DNA of 60,701 bases, from NCBI GenBank assembly GCA_947494195.1, contig CANLUC010000009.1, positions 1 to 60,701 of the forward strand, read 5' to 3'. The stretch is from an uncultured Nesterenkonia sp. Its GTDB lineage: Bacteria; Actinomycetota; Actinomycetes; Actinomycetales; Micrococcaceae. Position 1 is the first letter of the stretch, and each line of letters starts with the position of its first letter. Below, piece by piece: positions 1 to 60,701 of this stretch. The translations under genes and the position numbers were made by a program. The notes beneath the pieces are model-generated. The model was given only the letters and a program-made list of their open reading frames with translations. It was not told the DNA's origin and searched no databases.

Positions 1-4
1 AGGC

Positions 5-871
5 TCAGGGGTAGCGGAGCTCCAGCCCGTGGCGACCGCCGTGGCCGCGATACGCGGCGGGCTCCGGCTGCGTCCAGCCGCCCAGCGCATCCTCGGCCAC
101 CGAGAACACCTGGACTCCCAGGGGGTGACAATGCTCCAGCTGCTCCTGGGTGCTCGCCGCCTCAGGGCCCCACATGTGCCTCGAGAGATCTCCGCCTGGG
201 CAGGTGGAGAGAGCGCAGAGCAGATCGATCTCGGCGAAGAACTCGAAGAAATCGCCGGGCTGCGTGGGACAGGTGTCCATGAAGTACTCGCGCTTCTCGT
301 TCAGACCGGCGAACTGGAAGACATTGAGCACGTCGTGGATGTCCGCCTCGGTGAGTCCATGGTCCAGCACCGCCCGCGTGAGGTTCGAATGGCAATGCCG
401 ATCGAAGTCCTCCCCGCTCAGCATGCGATTCACGTACGGATCACAGCGCGTGCCCAGCAGGTCATGGATGACCTCGGCGTCGGGGTGATCGGCCAGCGAA
501 TCCCCGATCACGGTGGCCATGGGCCGCAGGTAAGGCAGCGTGGACCAGAAACGGTCATAGGTGGTCATGGACGCGCGCTGCAGCTGCCGGGTCCGCGCGG
601 CCCAGAAGTGCTCGCGGGGGTTGTGCAGGTTCCAGAGGTTCAGGTCACCGACCTGAGGCCCTTGCACCGCATGGATCCGCACGATCGACCCCGCCTTGAC
701 CTCCCAGGCCTGCCCGGAACGGATCGGGATCTCAAACTCCTGGGTGAGCGTGCGGTCTGCTGAGGCCACACCGGCGTAGAAGCCTCGATCGGGATCGAGC
801 GGTCCACCGGGCAGTGACTGGTACGCCGCGGGCTGGTCATATCTGCGGGCTGCACTGCGATCTGCGGTCAT
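5..871 (-). CDS. DUF1989 family (urea carboxylase-associated type) protein
   Basis: The predicted protein has 288 residues. I place the start at 871 because a GAGGAG ribosome-binding site lies about 8 bases upstream; the frame stays open further upstream without another good site. It resembles the DUF1989 / urea-amidolyase-associated family, with the features GDLNLWN near the N-terminus, a Cys in LGTRCDPY and a CHSNL segment. Members often sit beside urea carboxylase or allophanate hydrolase, but their chemistry is poorly established. No urea carboxylase is visible here; the left neighbour lies outside the window. Family assignment is fairly firm, function is not. Confidence 0.75.
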   Translation of the reverse strand: MTADRSAARRYDQPAAYQSLPGGPLDPDRGFYAGVASADRTLTQEFEIPIRSGQAWEVKAGSIVRIHAVQGPQVGDLNLWNLHNPREHFWAARTRQLQRASMTTYDRFWSTLPYLRPMATVIGDSLADHPDAEVIHDLLGTRCDPYVNRMLSGEDFDRHCHSNLTRAVLDHGLTEADIHDVLNVFQFAGLNEKREYFMDTCPTQPGDFFEFFAEIDLLCALSTCPGGDLSRHMWGPEAASTQEQLEHCHPLGVQVFSVAEDALGGWTQPEPAAYRGHGGRHGLELRYP

Positions 872-949
872 GCTGTCTCCTCGGAGGTCCGGCCACGAGC
901 CTTTATTTCTACTACTCTGCCGCCTGCACCGCATCCCCTCGATGAACAG

Positions 950-993
950 AGAAGGGCCGGCATCGACAGTTCGTGTCGACGCCGGCCCCTTCT
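950..993 (-). terminator. Hairpin terminator after the bkd operon
   Basis: Stem 950-968 pairs with 974-993 with one mismatch and one bulge around the 5-base loop GTTCG. It lies 31 bases beyond the stop codon of the E2 gene on the minus strand. No strong T-run follows, which is common for GC-rich actinobacterial terminators. It would also separate the E2 transcript from the DUF1989 gene. Confidence 0.7.
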
Positions 994-1023
994 GGCTCAG
1001 CTGTGCTCGGGCAGAGTCAGGCG

Positions 1024-2553
1024 CTACAGATCGGCCAGCGCAGAACTTGGATCCTCCAGGCAGGTCGCAACAAAGTTGAGGAACCCGCCGGCGGTGCCGC
1101 CGTCGCACACCCGGTGGTCGAAGGCGATGGTCAGCGTCGCGACCTTGCGCACTGCCAGCTCCCCGTGGACGGCCCAGGCGCGGTCAAGGATGCGACCGAT
1201 GCCCAGGATGCCCACCTCTGGATGGTTGATGATCGGCGTGGCCCCGTCCGAGCCGAAGACGCCGTAGTTGTTCACCGTGAAGGTCCCCCCGGTGAGCTCC
1301 TTGCCGGAGATCGACCCGTCACGGGCCTCGCCGACGAGCCGTCCGATCTCGGTGTGCAGCCCGCGGGCCGAGAGCCGCTCGGCATGCCGGATCACGGGCA
1401 CGACAAGACCGGCCGGTGTCTGCGCGGCGAACCCGAGGTTCACTCCGTCGAAGTGCACGATCTCCTGACTGCCGTCCTCGCGCTCCTCGAGCCGAGTGGC
1501 AAGATCCGGGTAGCGGGAGAGCCCGGCCAGCACGAATCGACTCAGCAGAGCCAGCAGCGAAGGTGCAGCGCCGCCGTCCCTGGCCGCCTGTTCCTTGAGG
1601 CGGGCACGCAGGGCGAGGACCTCGGTCATGTCCACGTCCTGCCAGACGGTCGCCTCGGGGATCTCCCGGCGCGAGCGTGACAGCGTGGTGGCCACCGCCT
1701 TGCGCATCCCTGACATCGGGACGCGCTCGCGCACCTCGAGACCACCGGGAGCGGCCGCCGTCGTGGAGCCGGGCGCGGACTTCGAGGAGGTTGCTGCCTT
1801 CGCGGGCGCCGCGGCCTTCGAGGATGCAGCCGGAGCCTCGGAGCCCTGGGGCTGATCCGCCGCGGCGCTGCCCTGCGCAGCAGGAGTCTCCTGCTTCGAG
1901 GGGGCGCTGATGGCTGCCTGGACATCGGCGCGCAGGATCATTCCGTCCGGACCGGAGCCACGGAGCGCACCCAGCGACACTGAGTGCTCCCTGGCGAGAC
2001 GGCGCACCAGCGGAGAGGACACCCGAGGGGCCTTCTGCTGAGAAGCGGGGGCGGTCGGGCCACCCTGTGCGGTCTCGCCGCTGCCGCCGGCCTCGGTCTG
2101 CCGTCCAGCACCGTTGCGCCGGCGTCGTCGTCGGCTGTTCGAGGAGGTGGAGGTGCCGTAGCCGATCAGGACGTTGCCCGAGCCCTCCTCTTCGGGGTCG
2201 GAGACGTCTCCGGTGGCGGGGGCGGTGCCGGCGCGCTCCTCCTCGCGGTAGCTCAGCGCTCCGGCGTCCTCGCCGGCACCGGCCGGGGAGGCGTCGTCGC
2301 TGGAATCGGTGGCGCCACCCTCACCGTCCACGGTGATCAGCGGCTGGTCGACGATCATGGTCTCGCCCACGGCGCCGTGCAGCGTGGTGACGACCCCGGC
2401 GTAGGGGGAGGGCACCTCGATCGCTGACTTCGCGGTCTCCACCTCGGCGATGGGTTGGTCCACCACGATCGTCTCGCCCTCGGCCACCAGCCAGCTCAGC
2501 AGCGTGGCCTCGGTGAGTCCTTCGCCCAGATCGGGCAGATTGAACGTGGTCAT
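1024..2553 (-). CDS. bkdC: Branched-chain 2-oxoacid dehydrogenase E2, dihydrolipoyl acyltransferase
   Basis: This is the 509-residue acyltransferase core of a 2-oxoacid dehydrogenase complex, moving the acyl group from E1 through lipoyl-lysine to CoA. An N-terminal lipoyl domain (about 1-80) carries the lipoylated Lys42 in ETAKSAIEV. A long Ala/Ser/Pro/Glu-rich linker with an Arg-rich patch follows, then a peripheral-subunit-binding domain near 180-215 (SSPLVRRLAREH). The catalytic domain ends with DHRVCDGG, containing the active-site His and Asp. It starts one base after the E1 beta stop, so the three genes form one operon. No E3 gene is visible. The branched-chain assignment rests on the separate alpha and beta E1 subunits and the Lrp neighbour; a pyruvate or acetoin substrate cannot be excluded. 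Confidence 0.9.
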   Translation of the reverse strand: MTTFNLPDLGEGLTEATLLSWLVAEGETIVVDQPIAEVETAKSAIEVPSPYAGVVTTLHGAVGETMIVDQPLITVDGEGGATDSSDDASPAGAGEDAGALSYREEERAGTAPATGDVSDPEEEGSGNVLIGYGTSTSSNSRRRRRRNGAGRQTEAGGSGETAQGGPTAPASQQKAPRVSSPLVRRLAREHSVSLGALRGSGPDGMILRADVQAAISAPSKQETPAAQGSAAADQPQGSEAPAASSKAAAPAKAATSSKSAPGSTTAAAPGGLEVRERVPMSGMRKAVATTLSRSRREIPEATVWQDVDMTEVLALRARLKEQAARDGGAAPSLLALLSRFVLAGLSRYPDLATRLEEREDGSQEIVHFDGVNLGFAAQTPAGLVVPVIRHAERLSARGLHTEIGRLVGEARDGSISGKELTGGTFTVNNYGVFGSDGATPIINHPEVGILGIGRILDRAWAVHGELAVRKVATLTIAFDHRVCDGGTAGGFLNFVATCLEDPSSALADL

Positions 2554-2554
2554 C

Positions 2555-3631
2555 TCAGTCCTCCCACTGCAGTTCGTCGAGAGCGTCCAGGATGCGGTCC
2601 ACGCTGGGCAGGTGGTGCTCCTCGAGCTTCGGCGACGGATACGGAATGTCGAAGCCGGTCACGCGCTTGACCGGGGAGGAGAGCGAATGGAAGCTGCGCT
2701 CCTGGATCCGGGCGACGATCTCGGAGGCCACGGACACGAAGCCCTGCGCCTCGGCGATCACGATGGCACGTCCGGTCTTGGCCACGGTGGCGGCCAGGGC
2801 CGCGTCGTCGAAGGGGACGATGCTGCGCAGGTCCAGGACCTCCGCGGAGATCCCGTCCTCCGCGGCGGCCGCGGCGGCCTTGAGCGCGGTGGACACGCTG
2901 GGCCCGTAGCTGATGAAGGAGACGTCGGTGCCCTCCCGGACGACGACGGCGCCGCCTTCCGCTCCGACCCCGGCGGCCGGGGCCGAGGAATTCTCTGCGG
3001 CGGACTCGTACTGGGTCCGCAGTGCGCTGAGATCCACGCTCTCCTTGGTCCAATAGAGCTTCTTCGGCTCGAAGAAGACCACCGGGTCCGGCGAGTCGAT
3101 GGCTTCGCGCAGCATCAGGTAGGCGTCGGTCACCGTTGCCGGGGTGTAGATCTTCAGCCCCGGGGTGTGCGCGTAGTAGGCCTCGGAGGAATCGCAGTGG
3201 TGCTCCACCCCTCCGACTCCTCCGCCGTAGGGGATGCGGATGACCATGGGCAGGCGGACCCGCCCGCGGGAACGGTTTGCGGTCTTCGCGACGTGGCTGA
3301 AGATCTGTTCCAGCGCCGGGTAGGCGAAGGCGTCGAACTGCATCTCGATGACCGGGCGCATGCCGTTCATGGCCATGCCCATGGCCATGCCGGCGATGCC
3401 GGATTCGGCCAGCGGGGTGTCGAAGCATCGGCCCTTGCCGAAGCGCTGGGTCAGCCCGTCGGTGATGCGGAAGACGCCGCCGAGCGTGCCGACGTCCTCA
3501 CCGAAGACGCAGACCGAGGCCTCGCGCTCCATGGCATCGGACATCGCGGTGTTCAGCGCGGCCGCGAAGGTGGTGGGCTTGGCGGCCGTGGCGGTCTCGG
3601 CCGCTGCGGGCATGGTGGTCGTGGTGGCCAT
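2555..3631 (-). CDS. bkdB: Branched-chain 2-oxoacid dehydrogenase E1 subunit beta
   Basis: A 358-residue transketolase-like beta subunit that completes the thiamine-diphosphate site with the alpha chain. Visible family motifs are GEDVGTLGGVFR, FDTPLAESGIAG and QFDAFAYPALEQ, followed by RIPYGGGVGG and EHHCDSSEAYYAHTPGLKI. The first 20 residues are low-complexity Thr/Ala and probably disordered. The gene lies 3 bases downstream of the alpha gene and 1 base upstream of E2, so it is co-transcribed with both. Length is normal for the family. Substrate specificity (branched-chain versus pyruvate) is inferred from family resemblance and context. Confidence 0.92.
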   Translation of the reverse strand: MATTTTMPAAAETATAAKPTTFAAALNTAMSDAMEREASVCVFGEDVGTLGGVFRITDGLTQRFGKGRCFDTPLAESGIAGMAMGMAMNGMRPVIEMQFDAFAYPALEQIFSHVAKTANRSRGRVRLPMVIRIPYGGGVGGVEHHCDSSEAYYAHTPGLKIYTPATVTDAYLMLREAIDSPDPVVFFEPKKLYWTKESVDLSALRTQYESAAENSSAPAAGVGAEGGAVVVREGTDVSFISYGPSVSTALKAAAAAAEDGISAEVLDLRSIVPFDDAALAATVAKTGRAIVIAEAQGFVSVASEIVARIQERSFHSLSSPVKRVTGFDIPYPSPKLEEHHLPSVDRILDALDELQWED

Positions 3632-3634
3632 GGG

Positions 3635-4819
3635 TCAGCCCTCCTGGTTTCGAGCGAGCTCATCGGCCAACTGGGCGCGCTGTTCGCGCAGCTGGGCGGT
3701 GGGAGCGGAATAGACGTGGTCGAAGATCTCCAGCGGGTCCATGGCCGGTTCGGTGGTCATCGCGAGCCGCAGTGCCGCCGCGACCTCCTCCGCCTTGCCG
3801 CTGATGCGGGTCTCGGCGTTCTCATCGAGCACGCCCCGGTCGGTGAGGAAGGTGCGCATGCGCTGCAGCGGATCGCGCTGCTTCCACTGCTCGACCTCAT
3901 CGGACTCGCGGTAGCGGGAGTCGTCGTCGGCGTTGGTGTGGGCCTGCATGCGGTAGGTGATGGCTTCCAGCAGCAGCGGCATCGAATTCTTGCGAGCAAG
4001 GTCGACGGCGCGGCGCAGCGTGGCCAGCACGGCCACCATGTCATTGCCGTCCACCTGCTCGCCGGCCATCCCATAGCCGATCGCCTTGTGGGCCAGCGAG
4101 GGGGCGGCGGTCTGGTGCGAGAGCGGCACGGAGATGGCGTAGCCGTTGTTCTGCACGAAGAAGACCACCGGGACCTCGAAGACGGCAGCGAAGTTCAGGG
4201 CCTCATGGAAGTCGCCCTCGCTGGTGGCGCCGTCGCCGCACATGGCCAGAACCACGGTGTCCTCCCCGCGCAGCTTGGCCGCATGGGCCACCCCGACGGC
4301 ATGGAGCAGCTGGGTGGTCAGCGGGGTGGACATGGCCGAGATCTTGTACTGCAGCGGGTCATAGCCGCAGTGCCAGTCCCCGCGGAAGGAGACCATGACC
4401 TCCAGCGGGTCCACGCCGCGGCTGATGGTGGCCACGGTGTCGCGGTAGGTGGGGAACATCCAGTCCGCATCACCCAGTGCGAGCGCCGCGCCGACCTGGC
4501 AGGCCTCCTGTCCGTGGGAGGAGGGGTAGACGGCGAGCCTGCCCTGCCGGACCAGGGCGTAGTTCTGGTCATTGACACGACGCCCCACCACCAGCGCCTC
4601 GTAGGCCGCGAGCAGCGCATCGTCTTCCGGGATCGGGTACTCGTGGCCCGGGCTGGTGCCCTGCTCCTCCTCGGGAATCAGTCTCCCATCGGGGGCGAGC
4701 ATCCGGATCTGCTGGGCGGCCGGGAGCATGTACTGCTCCGGGGTGATCCCGAAGCTGCTGCTGGTGTCCCGGATGTGGGAGCCCTGTTCGGTGGCCCCCG
4801 GTGCTGTATCGCTGGTCAT
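3635..4819 (-). CDS. bkdA: Branched-chain 2-oxoacid dehydrogenase E1 subunit alpha
   Basis: A 394-residue thiamine-diphosphate-dependent decarboxylase subunit and the first gene of the bkd operon. The start at 4819 is supported by an AGGAGG site about 6 bases upstream; upstream in-frame residues are rejected. The diphosphate/Mg-binding signature is GDGATSEGDFHEALNF running into VQNNGYAISVP. The phosphorylation-loop-like region YRMQAHTNADDDSRYR is also present. Its promoter region is shared with the divergent Lrp/AsnC regulator at 5004 and contains two palindromes, which makes regulation by that protein likely (inference). Confidence 0.92.
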   Translation of the reverse strand: MTSDTAPGATEQGSHIRDTSSSFGITPEQYMLPAAQQIRMLAPDGRLIPEEEQGTSPGHEYPIPEDDALLAAYEALVVGRRVNDQNYALVRQGRLAVYPSSHGQEACQVGAALALGDADWMFPTYRDTVATISRGVDPLEVMVSFRGDWHCGYDPLQYKISAMSTPLTTQLLHAVGVAHAAKLRGEDTVVLAMCGDGATSEGDFHEALNFAAVFEVPVVFFVQNNGYAISVPLSHQTAAPSLAHKAIGYGMAGEQVDGNDMVAVLATLRRAVDLARKNSMPLLLEAITYRMQAHTNADDDSRYRESDEVEQWKQRDPLQRMRTFLTDRGVLDENAETRISGKAEEVAAALRLAMTTEPAMDPLEIFDHVYSAPTAQLREQRAQLADELARNQEG

Positions 4820-4845
4820 GCCCAGCCTCCTCGAAAGACGTCCAT

Positions 4846-4882
4846 CACACGTGTGGTGCATCACACTCTTGGTATGAGTGTG
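4846..4882. promoter_or_regulatory. Two adjacent palindromes in the bkdA / Lrp intergenic region
   Basis: The perfect 10-bp palindrome CACACGTGTG occupies 4846-4855. Next to it, CACACTC (4862-4868) and GAGTGTG (4876-4882) form an inverted repeat with a 7-base spacer. Both lie between divergent bkdA (start 4819) and the Lrp/AsnC-type gene (start 5004). Position and symmetry suggest operators for that regulator. The binding protein is inferred, not shown. Confidence 0.5.
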
Positions 4883-5003
4883 GCTCAGCTCACGTGCATG
4901 GGGCCATCGGAAGCGTGGATCCGAGACGGGGTCTGCCGTGGGATGGCTGCGGCTGGACGAACTGTGTGCTTCGAAGGCCGTCACGCTGGTATCGTCCAGA
5001 ACT

Positions 5004-5501
5004 ATGGCCCAGGAGCGAGACAGACCGACAGAACGCGACATCTCGCTGGACTCCGTGGATCATCAGATCCTGCACGCGCTCAGCGTGGACGCCCGTCAAT
5101 CGGTCTCGGCCATCGCCGCCGGCCTGCACCTCTCCCGCGCCAACGCCTACGAGCGCATCTCCCGGCTGCGCCGATCCGGAGTGCTTCAGGGCTACACCGC
5201 GGTGATCGATTCCCGCGCCGCCGGGATGGCCACGGCTGCCTATGTCTTTCTCACGCTGAAGCAGGACGACTGGGAGGTGCTGCGCGGGGCGCTCGCCGAT
5301 GAGCCTGCCGTGCGGCATCTGGCTCTGGTGGGAGGCCAGTACGACGCCGTCCTGCTGGTGCGCACCCGGACCGTGGAGGAGCTTCGCCGGGTGATCTTCG
5401 AACGGATCCAGTCCCTGGCCTGCGTGCAGTCCTCCCAGACAGCGTTGATCTTCGACGATCACACTCAGCATGAGCACCCAATGCCAAGGAGGCAGTCATG
5501 A
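5004..5501 (+). CDS. Lrp/AsnC family transcriptional regulator, probable bkd regulator
   Basis: A 165-residue protein with an N-terminal winged helix-turn-helix (about 15-65: LDSVDHQILHAL ... ANAYERISRLRRSGVLQGY) and a C-terminal ligand-binding RAM/AsnC domain (about 75-150). The start at 5004 (MAQERD) gives the normal family length; the frame continues upstream but lacks family similarity. It is divergent from bkdABC, and proteins of this type commonly control branched-chain amino-acid catabolism with an amino acid as effector. Its stop overlaps the next start by 4 bases (ATGA), so the two are translationally coupled. Confidence 0.88.
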   Translation: MAQERDRPTERDISLDSVDHQILHALSVDARQSVSAIAAGLHLSRANAYERISRLRRSGVLQGYTAVIDSRAAGMATAAYVFLTLKQDDWEVLRGALADEPAVRHLALVGGQYDAVLLVRTRTVEELRRVIFERIQSLACVQSSQTALIFDDHTQHEHPMPRRQS

Positions 5502-6514
5502 GCTTTCGCGCAGCACTGATCCAGCAGTCCCTGAACAAGGGCCGAGTCCAGGAGCATCAGGCAGAACTGGCTGATCTCGAGGAGGAATTCCTCGCCGACT
5601 CCGGCGGAGACGCCCCGGTGGACATCGCCGTGCACTACTCCGGGATCAACTACAAGGACGGGCTCGCGCTGGCGGGCAAACCCGGGGTGGCCCGCACCTC
5701 TCCGCTGATCCCCGGCATCGATCTGGTCGGTGAGGTGACCGCCTCGGCGGATCCACGGTTCAGCCCCGGGGACGAGGTGGTGCTCACCGGCGGCGGCATC
5801 GGCGAGTCGGCACACGGCGGGCTCGCCCAGCGGGCCCGAGTGTCGGGTCAGCACCTGGTGAAGCTCCCCGCGGGGCTGACCCCGCGGCAGGCCGCGGCCA
5901 TCGGCACAGCAGGGTTCACCGCGATGCTCTCGGTGCTCGCGCTTCAGCGCGGGGGAGTGCGGCCTGAGGCGGGCGCCGTCGTCGTCACCGGATCCGCCGG
6001 GGGTGTGGGATCGGTGGCGATCGCGCTGCTGGCGAAGCTCGGCTATCAGGTGAGTGCGGTGACCGGTCGGGCGGACACCCAGGGTGAGTACCTGCGCCGC
6101 CTCGGCGCCAGCGAGCTGCTGGACCGCGCCGAGTTCGCCGAACCCGGCGCCCCGCTGCAGAAGCGCCGCTGGGCAGGCGGCGTGGACTCGGCCGGCTCCG
6201 CCACGCTGGCGAACATCCTCTCGCAGACCGACGACGGCGGCACGGTCACCAGCTGCGGGCTTGCGCAGGGCCATGACCTGCCCACCACCGTGATGCCGTT
6301 CATCCTGCGCGGCGTCACGCTGGCCGGGATCAACTCCGTCACCGCGCCACAGGCGCTGCGCGAAGAGGCCTGGGACCGGCTCGCCGCCGATCTGCCCCTG
6401 GAGCTGCTGGATGAGATGACCCAGGAGATCGCCCTGGACGGGGTGTTCGAGCAGGCTGAGCAGATCCTTGCCGGCCAGGTTCGTGGCCGCACCGTGGTGA
6501 ATCTCGGGAGCTGA
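5498..6514 (+). CDS. Zinc-free medium-chain oxidoreductase, YhdH/AcuI acrylyl-CoA reductase family
   Basis: A 338-residue MDR-superfamily protein. The N-terminal GroES-like region has HYSGINYKDGLALAGK and PLIPGIDLVGEV, typical of YhdH/AcuI enzymes that use NADPH to reduce acrylyl-CoA to propionyl-CoA. The nucleotide-binding segment is VTGSAGGVGSVA. Structural-zinc cysteines are absent. It overlaps the Lrp-type gene by ATGA and faces away from bkdABC. This suggests, but does not prove, a role in handling unsaturated acyl-CoAs from branched-chain amino-acid breakdown. The family call is firm; the in vivo substrate is open. Confidence 0.85.
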   Translation: MSFRAALIQQSLNKGRVQEHQAELADLEEEFLADSGGDAPVDIAVHYSGINYKDGLALAGKPGVARTSPLIPGIDLVGEVTASADPRFSPGDEVVLTGGGIGESAHGGLAQRARVSGQHLVKLPAGLTPRQAAAIGTAGFTAMLSVLALQRGGVRPEAGAVVVTGSAGGVGSVAIALLAKLGYQVSAVTGRADTQGEYLRRLGASELLDRAEFAEPGAPLQKRRWAGGVDSAGSATLANILSQTDDGGTVTSCGLAQGHDLPTTVMPFILRGVTLAGINSVTAPQALREEAWDRLAADLPLELLDEMTQEIALDGVFEQAEQILAGQVRGRTVVNLGS

Positions 6515-6562
6515 TCCCGAGCGGCTCAGGAGTGGCTCCGGGGCGGAGCTCCGTGTGCGGGG

Positions 6563-6591
6563 TGTCACATCCGCGCTTCTCGCGTTAGGAT
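6563..6591 (+). promoter_or_regulatory. Candidate paaZ promoter
   Basis: A TGTCAC element (6563-6568) and TAGGAT (6586-6591) are separated by 17 bases. The -10 match is good and the -35 is weak. Transcription would start about where the operator at 6598 begins, which would let a bound repressor block initiation. Confidence 0.45.
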
Positions 6592-6597
6592 GAGACA

Positions 6598-6619
6598 AAT
6601 TACCGACCGATCGGTCAGT
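6598..6619. promoter_or_regulatory. PaaR-type operator in front of paaZ
   Basis: The core ACCGACCGATCGGTCA lies inside a 22-bp imperfect palindrome. It matches the actinobacterial PaaR consensus as I recall it (ACCG and CGGT half-sites around NNCGNN, flanked by ACT/AGT) at all but one defined position. It lies 38 bases upstream of the paaZ start. Related copies occur before paaA and paaI. The likely binder is the TetR-family protein at 19164-19784. Confidence 0.8.
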
Positions 6620-6657
6620 TGTGCCGCGGTCTGTCCCACTGTCACCGAGAGGACCCC

Positions 6658-8772
6658 ATGGCTGCCCTTGACACTTCTGCGGCTCCGCGCCTGCTGCCCA
6701 GCTACATCCAGGATTCCTGGTGGACCCCGGAGAGCCCGGAGCGGGCCAGTGACATCCTCGACGCGTCCACCGGCGATCCGGTCTGCAGGGTCTCCACCGA
6801 CGGGCTGGACACGGCCGCCGCCGTCGCCCACGCTCGCTCGGCCGGTCAGAAGAGCCTGGGGCAGCTGACCATCCACCAGCGTGCGCTGCGGCTCAAGCAC
6901 CTGGCGGCCTACCTCCACGAGCACCGCGAGGAGCTCTACGAGCTCTCCGACCGGACCGGCTCCACCCGCCGAGATCACCTGATCGACGTCGACGGCGGCA
7001 TCGGCACCATTCGCACCTTCTCCTCCAAGGGACGCAAGGAGCTGCCGAACGCCAACGTCATCGTCGACGGGGCGGTGGAGCAGCTCTCCCGCGACGGATC
7101 CTTCCTGGGTGAGCACATCTACACCCGACTGACCGGTGTGGCGGTGCAGATCAACGCCTTCAACTTCCCCGTCTGGGGGATGTTGGAGAAGTTCGCACCC
7201 AGCTTCATCGCCGGGGTCCCGACCATCGTGAAGCCGGCCTCGCAGACCGCCTACGTCACGCAGGCCTGTGTGCGGCTGATGATCGACTCCGGGCTGATCC
7301 CCGACGGCGCGCTGCAGCTGATCTCCGGATCCGCCCGTGACCTGCTCGATCACCTGGATCACCGCGATCACGTGGCCTTCACCGGGTCCGCGAACACAGC
7401 CCAGCTGCTGCGTTCCCACGACAACGTGGCGAACCAGGGCGTGCGTTTCACGGCCGAGACCGATTCGCTCAATGCCGCCATCCTCGGCCCCGACGCCGCG
7501 CCGGACTCCGTGGAGTTCGAGGCCTTCATCAAGTCGGTGACCCTGGAGATGACCGCGAAGACCGGCCAGAAGTGCACCGCGATCCGCCGAGTCATCGTGC
7601 CCTCCGCACAGGTGGACCCTGTGGTGGAGGCGCTGCGTTCACGGCTCGAGTCCTGCGTGGTCCTCGGCGATCCGCGCGACGCCGACACCACGATGGGTCC
7701 GCTGGCCTCCACCGACCAGCGCGATGAGGTCGCCCGGGCCGTGGACACGCTGGTCAGCGCCGGCGGCGCGGTGCGCGTGGGCGGGCCCGAATCAGGCACG
7801 GGATCCGCCGATGCATCACGGGGTGCGTTCTTCCCGGCCACCGTGCTCTCCTTTGCCGAACCCCGCACCCCCGCGGTGCACACAGTCGAGGCCTTCGGGC
7901 CGGTCACCTCGGTGCTCGGCTACACCGACATCGACGACGCCGTGGACCTCGCCGCGCTCGGCGGTGGGTCCCTGGTGGCCACGGTCTGCACCCACGACCC
8001 TGAGATCGCTGCGGAGTTCACCCGCGGGATCGCCTCCCACCACGGGCGTGTGCTGTTCCTCGACCGCGACGACGCCAAGACCTCCACCGGTCACGGCTCC
8101 CCGCTGCCGCACCTGGTGCACGGCGGCCCCGGGCGCGCAGGAGGCGGCGAGGAGCTCGGCGGCATCCGCGCGGTCAAGCACTATATGCAGCGCACTGCGG
8201 TCCAGGGTTCACCCGATCTGCTGACCGGAGTGACCGGAGTGTGGCACCGCGGCGCGAAGGCTGTCACGGCGACGCCGGAGACCGTGGCCGACGGATCGGC
8301 GGTGCACCCGTTCCGCAAGTCCCTGGCGGAGCTGCGCATCGGTGATCAGTTCGCCTCAGGCCTGCGCACCGTGGCGCTGGAGGACATCACGGCCTTCGCC
8401 GAGTCCACCGGTGACACCTTCTACGCGCACACCAATGAAGAGGCCGCGACCGCGAACCCGTTCTTCCCGCGCCGGGTGGCCCACGGTTACCTGCTGGTGG
8501 CCTGGGCTGCGGGGCTCTTCGTGGAGCCGGCACCCGGGCCGGTGCTGGCAAACACCGGCCTGGAGAACCTCTCCTTCCAGACCCCGGTGACCTACGACGA
8601 CTCGATCCGGGTGACCCTGACCGCGAAGCAGATCATCCCGCGCGAGACCGATGACTACGGCGAGGTCCGTTGGGACACGGTGCTGCACAACCAGCATGAC
8701 GAGATCGTGGCCACCTATGACGTGCTGACCCGCGTGGCGAAGGAGAACAAGCCCGAGTGGAGCTCCTCATGA
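6658..8772 (+). CDS. paaZ: PaaZ: oxepin-CoA hydrolase / 3-oxo-5,6-dehydrosuberyl-CoA semialdehyde dehydrogenase
   Basis: A 704-residue bifunctional ring-opening enzyme of aerobic phenylacetate breakdown. The N-terminal aldehyde dehydrogenase domain (about 1-520) shows AETDSLNA (general base Glu267) and KTGQKCTAIRR (nucleophile Cys306). The C-terminal MaoC-like hydratase domain (about 540-700) has FAESTGDTFYAHTNEEAA and RRVAHGYL. The start at 6658 follows GAGAGGA and gives the expected length. It has its own operator and promoter and is divergent from the paaA operon, about 10 kb away. The family gene order varies, but this fusion is diagnostic. Confidence 0.94.
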   Translation: MAALDTSAAPRLLPSYIQDSWWTPESPERASDILDASTGDPVCRVSTDGLDTAAAVAHARSAGQKSLGQLTIHQRALRLKHLAAYLHEHREELYELSDRTGSTRRDHLIDVDGGIGTIRTFSSKGRKELPNANVIVDGAVEQLSRDGSFLGEHIYTRLTGVAVQINAFNFPVWGMLEKFAPSFIAGVPTIVKPASQTAYVTQACVRLMIDSGLIPDGALQLISGSARDLLDHLDHRDHVAFTGSANTAQLLRSHDNVANQGVRFTAETDSLNAAILGPDAAPDSVEFEAFIKSVTLEMTAKTGQKCTAIRRVIVPSAQVDPVVEALRSRLESCVVLGDPRDADTTMGPLASTDQRDEVARAVDTLVSAGGAVRVGGPESGTGSADASRGAFFPATVLSFAEPRTPAVHTVEAFGPVTSVLGYTDIDDAVDLAALGGGSLVATVCTHDPEIAAEFTRGIASHHGRVLFLDRDDAKTSTGHGSPLPHLVHGGPGRAGGGEELGGIRAVKHYMQRTAVQGSPDLLTGVTGVWHRGAKAVTATPETVADGSAVHPFRKSLAELRIGDQFASGLRTVALEDITAFAESTGDTFYAHTNEEAATANPFFPRRVAHGYLLVAWAAGLFVEPAPGPVLANTGLENLSFQTPVTYDDSIRVTLTAKQIIPRETDDYGEVRWDTVLHNQHDEIVATYDVLTRVAKENKPEWSSS

Positions 8773-8892
8773 TCTGACCCTCCTTTCGGCGGCTCTGATC
8801 AACCCGCCGGGCTCCGATCCTCATGTCCCCGGGCAAGACGCGGTATTGTAGTTCGCTGAATGACGTTCAGGTGGACTAGAGGTGAATCAGGG

Positions 8893-10488
8893 ATGACGGA
8901 CATGCGAGCATCTGGATCGCGAGATGCTGCCGCATCCCGGCGCGTTCGATCGACGAGCGGGCGGGTCGGCAGGGTCCTTGCTGGCGTACTGCTGTTCTCG
9001 CTGACCTGGCTGGGTATGGCGCTGCTCATCGCGGCGGCCATCATCCACTTTCACTGGGGCAAGGTCACCGTGGTGCAGGTGCTCATGAACCTCATGTCGA
9101 TGGAGATCGGCGGCGGGGGCGGAGTGATCGTCTGGGTCTGCATCCTGGGAATCGGCGTCGCTCCGCTGCTGCTGACGATCGCGGTCCTGTGGTGGCCGTC
9201 GATCCTGCGTCGTATCCGTCGGCGCAGGCCGGCATCGGGCCGCTCCCACAGTCCATCGTGGTTCGGGCGCGGCATCTACGCCGTCCTCGTGCTGGCGCTG
9301 ATCATCGGCGGGCCTGCGGCCTTCGTGAGCACCGTACAGGTGACCGACTACCTCGAGGCTGCGGATTCGAAGTTCGATCTCGGTGACCACTACGTGGACC
9401 CGAGCGTCACGTCGGACGGAGACCCCCGAAATCTGCTCATGGTCTATCTCGAGTCCGGGGACGATGCCCTCGGGGACGACGAGCTCTTCGAGAAGGACGT
9501 CTACGAGTCGCTGAAGGAGGTGACCCGTGCCGAAGATGGCTGGCAGAGCATCGATGACCTGAGACAGTACGACGGCAGTGGCTGGACCATGGCTGGTCTG
9601 GTCTCGACACAGTGCGGAGTTCCACTGAGCGGCATTCTCTCCGCCGCGAGCAGCGGGTCCTACGCAGAGCGAGGTGTGGGGACCGAGACCTATCTGGGTG
9701 GGCTGACCTGCCTGGGGGACATCCTCGAAGACAACGGCTACACCAACGTGTTCCTCGGCGGTGCCAACCCCTCCTTCGCCGCGAAGGACACCATGCTCAA
9801 TAACCACGGCTACTCCAAGGTCCTGGGCAGAGGCGACTGGCGCGACGCCGGAGAGCCGGACAGCAGCTTCCGCAGCGACTGGGGCCTCAGCGATCAGCGG
9901 CTCATGGAGTACGCCAAGGACGAGCTCGACGCCCTGCATGCAGAGTCTGCGGAGACCGGTGAGCCGTTCAACCTCTCAGTGCTCACGCTCGATACCCACG
10001 AGCCGGTGCATGTCCACGACTACTGCACAGTGGACACGGAGAAGGAAGCGACCTCCGTCTACGCCTGCTCCATGAACCAGGTGGCCGGACTCGTGGAGCA
10101 CATGGAGGAACAGGGCTACCTCGAGGACACCGCTGTGGTCATCATGGGGGACCACCTCAAGCCTGCCGACCCGGGAGATGCGTTCCACGAGCAGCTCGGT
10201 GCACACGAGGATCGCGGTCTGTTCAACCGCATCTGGATTCCAGGGGAGCAGGAGCTGACCCCGATGCGCTCGGACATCGATCAGCTCAACATGTTCCCGA
10301 CGATCCTCGAGGTGGCCGGCCTCGAGGTGGAGGGTCATGAGGCTGGCGTAGGTGTCTCGGCCTTCACCGACGATGTGCCCGAGGACTCGGCACAGTCGCT
10401 CTCCCCAGGGGCCTATGCCGAGCTGCTCAAGTCCCGGTCCGCAGAGTTCTACGAGGATGCCTGGGTCGGCGAAGACGTCACCCCATAA
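8893..10488 (+). CDS. Membrane phosphoglycerol transferase / sulfatase-fold protein (OpgB/LtaS-like)
   Basis: The predicted 531-residue protein has an Arg-rich cytoplasmic N-terminus and three membrane segments (about 30-55, 72-97 and 125-150). A long extracellular sulfatase-like domain follows. The motif GWTMAGLVSTQCGVPL places the nucleophilic Thr at about residue 232, as in OpgB/LtaS-type enzymes that move phosphoglycerol to glycans or lipids. Later metal-ligand segments are LTLDTHEP and VIMGDHLKP. The start at 8893 is preceded by GAGGTGA; an ATG at 8860 is in frame but has no such site. It has no obvious link to phenylacetate. It is convergent with the aldehyde dehydrogenase, with a nested palindrome between them. 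Confidence 0.8.
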   Translation: MTDMRASGSRDAAASRRVRSTSGRVGRVLAGVLLFSLTWLGMALLIAAAIIHFHWGKVTVVQVLMNLMSMEIGGGGGVIVWVCILGIGVAPLLLTIAVLWWPSILRRIRRRRPASGRSHSPSWFGRGIYAVLVLALIIGGPAAFVSTVQVTDYLEAADSKFDLGDHYVDPSVTSDGDPRNLLMVYLESGDDALGDDELFEKDVYESLKEVTRAEDGWQSIDDLRQYDGSGWTMAGLVSTQCGVPLSGILSAASSGSYAERGVGTETYLGGLTCLGDILEDNGYTNVFLGGANPSFAAKDTMLNNHGYSKVLGRGDWRDAGEPDSSFRSDWGLSDQRLMEYAKDELDALHAESAETGEPFNLSVLTLDTHEPVHVHDYCTVDTEKEATSVYACSMNQVAGLVEHMEEQGYLEDTAVVIMGDHLKPADPGDAFHEQLGAHEDRGLFNRIWIPGEQELTPMRSDIDQLNMFPTILEVAGLEVEGHEAGVGVSAFTDDVPEDSAQSLSPGAYAELLKSRSAEFYEDAWVGEDVTP

Positions 10489-10505
10489 CCCCTGATCCTT
10501 AAGGG

Positions 10506-10576
10506 AAAAAATCGTAGACCTCTGGCGAATCGTAGAGCTATAGCTCTACGACATTGCCGGAGGTCTACGATTTTTT
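10506..10576. repeat. Nested palindromic element, copy 1
   Basis: The outer arms 10506-10526 and 10556-10576 (21 bp, starting A6TCGTAGACC and ending GGTCTACGAT6) pair with one mismatch. Inside is a perfect 22-bp palindrome at 10530-10551 whose left half is TCGTAGAGCTA. The A-run and T-run at the two ends make it a bidirectional intrinsic-terminator candidate, and it does lie between two convergent genes. It is related to copies at 26660-26724 and 27649-27716. The central palindrome inside the stem is more than a simple terminator needs. Confidence 0.9.
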
Positions 10577-10605
10577 CGGGGAACGGGGACCGGGGGAGGG
10601 GCTGC

Positions 10606-12003
10606 TCAGCGCTGGATCACGTGCGGCTGAGCGACCTCCTTGAGGCCCTGCAGGCCGAACTCCAGGCCGAAGCCGGACTGCTTCGCGCCGCCGAAGGGCA
10701 CTCGTGGATCGATCGCGCCGTGCTTGTTGATCCAGGTGGTGCCGGCCTGGAGCCGCGAGGCGACCTCAGTGGCACGGGCGACGTCTGAGGACCACACCGA
10801 AGAGCCGAGGCCGACCTCGAGACCGTTGGCCCACTCGATGGCCTGGTCCAGCTCGCTGTAGCGGATGATCGGCAGGGCAGGGCCGAACTGCTCCTCGGTG
10901 ACCAGCGGGTTCTGCGGGTCGATGTCTGCCACGAGGGTGGCGGGATAGAAGAAGCCCGCGTCGTCGTCGTCGGGGTCTGCACCGATCAGCACGCGCGCAC
11001 CGGAGTCCTTCGCGGCATCCACCAGTCGGGCCACGATGTCGCGCTGCTTCGCGTTCTGCAGCGGTCCCAGGACGTTCTGCTCCTCGAGGCCGATGCCCAT
11101 CGGCATTTTCGCGGCCACCTCGGTCAGCGCCTGGCAGACCTCCTCGTAGATCGCATCCGGCACATAGAGCCGCTTCAGCGCCGCGCAGGTCTGACCCGTG
11201 TTGATGAACGCGCCCCAGAACAGATCCTCCGCGATGGCCGCCGGATCAGCGTCATCGAGCACGATTCCGGCGTCATTGCCGCCGAGCTCCATGGTCATCC
11301 GCTTCATCGTGTCGGCGGCGGTCTTGATGATGGTCTTGCCCGTGGCCACCGAACCGGTGAACATGATCTTCGCGATATCGGCATGCTCGGTGAGCTGCTT
11401 GCCCAGCGAACCATCACCAGGCACTGCGATGAGCACGTCTGCCGGCAGCGCGGAGTTCAGCACCTTGACCAGGGCGAGCACACTGAGCGGGGTGTATTCG
11501 GAGGGCTTGATGACCACCGTGTTGCCCATGCGCAGCGAGGGGGCGATCTGCCAGACGGAGATCATCATCGGCCAGTTCCAGGGGCCGATCGCGCCGACGA
11601 CGCCCAGCGGGCGGTAGTGCAGCTCGGCGTACCCGGACTCGTCATCGAGGAGCACCTCCGGCTCCACCGGGATCGAGGCGGCGGCGCGGAGCCAGGCCGC
11701 GCACGCGCCGACCTCGAAGCGGGCGTTGGGCCCGTTGAGCGGCTTGCCCTGTTCGCGGGAGAGCAGCTGGGCGAGTTCCTCGGCGTGGGCCTCCACCGCG
11801 TCGGCGGCGGCGTGCAGTGCTGACTGACGCTCGCTGTCCGGCGTGGCGGCCCAGGAGACCTGGGCGCGCACGGCACGGGCGACGGCGTCGTCGAGGTCCG
11901 CGGCAGAGGTCTGCGGAGCGCGGGCGATCAGCTCGCCGGTGGCGGGGTCGAGGATCTCTGGACCGTCAGCGGACTGGATCTGCTCGAGCAGGGTGGTGGT
12001 CAT
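10606..12003 (-). CDS. NAD(P)-dependent aldehyde dehydrogenase
   Basis: A 465-residue aldehyde dehydrogenase. The start at 12003 follows AAGGAGAT, while an in-frame ATG at 12033 has no such site. Motifs in order are GPWNWPMMISVWQIAPSL (cofactor entrance), FTGSVATGK, MELGGNDAGIVL (general base Glu) and NTGQTCAALKR (nucleophile Cys). The family resembles succinate-semialdehyde/betaine-aldehyde-type dehydrogenases. It is the last gene in the paa direction, after a small membrane-protein gene. A phenylacetaldehyde-oxidising role feeding paaK would fit, but is inference. Confidence 0.88.
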   Translation of the reverse strand: MTTTLLEQIQSADGPEILDPATGELIARAPQTSAADLDDAVARAVRAQVSWAATPDSERQSALHAAADAVEAHAEELAQLLSREQGKPLNGPNARFEVGACAAWLRAAASIPVEPEVLLDDESGYAELHYRPLGVVGAIGPWNWPMMISVWQIAPSLRMGNTVVIKPSEYTPLSVLALVKVLNSALPADVLIAVPGDGSLGKQLTEHADIAKIMFTGSVATGKTIIKTAADTMKRMTMELGGNDAGIVLDDADPAAIAEDLFWGAFINTGQTCAALKRLYVPDAIYEEVCQALTEVAAKMPMGIGLEEQNVLGPLQNAKQRDIVARLVDAAKDSGARVLIGADPDDDDAGFFYPATLVADIDPQNPLVTEEQFGPALPIIRYSELDQAIEWANGLEVGLGSSVWSSDVARATEVASRLQAGTTWINKHGAIDPRVPFGGAKQSGFGLEFGLQGLKEVAQPHVIQR

Positions 12004-12158
12004 GATGTGGAATCTCCTTGGGTCACAGCTCAACTGGTATAGGACCAGCCTCGCGACCGCTTCGGAGATGTCTTTGTCCCCAGACGCACAGACCTGTGCA
12101 ATCGGTGCATACCTGTGTCGTGGGTCACATGCGAGTCACATGCGGGAGAAGCAGAGCC

Positions 12159-12386
12159 TCAGACGTGGTGGCGCGCGGCCCTGCGATCCTGGTGCAGCTC
12201 CCAGCGCAGCTCCGCCGCGGTGGTGATCGCAACCACCGAGCCGATGATCGGCAGGGCGAAGGCGACGAGGAACATCACCAGCGCGTGGGTCTTGGTGCTG
12301 GTCAGCGGGATGGCGAACAGCGCCGCGACGATGCCCAACACCCAGATGCCGAGGATGACCGCTTCAATGAATTCAATGGCTTCCAT
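12159..12386 (-). CDS. Small two-helix membrane protein
   Basis: The 75-residue protein has two hydrophobic helices (about 8-28 and 34-56) and a basic tail with a His pair at the end (RRAARHHV), so both ends probably face the cytoplasm. I do not recognise a family. The upstream ribosome-binding site is weak. Coding is supported by clean membrane topology and by fitting exactly between paaG and the aldehyde dehydrogenase without overlap. Function unknown. Confidence 0.55.
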   Translation of the reverse strand: MEAIEFIEAVILGIWVLGIVAALFAIPLTSTKTHALVMFLVAFALPIIGSVVAITTAAELRWELHQDRRAARHHV

Positions 12387-12450
12387 GCGAGAAGGCTAGA
12401 CCTGTGCCTGGCCCACGGCAAGCCTGAATGCGTATGTGCGCGGTCACGTT

Positions 12451-13221
12451 TCAGCGACCTTTGAAGACCGGCTGCCGCTTCGCCTGGAAGGCGGCGAAAC
12501 CCTCCGAATAATCTGCAGAGTTGCACAGCCTGCCCTGGGCGTGGTTCTCATCCTTGAGCGACTCCCAGAGTCCGAAACGCTGGTCTCGGAGTGCCGCCAC
12601 GAGTGCCTTCGACTCGCGGAAGGCCAGCGTGGCCCCCTGGGCGGCGACGGCGGCCTTTCCGCGAGTGAACTCGAGGAGCTCCTCCGGGTCCAGGACACGG
12701 GAGAAGAGTCCGGCGGACACCGCCTCAGCACCGGACATCAGGTCCCCGGTGTAGATCAGATCCAGCGTGCGGTGGGCACCGAGGCGCTCCACGAACAGAG
12801 CATGACCCCCGGAATCGAGCGTGGCGCCCAGCGCGGCGAAGGGAGAGCCGATCTTCGCGTTCTCGGCGACATAGACCACGTCTGTGGCGATGGCCAGTCC
12901 GAGGCCCACGCCGAGGCAGGCTCCCTGGACCGCGGCGAAGGTCGGCGCCGGGAAAGCTGCCATCCGGCGCATCAGCGGAGTGACCTTCCCCTGCAGGAAG
13001 CCCAGTGCATCGTCGGTGGCCGGCACGACCTCGGAGATGTCCCGCCCGGCGCAGAAGCCTCTGCCCTCGCCGCGCAGCAGCAGGGCGCGGACCCCGGCCT
13101 GTTCGGCCTCCTGGTACGCGGCGTCAAGCTCATCGACCGCCTGCTCGTTCAGGGAGTTCAGCTTCTTGGGGGCGTCGAGGACGATCTCGGCGACGCCGTA
13201 GTCGATGGTCAGGTTGATCAT
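12451..13221 (-). CDS. paaG: Enoyl-CoA hydratase/isomerase, PaaG-like ring-epoxide isomerase
   Basis: A 256-residue crotonase-fold protein. The oxyanion-hole segments are GRGFCAGRDISE and ACLGVGLGLAIATD. The catalytic region reads GATLDSGG, with Asp where PaaG has its acid and where hydratases normally carry Glu, so I favour 1,2-epoxyphenylacetyl-CoA isomerase over PaaF hydratase. It starts 26 bases after paaE with a GGAG site and is probably part of the paaABCDE operon. PaaF, paaH and the thiolase paaJ are not in this window, so these last steps must be encoded elsewhere. Confidence 0.8.
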   Translation of the reverse strand: MINLTIDYGVAEIVLDAPKKLNSLNEQAVDELDAAYQEAEQAGVRALLLRGEGRGFCAGRDISEVVPATDDALGFLQGKVTPLMRRMAAFPAPTFAAVQGACLGVGLGLAIATDVVYVAENAKIGSPFAALGATLDSGGHALFVERLGAHRTLDLIYTGDLMSGAEAVSAGLFSRVLDPEELLEFTRGKAAVAAQGATLAFRESKALVAALRDQRFGLWESLKDENHAQGRLCNSADYSEGFAAFQAKRQPVFKGR

Positions 13222-13247
13222 GGCAGCTCCTGTGTCGGTGATGGCGC

Positions 13248-14399
13248 TCAGGCGTCGTAGTCGACCACGAGCTTCTCGGAGGTGGGACGGGTCTGGCAGG
13301 TCAGGATGTAGCCCGCGGTGACCTCGTCGGATTCCAGCGCGAAGTTCTCCTCCATCTCGAAGTCACCCGAGACCACCTTCGCGCGGCAGGTGCCGCAGAC
13401 TCCGCCGGCGCACGCGAAGGGAACGTCCGAACGGGCGCGCAGAGCGGCGTTGAGCACGGTCTCTCCCGATCCCGTCGGGGAGGCCACCTGGCCGGTGAGC
13501 CCGTCGAGGGTGAACTCGATCTGGACGTTCTCGCCCTCCGGATCGGCCTGAACCTTCCGGCCCTGCTGGCCTTCGGGGCGGTCCGGGCGTCCGGTGGTGA
13601 ACAGCTCGAAGCGGATGTCGTTCTCATCGACCCCGCGGGCCGCGAGAGAGTCCCGAGCCATCTGCACCAGCTCGAAAGGCCCGCAGAGGAACCATTCATC
13701 GGTGTCCTGGACGCGCAGCACCTTGTCCAGCAGATCGCTGAGCTTCTCCTCGTCGATCCGCCCGGTGAGCAGCGGGTTGATGCGCTGCTCCCGGCTGAGC
13801 ACGTGGTGCACCGCGAGCCGGGAGGGGTAGCGGTCCTTGAGGTCGCCGAGCTCCTCGGCGAACATCACGTCGCCGGCAGAGCGGTTGGCATAGACGAGGT
13901 CGAAGGTCGAGTCCTTCGAGGCGGCCAGCACGGAGCGCGCGATGGCCATGATCGGGGTGATCCCGGATCCGGCGGCGAAGGCGACCAGGTGCACATCCGA
14001 GCGCAGGGCCACCGCCTCCTCCGCGAGCTTCGCGGGATTGTTCATCGAGGTGATCGCAGTCTTGGAGACGAAGGCCCCCGAGGGGTTCATCACCTCCATC
14101 TGATCCCCGGGCTTCAGCGACTCATTGGCCCAGTTCGAGAACAGTCCGCCGAGATCGCGCTTGATCGCCACACGGATCTCGCCCGGGGTGGGTTCGGTGC
14201 AGATCGAGTAGGAGCGACGGACCTCCTGGCCCTCCAGCTCGGTGCGCAGAGCGACATACTGCCCGGGTGCGTAGTCGAAGTCCTCCTGCAGCTCCTCGGG
14301 CACGGCGAAGGTGACCTCCACCGAGTCTGAGGTCAGCGGGCGCACCTCCGAGACGGTCAGCGTGGAGAAGCTCGCGCGGCGGCGGGTGGTCGTCGACAT
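13248..14399 (-). CDS. paaE: PaaE: phenylacetyl-CoA epoxidase reductase subunit
   Basis: A 383-residue electron-transfer subunit passing electrons from NADPH to the diiron oxygenase. The N-terminal FAD-binding barrel includes RSYSICTEP, the NAD-binding domain begins at about VAFAAGSGITPIMAI, and the C-terminal plant-type 2Fe-2S domain has FACAGGVCGTCRAKV plus a fourth Cys in YILTCQ. Its ATG overlaps the paaD stop (ATGA at 14399), showing tight coupling. Length and domain order are normal. Confidence 0.94.
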   Translation of the reverse strand: MSTTTRRRASFSTLTVSEVRPLTSDSVEVTFAVPEELQEDFDYAPGQYVALRTELEGQEVRRSYSICTEPTPGEIRVAIKRDLGGLFSNWANESLKPGDQMEVMNPSGAFVSKTAITSMNNPAKLAEEAVALRSDVHLVAFAAGSGITPIMAIARSVLAASKDSTFDLVYANRSAGDVMFAEELGDLKDRYPSRLAVHHVLSREQRINPLLTGRIDEEKLSDLLDKVLRVQDTDEWFLCGPFELVQMARDSLAARGVDENDIRFELFTTGRPDRPEGQQGRKVQADPEGENVQIEFTLDGLTGQVASPTGSGETVLNAALRARSDVPFACAGGVCGTCRAKVVSGDFEMEENFALESDEVTAGYILTCQTRPTSEKLVVDYDA

Positions 14400-14911
14400 C
14401 AGTGCACCTTGAAGTGGTCAAAGGGCTCCAGGCAGTCGCGGCACTGGTAGAGCGCCTTGCATGCGGTGGAGCCGAAGCGGGTCATCTCACGGGTGTTGGG
14501 GGAGTCGCAGCGCGGGCATTTCACGCTCAGACCCACCCGGACCGGCCCCAGGGCCGCCTTGCCGGTGGGCGGGGCGACGCCGTACTCGCGCAGCTTCGCC
14601 TTGCCCTCATCGGTCATCCAGTCGGTGGTCCAGGCCGGCTGCAGCACGGTGTCCACGCGCACGTCTTTGTGCCCGGCGTGGCGCAGCGCAGCGGTGACAT
14701 CGGCATGGATCGTGTCCATGGCGGGGCAGCCCGAATAGGTGGGCGTGATGACGACGACGGCGGTGCCGTCCTCCTCCAGCCGTGCCTCGCGCAGGATCCC
14801 GAGATCGGCGATGCTGAGCACCGGGATCTCCGGATCGTTCACGGTGGCGGCGACCTCCCAGACGGTGGCGTCGGCGGGAAGGGTCACAGCTTCTGGTCTC
14901 AACGTCCCCAT
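14399..14911 (-). CDS. paaD: PaaD: phenylacetyl-CoA epoxidase assembly protein
   Basis: A 170-residue protein of the DUF59/MIP18 type, needed to mature the epoxidase iron sites. The N-terminal MIP18 domain has NDPEIPVLSIADLGI and TYSGCPAM. The C-terminal zinc-ribbon-like module has Cys pairs in KCPRCDSPNT and YQCRDC. The start at 14911 follows AAGGAGC at good spacing; the frame is open further upstream without a good site. It lies 11 bases after paaC. Confidence 0.92.
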   Translation of the reverse strand: MGTLRPEAVTLPADATVWEVAATVNDPEIPVLSIADLGILREARLEEDGTAVVVITPTYSGCPAMDTIHADVTAALRHAGHKDVRVDTVLQPAWTTDWMTDEGKAKLREYGVAPPTGKAALGPVRVGLSVKCPRCDSPNTREMTRFGSTACKALYQCRDCLEPFDHFKVH

Positions 14912-14922
14912 GACTGCTCCTT

Positions 14923-15750
14923 TCACCAGGTGGCTCCGGGGTGGCTGCGGGCCAGGACCTGCATCTCGGCGAGGATGAAGCCGCGCTGCTCGGAGTGACG
15001 CCCCGAGCGGTCGGCTCCGTGTGCGCCGGACATGTCCGGCACGCTCAGTCCGGCCTCTTCGATGACCTGGTGCAGCCGGTTCAGCGTGGACTCGCGCAGC
15101 GCCGAGGGCAGCACCGCGACGTCGGCGAGCTCGGCGATGGGCTCCACATCGGTGAAGAGCTCCTCCACATAGGACCAGACCGAATCCAGGCCCGACTGCA
15201 TGCGTCGGGAGGACTCCTCGGTGCCCAGTCCCAGACGGAGCACCCACTGGGCGGCGTGGTCCTGGTGGTAGTCCACCTCCTTGTGCGCCTTCGCCGCGAT
15301 CGCCGCGAGAGTGGCATCGGTGGAGTTCACCAGACGGCTGTAGAGCTCGTGCTGGTAGAAGCTGAAGATCAGCTGCCGAGCGATGGTCTTGCCGAAGTCA
15401 CCGTTCTCCTGCTCCACGAGGCGGCAGGAGCGGAACTCCTCCTCCTCGCGGAAGTAGGCGAGGTCGTCCTCGGACTTGCCCCAGGCGGTGCCGGCATAGG
15501 TGAGCAGGAACCTGGCGTGGCCGAGCAGGTCGAGTGCGATGTTCGCCAGGGCCACGTCTTCTTCCAGCTCCGGTGCCCGAGACACCCAGGCGCCGAGTCG
15601 CTGCGAGAGCATCAGCGCGTCGTCGCCCAGGATCAAGGCATAGCGGGCGGTGGCCTCATCGGCCGTGGCGCCTGAGGCGGCGATCTCTTCGGCGGTGATC
15701 GCCTCGCCCTGAGACTGCCGGGTGGCGGAGTCATGCGATGCGAAGCTCAC
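14923..15750 (-). CDS. paaC: PaaC: phenylacetyl-CoA epoxidase structural subunit
   Basis: The 275-residue ferritin-like helical subunit pairs with PaaA but lacks a functional diiron site in this family. Characteristic segments are ALILGDDALMLSQRLGAW, ANIALDLLGHARFLL and KAHKEVDYHQDHAAQWVLRLG. The start codon is GTG at 15750 and overlaps the paaB stop. It has an extra acidic/Ser-rich N-terminus of about 30 residues before the conserved fold. Confidence 0.93.
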   Translation of the reverse strand: MSFASHDSATRQSQGEAITAEEIAASGATADEATARYALILGDDALMLSQRLGAWVSRAPELEEDVALANIALDLLGHARFLLTYAGTAWGKSEDDLAYFREEEEFRSCRLVEQENGDFGKTIARQLIFSFYQHELYSRLVNSTDATLAAIAAKAHKEVDYHQDHAAQWVLRLGLGTEESSRRMQSGLDSVWSYVEELFTDVEPIAELADVAVLPSALRESTLNRLHQVIEEAGLSVPDMSGAHGADRSGRHSEQRGFILAEMQVLARSHPGATW

Positions 15751-16046
15751 AGGTGCTTCACCCCTTCTGACTGGGTGTAATAGGTGGCGTGGCGGTAGCT
15801 CTTGCCCTGGGCCGATTCGAAGTAGCCGCCCTTGGAGTCAGGATCCGAGGCCATGATCGCGTCGGCCGGAACCACCCACACCGAGGTGCCCTCATTGCGC
15901 CGGGTGTAGAGATCCCGAGCATTGCGGATCGCCATGGTGGCGTCCGGAGCGTGCAGCGAGCCGGCGTGCACGTGGGAGAGTCCCCGCGAGCCTCGGATGA
16001 AGACCTCCCACAGGGGCCAGGTGCTCGAATCTGCGCTGGAGGACAT
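15747..16046 (-). CDS. paaB: PaaB: phenylacetyl-CoA epoxidase small subunit
   Basis: A 99-residue subunit that bridges PaaAC heterodimers in the epoxidase. The diagnostic run is WEVFIRGSRGLSHVHAGSLHA, followed by NARDLYTRRNEGTSVWVVPA. The C-terminus KSYRHATYY is also typical. A GAGGCC-type site precedes the ATG. It overlaps paaC by 4 bases and lies 74 bases after paaA, the largest gap in the operon. Confidence 0.95.
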   Translation of the reverse strand: MSSSADSSTWPLWEVFIRGSRGLSHVHAGSLHAPDATMAIRNARDLYTRRNEGTSVWVVPADAIMASDPDSKGGYFESAQGKSYRHATYYTQSEGVKHL

Positions 16047-16120
16047 GGCCTCGCCTTTCTTGCGGTGGTGACGACGTCTGGTCGGTCAGCGTTCAGGGGT
16101 GGTGCGAAGGTGGACGAGGC

Positions 16121-17152
16121 TCAGGCGCCAATCAGGGCTGCCCGGTCGCGGTCCTGCTCCTGGGATGCTCGGTTGGCGTAGGCCACGGCGGCTTCGCGGA
16201 CCCAGGCTCCCTCGTCGCGGGCGCTGCGGTAGTGCTCCAGGCGCTGGCGGCTCAAGGGGCCGTTGCCCTTGATCACCGCGAAGAACTCGTCCCAGTCCAG
16301 CTCGGCGAAGTCATAGTGGCCGCGCTCCTCGTTCCACTTCAGCTCGGGATCGGGGAGGGTGAGGCCCAGGGCCTCGACCTGCGGGACGATCATGTCCACG
16401 AAGCGCTGCCGCAGCTCGTCGTTGGTGAAGCGCTTGATGTTCCACGCCATCGATTGCTGCGAGTTCGGGGAGTCCCCGTCCGGCGGGCCGAACATCTGCA
16501 GCGCCGGTCCATAGAAGCGGTCCACGGCGGCCTGGGCCATCTCGCGCTGCTCCTGCGTGCCGTGGGACAGCGAGTAGAGGATCTCCCAGCCCTGGCGCTG
16601 GTGGAAGGACTCCTCCTTGCAGATGCGGACCATGGCGCGGCCATACGGCCCGTAGGAGGCGCGGCAGAGCGGCACCTGGTTGACGATCGCAGCGCCGTCG
16701 ACCAGCCAGCCGATGGCGCCGACGTCGGCCCAGGTGCGTGCTGGGTAGTTGAAGATCGAGGAGTACTTGGCCTTGCCGCTGTAGAGCTGGTCATACATGT
16801 CTTCGCGGGGGGTGCCCAAGGTCTCGGCGGCGGAGTAGAGGTACAGCCCGTGGCCAGCCTCGTCCTGGACCTTGGCCATCAGAATCGCCTTGCGTTTGAG
16901 GCTCGGTGCACGCGAGATCCAGTTGCCCTCGGGCTGCATGCCGATGATCTCGGAGTGGGCGTGCTGGGAGACCTGTCGCACCAGAGACTTCCGGTAGGAC
17001 TCCGGCATCCAGTCTCGCGGCTCGATGCGAGAGTCATCGGCGATGATCTCGTCGAAGCGGTGCTGTCCGGACTCTGCCTCGTCCCGCGCCGCAGCGGCAT
17101 CAGCCTCATCAGCGAGACGAAGGGGTGCGTGCTGGTGGTTCTGGGGTGACAT
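16121..17152 (-). CDS. paaA: PaaA: phenylacetyl-CoA 1,2-epoxidase catalytic subunit
   Basis: A 343-residue diiron oxygenase subunit that forms the ring 1,2-epoxide of phenylacetyl-CoA. Iron-ligand regions are [15 protein letters not shown] (ExxH) and [15 protein letters not shown] (EExxH). I choose 17152 (MSPQNHQH) because GAGG lies 6 bases upstream; the in-frame ATG at 17158 touches that site. Promoter elements and a PaaR-type operator lie immediately upstream. It is the first gene of paaABCDE-paaG. Confidence 0.95.
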
Positions 17153-17176
17153 GGTCATCCTCGATTCCGTCGCATG

Positions 17177-17198
17177 ATTTACCGACCGTTCGTTCAGT
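17177..17198. promoter_or_regulatory. PaaR-type operator in front of paaA
   Basis: This 22-bp site reads ACCGACCGTTCGTTCA in its core and differs from the recalled actinobacterial PaaR consensus at two defined positions. It covers the last bases of the -10 element at 17196-17201 and the start of transcription, so a bound repressor would block the paa operon. Confidence 0.78.
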
Positions 17199-17223
17199 AT
17201 AGCACTGAGGGTGTGACGGTCAA
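17196..17223 (-). promoter_or_regulatory. paaA operon promoter
   Basis: On the minus strand TTGACC (17223-17218) and TATACT (17201-17196) are spaced by 16 bases, a near-consensus housekeeping promoter. The PaaR-type operator overlaps the -10. This is the best promoter match I see in the window. Confidence 0.75.
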
Positions 17224-17306
17224 CACGCGGGGCGGCAGAGTCGAGGGTGCGCCTGCAAGCGGGAGGTGAGTGGTGGTCTGACGTGCGGTGACGGGGCTCG
17301 CTGCGG

Positions 17307-18767
17307 CTACTCGTTCGGGGTGTTGTCTGCCTTCTCGGCACCGGCACCGGCACTGGTGCTGGAGTTGGCGGCAGGGCTGGGGCGAGAACTCGAGCCGGAG
17401 CCGGAGCCGGAGCTGGACTCGGCGAGTGCTTCACCGATCGCCGTCCCCTGAGCCTTCGACTGCAGTATCGATCCGAGGTCGATCCCGGTGGCGGCTTCCA
17501 CGCGCTTGAAGACGCCGGCCAGGGCCACGGAGGACTCGCCGTCGAAGTGCTTCGACGCCCCTGATTCCCCGCTGCCACCAATAAGCGTCATGGATCCGAC
17601 GTTCGAGTATCCGGCGGCGAAGGACTCCATCAGCTGGGGCAGCACCGCGAGGGCCTCGCGGGCGAGTACGGCTTCCTGGTTCTCACGCAGCGCCTCGGCC
17701 TCGGCGCGAAGAGCAGCGGCTTTCGCTTCGCCCTGTTCACGGATCGCGGTGGCCTCCGCCTCGGAGCGCTGCAGTCGAGCCCGTGCCTCGGATTCGGCGA
17801 CCAGCGCTTCAGCCTCAGCGGCCTTGGTTCGTTCGTAGGCCTGGGCGTCGGCCTGCTTCTGCTGCTTGTAGAGATCGGCGTCGGCCACGCGCTTCACCTC
17901 GGCGTCGAGCTCGGCCTGACGGTTCTCCGCGCGCTGTCCCAGGACCTCCTGACGAGCCTTCTCCCCGGCGAGAGCTTCGGCCTGCTCGGCCTGGGCCCGT
18001 GCCTGACCGACTCGGGAGGTGGAGGCTGCCTGGTTCGAATCGTACTCAGTCTCCTCGATCAGGTTCTGCTCCTGATTGGAGATCCGCTCCTTGGCGATCG
18101 CCCGCTCGGCGTTGGTGGCGGCGATCTCGGCCGCCTGCCGCTTGGCCTCGATCTCCGGGGCGCCCAGAGAGGAGATGTAGCCCGAGTCGTCGGTGATCTC
18201 GCGGATCTGGAAGGAGTCCAGCAGAAGTCCCTGAGTCTGAAGTTCGGGAGAGATCGACTTGGAGATCTCGTCGGAGAACTTCTGCCGGTCTCGCATCAGC
18301 TGGATCACGGTCTGCTGAGCCATGAGCCCACGGAGTGCGCCTTCGAGCTGGTCCTGGGTGTACTCGACCACGGCATTGTCCTGAGAGGCGAAGCGTTCCG
18401 AGGCCGCTTTGACGTCTTCTTCGGTGCTGCCGATCTTGACCAGCGCGACGGCCTCGGCGTTGATGGTGACGTTGTCCAGGCTCTGCGCCGTCACCGTCAT
18501 CAGGACCTGGCGGGAGCGCAGCGAGATGATCTCGTGGCGCTGTCGGATCGGGTTGACGATCGCCCGGCCGTTGACGATGACCTGCTTCGGGTGCGAACCA
18601 GGGGTATCAGACCGAGACGCTTTGCCCGTGACCACGAGGGCCTCGTCAGCCCGGGCGACCTTGGTCCAGGCCCGCACGATCACGAGCCCCACTGCACCGA
18701 GGACCACGAGAGCCACGATCACGGTGATGACGAGGGCGAGCGTGCCGCCGGTAGTCAGGATGTCCAT
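17307..18767 (-). CDS. Flotillin / SPFH-domain membrane protein
   Basis: A 486-residue flotillin-like scaffold of membrane microdomains. One N-terminal membrane helix (about 8-35) is followed by the SPFH domain (about 40-200). A long Ala/Glu/Arg-rich coiled coil (about 205-385, with repeated EAEA, AEAE and RAEAEAL patterns) leads to a conserved C-terminal region and a Ser/Gly/Pro tail. The start at 18767 follows GGAGGT. No NfeD-type partner is adjacent. It lies between the paaA operon and paaR, with no evident phenylacetate role. Confidence 0.88.
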
Positions 18768-19163
18768 CCGTTGGTACCTCCATACGCTTGCGTGATCAGG
18801 GTCGGCGGCCGATCCTGAGCGGAAGCGGCTCCGCTCCGTCATGGGCGTACGTCGCGCCTTCAGCTGAAATCTTCAGTTCTACGGTCGGTCAAAAATTCGA
18901 CACATCGCCGCTAGTCGTCGTGGACCACCTTGGGAATGGCACTGACGAGGAGCAATAGCTGATGAGCGTCCCGAATATAAGTCGACGCTAGCGTGAACAA
19001 AAGCGAGGGGTCAACGGGTATGCGACGCTGTTCTCCGCGCGGAGTAGAAACTGGATGCAGGCCGGTGGGCCCGGATCGCCGCGCTGATGCGGATCCAGGC
19101 AGTTGCCATGCGCAATGAAAACCAGCGCAATGAAAATCTGCGCAATGAGAATTTCGGCCGAGG
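18768..19163. other. 396-bp intergenic stretch with no gene
   Basis: No reading frame here has a convincing start, length or family resemblance. It must hold the flotillin promoter on its left side and the 3' end of paaR on its right. The one notable feature is the 15-bp tandem repeat at 19110-19154. The sequence around 18890-19000 is less GC-rich than its surroundings. Confidence 0.6.
19110..19154. repeat. Three tandem 15-bp repeats downstream of paaR
   Basis: Three adjacent units start with GCGCAATGAAAA, GCGCAATGAAAA and GCGCAATGAGAA, each 15 bases long. They end 9 bases before the paaR stop codon region. On the plus strand they read as Arg-Asn-Glu-Asn repeats, but no credible gene contains them. 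They could be protein-binding iterons or a slippage tract. Confidence 0.8.
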
Positions 19164-19784
19164 TCAGCGAGGCTGCGGCGCGCGCAGCCCTCCGAGCACC
19201 ATCTGCTTCACCGTCTCGGCCAGCGCGGCGTCCGGGGCGCCGCCTACGGGGCGGTACCAGTCCACGATCGAGTTGATCGTGCCCATGGCCAGGCGTGAGG
19301 CGGTGCGTGCATCGATGTCGCTGCGCAGGTCGCCGTTCTCCTGGGCCTGGCGGATCAGCTCTGCGATGCGCAGGGTGATCTCGCGGCGTCGTTGCAGCGC
19401 CTTGACCTCCATCTCGGAGTTCCCGCGCAGCCGCAGCAGCAGCGTCACATAGGGCAAAGACGTGGTCAGCACCTTGACCGATTCGCGCAGGATGATCTCG
19501 AGCTCCTCCACGGCCGGGGCATCCAGCGCCTCCGCCTCGGAGACCACACGTTCCAGCTCGGCCAGCGAGCGGTTCAGCGCGATGTCGAGAATCTCCTCCT
19601 TGGAGTCCACGTGGTGATAGATGGCGGACTTGGAGATGCCCAGTTCACGGGAGAGCGCGCCCATGGAGGTTGCCTCATAACCATGGCGGTTGAAGGCCTC
19701 CACGCAGACGGTGATCAGCCCCTCGCGGTCATAGCCCGGACGCCCCCGGCGGGAGGTGCCTGCAGTCGTGGAAGTGCTTGTCAT
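19164..19784 (-). CDS. paaR: TetR-family regulator, probable PaaR repressor of phenylacetate genes
   Basis: The 206-residue protein has an N-terminal TetR helix-turn-helix (about 18-62: ATSMGALSRELGISKSAIYHHVDSKEEIL) and a helical ligand domain with a C-terminal half resembling the TetR_C PaaR/KstR type. It lies beside paaK and paaI and within the paa island, and three matching operators occur in the window, so phenylacetyl-CoA-responsive repression is the likely role. The start is uncertain: ATG at 19784 or GTG at 19793, neither with an ideal ribosome-binding site. Confidence 0.85.
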   Translation of the reverse strand: MTSTSTTAGTSRRGRPGYDREGLITVCVEAFNRHGYEATSMGALSRELGISKSAIYHHVDSKEEILDIALNRSLAELERVVSEAEALDAPAVEELEIILRESVKVLTTSLPYVTLLLRLRGNSEMEVKALQRRREITLRIAELIRQAQENGDLRSDIDARTASRLAMGTINSIVDWYRPVGGAPDAALAETVKQMVLGGLRAPQPR

Positions 19785-19805
19785 GACTCCCACACTAGCG
19801 GCGGA

Positions 19806-21137
19806 TTATTTCGGGCGTTGGTCATAGATCCGGCGCAGCTTGCCGGAGGAGCGGGCCAATGAACCGGGCTCTTCCACGGTGATTCGGCAGCTGGAGCCGA
19901 CCTTGACCTTGATCTGCCGGGCCAGCTCCACCCCTGCCGCCTCGGCGACTTCGAGGCTGGTCTCCGGGCGCCGCTCGATGTGCACGGTCATCTCGTCCAT
20001 CTTCTCCGGTCGAGCCAGGCGCAGCTGGAAATGCGGAGACAGCGCGGGGATCTCCAGAGCGATCTCCTCGATCTGGGAGGGGAAGAGGTTGACCCCGCGC
20101 AGGATGATCATGTCATCGCTGCGGCCGGTGATCCGGCCCATGCGGCGATGCCCGGGCCGGTCTGAGCCGGGCAGCAGTCGGGTCAGATCGTGGGTGCGGT
20201 AGCGGATGATGGGCAGCGCCTGCTTGGTCAGGGTGGTGAACACCAGTTCGCCGTGTTCGCCGGTGCGCAGCACCTCATCGCTGATCGGATCGATGATCTC
20301 GGGGCGGAAGTGGTCCTCCCAGATGGTGGAGCCGTCCTGGCGCTCGCCGGACTCACCCGCCACACCGGGGCCCATGACCTCGGAGAGCCCGTAGATGTCG
20401 CAGGCTGTGAGGTTGAAGGTCTGTTCGATCTCGTGGCGCATCTTGTCCGTCCAGGGCTCCGCGCCGAGGACCGCCACCTCGAGGGAGGTCTCCCGGGGGT
20501 CCACGCCGGCATTGCGGAAGGCATCCGCCAGCGCCAGCAGGTAGGTGGGGGTGCACAGGATCACACGGGGCTTGAAGTCCTGGATCAGCTGGACCTGCTT
20601 CTCGCTCTGCCCCCCGGACATCGGGATCACAGTGGCCTTGAGCTTCTCGATCCCGTAATGGGCGCCGAGGCCCCCGGTGAAGAGGCCGTAGCCGTAGGCG
20701 TTGTGCACCAGGTCTCCGGGTCGCACGCCGGAGAAGCGCAGGCACCGGGCGAGCAGCGTGGCCCAGGTGTCGATGTCCTCGTCGGTGTAGCCCACCACAG
20801 TGGGACGGCCGGTGGTGCCGGAGGAGGCGTGAACCCGGCGAATCTGGTCCATGGGGACGGCGAACGCCTTGAACGGGTAGGCCGCGCGCAGGAACTCCTT
20901 ATCGGTGTAGGGGAACTTCGCCAGGTCCTCCAGCGTCTGCAGATCATCGGGGCCCACCCCGTGGGCGTCATAGAGCTCGCGGTAGGCCGCGACGTTCTCA
21001 TAGGCGTGCCGGACGGTGGCCTTCAACCGGGTGAGCTGCAGCGCCTCGATCTCTTCGCGGGTCATCAGCTCTGCGGGGTCGGGCTGGCCGGGGTCGGTCG
21101 CGACGGCCTCGTCGGTCTCGGTGTTGAGGATGCTCAT
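19806..21137 (-). CDS. paaK: Phenylacetate-CoA ligase
   Basis: A 443-residue adenylate-forming enzyme that activates phenylacetate to phenylacetyl-CoA, the first step of the pathway. The AMP-binding loop is HASSGTTGRPTVVGYT. Other family segments are NAYGYGLFTGGLG, GAEPWTDKMRHEIEQ, DIYGLSEVMGPGVAGE and the hinge region RTHDLTRLL. The C-terminal lid has GRSDDMIILRGVNLFPSQIEE. The start MSILNTET lies 4 bases after the paaI stop. Transcribed with paaI from an operator-bearing promoter. Confidence 0.94.
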   Translation of the reverse strand: MSILNTETDEAVATDPGQPDPAELMTREEIEALQLTRLKATVRHAYENVAAYRELYDAHGVGPDDLQTLEDLAKFPYTDKEFLRAAYPFKAFAVPMDQIRRVHASSGTTGRPTVVGYTDEDIDTWATLLARCLRFSGVRPGDLVHNAYGYGLFTGGLGAHYGIEKLKATVIPMSGGQSEKQVQLIQDFKPRVILCTPTYLLALADAFRNAGVDPRETSLEVAVLGAEPWTDKMRHEIEQTFNLTACDIYGLSEVMGPGVAGESGERQDGSTIWEDHFRPEIIDPISDEVLRTGEHGELVFTTLTKQALPIIRYRTHDLTRLLPGSDRPGHRRMGRITGRSDDMIILRGVNLFPSQIEEIALEIPALSPHFQLRLARPEKMDEMTVHIERRPETSLEVAEAAGVELARQIKVKVGSSCRITVEEPGSLARSSGKLRRIYDQRPK

Positions 21138-21141
21138 GGAT

Positions 21142-21603
21142 TCACTTCTTTCCGCCGGGGGAGGCGATGGTGCGCGAGCGGCCGCGGAAGATTGCGATGA
21201 GGTCGTCGCCGCGGCTGATCGTGACATCGGTGAAGCCGCTGCGTCCGGTGTGCGCCACCTCGATCGCTTCGGCGACGACTTCGTCACCGAGCAGGGCGGG
21301 TTTGAGGAAGTTGATGTCGACGCCGGAGGCCACGGTGATCGTGCCCTCATCCAGCTCGGGGTGATTGCAGGACATCGCGAAGCAGGTGTCGGCCAGGGAG
21401 AAGATCATCCCGCCGTGGGCGATGTCGAAGCCGTTGGTCATGTCCTCACGGATCGTCATGCTGATCTTGGCGTGGCCAGGGTCAGCCTGCAGGACCACGA
21501 TTCCCAGCGCCCGCGAGGTGCGATCGTTTTCCAGCATCCGGTGCCGGGGGCCCTTCACGGAGCTCTCATGACCCGCCGGGGCGAGCTGGGTGGCTTCAGT
21601 CAT
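21142..21603 (-). CDS. paaI: PaaI: hydroxyphenylacetyl-CoA thioesterase
   Basis: A 153-residue hotdog-fold thioesterase. The active-site segment is GFDIAHGGMIFSLADTCFAMSCN, with the conserved Asp in the helix, and the family continues with GVDINFLKPALLGD. PaaI releases CoA from dead-end phenylacetyl-CoA metabolites. It is the first gene of the paaI-paaK unit and its promoter region carries a PaaR-type site. Length is normal. Confidence 0.9.
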   Translation of the reverse strand: MTEATQLAPAGHESSVKGPRHRMLENDRTSRALGIVVLQADPGHAKISMTIREDMTNGFDIAHGGMIFSLADTCFAMSCNHPELDEGTITVASGVDINFLKPALLGDEVVAEAIEVAHTGRSGFTDVTISRGDDLIAIFRGRSRTIASPGGKK

Positions 21604-21623
21604 CGGTGCTCCTCATCGCATTT

Positions 21624-21645
21624 CCAGACCGAATGGTCAGTAAGT
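21624..21645. promoter_or_regulatory. PaaR-type operator in front of paaI-paaK
   Basis: On the minus strand this degenerate 22-bp palindrome has the core ACTGACCATTCGGTCT and conserves the CGGT half-site. It matches the PaaR consensus at most but not all defined positions. A TTGACA element at 21677-21672 followed 18 bases later by TTCAGT could be the promoter, placing the operator over the start of transcription. Confidence 0.65.
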
Positions 21646-21752
21646 CAACTGAAGCACCGGAGCAGATGTGATGTCAAGCACGTAAGGTGGAATTGAGATG
21701 GGTGGCGCTCGTTCCTGGCGGCGCGACCACTGACTTTCTAAGCGACTGCCGC

Positions 21753-22721
21753 TCAATCCCTCAGCATCGCCGCGTAGCCCGAGCGGAAGTCCCGGTGCAG
21801 CAGCTCGCCGAGCAGCCCGTGCAGGCGGGCGCCGTCGAGTGCCTTGCCATGACCTGCGCTGAGCAGATCCACCGGCCGGGAACTCTCCAGCAGCGCCGGC
21901 TCCAGGCGTGGGTCGTTCCAGGGGCGGGGCAGCTCGAGCTGATCGGCCATCCAGTTGTGCACCAGGCCGACGGGGATGGGGAGCTCGTCCACGCCCAGCA
22001 CCAGCTCCGGTGGGGACGCGCGGGTCAGCAGCTCGACGGCGGCGCGTGCGGCGTCGTCGGAATGGATGCGGTTGGAGATCCTGAAGGCATCCTGGGCGTC
22101 CTGACCTGCAGCTTCGCCCACCGTGCCGGCGCGCAGCTGCTTGCGGATGCGATCTCGGCCCGGACCGTAGATGCCGGAGAGGCGAAGCGTGGCGCTGCGC
22201 CGCCGTGGGGATGAGTCGGGTCCGCCGGCGCGCCAACTCGACAGCAGCTCCTCCGTGCGGGCCAGGATCTCGCCCGTGGGAGTGGCGGGCGTCGGCGGGG
22301 CCGATTCGTCGAGCATGCCTTCGGCCTCGCCCATCACCGAGGTGGAGGAGACCAGCAGGACTCGCACGGAGTCTGCGAGGCCTGCCTGTTCAAGGCGGTC
22401 CAGCACGGTGCGCAGTCCCTGGAGATAGACCTGGTCGTAGCGCTGCGGATCTCGACTGCCGGCGGCGGGGGAGAAGACCAGCACTGCGGTGTCCGCAGGC
22501 GGGAGCGGCACGGTATCGGGCTCGGTGAGGTCCATGGCCGCGCCGTCGAACTGAGCGGGGAGGCGCTCCGGGCTGCGCCGCCATCCGGTGACGGAGAAGC
22601 CGCGGTCGAGCAGGCGGTGCCCGATGCGCGTGCCGACGTCGCCGCAGCCGACCAGCACGGCGCGTGGGGTGGCGGAGCCCTTGGCGGATTCCTCGGCGGG
22701 GGCGGCTGCAGGAATGCTCAT
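21753..22721 (-). CDS. NAD(P)-binding epimerase/YeeZ-like protein
   Basis: The 322-residue Rossmann-fold protein begins, after about 20 Ser/Ala residues, with VLVGCGDVGTRIGHRLLDRG, a modified GxGxxG dinucleotide-binding loop. It continues with FSPAAGSRD, SSTSVMG and SGIYGPGRDRIRKQL, which resembles YeeZ-type NAD-dependent epimerase/dehydratases. The usual YxxxK catalytic pair is not obvious, so activity is uncertain. It is transcribed away from the tRNA and probably stands alone. Confidence 0.75.
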   Translation of the reverse strand: MSIPAAAPAEESAKGSATPRAVLVGCGDVGTRIGHRLLDRGFSVTGWRRSPERLPAQFDGAAMDLTEPDTVPLPPADTAVLVFSPAAGSRDPQRYDQVYLQGLRTVLDRLEQAGLADSVRVLLVSSTSVMGEAEGMLDESAPPTPATPTGEILARTEELLSSWRAGGPDSSPRRRSATLRLSGIYGPGRDRIRKQLRAGTVGEAAGQDAQDAFRISNRIHSDDAARAAVELLTRASPPELVLGVDELPIPVGLVHNWMADQLELPRPWNDPRLEPALLESSRPVDLLSAGHGKALDGARLHGLLGELLHRDFRSGYAAMLRD

Positions 22722-22802
22722 GCTCCGAGCCTAACGAGAATCGGGAGTGCACGTGGAGCTCGAGCGTGGGGCGTCTGGGCGGAGCGTGGCGCGCCGGATG
22801 CA

Positions 22803-22842
22803 GAAGAACCCCCGTCAGGTGCATTCCCGACGGGGGTTCTTC
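22803..22842 (-). terminator. Hairpin terminator downstream of tRNA-Ser
   Basis: A perfect 14-bp stem (GAAGAACCCCCGTC at 22803-22816 with its complement at 22829-22842) encloses a 12-base loop. It lies 10 bases beyond the 3' end of the tRNA gene on the minus strand. No T-run follows. Confidence 0.75.
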
Positions 22843-22852
22843 GATCACGCGG

Positions 22853-22941
22853 CGGAGGCGGGGAGATTTGAACTCCCGGTCCGCTTTGAGGCGGACACTT
22901 CATTAGCAGTGAAGCCCATTCGGCCGCTCTGGCACGCCTCC
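22853..22941 (-). tRNA. serX: tRNA-Ser, anticodon GCT
   Basis: The 89-base minus-strand gene has the acceptor stem GGAGGCG paired with CGCCTCC and a G discriminator. The anticodon arm CTTCA-CTGCTAA-TGAAG carries GCT, which reads AGC and AGU. A long variable arm (CCGCC/GCGG) is typical of class II serine tRNAs, and the T arm contains GTTCAAATC. CCA is not encoded. Confidence 0.95.
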
Positions 22942-23080
22942 TGTGCCCACGATTGCGGCGAACCGTTCTCATGCGCCCGTCTAGACTAGCGGTTCGGTCA
23001 GGGAACTGACAAAGCGCGTGCCCGCAGTACTCTGGTCGGGACGAATCCGCCGAAGAGCAGACCAGGAGACCGCGCCGCCC

Positions 23081-25189
23081 ATGCCCCGCCAGATGCAGGA
23101 ACGCAGAGTCGCCGTGATCGGCGCCGGGCCTCGTGGCACCTCGTTCCTCGAACGACTCCTCGCCGCCGTGGAGCATGCCCCGGGTGAGGCTGTGGAGACC
23201 GCGCTGCGCATCCTGGTGATCGACCCGGCTCCGCACGGCCCAGGCCGGGTCTGGAACCCGCGACAGTCGCCGCTGTACCTGATGAACACCGCTGCGAACT
23301 TCCCCACCGCCGCGCCGGCCGGGGACACCCAGGCGCGGCTGCCGGCGTCGTCGGTCTCTCGGTCCTTTGCGCAGTGGCGCGAGGGCCATGCGGGGGAGGC
23401 CACCGCGAGCCCCGTGCGCAGCGACAGCTTCGAACCGCCGGTCTTCCACGGGGTGGACCACGGTGGGCAGGACTCCGACTACCCCACTCGGGCCGCCTAC
23501 GGGCAGTACCTCAGCTGGCTGCACGCCGAGGTCTGCGCGTCGCTGCAGCGGCACCCCGGCATCACCGTGGAGCACATCCAGGCCGAGGTCACCGGGCTGC
23601 GTCGTAGCCAGACCGGCTATGAGCTGACCCTGGAGAACGAGAACGAGAACGAGAACGACGACGACGACGCCCGCCGGCTCCGCGCCGAGCAGGTCGTGCT
23701 GGCGCTGGGACATATCCCTGCCGGGTTGAACGAGACCGGCCAACACTTCAGCGCGGTGGCCGAAGAGCTGAGGCTGCACTACCAGCCGCCCGCCATTCCC
23801 ACCGAGGTGGACTACCACGCGCTGCCCGCGGGGGAGAACGTGCTGGTCCGCGGGATGGGACTGAACTTCTTCGACCTGATGATCCAGGCCAGCGTGGGTC
23901 GGGGCGGGGTGTTCCACGAGCATCCGGACCGTTCGGCGGGTCAGCGGCTGGAGTACCTCGCGACTGGAGATGAGCCGCACCTGATGGCCGGCTCGCGGCG
24001 GGGCACTCCGTACCGGGCCAAGTCCACCGCGCTGACCACAGCCCCTGGATTCGCGCCGGTGGGCGTGACCCTGCATCACCTGCATGCCGACGCGGTGGCC
24101 GCGGCGGAGCGCCGTCACGACGTGCTGGACTTCTCCGCGCATCTGTGGCCGCTGATCCAGCGCGACGTGCTCCGCACCTACTACCGGACCCTGGAGACGA
24201 TCGCGCCGGAGCTCTTCGGCGCGGAGTTCCTCTCCGCCCTGGATGATCTGCTCGCGGACACTCATCTGGGCGAGGCGGTGCTGCAGGCCCGGGGACACCG
24301 GCTGCTGCGCGAACACGCCCCCGACGTGCTCTGGTTCGACATCCGCTCGCTGGGCAGGCCCTTCGGCGGGCTGACCTTCGACTCCGCGGAGCAGTACCAG
24401 CAGCACATGGAGACCTACCTCGAAGATGACGCGGTCACCTCCGCGGCAGGCACGCAGAGTCCGGTGAAGATGGCGATCGGCGCGCTGCATCTGGCCCGGA
24501 TGGAGGTCAAGGCGCTGATCAGCCAGGGACGCGTCTCGCAGTCCAGTCAGATCAGCGAGATCGAGGGATGGTTCGAGTCGCTGGTCGAGGGACTCGCCAG
24601 CGGTCCGCCGCTGCAGCGGATCGAGGAGCTGGCCGCGCTGACGCGTGCGGGGGTGGTGGAGTTCCTGGGTCCGGAACCGATCTTCGACGTCGACCGGGAG
24701 ACCGGCTGCTTCACCGCGGAATCCCCCGCCGTGGCCGCCCCGGCCTACCAGGCTCGCTGGCTGCTTGAGGCGATGATGCCCGCGAACCGGGTCCAGCTCT
24801 CCCGCTCGCCGCTGGTCGCGGGCCTGCTGCGCAGCGGAATGGCCCGCCCGCGTGAGCTGGTCGATGCCTCGGGGGCCCCGCGGGCGGGCAAGGGCTTCGA
24901 TGTCACGCCGCTGCCACACCGGCTGATCCCCGCCGATGATGCTGCCGCGGAGGAGATCTACGTGCTCGGGCTGCAGCTAAGCTCCGTGCAGTGGGGGACC
25001 GCGATCGCCGCGGAGGCAGGCGGTGATCCGGAGTCTTCGGCGCGGAGCCTCGCGGACGCGGATGCCGCGGCGCGCGCGGTGCTCGCTGGGCCGGTTTCGG
25101 CCGCTGATTCCGCTGAGCCCGCTGGGCCGGAGCCGGACGCTGGGCTGGACGCTGAGTCGACGGCTACAGGATCGCTCGACCCGGATTGA
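23081..25189 (+). CDS. Large FAD/NAD(P)-binding protein
   Basis: The 702-residue protein begins with RRVAVIGAGPRGTSFLERLL, an FAD/NAD-binding nucleotide loop, and continues with an early motif VIDPAPHGPGRVWNPRQSPLYLMNTAA, which places it in the FAD-NAD(P)-binding (NAD_binding_9) family found in actinobacteria. A second dinucleotide region lies around ENVLVRGMGLNFFDL. An acidic repeat (residues about 185-196) is an insertion encoded by a short tandem repeat. The C-terminal 50 residues are rich in Ala and acidic residues. Its substrate is unknown; the family includes N-hydroxylase-like and reductase-like members. It overlaps the next convergent gene by 26 bases. Confidence 0.75.
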   Translation: MPRQMQERRVAVIGAGPRGTSFLERLLAAVEHAPGEAVETALRILVIDPAPHGPGRVWNPRQSPLYLMNTAANFPTAAPAGDTQARLPASSVSRSFAQWREGHAGEATASPVRSDSFEPPVFHGVDHGGQDSDYPTRAAYGQYLSWLHAEVCASLQRHPGITVEHIQAEVTGLRRSQTGYELTLENENENENDDDDARRLRAEQVVLALGHIPAGLNETGQHFSAVAEELRLHYQPPAIPTEVDYHALPAGENVLVRGMGLNFFDLMIQASVGRGGVFHEHPDRSAGQRLEYLATGDEPHLMAGSRRGTPYRAKSTALTTAPGFAPVGVTLHHLHADAVAAAERRHDVLDFSAHLWPLIQRDVLRTYYRTLETIAPELFGAEFLSALDDLLADTHLGEAVLQARGHRLLREHAPDVLWFDIRSLGRPFGGLTFDSAEQYQQHMETYLEDDAVTSAAGTQSPVKMAIGALHLARMEVKALISQGRVSQSSQISEIEGWFESLVEGLASGPPLQRIEELAALTRAGVVEFLGPEPIFDVDRETGCFTAESPAVAAPAYQARWLLEAMMPANRVQLSRSPLVAGLLRSGMARPRELVDASGAPRAGKGFDVTPLPHRLIPADDAAAEEIYVLGLQLSSVQWGTAIAAEAGGDPESSARSLADADAAARAVLAGPVSAADSAEPAGPEPDAGLDAESTATGSLDPD
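23633..23668. repeat. In-gene microsatellite (GAGAAC)4(GAC)4
   Basis: Four GAGAAC units are followed by four GAC units inside the FAD/NAD(P)-binding gene, encoding a Glu-Asn then Asp tract. Both units are multiples of three, so length changes would keep the frame. This is a likely site of length variation between strains. Confidence 0.9.
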
Positions 25190-26615
25190 GTCGATAGTCA
25201 GGGTCAAAGACGTTTTTGATGCTGCGCTGCAGCTCGATGACCTCGGTCGACTGTTCCCAGTCGAGCCAGCGCAGCTTATAGGTCCCGATGCCGTGCTCGC
25301 CGGTGATCGTGCCGCCCATCTCCAGTGCGATCCGCACCGAACCGTCCAGGGCCGCATGCAGCCGGGACATCGCCGAGGCGGGTGCGCCGTCGTCGTCGTG
25401 GTGTTCCTCGGTGCTGTGCTGATCATTCGTGGAATCTGGCTCGGTCGCCAGCTCAGAACTCGGCACGCTGAAGGTGGGGTGCAGGTTGCCGTCCCCGGCG
25501 TGGGCGACGACCTTGAGCTGGACGTCATGCTCTACGGCGAGGTCCTGGATGGCGCGGATGTAGTCCACCAGCCGGGATCGCGGCACGGCGACGTCCTCGC
25601 CCACACGGACCTCGGTCACGACCCCGTCGCCGCGCGCGTGCCGGCGCAGCTCGATCAGGCGCTCCGATTCGGTGGAGCCGGGGTCGCTGACCGTGGCACC
25701 GAGCGCGCGCAGCGCCTCGCGGATGATCTCGGCCTCGATGCCCGCCCCGTGCCCGTCGGTCTGGATGAGCAGCAGGGTGTTTCCTCGGGTGGCGAGATCC
25801 GAGCCCTGCGCCTCATCCAGGGCGAGCATGGTGCGGTGGTCCAGCAGCTCCGTGATCGCCGGCTGGACCCGGGCCTTGCCGATGTCGAGCACGCCCTGGG
25901 CTGCGGTGGTGAGCTCGTCGAAGAACGCGGCGATGGTCTCAGTGTGCTGACTGAGGTGGCGCAGCCGCACGGTGACGCCGACGACGATGCCCAGCGTCCC
26001 CTCCGACCCGACGAAGAGGCTGGTCAGGTCGTAGCCTGCGACCCCTTTGAAGGTGGCCTGTCCGGTGTGGATCAGGGTGCCGTCGGCGAGCACCACGTCG
26101 AGCGCCAGCACCGAGTCTCGGGTGACGCCGTACTTGGCGCAGCGCAGTCCGCCAGCGTTGGTGGCGACGTTCCCGCCGATGGTGGAGGTGCGGTAGCTGG
26201 CCGGGTCCGGGGCGTACATCAGCCCGTGCTGCGCCGCGGCAGTGTTCAGGTCCGCGTTGATCACCCCGGGTTCGACGACGGCGACCTCGTCCTCGGGACG
26301 CATTGCCAGGATCTGGTTCATCCGGGTCAGGTTCAACACTACCGAGCCTGCTGTGGTGTTGGCCCCGCCCGAGACGGAGGTCCCGGCACCGCGGGTGATC
26401 AGCGGGAAGCCGTGATGGGCCGAGAGCTGGACCAGGTGCTGGACGTCCGCGACCGATTCCGCGAAGACGACGGCGAGCGGGGTGTGCACCTGCCAGTGCT
26501 CCAGCGGCCCCTTGTCCACGGAGTGTGACTCGAGCTCTGCCGGGTCGGTAGTCACGGTGTGAGGCGCGAAGGCGCTGCGCAGGGCGGTGCGGACATCATT
26601 GTCGGAGGAGCTCAT
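25164..26615 (-). CDS. FAD-linked 2-hydroxyacid oxidase (glycolate oxidase GlcD / D-lactate dehydrogenase type)
   Basis: A 483-residue flavoprotein oxidising glycolate or D-lactate to the 2-oxoacid. The FAD (PCMH) domain has LITRGAGTSVSGGANTTAGSVVLNL and the signature TIGGNVATNAGGLRCAKYG. The C-terminal part shows VAHAGDGNLHPTFSVP and GEHGIGTYKLRWL, which are the catalytic and cofactor segments of this family. About 30 residues near the middle of the C-terminal half are a Thr/Asp/His-rich insertion (SNDQHSTEEHHDDDG). There are no partner GlcE/GlcF genes beside it. It is convergent with, and overlaps, the preceding gene. Confidence 0.85.
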   Translation of the reverse strand: MSSSDNDVRTALRSAFAPHTVTTDPAELESHSVDKGPLEHWQVHTPLAVVFAESVADVQHLVQLSAHHGFPLITRGAGTSVSGGANTTAGSVVLNLTRMNQILAMRPEDEVAVVEPGVINADLNTAAAQHGLMYAPDPASYRTSTIGGNVATNAGGLRCAKYGVTRDSVLALDVVLADGTLIHTGQATFKGVAGYDLTSLFVGSEGTLGIVVGVTVRLRHLSQHTETIAAFFDELTTAAQGVLDIGKARVQPAITELLDHRTMLALDEAQGSDLATRGNTLLLIQTDGHGAGIEAEIIREALRALGATVSDPGSTESERLIELRRHARGDGVVTEVRVGEDVAVPRSRLVDYIRAIQDLAVEHDVQLKVVAHAGDGNLHPTFSVPSSELATEPDSTNDQHSTEEHHDDDGAPASAMSRLHAALDGSVRIALEMGGTITGEHGIGTYKLRWLDWEQSTEVIELQRSIKNVFDPDYRLNPGRAIL

Positions 26616-26659
26616 GGGAACTGAGTGTAGGTCAGGCGCGTCACACCCTCCCCGCGAAA

Positions 26660-26724
26660 AAATCGTAGAGCTCTAGCAAGTCGTAGGGCTATAGCCTTAC
26701 GACAACGCGATAGCTCTACGATTT
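26660..26724. repeat. Nested palindromic element, copy 2
   Basis: The outer arms 26660-26677 (AAATCGTAGAGCTCTAGC) and 26707-26724 pair with two mismatches. The inner 24-bp palindrome at 26680-26703 (left half GTCGTAGGGCTA) has one wobble. A six-A run at 26657-26662 gives a T-run on the minus strand, so it can act as terminator for the minus-strand lipoprotein gene that ends 21 bases away. It also sits in front of the FAD oxidase gene. Confidence 0.88.
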
Positions 26725-26744
26725 CTAGGGTCCGAGGGAGGGCT

Positions 26745-27170
26745 TCACGGGATTTCGGTCGATGAGTTCACCCGCCACTGCTGGATGTCCTCATCGCATA
26801 CCTCGGGGACGCCGTAGATCGTCGGCCCCGCCATGTTTCCTCCTACGAAGATGTCGTCTCCATCCGCGTAGTCCTCACCCAGGTAGCTGAACCCCTCACC
26901 GTCGGAAGCTTCAGCAACCTCATGGGCGGGAAAGATAGCGAGAGTCAGCGCGTTGTCCGGTTCAGGGCCTTCGATGTAGAAACAACCGTCGATCTCTGCG
27001 ACCTGACCCTCGAGTGCCACCTCGGCGCCGCCCTGTTGCTCGACGATGCGATTCGGAACACCGGCTGGCGCATCCGGATCCTGGCGATTCGTGGTGCACC
27101 CGAGCAGAGCTGCGCCCAGCAGTGCTCCCACGACGGTGGTCGCGCCGGCGGCTCGTATCTGATGTCCCAT
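26745..27170 (-). CDS. Lipoprotein, paralogue A
   Basis: The 141-residue protein has a signal peptide ending in the lipobox LLGC (Cys25), so it is probably attached to the outer face of the membrane. The mature part shares GQVAEIDGCFYIE, GEDYADGDDIFVGG and VPEVCDEDIQQW with the next gene. The two conserved Cys of the mature region could form a disulphide. I do not recognise a family with known function. It is followed by palindrome copy 2, which may terminate it. Confidence 0.78.
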   Translation of the reverse strand: MGHQIRAAGATTVVGALLGAALLGCTTNRQDPDAPAGVPNRIVEQQGGAEVALEGQVAEIDGCFYIEGPEPDNALTLAIFPAHEVAEASDGEGFSYLGEDYADGDDIFVGGNMAGPTIYGVPEVCDEDIQQWRVNSSTEIP

Positions 27171-27215
27171 CGCTCCACGCTCGCAGAGATTGCACCGTGG
27201 CGGAAGGAATGCAGG

Positions 27216-27632
27216 TCAGCCCTCCGGATGGACCTGCCATTGCGGGATGTCCTCATCACATTCAGCCGGAACCGGGTAGGTGACGCCGACGGTGGCGCTG
27301 CCGCCGACGCTGATCTCATCCCCGTCGGTGTAGTCCTCACCGTTGAGCTCGAACCCATCTCCAGTGGGAGACGCGTCCACCATGTCAGCCGGGAAAACCG
27401 CCACCCAAAGATCGCCCGCGGACTTCCCATCTTCGATATAGAAGCAGCCATCGAGCTCAGCGACCTGCCCGCGCAACACGGCGGAGTCGCCGCCGTCGTC
27501 CTCGGTCACGCGGGTGGCCACGCCGTCGGGCGCATCGGCGGTGCTCGGTTCTGCCCCACACCCGAGGAGGCCGAGGACGAAGATTCCGGCCAGCGTGCCG
27601 GCCGTGCTCACGGCGTGAATCTCATGTTCCAT
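27216..27632 (-). CDS. Lipoprotein, paralogue B
   Basis: The 138-residue protein has a lipobox GLLGC (Cys25) and the same conserved blocks as the downstream gene: GQVAELDGCFYIE, GEDYTDGDEISVGG and AECDEDIPQWQV. The two genes are 45 bases apart in the same direction, so they look like a tandem duplication that has since diverged. The start at 27632 is only 17 bases from palindrome copy 3. The promoter therefore probably overlaps or lies beyond that element. Function unknown. Confidence 0.78.
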   Translation of the reverse strand: MEHEIHAVSTAGTLAGIFVLGLLGCGAEPSTADAPDGVATRVTEDDGGDSAVLRGQVAELDGCFYIEDGKSAGDLWVAVFPADMVDASPTGDGFELNGEDYTDGDEISVGGSATVGVTYPVPAECDEDIPQWQVHPEG

Positions 27633-27648
27633 GGCCCCACCGTGCCAG

Positions 27649-27716
27649 AAATCGTAGAGCTCTTGCGTTGTCGTAGCGCTATAGCCCTACGACTTGCTAG
27701 AGCTTTACGATTTTTT
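27649..27716. repeat. Nested palindromic element, copy 3
   Basis: The outer arms 27649-27666 (AAATCGTAGAGCTCTTGC) and 27696-27713 pair with two non-Watson-Crick positions, and a T-run continues to 27716 on the plus strand. The inner palindrome at 27670-27693 (left half GTCGTAGCGCTA) has one mismatch. It separates the lipoprotein genes from the metYX leader. Unlike copy 2 it lies at the 5' side of a gene. Confidence 0.88.
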
Positions 27717-27767
27717 CAGGGGAGGGGGTGCACTTGCACGGGGGCGTTCCGCGATGCAGACTTGACC

Positions 27768-27859
27768 CTAGGTCAAGAGTGCCAGCGCAAAACCCCGGTT
27801 TGCTGGCCGGCAACCCTCCAGTTCGCGGTGGGGTGCCCCGGGTGACGACCTGGCTGCGG
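27768..27859 (+). ncRNA. SAM-IV type riboswitch controlling metY-metX
   Basis: The segment matches the actinobacterial SAM-IV class as I know it. GTCAAGAGTGCCAGC and the complementary GCTGGCCGGCAACC form the shared SAM core. A CTCC...GGGG arm follows, then the tail TGCCCCGGGTGACGACC, which closes the first helix and provides the pseudoknot strand. It precedes metY by about 175 bases, and sulfur-amino-acid genes are the standard targets. The palindromic CTTGACC...GGTCAAG at its left edge may overlap the promoter. The terminator/anti-terminator part further downstream could not be assigned. Confidence 0.82.
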
Positions 27860-28033
27860 CCATCACCGAGCATCGGTGATCGACGCGGCAAGCGCGGGCC
27901 ACACACCAGTGCGGGCCCTTAAACCCAGTCCTCAGGACGGGGCCGTACAGGATTCAACGCCGGAAGATCTCTCCCCGGCAGCGACGTTCATGCGCGGCTC
28001 AGCCCCAAGGACCGCATTGAACGGAGCAGTCCC

Positions 28034-29485
28034 TTGAGCAACGACAACAGCACCTGGCAGTTCGAGACCCAGCAGATCCACGCCGGAGTCGCCCCTGATC
28101 CGGCTACCGGAGCACGGGCGCTGCCGATCCACCAGACGACCTCCTTCGTCTTCCCCGACACCGCCGCGGCAGCACGGCGCTTCGGCCTTGAGGAGATCGC
28201 ACCGATCTACTCCCGCATCGGCAACCCCACGGTCCAGGCCATCGAGGACAAGATCGCTGCCCTCGAAGGCGGCGTCGGCGCGCTCGGAGTCGGCTCCGGT
28301 CAGGCCGCGACCTCGCTGGCCCTGCTGAACATCGCCGAGTCCGGCAGCCACATCGTCGCCTCGCCCACCCTTTACGGCGGGACGCAGAACCTCTTCAAGC
28401 ACACGCTGCCCAAGTTCGGCATCGAGGTCACGTTCGTGGAGGACCCCGATGACCTGGAGTCCTGGCGGGCCGCCACCCGGGAGAACACCGTCGCCTTCTT
28501 CGGTGAGGCTGTGGCCAACCCGCGCGGGGACGTGCTGGACATCGAGGGGGTGGCCTCGGTCGCCCATGACCATGGCGCGCCGCTGATCATCGACTCCACG
28601 CTGACCACCCCGTACCTGATCAAGCCGATCGACTTCGGCGCCGACGTCGTGGTGCATTCGGCCACCAAGTTCCTCGGTGGGCACGGCACGGCGATCGCCG
28701 GGGTGATCGTGGACTCCGGGCGCTTCGACTACTTCGCCCACCCGGAGCGCTTCCCCGGCTTCAGCACCCCTGATGAGAGCTATCACGGGCTGGTCTTCGG
28801 CCGGGATCTCGGCCCCGAGGGGATCTTCGGAGTCAACCTCTCCTTCATCCTCAAGGCCCGCGTGCAGCTGCTGCGCGACCTCGGTCCGGCGCTGTCTCCG
28901 CACAACGCCTTTGAGATCAATCTGGGTCTGGAGACCCTCTCGCTGCGGATCGAGCGCCACGTCGCCAACGCCCAGAAGGTGGCCGAGTACCTGGAGGGCC
29001 ACGAGGCCGTGAAGCGCGTCTACTACTCCGGGCTGCCGTCGAGCCCCTGCTTCGAGCGGGCGCAGAAGTACCTGCCGCGCGGCACCGGCGCAGTGCTGGC
29101 CTTCGAGCTTGCCGGTGGAGCCGAGGACGACGACGCCACGCAGGCCCGCGCGGGCCAGACGCTGGTGGACGCGCTGGAGCTGCATTCCCTGGTGGCCAAC
29201 GTCGGTGATGTGCGCTCGCTGGCGATCCATCCCGCCTCGACCACCCACCGGCAGCTCAGCCCCGCCGAGCAGCATGCCGCCGGGGTCAAGCCAGGTCTCG
29301 TCCGGCTCTCCGTGGGTCTGGAGCACATCGACGACATCATCGCCGACCTGGCCCAGGGGCTCGAGAAGGCAGCCGCCATCCAAAGCACCACCGAGACTGC
29401 CGGCCAGGCTTCTGACCAGGACTCTTCCGCCGATGACCAGAGTGCGGACAATGTGACGAAGCGAGAAGCCGCGTCCGCGGTCTGA
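28034..29485 (+). CDS. metY: O-acetylhomoserine aminocarboxypropyltransferase
   Basis: A 483-residue PLP enzyme that makes homocysteine from O-acetylhomoserine and sulfide. The PLP-binding lysine lies in HSATKFLGGHG. Also visible are QTTSFVFPDTAAAARRFGLEE, YSRIGNPTVQAIEDKIAALEGG, and the C-terminal substrate-binding HPASTTHRQLS. The start is a TTG at 28034 with GGAG seven bases upstream, chosen because the family N-terminus fits and no ATG or GTG does. The last about 45 residues are a Gln/Ser/Asp/Thr-rich tail. It is controlled by the upstream riboswitch. Confidence 0.92.
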   Translation: MSNDNSTWQFETQQIHAGVAPDPATGARALPIHQTTSFVFPDTAAAARRFGLEEIAPIYSRIGNPTVQAIEDKIAALEGGVGALGVGSGQAATSLALLNIAESGSHIVASPTLYGGTQNLFKHTLPKFGIEVTFVEDPDDLESWRAATRENTVAFFGEAVANPRGDVLDIEGVASVAHDHGAPLIIDSTLTTPYLIKPIDFGADVVVHSATKFLGGHGTAIAGVIVDSGRFDYFAHPERFPGFSTPDESYHGLVFGRDLGPEGIFGVNLSFILKARVQLLRDLGPALSPHNAFEINLGLETLSLRIERHVANAQKVAEYLEGHEAVKRVYYSGLPSSPCFERAQKYLPRGTGAVLAFELAGGAEDDDATQARAGQTLVDALELHSLVANVGDVRSLAIHPASTTHRQLSPAEQHAAGVKPGLVRLSVGLEHIDDIIADLAQGLEKAAAIQSTTETAGQASDQDSSADDQSADNVTKREAASAV

Positions 29486-29500
29486 GGTTAGGGTGATCGG

Positions 29501-30607
29501 GTGCTGAATGACTTTGGGGACAGGCCTGCGGGTGCGCTGAACACGGCAGATGTGGGGGCGTACACATTCGAGACAGGTGGGCAGCTGCCCGAAGTCACCA
29601 TCGCCTACGAGACCTGGGGCACGCTCAACGAGGACGGCAGCAATGCGATCCTCGTGGCGCACGCCTTGACCGGGGACTCCCACGTCGCCGCGACCCCGGC
29701 AGACCCCTCCATCGGATGGTGGGAGGGTCTGCTGGGCCCCGGTCGACCGATCGACACTCAGCGCTGGTTCGTCATCGCCCCGGCGATGGTGGGTGGCTGC
29801 TACGGCTCCACCGGACCCGCCTCCCTGGATCCCGAAGGGAAGCCCTATGGCTCCCGATTCCCCTTCGTGACGATTCGCGATTCCGTCCACCTCGAAGCCC
29901 GGCTGGCTGCGGCCCTGGGCATCAAGACGTTCCACACGGTGATCGGTGGATCCATGGGAGGCGCCCGCGCGCTGGAATGGGCCGCCACCTACCCGGAGAT
30001 GGTCGACGGCGTGGCCGTCTTCGCCTGCGGTGCGGCGTCCACCGCTGAGCAGATCGCCTTCGGCCAGGCCCAGGTGCTGGCCGTGGAGAATGATCCGCAC
30101 TTCGCCGGCGGGGACTACTACGGCGGCCCCGCGCCGCATTCCGGGCTCGGACTCGCGCGGCGGATCGCGCACATCACCTACCGCGCGGAAGCCGAGCTCG
30201 GCGCTCGATTCGGACGCGCTCCGCAAGGTGCAGAGGACCCCTTCGGCTGGCCCGACCGGCGGCGCGGCCGCTATCAGGTGGAGTCCTACCTGGACCATCA
30301 GGCCGAGAAGCTGCTCAAGCGGTTCGACCCCAACGCCTATGTGGTGCTCTCCGAGGCGCTGATGAGCCACGACGTCGGCCGCGGCCGCGGAGGCGTGGCA
30401 CAGGCGCTCTCCTCGGTCACCGCGGTGCCGTTCCTCGCCGCGGTGGAGACGGACCGGTTGTACTTCCCGGAGCAGTCCCAGCAGATCGCCGATGCCATTC
30501 CGGGCGGCCACCCGGTGCACACGATCCACTCGCCGATCGGCCATGACGGCTTCCTGACCAGCGCGGAACAGCTCGGCGAGCCCATGCGGGCCACGCTGCG
30601 ACTGTGA
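29501..30607 (+). CDS. metX: Homoserine O-acetyltransferase
   Basis: A 368-residue alpha/beta-hydrolase-fold enzyme that acetylates homoserine and so supplies the substrate of MetY. The nucleophile elbow is IGGSMGGARALEW, the Asp region is VETDRLYFPEQSQQ and the His lies in GHDGFL. The start is GTG at 29501, 15 bases after the metY stop, so both genes share the riboswitch-controlled transcript. Length is normal. Confidence 0.93.
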   Translation: MLNDFGDRPAGALNTADVGAYTFETGGQLPEVTIAYETWGTLNEDGSNAILVAHALTGDSHVAATPADPSIGWWEGLLGPGRPIDTQRWFVIAPAMVGGCYGSTGPASLDPEGKPYGSRFPFVTIRDSVHLEARLAAALGIKTFHTVIGGSMGGARALEWAATYPEMVDGVAVFACGAASTAEQIAFGQAQVLAVENDPHFAGGDYYGGPAPHSGLGLARRIAHITYRAEAELGARFGRAPQGAEDPFGWPDRRRGRYQVESYLDHQAEKLLKRFDPNAYVVLSEALMSHDVGRGRGGVAQALSSVTAVPFLAAVETDRLYFPEQSQQIADAIPGGHPVHTIHSPIGHDGFLTSAEQLGEPMRATLRL

Positions 30608-30732
30608 GGAGCGAATCTGCGCCTCTGGATCGCCGGACCTAGCTCCAGCGGGGACTGAAACAGATATTCCAGAGATGTCACTCTGCTGTAACACCTGATC
30701 GGGCAGACTGATCGGAACGAGGAGAGTGATCC

Positions 30733-31854
30733 ATGAGCCCGCAGCCCATCCTGCAGCCCGGCGAACACCTGCCCGAAGGCGTCCGCTACCTCCCAGCCAG
30801 CCCGGAGAACATCTTCTGGGGGCGGCTCCCCTGCGCCGCCGATGAGCCGGTCCTGCACATCGAGTCCGGAGAGCAGGTCCTCATCGACACCCTCTCTCAC
30901 GAGGGGATCCTGGAGGACCAGGGCCGGGACCCGCTGGCCTACTTCGCCGGACACGGCGTCCCCGAGGACCAGGTGCTCACCGACGCGATCGCGCTCGCGG
31001 CCAGTGATCACCCGCGAGACCCCGCCGTCGACGGCCCGCATGTGAACACCGGGCCGATCCATGTTCAGGGCGCCATGCCGGGAGACCTGCTCAAGATCAC
31101 CATCGAGCAGGTGCAGCGTCGCGTCCCCTACGGCATCATCTCCAACCGCCACGGCAAGGGGGCGCTCAACGGGGAGTACCCCCGCGGCGAGCGCAACGTC
31201 TCGATCTTCGCGGCAGTGGAGGAGCCCGAGGAAGCTGAGCACGCCGAGCAGCCCGCCCCTGGTGTGGCTCGAGGTCGGATGGCTCCGCGCGCCGGTGCCG
31301 AGAAGCGGCTGAGCTTCGAGCTGGAGCCCTTCTTCGGGACCATCGGAGTGGCCGTCGCGGGGGAGACCCGTCCCCATTCGGTGCCGCCGGGAACCCACGG
31401 CGGCAACATCGACATCAAGATGCTCACCGAGAGGACCTCCCTCTACCTGCCCGTGCAGGTGCCCGGTGCGCTGGCCTTCGTCGGAGATCCGCACTTCGCC
31501 CAGGGCGACGGCGAGGTGGCGCTCACCGCAATGGAGGCCTCGCTGCGGGGACTGCTGCGCTTCGAGGTCATCCCTCGCGAGCAGGCCCTGGCCGCCTTCG
31601 GCGAACAGATCGGGCCGCTGGCCGAAACCGCGGAGTTCCTCATCCCCACCGGCATGGACGAGGACCTGGACATCGCCGTGCAAAACTGTGTGCGCAACGC
31701 GATCGTGCTGCTGCAGGCCCGCTGGGGACTGGATGCCGAACACGCCTACGCCTATCTCTCCGCCGCCACGGACTTCAACATCTCCCAAGTGGTCGACCTG
31801 GTCAAAGGGGTCCATGCCCGCGTGGCCGTCCGAGACTTTGCGGGGTTCGGATGA
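30733..31854 (+). CDS. Acetamidase/formamidase family protein
   Basis: The 373-residue protein belongs to the FmdA/AmdA family that hydrolyses short-chain amides to ammonium and the acid. Family segments seen are HVNTGPIHVQGAMPGDLLKI, SVPPGTHGGNIDIK and PVQVPGALAFVGDPHFAQGDGE. A roughly 30-residue Glu/Ala/Pro-rich insertion follows NVSIFAAVEE. The start has a GAGGAG site. It is coupled by ATGA overlap to the following amidase, and both lie at the head of the purine genes. The substrate is unknown; formamide release in purine breakdown is an inference. Confidence 0.85.
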   Translation: MSPQPILQPGEHLPEGVRYLPASPENIFWGRLPCAADEPVLHIESGEQVLIDTLSHEGILEDQGRDPLAYFAGHGVPEDQVLTDAIALAASDHPRDPAVDGPHVNTGPIHVQGAMPGDLLKITIEQVQRRVPYGIISNRHGKGALNGEYPRGERNVSIFAAVEEPEEAEHAEQPAPGVARGRMAPRAGAEKRLSFELEPFFGTIGVAVAGETRPHSVPPGTHGGNIDIKMLTERTSLYLPVQVPGALAFVGDPHFAQGDGEVALTAMEASLRGLLRFEVIPREQALAAFGEQIGPLAETAEFLIPTGMDEDLDIAVQNCVRNAIVLLQARWGLDAEHAYAYLSAATDFNISQVVDLVKGVHARVAVRDFAGFG

Positions 31855-33113
31855 ACACGGCAGACCCCACGATCTGGCGAGCGGGCGGCGACCCCACCGC
31901 CCCGCTTGTCCCTTCCTCCGGAGTCGGACCGCTGGCCGGGCAGAGCCTCGCCGTCAAGGACCTCTACGCGCTCGCGGGACACCGCATTGGCGCCGGCAAC
32001 CCCACCTGGCTGGCCGAGGCCGCCGAGCAGACCAGCACCGCGTCCGCCGTGAAGCAACTGCTTGAGGCAGGCGCCGCGATCACCGGGATCGCGCAGACCG
32101 ATGAGTTCGCGCTCTCCCTGGCCGGCACCAACCAGCACTACGGGACACCGCCGACCCCGGCGGCCCCGGGCCGGATCAGCGGCGGGTCCAGCTCCGGATC
32201 CGCCGCCGCCGTCGCACTGGGCCAGGTGAGCATCGGGCTAGGCACCGACACCGGTGGCTCGATCCGCGTGCCCGCTTCCTACCAGGGACTCTGGGGCATG
32301 CGCAGCACCCATGATGCAATCTCCCGCGAGGGCCTGCTGCCTCTCGCGCAGAGCTTCGACACGGTCGGCTGGATGACCCGCGACGCCGAGACGCTGGGCC
32401 TCGTGGCCGAGGTGCTTCTGCCCGCCCGCGACGAGGCCGCGCAGGATGTCACACTCCCGACGGAGCTCACAGTCATCCCCCGCCTCTTCGACCAGGTCCA
32501 GCCGGAGGTCGCCGACGCGGTGCGCGCTGCCGTGGACGGTGTGACGACCGCCCCGCAGGACACCCTGCACCCACGCCTGCACCTGAAGCGACTCGAGGGC
32601 GTCACCCCGGAGATGCACGCCGCCTGGCTCGAGGCCTTCCGCGTCATCCAGATGCGCGAGGCCTGGGCCAACCACGGCGAGTGGATCAGCACCCACTGGG
32701 AGGCGATGGCCGACGACGTCGGCGCACGGTTCCGCACGGCCAGTCAGTTCAGCGCCGATCAGGAACAGCAGGCCCGGGCGCTGGCCGCCGGCGCCCGCCG
32801 GATCATCCGCGAATGGGTCGGCGACTCCGTGCTGGCGCTTCCCTCGGCCGCCGGTCCTGCGCCGCTGCGCAGCGAGGCTGCACTCGGCGGAGACGTGATC
32901 GAGGAGCATCGCCGCGGCACCATGATGCTCACCTGCCTGGCGGGTCTGGCGGGGCTGCCCGCGGTCAATGTCCCGCTGCGCACGGCAGCGGGACTTCCCA
33001 CCGGCGTCTGCCTGCTCGGGGCGGCCGGGAGCGACCGTGAACTCATCCGCTGGGCGCAGCAGTTTCACGCCCGGCTTCCGTCGACGCAGGAGATCCATGA
33101 TGAAGCTCAGTGA
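31851..33113 (+). CDS. Amidase-signature family hydrolase
   Basis: A 420-residue amidase. The signature ISGGSSSGSAAAVALGQVSIGLGTDTGGSIRVPAS supplies the Ser-cisSer pair, and the first Lys is in VKDLYALAGHRIGAGNPTWL. Its compact N-terminus resembles AtzF-like and scyllo-type amidases. It starts inside the stop of the formamidase-like gene and overlaps the OHCU decarboxylase by 17 bases. In this locus an ureide or allophanate-type substrate is conceivable, but nothing in the sequence fixes it. Confidence 0.85.
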   Translation: MNTADPTIWRAGGDPTAPLVPSSGVGPLAGQSLAVKDLYALAGHRIGAGNPTWLAEAAEQTSTASAVKQLLEAGAAITGIAQTDEFALSLAGTNQHYGTPPTPAAPGRISGGSSSGSAAAVALGQVSIGLGTDTGGSIRVPASYQGLWGMRSTHDAISREGLLPLAQSFDTVGWMTRDAETLGLVAEVLLPARDEAAQDVTLPTELTVIPRLFDQVQPEVADAVRAAVDGVTTAPQDTLHPRLHLKRLEGVTPEMHAAWLEAFRVIQMREAWANHGEWISTHWEAMADDVGARFRTASQFSADQEQQARALAAGARRIIREWVGDSVLALPSAAGPAPLRSEAALGGDVIEEHRRGTMMLTCLAGLAGLPAVNVPLRTAAGLPTGVCLLGAAGSDRELIRWAQQFHARLPSTQEIHDEAQ

Positions 33114-33591
33114 ATTCAACGAGGCCACCCCGGAGGAGCTGACCGAGACGCTCGCCGCCTGTGCGCCCATCCCGTCCTGGCGGGCCGCGATCCTGGCCCG
33201 GAGGCCCTACGGGAGCGTCGAGGAGCTGACCACCACCGCCGCGGAGCTGGCGCAGGACTGGACCGACCTCGAGGTCGACGGCGCGCTGGAGCATCACCCG
33301 CGGATCGGAGAGAAGGTGCAGGGCTCTACCCCGGAAGCCGAGGCCTCCCGACGTGAACAGGGAAGCCTCGGCGCCGATGAGACCGCCCAGGCGGAGTGGA
33401 TCAGCGCGAATGCGGCCTACGAGCAGCGCTTCGACCGGATCTTCCTGATCCGCGCCGCGGGCCGATCCGACCGCGAGATGCGCACCCAGCTCGAGCTTCG
33501 CCTGCAGAACACCGAGGAGGAAGAGGCCGTCATCCGGCGGCAGCAGCTCGCCGAGATCGCGGTGCTGCGGCTGGGACAGGTCGTCTCATGA
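33097..33591 (+). CDS. uraD: OHCU decarboxylase
   Basis: A 164-residue enzyme that decarboxylates 2-oxo-4-hydroxy-4-carboxy-5-ureidoimidazoline to S-allantoin. The catalytic His sits in EHHPRIGEKV, and the C-terminal helix ELRLQNTEEEEAVIRRQQLAEIAVLRL is typical. AGGAG precedes the two adjacent ATGs at 33097 and 33100; either could be used. It belongs with urate oxidase and HIU hydrolase further down. Confidence 0.92.
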   Translation: MMKLSEFNEATPEELTETLAACAPIPSWRAAILARRPYGSVEELTTTAAELAQDWTDLEVDGALEHHPRIGEKVQGSTPEAEASRREQGSLGADETAQAEWISANAAYEQRFDRIFLIRAAGRSDREMRTQLELRLQNTEEEEAVIRRQQLAEIAVLRLGQVVS

Positions 33592-33602
33592 CGATACGCA
33601 CC

Positions 33603-33620
33603 TGTTTCACGGATGAAACA
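33603..33620. promoter_or_regulatory. Perfect palindromic operator candidate before pucG
   Basis: TGTTTCA (33603-33609) and TGAAACA (33614-33620) form a perfect inverted repeat with a 4-base spacer, followed by another GTTTCA at 33624. It lies 24 bases before the pucG start. Similar sequences occur at 46096 and as a single half-site at 30656. It may bind the IclR- or RpiR-type regulator of this locus. Confidence 0.55.
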
Positions 33621-33643
33621 ATAGTTTCAGTAGCATGGTCCTC

Positions 33644-34921
33644 ATGAGTTCCCGCCAGATCAATCCGCCGCCCCGGCTGCTCATGGGCCCGGGCCCGATC
33701 AATGCCGATCCGCGCGTGCTGCGCGCCATGTCGGCCCAGCTCGTGGGGCAGTACGATCCCGCGATGACCGGCTATATGAACGAGGTCATGGAGCTCTATC
33801 GCGGAGTCTTCAAGACCAGCAATGAGGCCACATTCCTGGTGGACGGCACCTCCAGGGCGGGCATCGAAGCGGCCCTGATCTCGCTGATCGAACCCGGCTC
33901 CAAGGTGCTCGTGCCGATCTTCGGGCGGTTCGGCCACCTGCTCAAGGAGATCGCGGTGCGCGCCGGAGCCGATGTCGCCGTCCGGGAGAAGACCTGGGGC
34001 CAGGTCTTCACGCCGGAAGAGATCGAACAGGCCATCCTCGAGGAGCGGCCCACACTGCTCGCCCTCGTCCAGGGCGACACCTCCACCACGATGAATCAGC
34101 CGCTCGCTGACATCGGTGAGATCTGCCAGCGTCACGACGTCCTGTTCTACACCGACGTGACCGCCTCCCTGGCAGGCAATGAGTTCTCCGCCGATGCATG
34201 GAAGATCGACGCCGTCACGGCCGGACTGCAGAAATGTCTCGGCGGCCCCTCCGGCTCGGCGCCGATCACCCTCTCCGAGCGCGCCGTGGAGGTCATCCGC
34301 TCGCGCCGACACGTCGAGGAAGGCATCGCCGACGGCACCGCAGGCCGCGGCACCAGAATCGCCTCCAACTACTTCGATCTGGCCATGATCATGGACTATT
34401 GGGGGCCGCAGCGGCTGAACCACCACACCGAAGCCACGTCCATGCTCTACGGGGCGCGGGAATGCGCCCGACTGCTGCTGGACGAGGGGGTCGAGGCCGC
34501 CGTCGCCCGTCATGACCTGCATGGCCGGGCCATGCTGGCAGGAGTCCAGGGACTCGGACTACAGGTCTTCGGCGACATCGCGCACAAGATGAACAACGTG
34601 GTGGCCGTGGAGATCCCTGCGGGAATCGACGGCGACGCCGCGCGGACCGCGATGCTCCAGGACTACGGTATCGAGATCGGCACCAGCTTCGGACCGCTGC
34701 ACGGCAAGGTCTGGCGCATCGGCACGATGGGCTACAACGCCCGCAAGGACGCCGTGATGCTCACCCTCGCGGCACTGGAACAAGTGTTGCGCGCCGGCGG
34801 CGCAGAGGCCCGCCCAGGTGGCGGCACCGGCGCCGCAGCCGAGATCTACCAGTCTCCACAGAATGGCGGGCAGCCCGAGGAGCACGACCAGCCCGCGCAC
34901 TCCCAGGTGGTCTCACCATGA
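33644..34921 (+). CDS. pucG: (S)-ureidoglycine-glyoxylate aminotransferase
   Basis: The 425-residue fold-type I PLP aminotransferase begins with RLLMGPGPINADPRVLRAMS and has LVDGTSRAGIEAALISLIEPG, VQGDTSTTMNQPLADIG and the PLP-lysine region AGLQKCLGGPSGSAP. This matches the class V aminotransferases PucG that move the amino group of ureidoglycine to glyoxylate. It overlaps allC by ATGA. No clear ribosome-binding site lies upstream of 33644 (an in-frame ATG is at 33635), so the transcript may be leaderless. The tail of about 40 residues is Gly/Gln/Pro-rich. Confidence 0.87.
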   Translation: MSSRQINPPPRLLMGPGPINADPRVLRAMSAQLVGQYDPAMTGYMNEVMELYRGVFKTSNEATFLVDGTSRAGIEAALISLIEPGSKVLVPIFGRFGHLLKEIAVRAGADVAVREKTWGQVFTPEEIEQAILEERPTLLALVQGDTSTTMNQPLADIGEICQRHDVLFYTDVTASLAGNEFSADAWKIDAVTAGLQKCLGGPSGSAPITLSERAVEVIRSRRHVEEGIADGTAGRGTRIASNYFDLAMIMDYWGPQRLNHHTEATSMLYGARECARLLLDEGVEAAVARHDLHGRAMLAGVQGLGLQVFGDIAHKMNNVVAVEIPAGIDGDAARTAMLQDYGIEIGTSFGPLHGKVWRIGTMGYNARKDAVMLTLAALEQVLRAGGAEARPGGGTGAAAEIYQSPQNGGQPEEHDQPAHSQVVSP

Positions 34922-36186
34922 CAGGTCTCCCCATGACCCTCGACGCCGCGGCCGCCCGCATCATGACCCGCTGCGATGAGCTCGCTGCGATCAGCGCCCT
35001 CCCCGACGGGATCCTGCGGGCCTACCTGACCGAGGAGCACCAGCGGCACAATGCGCTCGCCGCGGCGTGGATGGCCGAGGTGGGGATGGAGACCTGGCAG
35101 GACGCCGCGGGCAACCAGTGTGCACGGCTGGAGGGGCGCGAGCCCGGGCTGCCAGCGCTGATCATCGCCTCCCATCTCGACACCGTCCCGGACGCCGGGC
35201 GCTATGACGGCATCATGGGCGTGCTGCTGGGGATCGAGACCGCACGGCTGCTCGCCCCCTATGCGAAGGACCTTCCCTTCGCCGTGGAGATCATCGCCTT
35301 CGCCGATGAGGAGGGCGCCCGTTTCGGCGCGACCCTGCTGGGCTCACGGGCGATGGCCGGCACGTGGGACCCGGCCTGGTGGGAGGCCCTGGACGCCGAG
35401 GGCATCAGCATGGCGCAGGCCTTCTGGGACTTCGGGCTGGACCCGGAGCGCATCGACGACGCCGCCCGGCCACCCGAGGACCTGGTCGGCTACCTCGAAG
35501 CCCACATCGAGCAGGGCCCCTATCTGGAAGCGGCCCAGCGGCCCCTGGGGCTGGTCAGCTCCATCGCCGGGGCGCGTCGCTTCCGGCTCGCCATCCTCGG
35601 CGAGGCTCGGCACGCCGGGGGCACCCCCTATGAACGTCGGCGGGATGCGCTGGTCGGAGCGGCTCAGGCCGTGCTGGACGTGGAGCGGATCGGCCGCGAG
35701 CGCGGGGTGATCGCCACCGTCGGTCAGCTGGAGACCCGTCCCGGCGCGGTGAACGTCGTGCCCGGAGAGGCCGACTTCTCCCTGGACCTGCGCGCCGAAT
35801 CTGACACGCTCCGTGACGCCGCCTGGCAGGAGATCCACGCTGCGCTCGCCGGGTTCTGTGCCCAGCGCAACCTGGAGCTGGTGGTCGAAGAGATCCACGC
35901 CGCCTCCACCGTGAGCTGCTCGCCCCGGCTGACCCGGGCGCTCGCGGCCGGTGTGGCCGTCACCGGAGACACCGAACCGATCACCCTGTACTCCCGCGCC
36001 GGGCACGATGCCATGGCGATGGCGGCCGTGACCGAGATCGGCATGCTCTTCACCCGCTGCGAGGACGGCATCAGCCACCACCCGGAGGAGAACGTCATGT
36101 CCACCGACGTGGCGCTGGCGCTGCAGGCGCTTCAAGAAGCGGTCTGGGTGCTGGCACGCGAGCATGGAGAGCGAGCGAGACGATGA
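34918..36186 (+). CDS. allC: Allantoate amidohydrolase
   Basis: A 422-residue M20-family metal-dependent hydrolase that releases ureidoglycine, ammonia and carbon dioxide from allantoate. Metal-binding segments are ASHLDTVPDAGRYDGIMG, FADEEGARFGATLLGSRA and HIEQGPYLEA, and near the C-terminus YSRAGHDAMAMA and HHPEENV. N-carbamoyl-L-amino-acid hydrolases share this fold; neighbours pucG and allB favour allantoate. It is coupled by overlap to pucG and to the next gene. Confidence 0.88.
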   Translation: MTGLPMTLDAAAARIMTRCDELAAISALPDGILRAYLTEEHQRHNALAAAWMAEVGMETWQDAAGNQCARLEGREPGLPALIIASHLDTVPDAGRYDGIMGVLLGIETARLLAPYAKDLPFAVEIIAFADEEGARFGATLLGSRAMAGTWDPAWWEALDAEGISMAQAFWDFGLDPERIDDAARPPEDLVGYLEAHIEQGPYLEAAQRPLGLVSSIAGARRFRLAILGEARHAGGTPYERRRDALVGAAQAVLDVERIGRERGVIATVGQLETRPGAVNVVPGEADFSLDLRAESDTLRDAAWQEIHAALAGFCAQRNLELVVEEIHAASTVSCSPRLTRALAAGVAVTGDTEPITLYSRAGHDAMAMAAVTEIGMLFTRCEDGISHHPEENVMSTDVALALQALQEAVWVLAREHGERARR

Positions 36187-37070
36187 CCCCGCCACCGGAC
36201 GCCGCGACCCAGACACCGCTCGAACCCGAGACACGCATCGACGCCCGGATCGACGCCCACTATGGGGCCCTGGCCCCGCAGGAGCGGAGGGTGGCGGACT
36301 TCCTGCTGGAGCATCTGGGGGACCTGGCCATCTTCTCCGCAGCCGATATCAGCCGCGAGACGGGCGTCTCGAAGGCCACGGTCTCCCGGCTCTTCCGCAA
36401 GCTCGACTTCGAGGACTTCCGCGAGGTCAAGGATCACGCCCGCGCGCTGCGCAGCCGCGGAGTCCCCACCGCGGCGCCGGTGACCTCCGCCGACACCGAG
36501 GGCTCCACCGGGATGCAGCGTCACGAGGCGCGCGACCACGAGAACCTCGCGCGGCTGACCGCTGGACTGGCCGATGGCAGGCTGCAGCAGGCGGTGGAGA
36601 TGCTCGCGAACGCCGAACGGGTGATCCTGCTGGGACTGCGCAACAGCTACCCGGTGGCGCTGCACCTGCACCAGCAGCTCATCCAGACCCGGCCCAGGGT
36701 GCGGATCGCCCCTCAGCCCGGTCAGACCTTGGGGGAGGAGCTCGCAGGCATCGGAGCCGGGGACCTGGTGGTGGCGGTGGGCTTCCGCCGTCGTCCCGTG
36801 GTCTTCGGCAAGGCCGTCCGGGCGGTGGCCTCCTCCGAGGCCCAGCTGCTGTGCCTGGGCGACAGCACGTCGCGGCACTACGCCATGGAGGCCGACTGCT
36901 GGATCGAATGTCCCATCGACTCCGACGGTGCCTTCGACAGCTATGCGGCGGCGATGACATTGGTCAGCCTGCTCGCCAACGGGGTGCTGAACCGGCAGCT
37001 CGGGGCCGGGCGGAAGCGCATCTCCGCCATCGCCAAGGCCTACGACGAACTCGACGAGCTCGAACACTGA
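36183..37070 (+). CDS. MurR/RpiR-family transcriptional regulator
   Basis: A 295-residue protein with an N-terminal RpiR helix-turn-helix (about 25-85: LAPQERRVADFLLEHLGDLAIFSAADISRETGVSKATVSRLFRKL) and a C-terminal SIS sugar-phosphate-isomerase-like domain (about 125-260). It overlaps the allC stop by ATGA and is co-transcribed with the urate genes, so it probably regulates them. SIS domains usually sense sugar phosphates; here another ligand may be used. Confidence 0.85.
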   Translation: MTPPPDAATQTPLEPETRIDARIDAHYGALAPQERRVADFLLEHLGDLAIFSAADISRETGVSKATVSRLFRKLDFEDFREVKDHARALRSRGVPTAAPVTSADTEGSTGMQRHEARDHENLARLTAGLADGRLQQAVEMLANAERVILLGLRNSYPVALHLHQQLIQTRPRVRIAPQPGQTLGEELAGIGAGDLVVAVGFRRRPVVFGKAVRAVASSEAQLLCLGDSTSRHYAMEADCWIECPIDSDGAFDSYAAAMTLVSLLANGVLNRQLGAGRKRISAIAKAYDELDELEH

Positions 37071-37098
37071 GCACTCGAAACAGAGCAGAGGAGCCACG

Positions 37099-37425
37099 AT
37101 GAGTCTCATCACGACCCATGTCCTGGACACCACCACCGGGACTCCCGCCAGCGGAATCGCCGTTCAGATGCTGGGGCCCGAGGGAGCGCAGATCGCCTCC
37201 GGCACCACCGACGCCGACGGTCGCATCGCGGAGCTGGGACCTGAGACGCTGCCCTCTGGTGCCTACCGGCTCGTCTTCGCCACCGCAGAGTACTTCTCCT
37301 CCCGCGGGGTCGAGCCCTTCTTTCCCGAGGTCACGCTGACCTTCACCGTGGAGGTCTCGGCCGCGCACTACCATGTGCCCCTGCTGCTGAGCCCCTTCGC
37401 CTACAGCACCTACCGGGGCAGCTGA
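37099..37425 (+). CDS. uraH: 5-Hydroxyisourate hydrolase (transthyretin-like)
   Basis: A 108-residue transthyretin-fold enzyme. The N-terminal histidine motif is THVLDTTTGTPASG and the diagnostic C-terminus is HYHVPLLLSPFAYSTYRGS. It converts 5-hydroxyisourate to OHCU, the step between urate oxidase and UraD. AGAGGAG precedes the start. It lies immediately upstream of the urate oxidase gene. Confidence 0.95.
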   Translation: MSLITTHVLDTTTGTPASGIAVQMLGPEGAQIASGTTDADGRIAELGPETLPSGAYRLVFATAEYFSSRGVEPFFPEVTLTFTVEVSAAHYHVPLLLSPFAYSTYRGS

Positions 37426-37514
37426 GCAGCGCCAGCGCTCCGTACCAAGCACCCAGCGCCCGTCGCCCTGTATTCCAGCATCTTGCCCACCGACCCACCC
37501 TTGAAGGAGAACCC

Positions 37515-38441
37515 ATGAGCAGCCCCGACGTCGTCCTTGGAGCCAACCAGTACGGGAAGGCCGAGGTGCGCGTGGTCCGGGTCAACCGGGACACCCCGGT
37601 GCACACGCTGATGGACCTCAACGTCAGCTCGATGCTGCGCGGAGACTTCACCGACTGCTACACCGAAGGCGACAACACCAGGGTCATCGCCACCGACACC
37701 CAGAAGAACACCGTCTACGCCTTCGCCAAGGAGCACGGGATCACCACCCCGGAGCAGTTCCTGCTGCTGCTTGGACGCCACTTCACCGAGTACCCCGAGG
37801 TCGACGGCGGCCGCTGGACCGCGGAGTCCTACCCCTGGGAACGGATCCAGGTCCCGGGCTCCGATGGCACGCTCACCCAGCACGAGCACTCCTTCGTGAA
37901 GTCTAAGCAGGAGATCCGCACCGCGGCGCTGACCATCCAGGACGGCGAGGAGCATCTGATGGGCGGCTTCAGCGACCTCACCGTGCTCAAGACCACCGGC
38001 AGCGAGTTCTCCGGCTATCCGAAGGACCGGTACACCACGCTGCCGGAGACCCGGGACCGGGTGATGGCCACGGACATCACCGCCCGCTGGCTCTTCGCCG
38101 CAGACATCGATGCGCAGGAGACCGATTTCGACGCCCTCTACGCGCAGGTCAAACAGATCGTGATGGAGCAGTTCGCGCTGGTCCACTCGCTGTCCCTGCA
38201 ACAGACGCTCTATGCCGCAGGCGAGGCCGTGCTGGGGGCGGTGAAGCAGATCGAGGACATCCGGTTCGTGATGCCGAACAACCATCACTACGTGGTGGAC
38301 CTGAGCCCCTTCGGTCTGGAGAACCCCAACGAGGTCTTCCAGGCGGGGGACCGTCCCTACGGTCTGATGAATGCCTCCGTCACTCGCAGAGCAGCCCCCG
38401 AGCGCCCGCATGCCTGGGAATGGATCGGCGGCTTCGCCTGA
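37515..38441 (+). CDS. pucL: Urate oxidase (cofactor-free uricase)
   Basis: A 308-residue two-domain uricase. The catalytic segment is ATDTQKNTVYAFAKEHGI, and the substrate-binding region has MGGFSDLTVLKTTGSEFSGY. Typical C-terminal features are PNNHHYVVDLSPFGLENPNEVF. The start follows GAAGGAGAA. It turns urate into 5-hydroxyisourate, fed by xanthine dehydrogenase and drained by uraH. The usual OHCU-decarboxylase fusion of Bacillus PucL is absent; uraD is separate. Confidence 0.95.
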   Translation: MSSPDVVLGANQYGKAEVRVVRVNRDTPVHTLMDLNVSSMLRGDFTDCYTEGDNTRVIATDTQKNTVYAFAKEHGITTPEQFLLLLGRHFTEYPEVDGGRWTAESYPWERIQVPGSDGTLTQHEHSFVKSKQEIRTAALTIQDGEEHLMGGFSDLTVLKTTGSEFSGYPKDRYTTLPETRDRVMATDITARWLFAADIDAQETDFDALYAQVKQIVMEQFALVHSLSLQQTLYAAGEAVLGAVKQIEDIRFVMPNNHHYVVDLSPFGLENPNEVFQAGDRPYGLMNASVTRRAAPERPHAWEWIGGFA

Positions 38442-38539
38442 GCTTTCTCCGGGTGGCAATGGCTCGGAAATACATCCATAACACCGCGCTCCTAGCGTAG
38501 GAAGACCCCGCAGCGCTGTTCTGAGAAGAAGGTGAATCC

Positions 38540-38602
38540 ATGAGTGTCGAGCACACCAGGGCGATCGATCCGGCCGGTCTGACTGCGGAGCTCAGCCGAT
38601 GA
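38540..38602 (+). CDS. 20-residue ORF overlapping the allB start
   Basis: The ORF starts at ATG 38540 after the strong site AAGAAGGTGA and ends in TGA at 38602, overlapping the allB ATG (38599-38601) by 4 bases. The peptide begins MSVEHTRAIDPAGLTAELSR. The excellent ribosome-binding site belongs to this ORF, while allB has no good one of its own, so allB is probably translated by coupling. I recognise no family. It may be a leader peptide or the remains of a longer gene. Confidence 0.5.
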   Translation: MSVEHTRAIDPAGLTAELSR

Positions 38603-40032
38603 CGCTGCGACACCTCATCGCCGAGCAGGTGCTGCTCGAGGGAGAGTTCCTTCCCGCGCACCTGGAGATCCTCGATGGTGAGATCGCCCGGATCCATCGG
38701 CTGAGCCCAGGCGAGGGCCGGCGGCGCGCCGAGATCGTCAAGGCCAGCGACGTCGGTGCCGGTGCGGGGATGACCGTGGTCAGGCCCTCGCACCAGGTGC
38801 TCCCCGGCAACGTCGACACCCACGTCCACATCAACGAGCCTGGCCGCACCAGCTGGGAGGGCTTCGCCACCGGCACCATGGCGGCTGCCCTGGGCGGGGT
38901 TACCACCGTGGTGGACATGCCGTTGAACAGCATCCCGCCCACGGTGGATGTGGAGTCGCTGCGGATCAAGCAGCAGGCTGCCGCAGGTCAGACCTACGTG
39001 GACGTCGGCTTCTGGGGAGGCATCATCCCCGGCAACACCGACCAGCTCAAGCCCCTGTGGGAAGCCGGCGCGTTCGGATTCAAGTGCTTCCTGCTGCCCT
39101 CCGGGGTGGACGAGTTCCCACCGGTGAACGGCGAGCAGCTGCGGGAGGCGATGGCCGAGGTGGCCGGCTTCGACGGTCTGGTGATCGTCCACGCGGAAGA
39201 CGCCGAGACGATCGAACGCGCCACCGAGGTCAGCGGACGACGACGCCGGCTCAGCCACTACGCGGACTGGGCGCTCACCCGCCCGCATGACGCCGAAGTG
39301 GCGGCGATCAGCGATCTCCTCGAGGCCGTCCGCGAGACCGGCTGTCGCACCCACATCCTGCACCTGGCCTCCGCACGGGCGCTGGACATCATCGCCGCCG
39401 CCCGCGCCGAAGGTCTGCCGCTCACCGTGGAGACCTGCCCCCACTATCTCTGCTTCGACGCCGATTCGATCCCGGACGGGGCTGCTGAGTTCAAGTGCTG
39501 CCCGCCGATCCGCGACACCGGCAACCGCGAGGCGCTCTGGGAGGGCCTGCGCGAGGGCCTCATCGACGCGGTGGTCAGCGACCATTCACCCTCCACGATC
39601 GAGGAGAAGCACCGCGGAGCCCCTGACCTCCAGCAGGCCTGGGGCGGGATCTCCGGACTGCAGGTGGGATTCTCCGCCGTGGCCCATGAAGCTCGACTCC
39701 GGGGGATCGGACTCGAGCAGGTCAGCAGGTGGATGTCCCAGAACACCTCCACCCTGGCCGGGCTGACCCGCAAGGGGGCCATCGCCCCGGGCAAGGACGC
39801 CGACCTGGTGATCTATGACCCGCTGGAGACCAACGTGGTCTCCGCCATGGGACTGGCGCACAAGAATCCGATCTCTGCCTATGAGCACTTCGAGATCACC
39901 GGCACCGTGGTCGGAGCGGTGCTGCGGGGCATCGAGCTGTTCACTCCCCGCGACACGACCACCGCGCTGGCCCCCGTGGGGCAGTTCCTCCGCGGCGCCG
40001 GCCACCCTGTGCTCAGCGCGATGAAGCGCTGA
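38599..40032 (+). CDS. allB: Allantoinase
   Basis: A 477-residue cyclic amidohydrolase opening allantoin to allantoate. The binuclear-metal residues are visible as DTHVHINEPGRTSW, GFKCFLL (carbamylated Lys), VIVHAEDAET, THILHLASARALDI and VSDHSPSTIEEK. Length and motif spacing suit allantoinase better than dihydroorotase or hydantoinase. Start 38599 is coupled to the short ORF upstream. Confidence 0.93.
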   Translation: MTLRHLIAEQVLLEGEFLPAHLEILDGEIARIHRLSPGEGRRRAEIVKASDVGAGAGMTVVRPSHQVLPGNVDTHVHINEPGRTSWEGFATGTMAAALGGVTTVVDMPLNSIPPTVDVESLRIKQQAAAGQTYVDVGFWGGIIPGNTDQLKPLWEAGAFGFKCFLLPSGVDEFPPVNGEQLREAMAEVAGFDGLVIVHAEDAETIERATEVSGRRRRLSHYADWALTRPHDAEVAAISDLLEAVRETGCRTHILHLASARALDIIAAARAEGLPLTVETCPHYLCFDADSIPDGAAEFKCCPPIRDTGNREALWEGLREGLIDAVVSDHSPSTIEEKHRGAPDLQQAWGGISGLQVGFSAVAHEARLRGIGLEQVSRWMSQNTSTLAGLTRKGAIAPGKDADLVIYDPLETNVVSAMGLAHKNPISAYEHFEITGTVVGAVLRGIELFTPRDTTTALAPVGQFLRGAGHPVLSAMKR

Positions 40033-40037
40033 TCCGC

Positions 40038-40310
40038 ATGACCGATGACAAGGAGCAGGCCGTGTCCGAAGGACCGCGAAAAGTGCAATCGGTGGATCGG
40101 GCCCTCGACATCCTCGAAGCCATCGGTGCCCATGGTGGCCAGCTGAGCCTCAGCGAACTGTCTGAGCAGACCCATCTCCCGGCTCCGACCGCCCACCGGT
40201 TGCTGCGCACCATGATCGCCAAGGGTTATGTCCGCCAGCTCGCCGACCGCAGCTACGGCCTGGGCGAGAAGCTCATCGCTCTGGGCCAAGCCGCCAGCGA
40301 GCGCGCCTGA
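40038..40310 (+). pseudogene. IclR-family regulator truncated to its DNA-binding domain
   Basis: The 90-residue product holds a complete IclR winged helix-turn-helix (SVDRALDILEAIGAHGGQLSLSELSEQTHLPAPTAHRLLRTMI) and then stops at TGA just where the effector domain (normally about 170 further residues) should begin. No shifted continuation is present; the next gene starts 12 bases later and is in the same frame. IclR regulators typically repress allantoin genes. It is either a remnant or a DNA-binding-only protein. No clear ribosome-binding site precedes 40038. Confidence 0.7.
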
Positions 40311-40345
40311 GCGAGGATACCCGTGACAGTGACGGTGATCCTCGC
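40311..40345. promoter_or_regulatory. Inverted repeat around the mobA-like start codon
   Basis: GCGAGGAT (40311-40318) and ATCCTCGC (40338-40345) are perfect complements with a 19-base loop. The GTG start at 40323 lies in the loop and the purine-rich GAGGA, the likely ribosome-binding site, is in the left arm. Such a hairpin could limit translation initiation. An accidental repeat is possible. Confidence 0.4.
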
Positions 40346-40991
40346 CGCAGGGGAGGGGAGCAGGCTCGGTTCTCGGGGCAAGGCGCTGGTGAGCATGGAC
40401 GGCAGAACGCTGGTGCAGCACGCTGTGCAGGCGGCTGCGGACGCGGGAACCGTTCCGCTGCTGGTGCTGGGTCATCGGGCCGAGCAGGTCCGGGCTGTGC
40501 TGGATCAAACGGCCGCGCTGGACGACGCGCCGGCGCTCGACGAAACGGCCGCGCCGGACGACGCGCCGGCGCTCGCGGGAGCGGCGATCGTGGTCTGCCC
40601 GAACTGGCGGCAGGGGCTCTCGGCCTCATTCCGCGCCGGGATCCAGGGCGCCCATGACCGCGGCGCCGAACGGGTCGCCGTCGTCCTGGTGGACCAGCCG
40701 GGCATCGGGGCCGAAGCCCTCCGCACGGTCCTCGACGCCCACCGTTCCGGCCGCATCGCGCGCGGCGCTGTCCGGGGCCGGCCCACGCACCCTGTGGTCC
40801 TCGACATCCGGGCCGCCCTCGCTGCCGCGGCCATGGCCCAGGGCGACGAGGGCGCTCGGGCGTACCTGCAAGCCCATCCGGAGCTCCTCGACACCATCGA
40901 CCTCACCGAGTCCGCCGACGACGCCGACATCGACACGCCCGGGGACCTGGCGCGGTGGGGCGCCGCTCAGGTTCCAGAGGTCTCTGACTGA
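40323..40991 (+). CDS. MobA/MocA-like nucleotidyltransferase for molybdenum cofactor
   Basis: The 222-residue protein begins with [20 protein letters not shown], the GTP/CTP-binding loop of MobA-like transferases, and has [14 protein letters not shown] and GRPTHPVVL. Such proteins attach CMP or GMP to molybdopterin for xanthine-dehydrogenase-type enzymes. It lies beside the xanthine dehydrogenase gene, overlapping it by 25 bases tail to tail. A 36-base in-frame duplication near codons 62-85 is an Ala/Asp-rich insertion. The start is GTG at 40323. It is in the same frame as the truncated IclR gene, separated by one TGA. Confidence 0.82.
40507..40575. repeat. 36-bp tandem duplication in the mobA-like gene
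   Basis: The segments 40507-40539 and 40543-40575 are identical at all but one of 33 positions. The period of 36 bases keeps the frame and duplicates a 12-residue Ala/Asp/Pro-rich stretch. It is probably recent slippage in GC-rich sequence. Confidence 0.85.
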
Positions 40992-43900
40992 GACCTCGCC
41001 CCGCTGAGCTCCGCTTCACGCAGGGCAGTGGCGATCCGATCCTTGCGGAAGGGTGTGCGCGTCATCCGGATCCCGACGGCGTCGCGAATCGCATTGCCCA
41101 GGGCGGGTGCCACGGGGTTGAAGGGAGCCTCGGACATGGACTTCGCCCCCAGGGGCCCGACGGGATCGCGGGTCTGGGCGAAATGGACCTCGGTGCGCGG
41201 CAGATCTGCCATCTGCGGGATGTGGTAATTGCGCAGGATGTCGGTGGTGACGGCACCGTCCTGATCGATCTCCAGCTCCTCGAACATCGCCGCCCCCAGC
41301 GCCTGGGCCACACCGCCTTCCACCTGTCCGCGGCACTGTGCCTCATTGAGCACCACCCCGGCGTCGGCGGCCTGCACCGACTGCAGGATGCGCAGGGTGC
41401 CGCTGCGCCGGTCCACCGCGATCCGGAAGCCGTGCACGTTGAACGACACCGAACGGGGGGTGCCCGCCCAGGTGCCCTCGCCGGTGAGTCCGGCGGGGTC
41501 CGCTTCAGGTTTGGCCGAGAGCTTCTCGAGCAGATCCTCCGCTGCGGCATGAGCCGCCTTGACCCCTACCGTGATGCCCGTGGAGCCGAAGGCGCCGGTG
41601 TCGAAGCGCACGGCGTCCGTATCCGCCTGCACCAGCTGGATCTTCTCCGCGGTGGTGCCCAGCACCTCGGCCACCACCTGGCGGTGCACGGTAGAGGTGC
41701 CGTTGCCGAACTCTGCGGTGCCCACCTTCAGCTGGTAGCGCCCGGAGCCGAGCGCGGTGACGGTGGCGTGGGAATGGTGGCCGTTGGGCGGCACGGTGTC
41801 GATCATCGCGACCGCGGTGCCGGTGCCCACCGCCCAGTCTCCGAGCGGAAGACCAGCCGCCGTTTCGGCTCCGAGCCCCCCGTCGCGCCCGCCACTGAGC
41901 CCGCCGTGACGCTCCTCGGTGAGGAGGCGCTCACACTGTGCGAGCTCCGCGGCGGTCAGCTCGCCGGTGTGCAGCTCCTCGCCGATGATCCTCAGGCACT
42001 GCTGCAACCCGTCCACCTCCACCAGCACATCATCGTGTTCTGCACCGAAGAGGGTCTCCCCCTGGGAGATGATGTTCGCCGCCTTGAAGCTCAGCGGGTC
42101 CTGCCCCAGCCGGCGGGCCAGCTCGTCCATCGCGGAATCCACGGCGAAGAGGGTCTGGCTCAGTCCGTAGCCACGGAAGGCGCCCGCCGGGGGATTGTTC
42201 GTGTAGACCACCTCGGCGTGGACCTGCTTATGCGGGGCCGAGTAGAGCTGCATGGACTCGGTCACGCTGTGGAACATCACACCCGGACCATGATTGCCGT
42301 AGGCCCCAGTGTCGGAGAGCACCTGAAGCTGCATGGCCTGCAGCGCGCCTGAGGCGTCGGCCCCCACCGAGACGTCGAGCAGATACGGGTGCCGCGTCGT
42401 GGTCGCGGCGAAGGCCTCCGAGCGAGTGAGCTCCAGCTGCACCGGCCGGTCGATTCCGCGCTCGTGTAGCGTGCGCAGCACCAGCAGCACCAGATCCTCG
42501 GTGAGCACCTCCTGCTTGGACCCGAAGCCGCCGCCCACGCGCGGAGCGAAGACGCGCACCGCCTCCGGCGCGAGCCCGAAGATCCGGCACAGGGTCCGGC
42601 GCACGAGGAAGGGCACCTGCGTGGAGGAGCGCAGCGTGAACCGACCCAGCTCGTCGATCCAGCCCAGGCAGCCGTGGGTCTCCAGGGCCACATGCGAGGT
42701 GCGGTGGGTCTCGAAGCTGCCGGTGTAGGAGGTGCCCGTCTCCCGCAGGGAGGGCGCCGCGCTTCCCGATGCCTGCAGCGACGCCAGTTGTTGTTCGGCC
42801 TGGCCGTGGGAGCTTGAGGCGACGGCGACCAGGTTCCTCTCCGGGGCCAGGATCCGGTGCGTGGCCGAATCCTTTCCCGCGTGGACCGCGGCGGCACCTT
42901 CGTGCTGTGCGGTGCGCGGATCCAGCACCGGCGGGAGCTGCTCATAGTCCACCTCCACCAGCTTCGCGGCGCGCTCGGCCTGACGACGAGATTCCCCGAC
43001 GACGACGGCGACTCGCTGTCCCACGTGGCGGACCACGTCATCGAGCACCCGGGTGTCCGCGGGATCATCCTCCACCAGCTCGTGCTGTGCGGAGGAGTAG
43101 AGCTCCGCGGGAGCATCCTCGTGGGTGAGCACCGCGATCACCCCGGGGGAGGCCAGGGCGGCGCGGGCGTCGATGTGCTGGATCCGGGCGTGGGCATGCG
43201 GGGACCGGATCACCACGAGGTGCAGCGGATCCTCCGGCGGGCGCTCACCGGCCTGGTCGAAGGTGAACGCGGCGGTGCCGGTGACCACCGCGGCGCCGGC
43301 GGGTGGGGACGGGCTCTTCCCCGGTCCTGACTCGGCGCTGACCCGTGGGGTCTGGGTGAGTGCATCCTTGATCGAGCAGTAGCCGGTGCAGCGGCAGAGG
43401 TTGCCCTTGAACCGACGAAGCGTGGCGGGGTCATCGGCGTCTTCGCGGTCCTCGGCGTCCAGAGACGACCCGGCGTCCGCCTCGGCCCCAGGCTCGAGCG
43501 CGTCTGTACTGCTCCGATCAGGCGAGTAGGGGCCCTCGGCGGTGGCGGTCATCAGGAAGCCAGCGGTGCAGTAGCCGCACTGGAAGCCGTGGGAGTCGAG
43601 GAAGTCCCGCTGGGTCGGATGCAGCGCGGCCGCGAGGGCTTCATGATCATGGGGTGCCCCGTCCTGCTGGGAGGAGAGAACCTGGGCGGTGGCTTCAGGG
43701 CTCAGCCCCTGCACGGTGGTCACTTCGGTTCCGGCGGCGCGCTGCGCGGGAACGATGCAGCTGTGCACGGCGGTCGGCTTCTGTCCGGGCTGGGCGAGGT
43801 GCACGGTGCAGGCTCCACAGTCTCCGGCGTCGCAGCCACGCTTGACCCCGGCCGCACCGGTGTCCCGCAGCCAGGTGCGCAGGCACTGACCGGGATCGGC

Positions 43901-44929
43901 GTCCAGGACCATGTCCCTGCCGTCCACCGTGACCTGGGCTGGCTGGGCGCTCTCGGCTGGCTGGGCCGGCTGGGCGGCCGGAGCAGGCGTGCTCAGCAGC
44001 GTCGGTTCGGGGAACATCGCCGAGGACGCCTCCCCACCCTGCGGCGTGACGGCGGCGCTGTGGTCCTGGCTGAAGATCGCGTCCGCGAGCTCGTGCGCAA
44101 GGCGGATGGTGACTTCGATGCGCCACTCGCGGTCGCCATGGACGTCGTCATTCCACGCAGATTCAGGGACCCCTGCGCGCACCGCGGCCGCCATCCCGGC
44201 ATCGCGGGGGAGCTGCAGGATCACGGGGTGCACGGTGCTGGCGGTGATGGTGAGACGCAGCTGATCGGTGCCCTCAGTCCCATGGGGGAGAGGGGAGGCG
44301 AGCAGCAGGGCGGCAGACCGGCCGTACCGGGTCAGCGATTCCCGCACCATCAGGGTGGGACGCGCCAGCGCACTGGCGGACACGAAGAAGGCGCGGATCA
44401 GTTCGCCGGCCTCCAGCGCTGTGGACCCCGTGCCGAGCACGAGATCCGAGACCAGCGCGGTGCGCCGGGTCCCGCCGGGAGACAGGATCACTGCCCGGGC
44501 CTCCATGGCGGAGAGCCAGGAGGTCATCGGTCCCGCCGGCAGCGCGGTGGCGACGTTGCCGCCCACGGTGGAGCTGTTCCACACCTTCCAGGAGGCCACG
44601 AAGCACTCCGCAGCAGCCTCCATGAGCTCGATCCCGGGCAGGCCCGCAGCGCCGGTCCCGGCCAGTGAAGTGGCGGCGGCGTGGAACTGCGCGATGGTCG
44701 TGGTGGCGGCGATCTCCAATCCCGTCCACCCGTGACCGGAGCCCTGCTCGTGCCAGGTCAGCGGCGCCCACCCGGCAGCAGTGATGTCCAGAAGCCTGCG
44801 CGGGGCGGGGTTCGTGAAGTCATAGCCGTAGGAGTAGAGCACCGTGCCCCCGGCGAGCCAGGAATCTCCGGGTCCGAAATCGTCCGGGTCTGCGGTGCTC
44901 AGGGTCGTCTCAACACTGGTGATGTCCAC
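40967..44929 (-). CDS. xdh: Single-chain xanthine dehydrogenase (FAD / 2Fe-2S / molybdopterin order)
   Basis: A 1,320-residue fusion oxidising hypoxanthine and xanthine to urate. The FAD-binding domain comes first (about 1-300, with [14 protein letters not shown] near 120). Then follow a plant-type 2Fe-2S cluster ([13 protein letters not shown], about 366-374) and an alpha-helical second cluster (CGYC near 451 and CRCTGYC near 514). The molybdopterin domain (about 540-1320) has [11 protein letters not shown] and [12 protein letters not shown], and the catalytic Glu lies in SMSEAPFNP near 1266. Ala/Pro/Gln-rich and Asp-rich linkers join the parts. Start GTG 44929 follows xdhC by 3 bases. Confidence 0.88.
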
Positions 44930-44932
44930 GTT

Positions 44933-45964
44933 TCACACTGCCATTTCTCTGATGATGCTGACGCTGCGCGGGCGTGACGCGTTGATAGGTCCGTTCCGCA
45001 GACTCAGCGGCTGCGCGCTGGCCTGGGCGTTCTTCGCTGCGAGGAGCTCCGCGAGCATCGAGACGGCGGCCTCAGAGGGTGTCTCGGCTCCCAGGTCCAG
45101 ACCCAGTGGAGAGACGACGCGCCTCCGTGCGGCTTCACTGTGTCCCATGGCGCGCAGTGCGGCGTCCCGGCGTGCTGCGGAGGTGCGCGAACCCATCGCT
45201 CCGATGAAGCATCGGGCTGCGTCGTCGGCCTCTGTGCTTTGGTTGACTCGGCTCAGCGCTGCGTCCAGCACCGGCACGTCGAGATCTGGGTGATGGGTCA
45301 TCACGACCACGCCGGTCCAGGCGGCGGTCTGGTTCTCCAGCAGGTCGGTGATGATCGTGCCGGGATGTCCCAGGTGCAGCTGGGCCCCGGCCGGGACCCG
45401 TGCGGCGGTCCCGAAGGCGGGTCGGATCTCCACCAGATGGACGGTCCAGCCGATCTGCAGCGCAAGCTGAGCCAGCTGGACGGAGAAGTCATGGACTCCG
45501 CTGAGTATGAGTCGGGGTGCGCCGGCGCGCTCTTCGTGGACGTGCAGTCGGGCGCCTGCGTGGTCGGTGACCGTTCGGGTCAGTTCGGCCGGCAGGTGCG
45601 GGTCTCTGCGCGCGAGCTCGCGCAGCGTCTTCAGCTCGGCGGTGACCAGCGGCTGGATGAGCACCTCGATCTCACCGCCACAGGTCAGTGCGATGCCGAG
45701 ACCGGCCTGACCGAACGGGGTGCCATCGGGCCCGAAGGATTCCCGGCGGATGGTCCCCGCGACGATCGCGTCCTGGGCGGAGGCGGCCACTGAGGACTCC
45801 ACGCAGCCCCCGGAGAGGGAGCCGATGATCTGCAGATCGGCGGAGACCGCCATCGAGGTGCCCACCGGGCTGGGCGAGGATCCATGCACCGAAACGATTG
45901 TTGCTATCGCCCAGTGTTCGGGGTCTTCGAGGCAGGGGCTGTAGGAGGTGATGCGGTCGAGCAT
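44933..45964 (-). CDS. xdhC: XdhC/CoxF-family molybdenum cofactor chaperone
   Basis: The 343-residue protein is an XdhC-type factor that delivers sulfurated molybdenum cofactor to xanthine dehydrogenase. The N-terminal XdhC domain has GSLSGGCVESSVAASA and CGGEIEVLIQPL. The C-terminal Rossmann domain has TGVVVMTHHPDLDVPVLDAAL and FIGAMGSRTSAARR. The start at 45964 is preceded by GGAGGAGG. It is the first gene of a two-gene operon with xdh and is divergent from the amidohydrolase gene at 46143. Confidence 0.9.
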   Translation of the reverse strand: MLDRITSYSPCLEDPEHWAIATIVSVHGSSPSPVGTSMAVSADLQIIGSLSGGCVESSVAASAQDAIVAGTIRRESFGPDGTPFGQAGLGIALTCGGEIEVLIQPLVTAELKTLRELARRDPHLPAELTRTVTDHAGARLHVHEERAGAPRLILSGVHDFSVQLAQLALQIGWTVHLVEIRPAFGTAARVPAGAQLHLGHPGTIITDLLENQTAAWTGVVVMTHHPDLDVPVLDAALSRVNQSTEADDAARCFIGAMGSRTSAARRDAALRAMGHSEAARRRVVSPLGLDLGAETPSEAAVSMLAELLAAKNAQASAQPLSLRNGPINASRPRSVSIIREMAV

Positions 45965-46095
45965 GGTGCCTCCTCCGGGAGTGCGCGGCACGGCGGCCAT
46001 GAGCGGGAATCGTGCTCCAGCTTAGGCAAGCGCGGGTTACAGCCCCGTTACGCGCTCCGGCATTTACATATCCGTAACCGAGCCGAGTGAAGGAA

Positions 46096-46109
46096 GAAAC
46101 ATCTGTTTC
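46096..46109. promoter_or_regulatory. Palindromic operator candidate in the xdhC / deaminase divergent region
   Basis: GAAACA and TGTTTC form an inverted repeat with a 2-base spacer, 33 bases before the start at 46143. It resembles the perfect TGTTTCA/TGAAACA site at 33603, which suggests a shared regulator. The position between divergent transcripts would allow control of both. Confidence 0.5.
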
Positions 46110-46142
46110 ATAGGTTGGGGGCAATCAACTTCAGGAGGACGG

Positions 46143-47552
46143 ATGCCCCCCGCCGAACTGCGCGTCGACACGCTGATCACCAACGCCTATATCGTGCTCG
46201 ATGTCGCGACTGAGGGGCCCGAAGCCCAGCAGGAGGCGCTGGAATCAGCTCGCGAGATCGACGGCGGGTGGATCGCTCTCGACGACGGGCGGGTGCATAG
46301 TGCTGGGGCGGGATCGTTGCAGCCTCCAGCGGCCGAGCGAGTGATCGACGCCGGCGGTCGCCTGGTCACCCCGGGCCTGGTCAACACGCACCACCACATG
46401 TACCAGAACCTCACGAGGGCCTTCGCACCAGCCATCAACGGGAGTTTGTTCCAGTGGCTGACCACGCTCTACCCGCGCTGGGCAGCGCTGGATGAGGAGT
46501 CCACGTACCTCTCCACCTACGTGGCCTGTGCCGAGCTGCTGTTGAGCGGGTGCACCACCTCCTCAGACCACATGTACGTCCACCCGAAGCCGAACCTCAT
46601 CGACGCCCAGATCAAGGCCACCACCGAGATCGGCTTCCGCTTCATGGCCAACCGCGGCTCGATGACCCGCTCCGTGGAGGACGGCGGACTTCCGCCCAAG
46701 GAGGTCGTGCAGGACGAGGAGACCATCCTTGCTGACTCGGAGCGGCTGATCTCCACCTTCCATGACGGGACCCCCGGGGCGATGGCCCGCGTGGCGCTCG
46801 CACCGTGTTCCATGTTTTCGGTCAGCGAATCGATCATGCGCAGGACCGCAGAGCTCGCTGAGAAGCACGACGTCCGCCTGCACACGCATCTTGCCGAAGA
46901 CAAGGACGAGGACACCTACGCCCTCGAGGTGTACGGGCGTCGCCCGGTGGAGTACTTCGAGGACGTCGGCTGGGCCACACCGCGTTCCTGGGTCGCCCAC
47001 TATGTCTACGGCAATGAGGAGGAGAACCGCCGGCTCGCGGGGGCAGGCGTCAGCGCGACCCAGTGTCCCAGCTCCAACATGATCCTCGCCGGAGACACCG
47101 CTGATGCTCAGGCGCTGCGCTCCATGGGCATGGCTGTGGGTCTCGGCTGTGACGGCTCAGCCTCCTCTGATTCCGCGAACCTCTGGATGGAGACCCGCGG
47201 GGCGATGCTGCTGGCCCGCTATCGCCACGGACCCTCAGCGATGTCGGCTCGCGGCGCGCTGTCCATGGCCACCCGGGGATCCGCGGCGAACCTCGGTTGG
47301 GCCGACGAGATCGGCCATCTGCGTCCCGGAGCCTGTGCTGACCTGGTGATCTGGCAATCCGCGCCCCTCTCCCAGGCCGGCGCGCTGACCGATCCCGTCG
47401 AGGGCTGGCTGCGCTCCGGGCCCGCCAGCGGCTGGTGCGTCATGGTCGCCGGGAAGTCCCTCGTGGACTCCGGCCAGCTCCAGCTGAGTGCACTCGATGA
47501 CGTGCTTCCCCGACATGCCCAAGCCGCCGCGCAGATGCAGGGACTCGCCTGA
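46143..47552 (+). CDS. Amidohydrolase, probable 8-oxoguanine deaminase
   Basis: A 469-residue metal-dependent hydrolase of the TrzN/AtzB-guanine deaminase group. The metal and catalytic motifs are VNTHHHMYQNLTRAFA, LHTHLAEDKDED, VAHYVYGNEEE and GCDGSASSDSANLW. This set and the Gln/Asn after HHH resemble characterised 8-oxoguanine deaminases, which yield urate from 8-oxoguanine. The position beside xdh and upstream of a transporter supports a purine-like substrate. Guanine or aminotriazine substrates remain possible. Confidence 0.85.
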   Translation: MPPAELRVDTLITNAYIVLDVATEGPEAQQEALESAREIDGGWIALDDGRVHSAGAGSLQPPAAERVIDAGGRLVTPGLVNTHHHMYQNLTRAFAPAINGSLFQWLTTLYPRWAALDEESTYLSTYVACAELLLSGCTTSSDHMYVHPKPNLIDAQIKATTEIGFRFMANRGSMTRSVEDGGLPPKEVVQDEETILADSERLISTFHDGTPGAMARVALAPCSMFSVSESIMRRTAELAEKHDVRLHTHLAEDKDEDTYALEVYGRRPVEYFEDVGWATPRSWVAHYVYGNEEENRRLAGAGVSATQCPSSNMILAGDTADAQALRSMGMAVGLGCDGSASSDSANLWMETRGAMLLARYRHGPSAMSARGALSMATRGSAANLGWADEIGHLRPGACADLVIWQSAPLSQAGALTDPVEGWLRSGPASGWCVMVAGKSLVDSGQLQLSALDDVLPRHAQAAAQMQGLA

Positions 47553-47622
47553 CTCCGCCCCAAGACCGCACCACCAATCACTGTTCGCACCGTCCACTGC
47601 ACCACTGATGAAGGAGCACCAC

Positions 47623-48693
47623 ATGAACATCGGAACCCACTCCCGTCGTCGTCGGCTTGCCGCCGTCTCCGCCGTCGGCATCCTCGCGCTGACCTCCTGT
47701 GCAGGAGGAGACGAGTCGGAAGCTGCTGAGGGAGGAGAGGAGGAGAGCTACGGCGATATCAGCGTCGCGCTCTCCTGGATCGAGAATGCCGAGTTCGCCG
47801 GGGAGTTCTTCGCCGAGGAGAACGGATACTTCGACGAGGCTGGCTTCGGAGCAGTCGAGCTGATCCCCGGTCCCGGCCCGATCGAGAACATGGTGGCTTC
47901 CGGAGAGGCCACCTTCGGAACCTCGAACGCCGTGGCCACCGGTGAGATCATCGCCGAGGAGGATGCCCCGCTGAAGATCGTCGGCGCCAAGTATCAGCGC
48001 AACCCCTTCACCATCCTGTCCCTGGCCGATGAGGGAAACATCGCCTCCCCAGAGGACCTCGTGGGCAAGACCATCGGCGTCCAGGCCGGCGGCAACGAGG
48101 CTCTCTTCGAAGCACTGCTGGAGGTCAATGACATCGACCCTGAGTCGGTCGAGATGGTGCCGGTGGAATATGACCCCGCGCCTCTGATCGATGGAGAGGT
48201 GGACGGCTTCTTCGCCTTCGTCACCAATGAGTCCCTCACCGTGGAGCTGATGGGTCACGAGACCACCGACCTGATGCTCAGTGAGAACGGCCTGCCGTTC
48301 GTCGCCGAAGCGTTCATCACCACTGAGGAGATGATCGAAGAGGAGCCCGAGATGATCAAGTCCTTCCTGGAGGCGGAGATCCAGGGCTGGAAGGACGCCG
48401 TCAGCGATCCCGAAGAGGGAGCGCGGCTGGCTGTGGAGCAGTACGGCGAGCACCTGGACCTGGACATGGAGAAGGAGACCCGCCAGGCCGAGGTGCAGGT
48501 GGACCTGGTGCTGACCGAGGATGTCCGCGAGAACGGTCTGTTCACCATCTCCGAGGAGCTGCAGAGCGAAAGCGTGGACAGCCTCGAGCGGGCCGGCGTG
48601 GAAGTCACCGAGGACGAGCTCTTCGATCTCTCCCTGCTTGAGGAGCTGCTGGAAGAAAATCCCGAGCTCGCCGAGATCCCCGACGGAGCGTGA
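47623..48693 (+). CDS. ABC transporter substrate-binding lipoprotein (NMT1/THI5-like)
   Basis: The 356-residue protein has a signal peptide ending in the lipobox LTSC (Cys near 25), a Glu/Gly-rich linker, then a periplasmic-binding domain with [21 protein letters not shown] and [15 protein letters not shown], typical of the NMT1/THI5-like group that binds thiamine pyrimidines, sulfonates and related rings. It is highly acidic toward the C-terminus. AAGGAG precedes the start. It is the first gene of the transporter and lies 70 bases after the deaminase, suggesting uptake of an N-heterocycle. Confidence 0.88.
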
Positions 48694-48703
48694 TCCCTCT
48701 CCC

Positions 48704-49576
48704 ATGATGACTGCATCGCAGCGGCAGACAACCCTCGCCGGTGGCGCCCCTGACGGGCAGCATTCCGGTGCCGGCACGGGGGAGACCCCGTCCGGCACCG
48801 GTCTCCGGATCGAAGGACTGACGAAATCATTCTCACTCCGTGGTTCCGAGACGCTCACCGCACTGGAGGACGTCTCGCTGCACACCGACCGCGGCAGCTT
48901 CCTCTCGCTGCTGGGTCCCTCCGGCTGTGGCAAATCCACGGTGCTGAGGGTGCTCGCGGGCCTGGAGGAGCCCACCGCCGGGACCGCCCTGGTCGACGGC
49001 AAGACCCCGGCACAGCTGCGCAGCGACAGCGAGCTGGGGATCGCCTTCCAGGACGCGGCGCTTCTGCCCTGGCGCAGCGTGGCCTCGAACATCCGGCTGC
49101 CCTTCGAGGTCTCGGGTCAGAAGCCCGACGACGATCTGGTCGCTGAGCTGATCAACCTGGTGGGACTCAACGGATTCGAGAAGGCCAAGCCTGGGCAGCT
49201 CTCCGGAGGCATGCGCCAACGCGTCTCGATCGCTCGGGCGCTCGTCGTCCAGCCCTCGGTGCTGCTCCTCGATGAGCCCTTCGGGGCGCTGGATGACATG
49301 ACGCGGCAGCGGCTGAACGATGAGCTGCTGCGCATCTGGACCGAGAAGCCAGCGACCACCCTGATGGTCACGCATGGAATCTCGGAGGCGATCTACCTCT
49401 CGGATCAGGTGGCCGTGATGAGCGCCCGTCCGGGCCGGATCGCCGAGGTGATCGAGGTCGACCTGCCCCGTCCGCGCACCCCAGACATGATGCGCAGCCC
49501 GGAGTTCCACGCCCTGCACGACCGGGCCTCCGAGCTGCTCTTCGGCCTCGAGGAGAGCGGGAGCCAGACCGGATGA
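48704..49576 (+). CDS. ABC transporter ATP-binding protein
   Basis: A 290-residue ATPase of the nitrate/sulfonate/taurine type. It has a Walker [10 protein letters not shown], a signature [15 protein letters not shown] and a Walker [14 protein letters not shown]. The first 35 residues are Gly/Thr-rich. It starts 10 bases after the binding-protein stop; two ATGs (48704 and 48707) are possible and no clear ribosome-binding site lies close. It overlaps the next gene by ATGA. Confidence 0.93.
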
Positions 49577-50361
49577 ATGCCGCGATCGACACGCGCCGGG
49601 CAGCGCTGTACAGCGCAGCCGGCCTGGGTGGAGTCATCATCCTCTGGTGGATCGCGGCACTGACCGTGCTCTCCGAGGCGCGCATCCCCACCCCCGTCGG
49701 GGTGGTGCGCGCCGTCATCGATGACGGCTTCGGCTTCTACTGGCAGCACTTCTCGGTGACCATCCAGGAGGCCGCGATCGGCTTCTTCTGGGGAAACCTC
49801 ATCGCGATCCTGCTGGCCTCGCTCGTGCTGGTCCTGCCGTGGACCGAACGGCTGATCACACAGATCGCGGTGATCAGCTACTGCATCCCGATCGTGGCAG
49901 TGGCTCCGGTGCTCTATATCGTCATCGGGGCACCCTCCACCGGGGAACCCTCCGGCACCGCCGTCGCGCTCGCGGTGCTCGCAGTCTTCTTCACCACTGT
50001 GGTGGGGACCCTGCTGGGACTGAAATCAGCAGACCCGGCGAGCCTCGACGTCGTGACCGTCTACGGCGGGTCCCGGTTCACCCAGCTGCGCAAGGTCCGC
50101 CTGATCGCCGCACTGCCGGCGATCCTGAACGCACTCCAGATCGCGGCGCCCGCGGCGCTGCTCGGCGCGATCCTCGGTGAGTACGTCGGAGGCGTCCGTC
50201 AGGGCGTCGGCCTCGCGCTGATCATCGCCCAGCAGAACCTCGACGTGGAACGCGCCTGGGCCATCGGCCTGCTCTGCGCGGCAGCGGCAGGTGGGGCGTA
50301 TGCGCTCTTCGGGCTGATCGGAAAAGTGGCCGCACCATGGTCGAAGGGGGTGCCGGCATGA
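49573..50361 (+). CDS. ABC transporter permease 1
   Basis: A 262-residue permease with about six membrane segments of the SsuC/TauC type. The EAA-like cytoplasmic loop is [33 protein letters not shown]. It is translationally coupled on both sides by 4-base overlaps. The partner is the second permease immediately downstream. Confidence 0.9.
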
Positions 50362-51242
50362 CCGCAGCAACGCAGACACAGGCCCCCCGGTTAGCCGGGT
50401 CACAGGCCCCCCGGGAATCCCGGTCGCGGTCCTCTCGGCCGAGCCGGGCAGGAATCCTGGCCCGCACGGCGCTGACCACGCTGGCCAACACTGCCATCAT
50501 GCTCACCGTCATCCTTGTGCTCTGGCTCGGTCTGCTCAGCGCCTTCGATGTCTCAGACTTCGTCGGGAAGGGCCCGCTGGATGTCTACGAGCATCTCTTC
50601 ACGGAGGAGGAGTCGGCGGCCACCCGCGCCGAGATCTGGGGGCTGACGCTGGCGACGCTGCGTGATGCCGCCATCGGCTTCGTCGCCGGGATGATCGCGG
50701 CGGCGGTGATCGCGGTGGGGATCGTGATGAGCCGCATCGTGGAGTCGGCCGTGATGCCGATGGCAATGATCGTGCGTTCGGTGCCGCTGATCGCGTTGGC
50801 CCCGCTGATCATTTTGGCGCTCGGCCGCGGCACCGCCGTCGTCGCGGCCATGGGTGGGGTCGTGGTGCTCTTCCCGGCGCTGGTGACCATCGTGTTCGGG
50901 CTGCGCTCGGTCACCCCGCAGATCCGCGACGTGGTGCATGTCTACGGCGGCTCCAGCTGGGACGTGCTGCGCAAGGTCGCGGTGCCCTCGGCTCTGCCCG
51001 CCTTCTTCTCGGCCGTGCGCATCTCAGTGCCGGGTGCGTTCACCGGAGCGCTGCTCGCCGAATGGCTGGCCACCGGTGAGGGCATCGGATACGCCGTCGT
51101 CTCCGCGGTCAGCCGTTCGCAGAACACCCAGGTGTGGGCGCTGGTCGTGGTCATCACACTGGTCTCCGTGGTGCTCTACATGCTGGCTCAGCTGGTGGAG
51201 AACCTCGTGCTGGCCCACTACGACATGGCAAAGGACTCCTGA
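50358..51242 (+). CDS. ABC transporter permease 2
   Basis: A 294-residue permease with an N-terminal Arg/Ser-rich extension of about 40 residues followed by about six membrane helices. The EAA-like loop is VTPQIRDVVHVYGGSSWDVLRKVAVPSALPAF. The start at 50358 is chosen for its ATGA overlap with the first permease. Two different permeases imply a heterodimeric channel. Confidence 0.9.
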   Translation: MTAATQTQAPRLAGSQAPRESRSRSSRPSRAGILARTALTTLANTAIMLTVILVLWLGLLSAFDVSDFVGKGPLDVYEHLFTEEESAATRAEIWGLTLATLRDAAIGFVAGMIAAAVIAVGIVMSRIVESAVMPMAMIVRSVPLIALAPLIILALGRGTAVVAAMGGVVVLFPALVTIVFGLRSVTPQIRDVVHVYGGSSWDVLRKVAVPSALPAFFSAVRISVPGAFTGALLAEWLATGEGIGYAVVSAVSRSQNTQVWALVVVITLVSVVLYMLAQLVENLVLAHYDMAKDS

Positions 51243-51243
51243 G

Positions 51244-52377
51244 GTGACTGACAAGATCGCAGGCGCAGGCGGGGTCCCGCTGCAGCCGGAGGCGCTGGAG
51301 CGGATCGTGCAGGAACTGCCCAAGGTCAGCCTGCACTGCCACCTCCTGGGCAGCGTGCAACCAGCCACAGTCGTGGACCTGGCGAAGAAGCACAGCGTAG
51401 ACCTGGGCGGACACACCGCTGAGACGCTCTACGACCACGGAAGCTACGAGGACCTCGGGGAGTTTCTCCGCGTCCTCGACGTGGTCGGCTCGGTGGTCCG
51501 TGATGTCGATGATCTGTACCGCGTGACATACGAGTCTCTCACCCTCGGGGGCGCCGCGCACCGGGTCCTGCATCGGGAGATCCAGATCAGCCCACCGGGA
51601 CACGGAGCCGTGCCGTATCCCCGGCTCCTTGAGGGAATCAGCGCGGGGATGCGGGATGCGCTGATCGACACCGGCATCACCAGCAGCATCGTGGTGGGGC
51701 TGTGCCGGGAGGACAGCCCCGCTGCGGCGCTGCAGCTGGTGGAGACCGTGATCGAGCACCGCACCGATGAGGTGGTGGGGATCGGTCTGGACTACGCCGA
51801 GGTCAAGGGGGAGCCTGCCCAGTTCGCCCCCGCCTTCATGCGGGCAGGCGAAGCGGGTCTGCGGCGGACTGCGCACAGCGAGACCGGACCTCCGCGGCAT
51901 ATCGAGGTGCTCCTGGACGAGCTCGGCTGTTCACGGGTGGATCACGGGTATCACGTGGTCGATGATCCCCGCATCACCGAGAGGTGTGTGCAGGAGCAGA
52001 TCCCCTTCATCGCCACACCGGTCAGCTCGGACATCGGACGGTACTCCGGCAGCGGGGACGGCAGCCATCGGCGGATCGCGCAGATGGTGGAGGCGGGGCT
52101 GAAGGTCGCCATCGACTCCGATGACCCACCCATGTTCGGCACCGATCCGAGCCACGATTTCCGCGCCCTGAGTCTCGCCCTCGGCTACGGGCTCGAGGAG
52201 CTGGCGAGGTTCACCCGCAACGCCGTGGACGCCTGCTGGCTCGATGAGAGCGACAAGACGTCCCTCCGCCGCCGAGTGGAGGAGGGCATCAATGCCCTCA
52301 TCCGAGACGACTCCCTTCCAGCCCCGGACTCTCTATCCGGGGGCACAGACTCAACTCACCATCAGCTCAACAGATAG
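51244..52377 (+). CDS. Adenosine-deaminase-like protein
   Basis: A 377-residue metal-dependent deaminase-fold protein. The zinc motif is modified: SLHCHLLGS stands where the family has HxHLDG, and HSET, VDHGYHVVDD and DSDDPPMF follow at the usual spacing. This suggests activity on adenosine, adenine or a related amino-purine. The start is GTG at 51244, two bases after the permease stop, with AAAGGA upstream. It belongs to the transporter operon, so its substrate may be what the transporter brings in. Confidence 0.8.
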   Translation: MTDKIAGAGGVPLQPEALERIVQELPKVSLHCHLLGSVQPATVVDLAKKHSVDLGGHTAETLYDHGSYEDLGEFLRVLDVVGSVVRDVDDLYRVTYESLTLGGAAHRVLHREIQISPPGHGAVPYPRLLEGISAGMRDALIDTGITSSIVVGLCREDSPAAALQLVETVIEHRTDEVVGIGLDYAEVKGEPAQFAPAFMRAGEAGLRRTAHSETGPPRHIEVLLDELGCSRVDHGYHVVDDPRITERCVQEQIPFIATPVSSDIGRYSGSGDGSHRRIAQMVEAGLKVAIDSDDPPMFGTDPSHDFRALSLALGYGLEELARFTRNAVDACWLDESDKTSLRRRVEEGINALIRDDSLPAPDSLSGGTDSTHHQLNR

Positions 52378-52384
52378 GGGACCC

Positions 52385-53803
52385 GTGCAGACATCGACGA
52401 CTCAGGACTCAGCCGGCAAGAAGCAGCTGGTGCTGGGAGCCTTCGAAGTGATGGCTCCCACCTTCCTGGCCAACTCCTGGCGGCACCCGCTGGCCAGGCC
52501 GGAGCAGTTCGCGACCCTGGGGTTCTGGCAGGATCTGGCCAAGCAGCTCGACGCCGGGGGCTTCGACTTCCTCTTCTTCGCCGAGCACCTGGCCTACCCG
52601 ATGGACAAGGGCGACCAGGTCCCAGAGGTGGTCATCAAGGAAGCAGTCCAGTTTCCCGTCCATGATGCCCTGCTGGCGATCAGCGGGTTGGCGGCCGTCA
52701 CCGAGCGGCTCGGTTTCGTCGTCACGGCGTCCACCACGGCAGGCCAGCCATATCTCAACGCCCGGAACTTCGCCACGGTCGATCATCTGACAAGCGGTCG
52801 CATCGGGTGGAACATCGTCACCAGCGACATGCAGACAGCCCTGGTCCGGCTCCTCGGCCACGAGAACGTCACCCCGCATGACAAGCGCTATGCGAAGGCG
52901 GATGAGTTCGTGCAGCTCTGCCTCGAGCAGTGGGAGGGCGGCTGGGGTGAGGACGCGCAGCCCATGGACAAGGCCTCGGGAGTGTTCAACGACCCTGAGA
53001 AGGTCCACTGGATCGACCACGACGGCGAGTTCTACAGCCTCCACGGGTACTTTCCGATCGCCCCGTCGCCCCAGCACACCCCGACCCTGTTCCAAGCGGG
53101 TGCCTCTCCGCGGGGGAAGGACTTCGCCGCGAAGTACGCCGAGTGCATCTTCACTCAGGAGCGCGACATCGAGAAGACCGCTGCCCTGGTGGATGACCTC
53201 CGCGCCCGAGCCGAGGCGCAGGGGAGGTCCGGAGATTCCATCAAGATCATCAACGGAATGTCGGCGATCGTGGGGGACACGCACGAGGAAGCTGTCCAGC
53301 TCCGCCGTGAGCTGCTGGATGCACCCAGCCGAGAAGCCATGGCCTCACTCTTCATGGGGTGGAGCGGGGTGAACCTGATGGACTTCGACCCCTCGACGAC
53401 GCTGGCAGATGTCCGCACTGAGATCGGACAGAGCCTGCTGACCCAGTATCAGGACGGCCGCACGGTGGGCGAGGTGATCGACGGTCTGCGGGAGACCATG
53501 GGTGGGTTCAAGGTGACCGGCACCGCCGAGGAGGTGGCGGCCGAACTGGAGGACATCGCGGCGCGGACCGGCATCGATGGCTACCTCGTGGAGCACAGCT
53601 TCGGTGGCATGGAGAGCTATCGAGACTTCATCGAGAAGGTCATGCCGCTCATGCGCGAGCGAGGGATCCTTCCACAGACCCCGCGGAGTGGGAGTCTTCG
53701 GGAGATGCTCACCGGTTCAGAGACCTCTCGACTGGCTCAGGATCACCCGGGCGCTGCTTATCGGCCCGCTCAGGTGGAAGCCTCCGGGGGTGGCCCCGCA
53801 TGA
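52385..53803 (+). CDS. LLM-class flavin-dependent monooxygenase (NtaA/SnaA/DszA type)
   Basis: The 472-residue two-component monooxygenase has LGFWQDLAKQLDAGGFDFLFFAEHL, AVTERLGFVVTASTTAGQPY and RNFATVDHLTSGRIGWNIVTS, which identify the NtaA/SnaA/DszA branch. These enzymes oxidise varied substrates with reduced flavin supplied by a separate reductase, which is encoded next. Start GTG 52385 follows AGGGG. Its substrate is unknown; the location in a purine region suggests an N-heterocycle. Confidence 0.85.
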   Translation: MQTSTTQDSAGKKQLVLGAFEVMAPTFLANSWRHPLARPEQFATLGFWQDLAKQLDAGGFDFLFFAEHLAYPMDKGDQVPEVVIKEAVQFPVHDALLAISGLAAVTERLGFVVTASTTAGQPYLNARNFATVDHLTSGRIGWNIVTSDMQTALVRLLGHENVTPHDKRYAKADEFVQLCLEQWEGGWGEDAQPMDKASGVFNDPEKVHWIDHDGEFYSLHGYFPIAPSPQHTPTLFQAGASPRGKDFAAKYAECIFTQERDIEKTAALVDDLRARAEAQGRSGDSIKIINGMSAIVGDTHEEAVQLRRELLDAPSREAMASLFMGWSGVNLMDFDPSTTLADVRTEIGQSLLTQYQDGRTVGEVIDGLRETMGGFKVTGTAEEVAAELEDIAARTGIDGYLVEHSFGGMESYRDFIEKVMPLMRERGILPQTPRSGSLREMLTGSETSRLAQDHPGAAYRPAQVEASGGGPA

Positions 53804-53831
53804 TGCTGGCCGTCCTTCACGGCAGGGGTGC

Positions 53832-54365
53832 ATGATGGCAGCCTTCGGGAGCCTCCGCAGCTCCGCGGAGACCACGGGGCTGGGTGCCGCTGCGATGCAG
53901 GCCGAGGACGTCTTCGCCTCCTACCCCTCCGCGATCGCGGCGCTCTGCGCTCAGACTGCGGACGGCCCGGTGGGATTCGTGGTGACTTCCTTCGCCGCCG
54001 GGGTGTCCTTCGACCCTCCGATGGCAATCTTCTCCGCGCAGAACTCCTCGCGCACCTGGCAGGCGCTGCGCGGCGCTCCGAGCATCGGTGTCTCCGTGCT
54101 GGGACATGACCAGCAGCATGCCTGTTATCAGCTGGCTTCCAGGAGCAGAGACCGCTTTGCGAAGCTCGACTACAGCGTCACCGACGCCGGCGCGGTGCTG
54201 CTCGCCGAGTCACCGCTGCGCATGGAGTGTGAAGTGATGAGCGAAACCCCGGCCGGAGACCATCAGATGGTGCTGCTGAAGGTCCTCGGGGCTCAGGTGG
54301 ACCCGGAGTCCTCTCCGCTGGTCTACCGGTCGAAGGGGTTTCATCACCTCATCGCGGCAGGCTGA
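53832..54365 (+). CDS. Flavin reductase (FMN-binding split barrel)
   Basis: A 177-residue flavin reductase that would supply reduced FMN to the LLM monooxygenase 28 bases upstream. Family segments are FASYPSAIAALCAQTADGPVGFVVTSFAAGVSFDPPMAIFSAQNSSRTWQAL and the C-terminal FHHLIAAG. ATG 53832 (with another at 53835) has CAGGGG upstream. Last gene of the forward block that begins at 46143. Confidence 0.85.
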   Translation: MMAAFGSLRSSAETTGLGAAAMQAEDVFASYPSAIAALCAQTADGPVGFVVTSFAAGVSFDPPMAIFSAQNSSRTWQALRGAPSIGVSVLGHDQQHACYQLASRSRDRFAKLDYSVTDAGAVLLAESPLRMECEVMSETPAGDHQMVLLKVLGAQVDPESSPLVYRSKGFHHLIAAG

Positions 54366-54410
54366 GGCAGCGCCGCACGGACGGGACCATGCAGACCGCT
54401 CGACAAAGCC

Positions 54411-55328
54411 TCAGCCCTCCACGCTGCTGGCGCCCGGAGGCATCGACCCGCCGAAGAGCGGCTCGAAGGTCGGCCGCTTGGCGTGGATCCCATCTCCGGA
54501 GGACCGTCCGCGCAGCCGGCGGACCACCCAGGGGAAGAGATGGTGGCGTGCCCAGACCGCATCATCCACGCGGGCCGCGCGCCAGGTGCGCGGCGGCACC
54601 GGACGTGGCTCCAGAGGCTGCAGATCATGCTTGACGTTCATGGTCTCCAGGACCATGCGCGCGATCGTGTGATGACCGAGCGCGGAGAAGTGCAGCCGGT
54701 CCTCGTCCCACATCTCCGGCCGGGTCAGCTCGCGCAGTGACCACATGTCGGCGACCAGGGCGTCATGCCGGGCCGCGATCGTACGGATGTTCTCGTTGAA
54801 GATCGCGACCTTCCCGCGGATCGAGCCGACCACCGGGGTCTCGCGCACATCCGGGCCGTTGAACAGCACGATGGTGGCGCCGGTGGTGCTCAGGATCTGC
54901 ACCATGGTGTCGAGCACCCGGGCGATCTCATCCGGGTCGCCGCCGGGACGGATCACGTCATTGCCGCCGGCGCACAGGGTGATCAGGTCTGGGCGCAGCT
55001 CCAGGGCGGGGGCGATCTGCTCATCCCGGATCTGGGCGATCAGCTTTCCGCGCACGGCGAGGTTCGCATAGGAGAACTTCGGTGACGCCGCTGTGGCTGC
55101 TGCACCCAGGGCGAGCTCCTCGGCCACGCGATCGGCCCAGCCGCGGTGATAGCCGGGCCGGGTCTCGTCGGGGTCCCCGATGCCCTCGGTGAAGGAGTCT
55201 CCCAGGGCCACATAGCGGGTCCAGGGGTGTCGCGGATCAGCATTGCCGCTCACGGCCGCAGGGTCCGCATCTGCCGGGAGGTCTGGTGTCTCGAGGATGT
55301 CTTCGGGGGTGTTCTGGTCTTCACTCAC
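54411..55328 (-). CDS. SGNH/GDSL-family hydrolase
   Basis: The 305-residue esterase-type protein has the block I motif VALGDSFTEG with its Ser nucleophile, GNDVIRPGGD (Asn in the oxyanion region), and DRLHFSALGHHTIA (catalytic Asp and His). No signal peptide is visible, so it is probably cytoplasmic. The start is ambiguous: I choose GTG 55328 behind GGAG, and 55367 would also be in frame. It is convergent with the flavin reductase gene and divergent from the carboxylesterase. Confidence 0.82.
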   Translation of the reverse strand: MSEDQNTPEDILETPDLPADADPAAVSGNADPRHPWTRYVALGDSFTEGIGDPDETRPGYHRGWADRVAEELALGAAATAASPKFSYANLAVRGKLIAQIRDEQIAPALELRPDLITLCAGGNDVIRPGGDPDEIARVLDTMVQILSTTGATIVLFNGPDVRETPVVGSIRGKVAIFNENIRTIAARHDALVADMWSLRELTRPEMWDEDRLHFSALGHHTIARMVLETMNVKHDLQPLEPRPVPPRTWRAARVDDAVWARHHLFPWVVRRLRGRSSGDGIHAKRPTFEPLFGGSMPPGASSVEG

Positions 55329-55433
55329 CACTCCATTCTCGCGCAGGAGACCGGCTCGTGCATCCACCTGTGGGCTGATTAGAGTGGGACACGCACCCTT
55401 CCCGCCGCACCGCCCACACGCAAAGGTCGTCCC

Positions 55434-56093
55434 ATGTCAGCACAGCCCCACGTCGCCTGGTCCCGCGAGCCGCAGGACCGTGCGGGCACCCCGCTGGTGG
55501 TGCTGCTCCACGGCTACGGGTCCCACGAGCAGGACCTCATGGGTCTGGTCCCAGGACTGCCGGCCGAGTTCACCTATGCCTCCGTGCGCGCCCCGGTGAA
55601 GATGGAGTTCGGCGGCTACACCTGGTTCGATCTCGACGTGGAACGGCTGGCCTACTCCTCCTCCGCAGCTCGGGACGCCGTGGAAGACCTCTGGGAGTGG
55701 ATCGCCTCGATCAAGGACCAGCACAGCTCGGTCACCCTGCTGGGGTTCTCCATGGGCATGGCGATGGCGACCTCGCTGCTGCGCAGCCGCCCGGATCAGT
55801 TCGCCGCCGTCGTCGGACTCTCCGGCTTCGCGGTGGACCCGAGCCGCGGCGAGGGGATCGAGGACTACTTCGACGACGACACCCTGGCCGCCGCGCAGAT
55901 TCCGTTCTTCTGGGGGCGCGACCAGGAGGACCCGATCATTCCCGCCGAGCACGTGGAGTACACCCACGGCTGGGCCACGAAGACGGTGAAGCTCACGAAG
56001 GTGCTCTACGCCGGGGCCGGGCACGGGGTCGTCCCCCAGGAGATCGGGCACGTCGGCGAATTCCTCACCCACACGGTGCTCACGTCCCGCTGA
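55434..56093 (+). CDS. Phospholipase/carboxylesterase-type alpha/beta hydrolase
   Basis: A 219-residue alpha/beta hydrolase. The oxyanion segment is VVLLHGYGSHEQD, the nucleophile elbow GFSMGMAMA, the Asp region GRDQEDPIIP and the His in GAGHGVVPQEI. The set fits the YpfH/carboxylesterase branch. It overlaps the convergent glycosyltransferase gene by 14 bases. Substrate unknown. Confidence 0.85.
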   Translation: MSAQPHVAWSREPQDRAGTPLVVLLHGYGSHEQDLMGLVPGLPAEFTYASVRAPVKMEFGGYTWFDLDVERLAYSSSAARDAVEDLWEWIASIKDQHSSVTLLGFSMGMAMATSLLRSRPDQFAAVVGLSGFAVDPSRGEGIEDYFDDDTLAAAQIPFFWGRDQEDPIIPAEHVEYTHGWATKTVKLTKVLYAGAGHGVVPQEIGHVGEFLTHTVLTSR

Positions 56094-57189
56094 GCGCCTG
56101 GCGGTAGACCTCGGCGTGCGCCGCGGCGATCTCTGCTCGTTGCCGTCGCCGCCAGGTGGCGATGGATTCTCCGACGGTTCTCTGTCCTGAGGGCTCCGCC
56201 GCTATGTGTCGAGGCTGCTCTGCGGCGTCGCGGATGGCCTGCCGCAGGCTGGGCTCGTCGACCACGCCGTCCTGGCTCCAGCGATACACGTGGTCTGCCC
56301 CCTGGCTGCGGTAGCACCCCACGTCGGGAGCGATCACCGGAGTGCCGAGGTCATGTGCGGCCTCCATCCACCCGGAATGCGTCCCGAATCGGTAGGGAAG
56401 CAGTGAGCCATGCAGGCTGGCGAGGTAGTCGAAGAGTTCGGGGTCGCTGAAGTAGTCGTGGACGCGCAGGTCCAGTCTGCTGGCTGCCTGGTCTCGCAGC
56501 CAGGCCGTCAGTGCGGCGTCGTGCCGGGAGCCGTTCTCCTCGAAGACGTCGCGGTGCACGTTGACCTGCAGCACGCCCCCAGGGATCTCTGCGACGGCAC
56601 CCAGCGCCGACTGCAGCAGGGGGATGCCGGCCATATTGGCGCGCAGACTCTTCAGGTGGACTCCCAGCCGGAACTCCCCGGTGTCGCGCTGCGGCACGCG
56701 TGCGCGGGCCGCGATGCGTTCGAGGTCCACCACATGCGGGTGCGGGATCACTCGAGGCCTGACTCCCCAACGAGCCTCGATCTCCTCGGCCGCCTTCTGG
56801 CTGAGCGTGATGACCGCCTTCGCACGAGTGACCAGCACCTCCAGCTGAGACTCGTGCAGGGCTGAGTCCTCGTGATGGGGGTTCCACAGGTCGTGCACCG
56901 TGTACACCAGAGGCACCCCCTTCGCATCCAGCGCGTCCACCACTGAGCTGAGCTGTGCGGGGGTCTGCGCGTCGAAGCCGAAGTGCACGTGCATCAGGTC
57001 GAAGTCATGCGTGGTGATCCATTCCGGATCGAGCATCGCCGGGGGCCACCACGGAGCCCCGGTGGGGGCATCCCGGCGGGCCGGTGGGGGATCCGGGAGG
57101 CGCTGGACCGGGTCCCGGAGCGCGGCGGGGCTGCTCAGATGCCGGATGTAGACGTGGGAGGCGGGCACGGAGGCCACACGCAGATCCAT
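56080..57189 (-). CDS. Glycosyltransferase, GT4-like
   Basis: The 369-residue protein has a GT-B-like layout. Early segments are DLMHVHFGFDAQTP and LVYTVHDLWNPHHEDSALH. The acceptor-to-donor link is KAVITLSQKAAEEIEARWGVRPRVIPHPH. The donor region is GTHSGWMEAAHDLGTPVIAPDVG, which replaces the usual EPFGLVxxEA. The start at 57189 has AAAGGTGA. It is the last gene of a four-gene glycosyltransferase operon, 7 bases after the second-last one. Acceptor and sugar unknown. Confidence 0.8.
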   Translation of the reverse strand: MDLRVASVPASHVYIRHLSSPAALRDPVQRLPDPPPARRDAPTGAPWWPPAMLDPEWITTHDFDLMHVHFGFDAQTPAQLSSVVDALDAKGVPLVYTVHDLWNPHHEDSALHESQLEVLVTRAKAVITLSQKAAEEIEARWGVRPRVIPHPHVVDLERIAARARVPQRDTGEFRLGVHLKSLRANMAGIPLLQSALGAVAEIPGGVLQVNVHRDVFEENGSRHDAALTAWLRDQAASRLDLRVHDYFSDPELFDYLASLHGSLLPYRFGTHSGWMEAAHDLGTPVIAPDVGCYRSQGADHVYRWSQDGVVDEPSLRQAIRDAAEQPRHIAAEPSGQRTVGESIATWRRRQRAEIAAAHAEVYRQALSGT

Positions 57190-57196
57190 CAGGGTG

Positions 57197-58105
57197 TCAC
57201 CTTTCCTTCGGAGGTTCCTCGTGGGTCCGGGGCGTCTCGCCTGCGGCCCAGTCCCCATCGACTCGGTGCACCAGGCCCATGCGCTCGAACTCCTGCAGCC
57301 AGCCCTCCATGGGCCAGTGCCCCCAGGTGTTCGCGAACAGGCGCCCGTTGCGCAGGATGTCGTCCAGATGCTCCACGGGCGGGCGGGACACCGGATGGTG
57401 CTGGTGGTAGGCGCGTGCGGCTCCGACCCAGGCCAGCTCGACCCCCGCGGCACGGGCGCGCCAGGCGAAGTCGGTGTCCTCTGCGCCGTAGCCGGCGTAG
57501 GCCTCGTCGAACCCGGCGATGCGCTCCCAGACGACTCGCCGGACCGCGAAGGAGAGTGACCAGAACAGGGCATGCTCTCCGCCGAGGAGGATCTGTCCGG
57601 GGTCCGGCGCCGGCCGTGCGGGGTGGGGGTCCGCCCATGCGGCGAGCTGCGTGGCATCAGCGGCGTCGAGCTCTTCCGGCGGCAGCTCCGGGAGATAGGC
57701 GACCGGCCCGCACAGCAGCCTCTCCGGGTGCTGCGCCGCAGCCTCCAGATACGCGCCGACCAGCTCCGGGGCGGGAATGCAGTCCACATCGAGGAAGATG
57801 AGCAGGTCATCCGGGTGGGAGAGCGAGTCCAGCGCCCGCTGTGCTCCGTGGTTTCTGGCCTGGGCCAGCGGCAGCCGGCCCTGAGCGTCGGGGACTTCAC
57901 TGACCTCGGTGGGCAGCAGGCCGCCATCGGGCAGCAGAGCGTCACCGTTGACCAGCGCGGAGAGCTCCGGGTCCGCCATCGCCACCACCTGGTGACGCAG
58001 GGGCGGCTGCCGGCTCGCGGCGAGGCCGGAGCGCAAGCGGCGCAGATGAGTGTGCCGGCCATGTACGGCGGTGACCACGACGGCGCGCGCCTGCACTCTC
58101 GTCAT
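57197..58105 (-). CDS. Glycosyltransferase family 2
   Basis: A 302-residue GT-A glycosyltransferase. The nucleotide-sugar/metal motif is DDLLIFLDVDCIPAPELV and a later acidic motif is GYGAEDTDFAWRARAAGVELAW, typical of GT2 chain-adding enzymes. No membrane helix is visible, so it works in the cytoplasm or is peripherally bound. Its start overlaps the stop of the following upstream gene by ATGA, which indicates coupling. Confidence 0.85.
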   Translation of the reverse strand: MTRVQARAVVVTAVHGRHTHLRRLRSGLAASRQPPLRHQVVAMADPELSALVNGDALLPDGGLLPTEVSEVPDAQGRLPLAQARNHGAQRALDSLSHPDDLLIFLDVDCIPAPELVGAYLEAAAQHPERLLCGPVAYLPELPPEELDAADATQLAAWADPHPARPAPDPGQILLGGEHALFWSLSFAVRRVVWERIAGFDEAYAGYGAEDTDFAWRARAAGVELAWVGAARAYHQHHPVSRPPVEHLDDILRNGRLFANTWGHWPMEGWLQEFERMGLVHRVDGDWAAGETPRTHEEPPKER

Positions 58106-59199
58106 CGGCTGCGATCCGCGGCGACGTCGTCGGTCAGTTCGTGCAGCAGCGCGGCGAAGCGGTCTGCGGCGCCGCCGTCGCACCAGCTCGACCACTCCTG
58201 GCCGTCGAGCTGCAGGGCCTGCGACACGGCCAGTTCCCAGCCCGCGTCGTCCTGGGGTGCGGGCATGCGCACCACCGGCCAGGGGCCGCGCTCAAGGGCT
58301 GTGAGCATATGCCGCTGCTCCTGGTGTGGCCGGTCCAGTGCGGTCACCAGGGCGGGCGTGCGACTGGCCGCCACCTCGGCGATGGAGTTCTGTCCCGCCG
58401 CGGTGAGCACCAGATCTGCCCGCTGAAGGTGAGGCCAGGGATCCGTCTCCCAGGCGCCCTCACCGCCGAGCACCGTGACCTGAGCTGTCGGGAGCAGACG
58501 TCGAATCTGCGCCACGCTGTCGGTCTCGACGGCGCCACCGCCACCGCCGCTGAGCACCACGACGCGAAGAGGTGAGGCTGCGGAGTCGGTGGAGGCTGTT
58601 GCTGAGCCGGTGTCGGCTTCTGTGGACCCGGTGACCCCGTCCTCCGGGGTGAAGCGGGAGAGCCCGCCGAGTGCCTGGACGTCCTCGGCGCCGCGGAAGA
58701 TGTCTGCGGCCACCTGGGGCCACATGCCGACGACGCGCTCTGAGATCGCGTAGCCGAGCTGATGCGCCGGATCGGTGCGGTCCCCGGGAAGCGCCACGGT
58801 GACCACCGGAATCCCGTGCAACCGGGCCAGCAGGGCGATCTCGACCGAGACGTCCACCACGATCAGCTCCGGGCGTCTGAATTCCAGCCAGCTGGAGAGC
58901 TGTGCGCTGCGCCGGAGCAGGCCCGGATGGTGTCGGGGCACCCAATGCAGGGTTCCAGCGGCTGTGGGGTCGAGTGTCTGCTCGGCGGCTTCCCCAGCGG
59001 GCCCTTCCCCAGCGGGGTCGCTGGGCAGTGAGGTGTCGTCGCGGTCGAGCTGCACCCACGCGGCGTCAGGCCAGTCGGGTGGCTGCGGCAGCGAGGACAG
59101 TCCGGTGATGGGCAGGCCGTGGGCCGCCGCCGCCCGCGCGACCGCGGTGGCGCGGTGCAGGTGCCCGTGGCCCTGGTGGTGGATGTACCAGCCGATCAT
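58102..59199 (-). CDS. Glycosyltransferase, MurG/UGT-like GT-B fold
   Basis: The 365-residue protein starts with IGWYIHHQGHGHLHRATAVARAAAAHG, a GT28-like N-terminal loop. Its C-terminal half has VVLSGGGGGAVET and ADLVLTAAGQNSIAEVAASRTPALV, the donor-binding pattern of MurG-like enzymes. The middle (about 185-205) is a Thr/Ser/Ala-rich insertion. It is coupled by ATGA overlaps on both sides within the glycosyltransferase operon. Acceptor unknown. Confidence 0.8.
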   Translation of the reverse strand: MIGWYIHHQGHGHLHRATAVARAAAAHGLPITGLSSLPQPPDWPDAAWVQLDRDDTSLPSDPAGEGPAGEAAEQTLDPTAAGTLHWVPRHHPGLLRRSAQLSSWLEFRRPELIVVDVSVEIALLARLHGIPVVTVALPGDRTDPAHQLGYAISERVVGMWPQVAADIFRGAEDVQALGGLSRFTPEDGVTGSTEADTGSATASTDSAASPLRVVVLSGGGGGAVETDSVAQIRRLLPTAQVTVLGGEGAWETDPWPHLQRADLVLTAAGQNSIAEVAASRTPALVTALDRPHQEQRHMLTALERGPWPVVRMPAPQDDAGWELAVSQALQLDGQEWSSWCDGGAADRFAALLHELTDDVAADRSR

Positions 59200-60275
59200 T
59201 GCGCCGGGGCAGTCTGCCGCCGGGAATTCTCCTCCGCCATTTCGGCGTAGACATTCTCGTACTCGGTCACCATGCGCTCGAGCGAGAGATGGTCCACCGC
59301 CCGCTGTCGCACGGCGGCGCGGTCGCGTTGGGAGGCGCGCGCGATCGCCTCGGCGAGTCCGGCGACCGAATCCTCCGAGGCCAGCGCACCTGAGGTCTCG
59401 GTGACGATCTCGACCAGTCCGCCGCGGCGGAACGCGGCCACCGGCGTTCCGCAGGACATCGCCTCGGCGGCCACCAGGCCGTAGGGCTCATCCCACTGGG
59501 AGCTCACGACCGCCACCGCGGCGGAGCCGACCAGCGTCACCAGCTCGGCGTGGCGCAGATGGCCCGCGTAGACGGCGTCGTCGCCTAGCCGGGGCTGCAC
59601 CTGCTCCTCGAAGTAGCTACGGTCCATGATCGGGCCCGCCAGGGTGATGCGGTGACCGGCGGCGCGTGCGGCGTCGATGGCCAGATGAGGGGCCTTCTCG
59701 GGGACGATGCGTCCGGTCCAGACGCAGTCGCTTCCACCGGGGCCGGCACTCCAGACATCGGTGTCGACGCCGTTGGGGATCACCCCAGCGCTGACGGTGC
59801 TCGCCCAGGCCTCCGCGGTGGCCGAGCTGACGGCCATGAAGACTGCCGAGGGTGAGGTGTAGCGCATCGCTGATTCCAGCCAGGGTGTGGGCGGGGTGTG
59901 CAGGGTGGTCAGCACCGGTGCGGGCACCATCGAGGACAGCGCCAGCGGAAGGTGGTGCAGCGAGTTGTTGTGGATGACGTCGAAATCATCGGACTGTGCG
60001 AGTTTCAACATCAGGCCGAGGTAGGCGTGGTGCTGCTGCATCCAGTCGACGGGCATGGCGCCGACGTCGGAGCGCGCCGCCGCGGTGAGCTCCAGACGCT
60101 CCGGGATGAGCATCTCCGCCCCGAGGTCAGGGTCGCTGCCGCCTGCGGCGAAGAGGGTGACCGAATGTCCTCGGCTGATGAGCTTGCGTGCCACTGTGTA
60201 GGTGAAAGCCTCGAGTCCTCCGGCGAAGGGTTCCCGGATCGGGAACTGACTCGACGCAATGATGCAAATGCGCAA
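59196..60275 (-). CDS. Glycosyltransferase family 4
   Basis: The 359-residue GT4 protein has ICIIASSQFPIREPFAGGLEAFTY at the N-terminus, VIHNNSLHHLPLAL, VWTGRIVPEKAPHLAIDAAR and the donor motif EPYGLVAAEAMSCGTPVAAF. The start is uncertain: TTG 60275 has AAGGGG at good spacing; GTG 60281 and a longer frame beginning at 60335 are alternatives. First gene of the four-gene operon, so it has the promoter. Confidence 0.85.
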   Translation of the reverse strand: MRICIIASSQFPIREPFAGGLEAFTYTVARKLISRGHSVTLFAAGGSDPDLGAEMLIPERLELTAAARSDVGAMPVDWMQQHHAYLGLMLKLAQSDDFDVIHNNSLHHLPLALSSMVPAPVLTTLHTPPTPWLESAMRYTSPSAVFMAVSSATAEAWASTVSAGVIPNGVDTDVWSAGPGGSDCVWTGRIVPEKAPHLAIDAARAAGHRITLAGPIMDRSYFEEQVQPRLGDDAVYAGHLRHAELVTLVGSAAVAVVSSQWDEPYGLVAAEAMSCGTPVAAFRRGGLVEIVTETSGALASEDSVAGLAEAIARASQRDRAAVRQRAVDHLSLERMVTEYENVYAEMAEENSRRQTAPAQ

Positions 60276-60426
60276 CCGCACCCCTTGTTCACTGGGCGAG
60301 GCACCGGCCCCTGACGCTGGTTGAACCACCGGCACGAGCCTCGCGAGAAATGTCGTGTGAGGCCCGGCACACCGCGTGCATCGGGCCTATAGACGCACTT
60401 TACACAAGGATTGGCGGTGGTCCAGT

Positions 60427-60678
60427 TCAGTCCCCTCGGTCCTCGACGGGCATGAGCTTCGCCGGGGGAAGGCCGAAGGCCTCGCCGTCAAACTCCACCA
60501 GCTGTCCGCGGCGGACCTGACGGCCGCGGCGGGTCTCCACCTCACCGTCCACGCGGACTCCCGCGGCGTCGATCACCTCCCGGGCAATCGCTCCGTTCTC
60601 CACGGTCCCCGCCAGCTTCAACAGCTGGCCCAGGCGGATGGATTCATCTCTGATCGGCACTTCACTCACATCGCTCAT
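60427..60678 (-). CDS. S4-domain RNA-binding protein
   Basis: An 83-residue protein of the small single-domain S4 type (YbcJ/RlbA-like). The fold is visible as IRLGQLLKLAGTVENGAIAREVIDAAGVRVDGEVETRRGRQVRRGQLV. Members bind structured RNA, but no catalytic domain is attached. The right neighbour lies outside the window. Confidence 0.82.
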   Translation of the reverse strand: MSDVSEVPIRDESIRLGQLLKLAGTVENGAIAREVIDAAGVRVDGEVETRRGRQVRRGQLVEFDGEAFGLPPAKLMPVEDRGD

Positions 60679-60701
60679 GCGCCAAGTCTGCCACCCGCCC
60701 C

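What the first reader, a model, noticed from the sequence alone, without database searches (positions are those of the whole stretch)
10506..27716. Family of three nested palindromes with covarying base pairs
Three elements (10506-10576, 26660-26724, 27649-27716) share a layout: outer arms A3-6TCGTAGA..., a short spacer, a 22-24 bp inner palindrome with the same TCGTAG/CTACGA core, then the other outer arm. Copies differ, yet two pairs change together. In the outer stem position 11 is C-G in copy 1 and G-C in copies 2 and 3. In the inner stem position 8 is A-T in copy 1 and G-C in copy 2. This suggests the folded shape is selected. A simple terminator would not need a second, inner palindrome. 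Possible roles are a bidirectional terminator, a REP/MITE-like mobile palindrome, or a protein-binding or cruciform site.
Basis: partly seen in the sequence, partly recalled or inferred. Interest (0 to 1): 0.8.

Follow-up and report, generated by a model that had tools for sequence, protein, structure and literature searches.

The report
Nesterenkonia hairpin repeats at gene ends
These three nested palindromes belong to a family of DNA hairpins scattered through the genome of an actinobacterium (Nesterenkonia), kept at the same gene ends in related species while their letters change in matched pairs, and they most likely act as two-way transcription stop signals.

Summary
All three elements are at the stated coordinates and far beyond chance. 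They are 3 of 17 copies in this genome, a Nesterenkonia (Micrococcaceae). A covariance model finds the family in 18 of 30 Nesterenkonia genomes (three only marginally) and in no other genus sampled. Each copy is an oriented unit: two tandem 18-bp arms, a centre TCGTAGnGCTATAGCnCTACGA, a 19-bp return arm and A/T tracts. Across 53 copies the stem shows strong two-sided covariation. Where a gene's 3' end faces a copy, the median distance to the stop is 32 nt; 16 of 33 locus groups are convergent against 24 of 227 background gaps. T-runs are commoner where a gene reads in. All 17 own copies have orthologues in 2 to 9 species, but 15 copies from more distant species have none among those fetched. 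No RAYT transposase accompanies them. Most likely they are REP/BIME-like palindromes retained as bidirectional 3'-end terminators. Unusually, 12 of 17 lie in close pairs, most around genes that differ between species. No transcript data were available, so function is inferred; a generic terminator scan listed none of the three.

The parts
10506..10576 (+). Element copy 1, between the converging 3' ends of a sulfatase gene (ends 10488) and an aldehyde dehydrogenase gene (- strand, stop at 10606)
   Evidence: Covariance model 92.5 bits at 10502-10580; flanking genes by Pfam; RNA fold z -12.2
10512..10521 (+). Copy 1 left outer arm TCGTAGACCT, preceded by A6 at 10506-10511
   Evidence: alignment A3
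10530..10551 (+). Copy 1 inner palindrome TCGTAGAGCTATAGCTCTACGA
10561..10570 (+). Copy 1 right outer arm AGGTCTACGA, followed by T6 at 10571-10576
26657..26724 (+). Element copy 2, 3' of the small lipoprotein-like gene 26745-27170 (-) and upstream of the FAD-oxidase gene 25164-26615 (-); the six-T run is on the - strand, the strand of the incoming gene
   Evidence: 86.3 bits at 26653-26731; context; exit sequences
27649..27716 (-). Element copy 3, reversed relative to copies 1 and 2, in a divergent gap between the lipoprotein-like gene 27216-27632 (-) and the SAM-IV riboswitch/PLP-enzyme gene (+); its six-T run is on the + strand, where no called gene reads in
   Evidence: 80.6 bits at 27642-27720 on -; Rfam SAM-IV 27771-27900; Pfam Cys_Met_Meta_PP for 28034-29485; exits
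26745..27632 (-). Two paralogous lipoprotein-like genes bracketed by copies 2 and 3; gene content between the two elements differs in G203 and G214
   Evidence: no Pfam or NCBIfam match; 'lipoprotein-like' is read by eye from the translation

Best explanation
The three palindromes are members of a Nesterenkonia-specific family of dispersed, oriented hairpin repeats (17 copies here). In the own species and its nearer relatives they were seeded in ancestors and are now inherited in place. Most likely each is transcribed from one or both sides and folds into a long hairpin that in many copies ends in a U-tract. It would then act as a bidirectional terminator, or 3'-end barrier, that stops convergent or tandem transcripts from running into each other and protects their 3' ends. 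Shown here: the family, its orientation, the conserved stem, the orthologous retention, the 3'-end placement and the T-run polarity. Inferred: that the RNA hairpin terminates transcription, and that selection for this keeps the pairing. The way the family first spread is unknown.
For: Family: 17 places in the own genome (34 matches over both strands) and 18 of 30 Nesterenkonia genomes. Structure: on 53 copies, 16 of 25 pairs change on both sides, 123 two-sided cells against a shuffled mean of 59.5, covariation score 0.268 against 0.135 shuffled (0 of 500 reach it) and at most 0.117 when the partner strand is slid. Orthology with compensation: the hemA-side copy is found in 9 species, and in one of them (G205) TCGTAG/CTACGA has become TCGCAG/CTGCGA. 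Placement: 16 of 33 locus groups are convergent against 24 of 227 element-free gaps of at least 70 nt (odds ratio 8, p = 1e-6). The median distance to a facing stop codon is 32 nt (84 of 112 within 60 nt), and to a start codon 151 nt (10 of 50 within 60 nt). T-runs: TTTT follows the stem on 60 of 112 exits with an incoming gene and 14 of 50 without; group-weighted 0.37 against 0.17, permutation p = 0.011. The window's copy 2 has its six-T run on the strand its upstream gene uses.
Against: 13 of 82 copies lie between divergent genes by the crude gene caller, including window copy 3 and a tenA-side locus kept divergent in four species. Many ends lack a T-run, and in G206/G211/G212 only 1 of 28 exits has one; in the own genome alone the T-run difference (13 of 22 against 4 of 12) is not significant. 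The consensus terminator scan of 9500-28500 listed 5 sites, none of them an element, with 5.9 expected from shuffles. Orthologous sites without the element mostly have no strong hairpin of their own (3 of 18 and 1 of 26 do), so the sites do not require a terminator. A test for G-U wobble on the transcribed strand was inconclusive (20 G-U against 15 A-C). 15 copies of G204, G206, G211 and G212 have no orthologue among the fetched copies, so retention is shown only for the nearer relatives and a few G212 sites. No RNA data were available.
Confidence: 0.55

Rival explanations
1. A REP/MITE-like mobile palindrome that spread with a transposase and was tolerated at gene 3' ends because insertions there do least harm; any termination is a by-product.
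For: Dispersed similar units; lineage-specific consensus (paralogues in one genome 0.779 identical, cross-clade orthologues 0.770, cross-clade paralogues 0.726); 15 copies of the more distant species G204, G206, G211 and G212 without an orthologue among those fetched; sites without the element in relatives are often short gaps with no hairpin; known REPs also sit within 20 bp of converging 3' ends (PMC3733652, section 15 read).
Against: All 17 own copies fall in groups with 2 to 9 species, with compensatory changes (inside pairs the grouping does not always resolve which copy matches which), which a decaying relic would not keep; Y1 transposase in 1 of 30 genomes; motif arms never occur outside full units in the own genome except one 1-mismatch hit, so no longer element with such ends was seen there; no target duplication identified.
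Confidence: 0.25
2. A DNA-level site: four TCGTAG half-sites in ++-- order bound by a sequence-specific protein (recombinase, nucleoid or regulatory protein), so that paired elements border exchangeable gene cassettes.
For: TCGTAG cores are among the least changeable parts while arms drift; clade-wide coordinated changes; 12 of 17 own copies lie in pairs within 2 kb (0 of 20000 simulations reach 6 pairs); gene content differs between species exactly between direct copies (L056 against L079, L083 against L107), and an 8-kb operon sits between two copies at the window copy-1 locus in Nesterenkonia sp. Act20.
Against: Direct-repeat deletion by ordinary homologous recombination explains L056/L079 and L083/L107; sequence read by eye as the same bracketed gene's end also follows the neighbouring gene in three species with no element in the 130 nt shown. 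None of the seven called genes of the Act20 island is a recombinase by Pfam. Two-sided covariation of the stem is not needed by a double-stranded binding site in which each half-site is free to vary.
Confidence: 0.15
3. A DNA uptake sequence that doubles as terminator when inverted, as in Neisseria.
For: Inverted repeat of a short word at gene ends; in Neisseria closely spaced inverted DUS act as terminators (PMC2397512, passages seen).
Against: The word is not abundant and almost never solitary in the own genome: 53 hits at up to 1 mismatch, all but one inside the 17 units.
Confidence: 0.02

Closest known systems
REP / BIME / REPIN palindromes (GTAG- and CGTC-tagged families)
   Same: Small dispersed intergenic palindromes, mainly between convergent or unidirectional genes and next to 3' ends; units often in inverted orientation (PMC3733652, abstract, passages and section 15 read).
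   Different: 17 copies instead of a high copy number; the GTAG here is inside the paired stem, not an unpaired tag; no Y1/RAYT transposase in 29 of 30 genomes; own copies all orthologous with relatives; larger four-arm unit. The main text of that paper has 0 hits for 'actinobacteri' and 'arthrobacter'.
DUS-type inverted-repeat terminators (Neisseriaceae)
   Same: A repeated short word, inverted, forming a terminator hairpin at gene ends (PMC2397512, passages).
   Different: Practically no solitary copies of the word, low number, oriented four-arm unit.
Ordinary bidirectional intrinsic terminators
   Same: A-tract/stem/T-tract symmetry between convergent genes.
   Different: Ordinary terminators do not share sequence between loci (general knowledge); these do, with clade-specific consensus and internal duplicated arms. 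The generic terminator scan did not list them.
attC sites of integrons (recalled comparison)
   Same: Oriented imperfect palindromes that can flank exchangeable genes.
   Different: No arrays and no GTTRRRY-type boxes seen by eye; no integrase among the seven called genes of the one island scanned.

Membership tests
REP (RAYT-associated) | Dispersed intergenic palindrome family in one genome | tested here: met
   17 places in the own genome
REP (RAYT-associated) | Cognate RAYT / Y1 transposase in the genome | tested here: not met
   PF01797 in 1 of 30 genus genomes (G204), none in own; control genomes rang in 5 of 14
REP (RAYT-associated) | Unpaired GTAG (or CGTC) tag at the foot of the hairpin | tested here: not met
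   GTAG lies inside the outer and inner stems, paired with CTAC
REP (RAYT-associated) | Placement near 3' ends, convergent or tandem gaps | tested here: met
Intrinsic bidirectional terminator | Stable stem-loop on both strands | tested here: met
   82 copies folded on both strands without shuffles; three copies with shuffles, copy 1 on both strands
Intrinsic bidirectional terminator | T-run after the stem on the strand of incoming transcription | tested here: inconclusive
   60 of 112 against 14 of 50 exits; 1 of 28 exits in G206/G211/G212; generic scan lists none of the three elements
Intrinsic bidirectional terminator | RNA 3' ends or loss of coverage at the site | not testable with these tools
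   no RNA-seq held
MITE | Target site duplication / precise empty site | tested here: inconclusive
   orthologous sites without the element, read by eye, were not alignable to the flanks; no duplication seen
MITE | Parent transposon with the same ends | tested here: inconclusive
   no solitary arms in own genome apart from one 1-mismatch hit; other ends not excluded
DNA uptake sequence | Hundreds of copies of the word, many solitary | tested here: not met
Known RNA family (Rfam) | Match above gathering score | tested here: not met
   only SAM-IV in the window; none in five element loci

The most novel reading that the evidence does not exclude
The elements are recognition sites of a sequence-specific trans-acting factor that drifts with them in each lineage (hence clade-wide coordinated changes at orthologous sites). 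Paired copies act as borders at which accessory genes are exchanged, making a dispersed, oriented-palindrome cassette system without arrays in an actinobacterial genus.
Probability: 0.08. Interest if true: 0.8.

Novelty: new variant of a known kind. Interest (0 to 1): 0.5.

Why it matters
It gives a small, countable, orthologously retained palindrome family in a group for which my searches listed no described family of this kind (listings only). Whether intergenic palindromes persist because they terminate transcription or because they once moved is an open question for REPs. Here the same site can be compared with and without the element, with compensatory changes, in close relatives, and the copies bracket gene sets that differ between species, so the two readings can be separated by one Term-seq experiment and a few deletions.

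Tried and rejected
RAYT partner: PF01797 in 1 of 30 genomes, rejected. DNA uptake word: rejected on counts. Plasmid or phage origin: no blastn match of copy 1 (E up to 1e-5) in 72,556 plasmid and 50,697 phage records; no exact core in viral contigs. Known RNA family: none. Wider spread: the model hits 4 of 149 sampled family genomes, all Nesterenkonia (1 of 32 genera), with stricter filters; the pattern hits 3 of 197, all Nesterenkonia. Generic terminator scan of 9500-28500: 5 sites against 5.9 expected, none an element; the scan demands an unbroken stem with a loop of 3-8, which the elements' internal loops may fail. 'Every gene end needs a hairpin here, and the element is one solution': not supported (there one decayed element, L118, is one of the 3 of 18 with a strong hairpin, and one element lying partly past the 110-nt cut, L141, is counted as 'without'; one locus, L136, was cut off and not scored). 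G-U wobble as proof of an RNA-level role: inconclusive. Orientation relative to transcript in one-side contexts: 16 of 24, not decisive. Cassette insertion as the only reading of the pairs: weakened because sequence that I read as the end of the gene bracketed in G042 directly follows the neighbouring gene, with no element in the 130 nt shown, in three other species. Independent repeats of the element-gene-element unit around the 401-aa gene: the G212 case turned out to be orthologous to the own locus. Only G206 (L096) has homologous cargo at what looks like another locus, and this was not followed further. Literature: six searches (Nesterenkonia twice, RAYT in actinobacteria, REP with bidirectional terminators, actinobacterial intergenic repeats, Micrococcaceae inverted repeats) listed no paper whose title or shown abstract names such a family; none of the listed papers was opened. 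PMC3733652 was read as abstract, passages and one section; PMC2397512 and PMC2267715 as passages.
Full report
OBSERVATION. The three elements are present as described. The inner 22-bp core (up to 3 mismatches) occurs three times in the window and never in 100 shuffles. RNA folds of copy 1 (+), copy 2 (-) and copy 3 (+) give -58.2, -41.9 and -45.5 kcal/mol with z of -12.2, -5.6 and -7.1. The window belongs to a 2.78-Mb, 27-contig genome. Exact cores in the named genome collection come only from Nesterenkonia sp. Act20, 7 stretches (Micrococcaceae).

COPY NUMBER AND ANATOMY. The own genome holds 17 copies. Aligning 26 copies (17 own, 9 from relatives) showed that a left spacing of 18 goes with a right spacing of 19, or the reverse. 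Turning the second class round gives one oriented, gap-free unit in 26 of 26 copies: A/T-rich tract, TCGTAGAGCTnTAGCgaa, TCGTAGnGCTATAGCnCTACGA, nine variable bases, AGCTCTACGA, A/T-rich tract. In the own clade the ten bases outside the modelled unit are 68% C on the left and 57% G on the right (46 copies). The 15-bp arm motif (one mismatch allowed) has 53 hits in the own genome against 10 for the reversed control, and all but one lie inside the 17 units.

STRUCTURE. On 53 copies from the genus, 16 of 25 pairs change on both sides, 123 cells against 59.5 shuffled, and the covariation score is 0.268 against 0.135 shuffled (0 of 500) and at most 0.117 for slid partners. In G212, G213, G178 and G042 some copies are nearly continuous hairpins of about 29 bp, with the regions that are internal loops in the own species paired. 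Related sequences inflate the shuffle control, so the orthologous compensations matter more: for example at the hemA-side locus G205 has TCGCAG/CTGCGA where the other eight species have TCGTAG/CTACGA.

DISTRIBUTION. 18 of 30 Nesterenkonia genomes match at E <= 0.01; three of these (G197, G198, G201) have best E-values of only 0.003-0.01 and may be chance. In a sample of 149 family genomes 4 match, all Nesterenkonia. Viral contigs, plasmids and phages gave none.

INHERITANCE. Comparing flanking proteins, all 17 own copies fall into orthologous groups of 2 to 9 species (inside pairs the grouping does not always resolve which copy matches which); the MgtC-side copy is shared even with the more distant G212, and G212 also has the element-gene-element arrangement of locus L051. 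In contrast 8 of 8 copies of G206, 3 of 3 of G211, 3 of 4 of G212 and 1 of 1 of G204 have no orthologue among the fetched copies; two copies of G214 that stand alone lie at the window copy-1 locus. Cross-clade orthologues are 0.770 identical, against 0.726 for cross-clade paralogues, so loci keep a memory. Paralogues in one genome are as alike (0.779) as those orthologues, with clade-specific columns (for example column 13 of the core is A in 26 of 27 clade-A copies and G in 11 of 17 clade-B copies; 44 copies in ten loci). That points to partly concerted change, by gene conversion or by a shared recognising factor; I cannot tell which.

PLACEMENT. With a simple codon-usage gene caller, 44 of 82 copies are convergent, 24 tandem, 13 divergent and 1 inside a called gene. 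Counted once per locus group, 16 of 33 are convergent, 13 tandem and 4 divergent, against 24 of 227 convergent among element-free gaps of at least 70 nt in the same stretches. The median distance to a facing stop is 32 nt and to a start 151 nt. TTTT after the stem is commoner on exits with an incoming gene: 60 of 112 against 14 of 50, permutation p = 0.011 by group; in the own genome alone it is 13 of 22 against 4 of 12, not significant. Against a simple terminator role: divergent copies kept in several species; species in which the T-run is missing (1 of 28 exits in G206/G211/G212); a generic terminator scan that lists none of the three elements; and sites without the element that mostly have no strong hairpin (3 of 18 and 1 of 26 with z below -2.5).

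PAIRS AND VARIABLE GENES. Six neighbouring pairs within 2 kb are found in the own genome; the simulation mean is 0.198 and 0 of 20000 runs reach six. Five of the six pairs bracket called genes (one of them only a 72-aa call), such as lipoprotein-like genes, an aldo/keto reductase and an SDR/FMN-reductase pair; the sixth (L052) lies only 171 bp apart with no called gene between. Content between the two elements differs between species: in L056 against L079 one gene plus one element is present or absent exactly between direct copies, and in L083 against L107 likewise. At the window copy-1 locus, Act20 has an 8-kb catabolic operon between two copies. At two loci G214 and G205 read differently after the shared gene and show no element in the 300-480 nt printed. 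Deletion between direct copies explains part of this: sequence that I read by eye as the 3' end of the nuclease-like gene bracketed in G042 follows the MgtC gene directly in three species with no element in the 130 nt shown (L117, L122, L127). The inverted pairs and the Act20 island are not explained by simple deletion.

INTERPRETATION. The shown facts are a genus-limited, oriented, four-arm hairpin family, retained in the own clade and its nearer relatives at orthologous gene ends with its pairing. The inferred step is function. A bidirectional terminator or 3'-end barrier fits the placement, the T-run polarity and the retention best (0.55). A REP/MITE-like origin is likely in the distant past but is not the present behaviour shown in the own clade, and the RAYT-REP definition is not met. 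A protein-bound or recombination-border role remains open because of the pairs and the clade-wide changes.

Noticed in passing
window 27771-27900 (+): SAM-IV riboswitch (98.3 bits) upstream of a Cys/Met-metabolism PLP enzyme gene 28034-29485; element copy 3 ends about 54 nt before it.
   Followed up: partly
window 22851-22941 (-): tRNA-Ser(GCT) gene.
   Followed up: no
L072:4573-12791 (Nesterenkonia sp. Act20): An 8-kb catabolic operon (amylase, nitrilase-type hydrolase, ABC transporter, histidinol dehydrogenase, LysR) sits between two inverted element copies at the locus where own and G203 have one element.
   Followed up: partly
L083:4757-6204 (G042) and G066 C3:682459-683981: Direct element copies about 1.4 kb apart at the MgtC locus; in G042 they bracket what reads like a secreted thermonuclease-type lipoprotein (identified by eye, not tested). 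The G066 spacer was not examined.
   Followed up: partly
L051:5298-6503: A 401-aa protein without Pfam or NCBIfam match, with 1-8 matches per genome in 28 of 30 Nesterenkonia genomes (some matches are fragments); by eye a winged-helix part plus a DUF559/Vsr-like nuclease part (recalled, untested).
   Followed up: no
L096 (G206): A homologue of the 401-aa gene lies between two direct element copies at what looks like a different locus from own.
   Followed up: partly
clade-A copies, 10 nt outside each end of the modelled unit: C-rich left and G-rich right edges (68% C, 57% G; 46 copies) form a third, outer layer that model R1 did not include.
   Followed up: no
G204 C1:570565-570867 (L111): The only Y1 (IS200-like) transposase match in the 30 genus genomes.
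   Followed up: no
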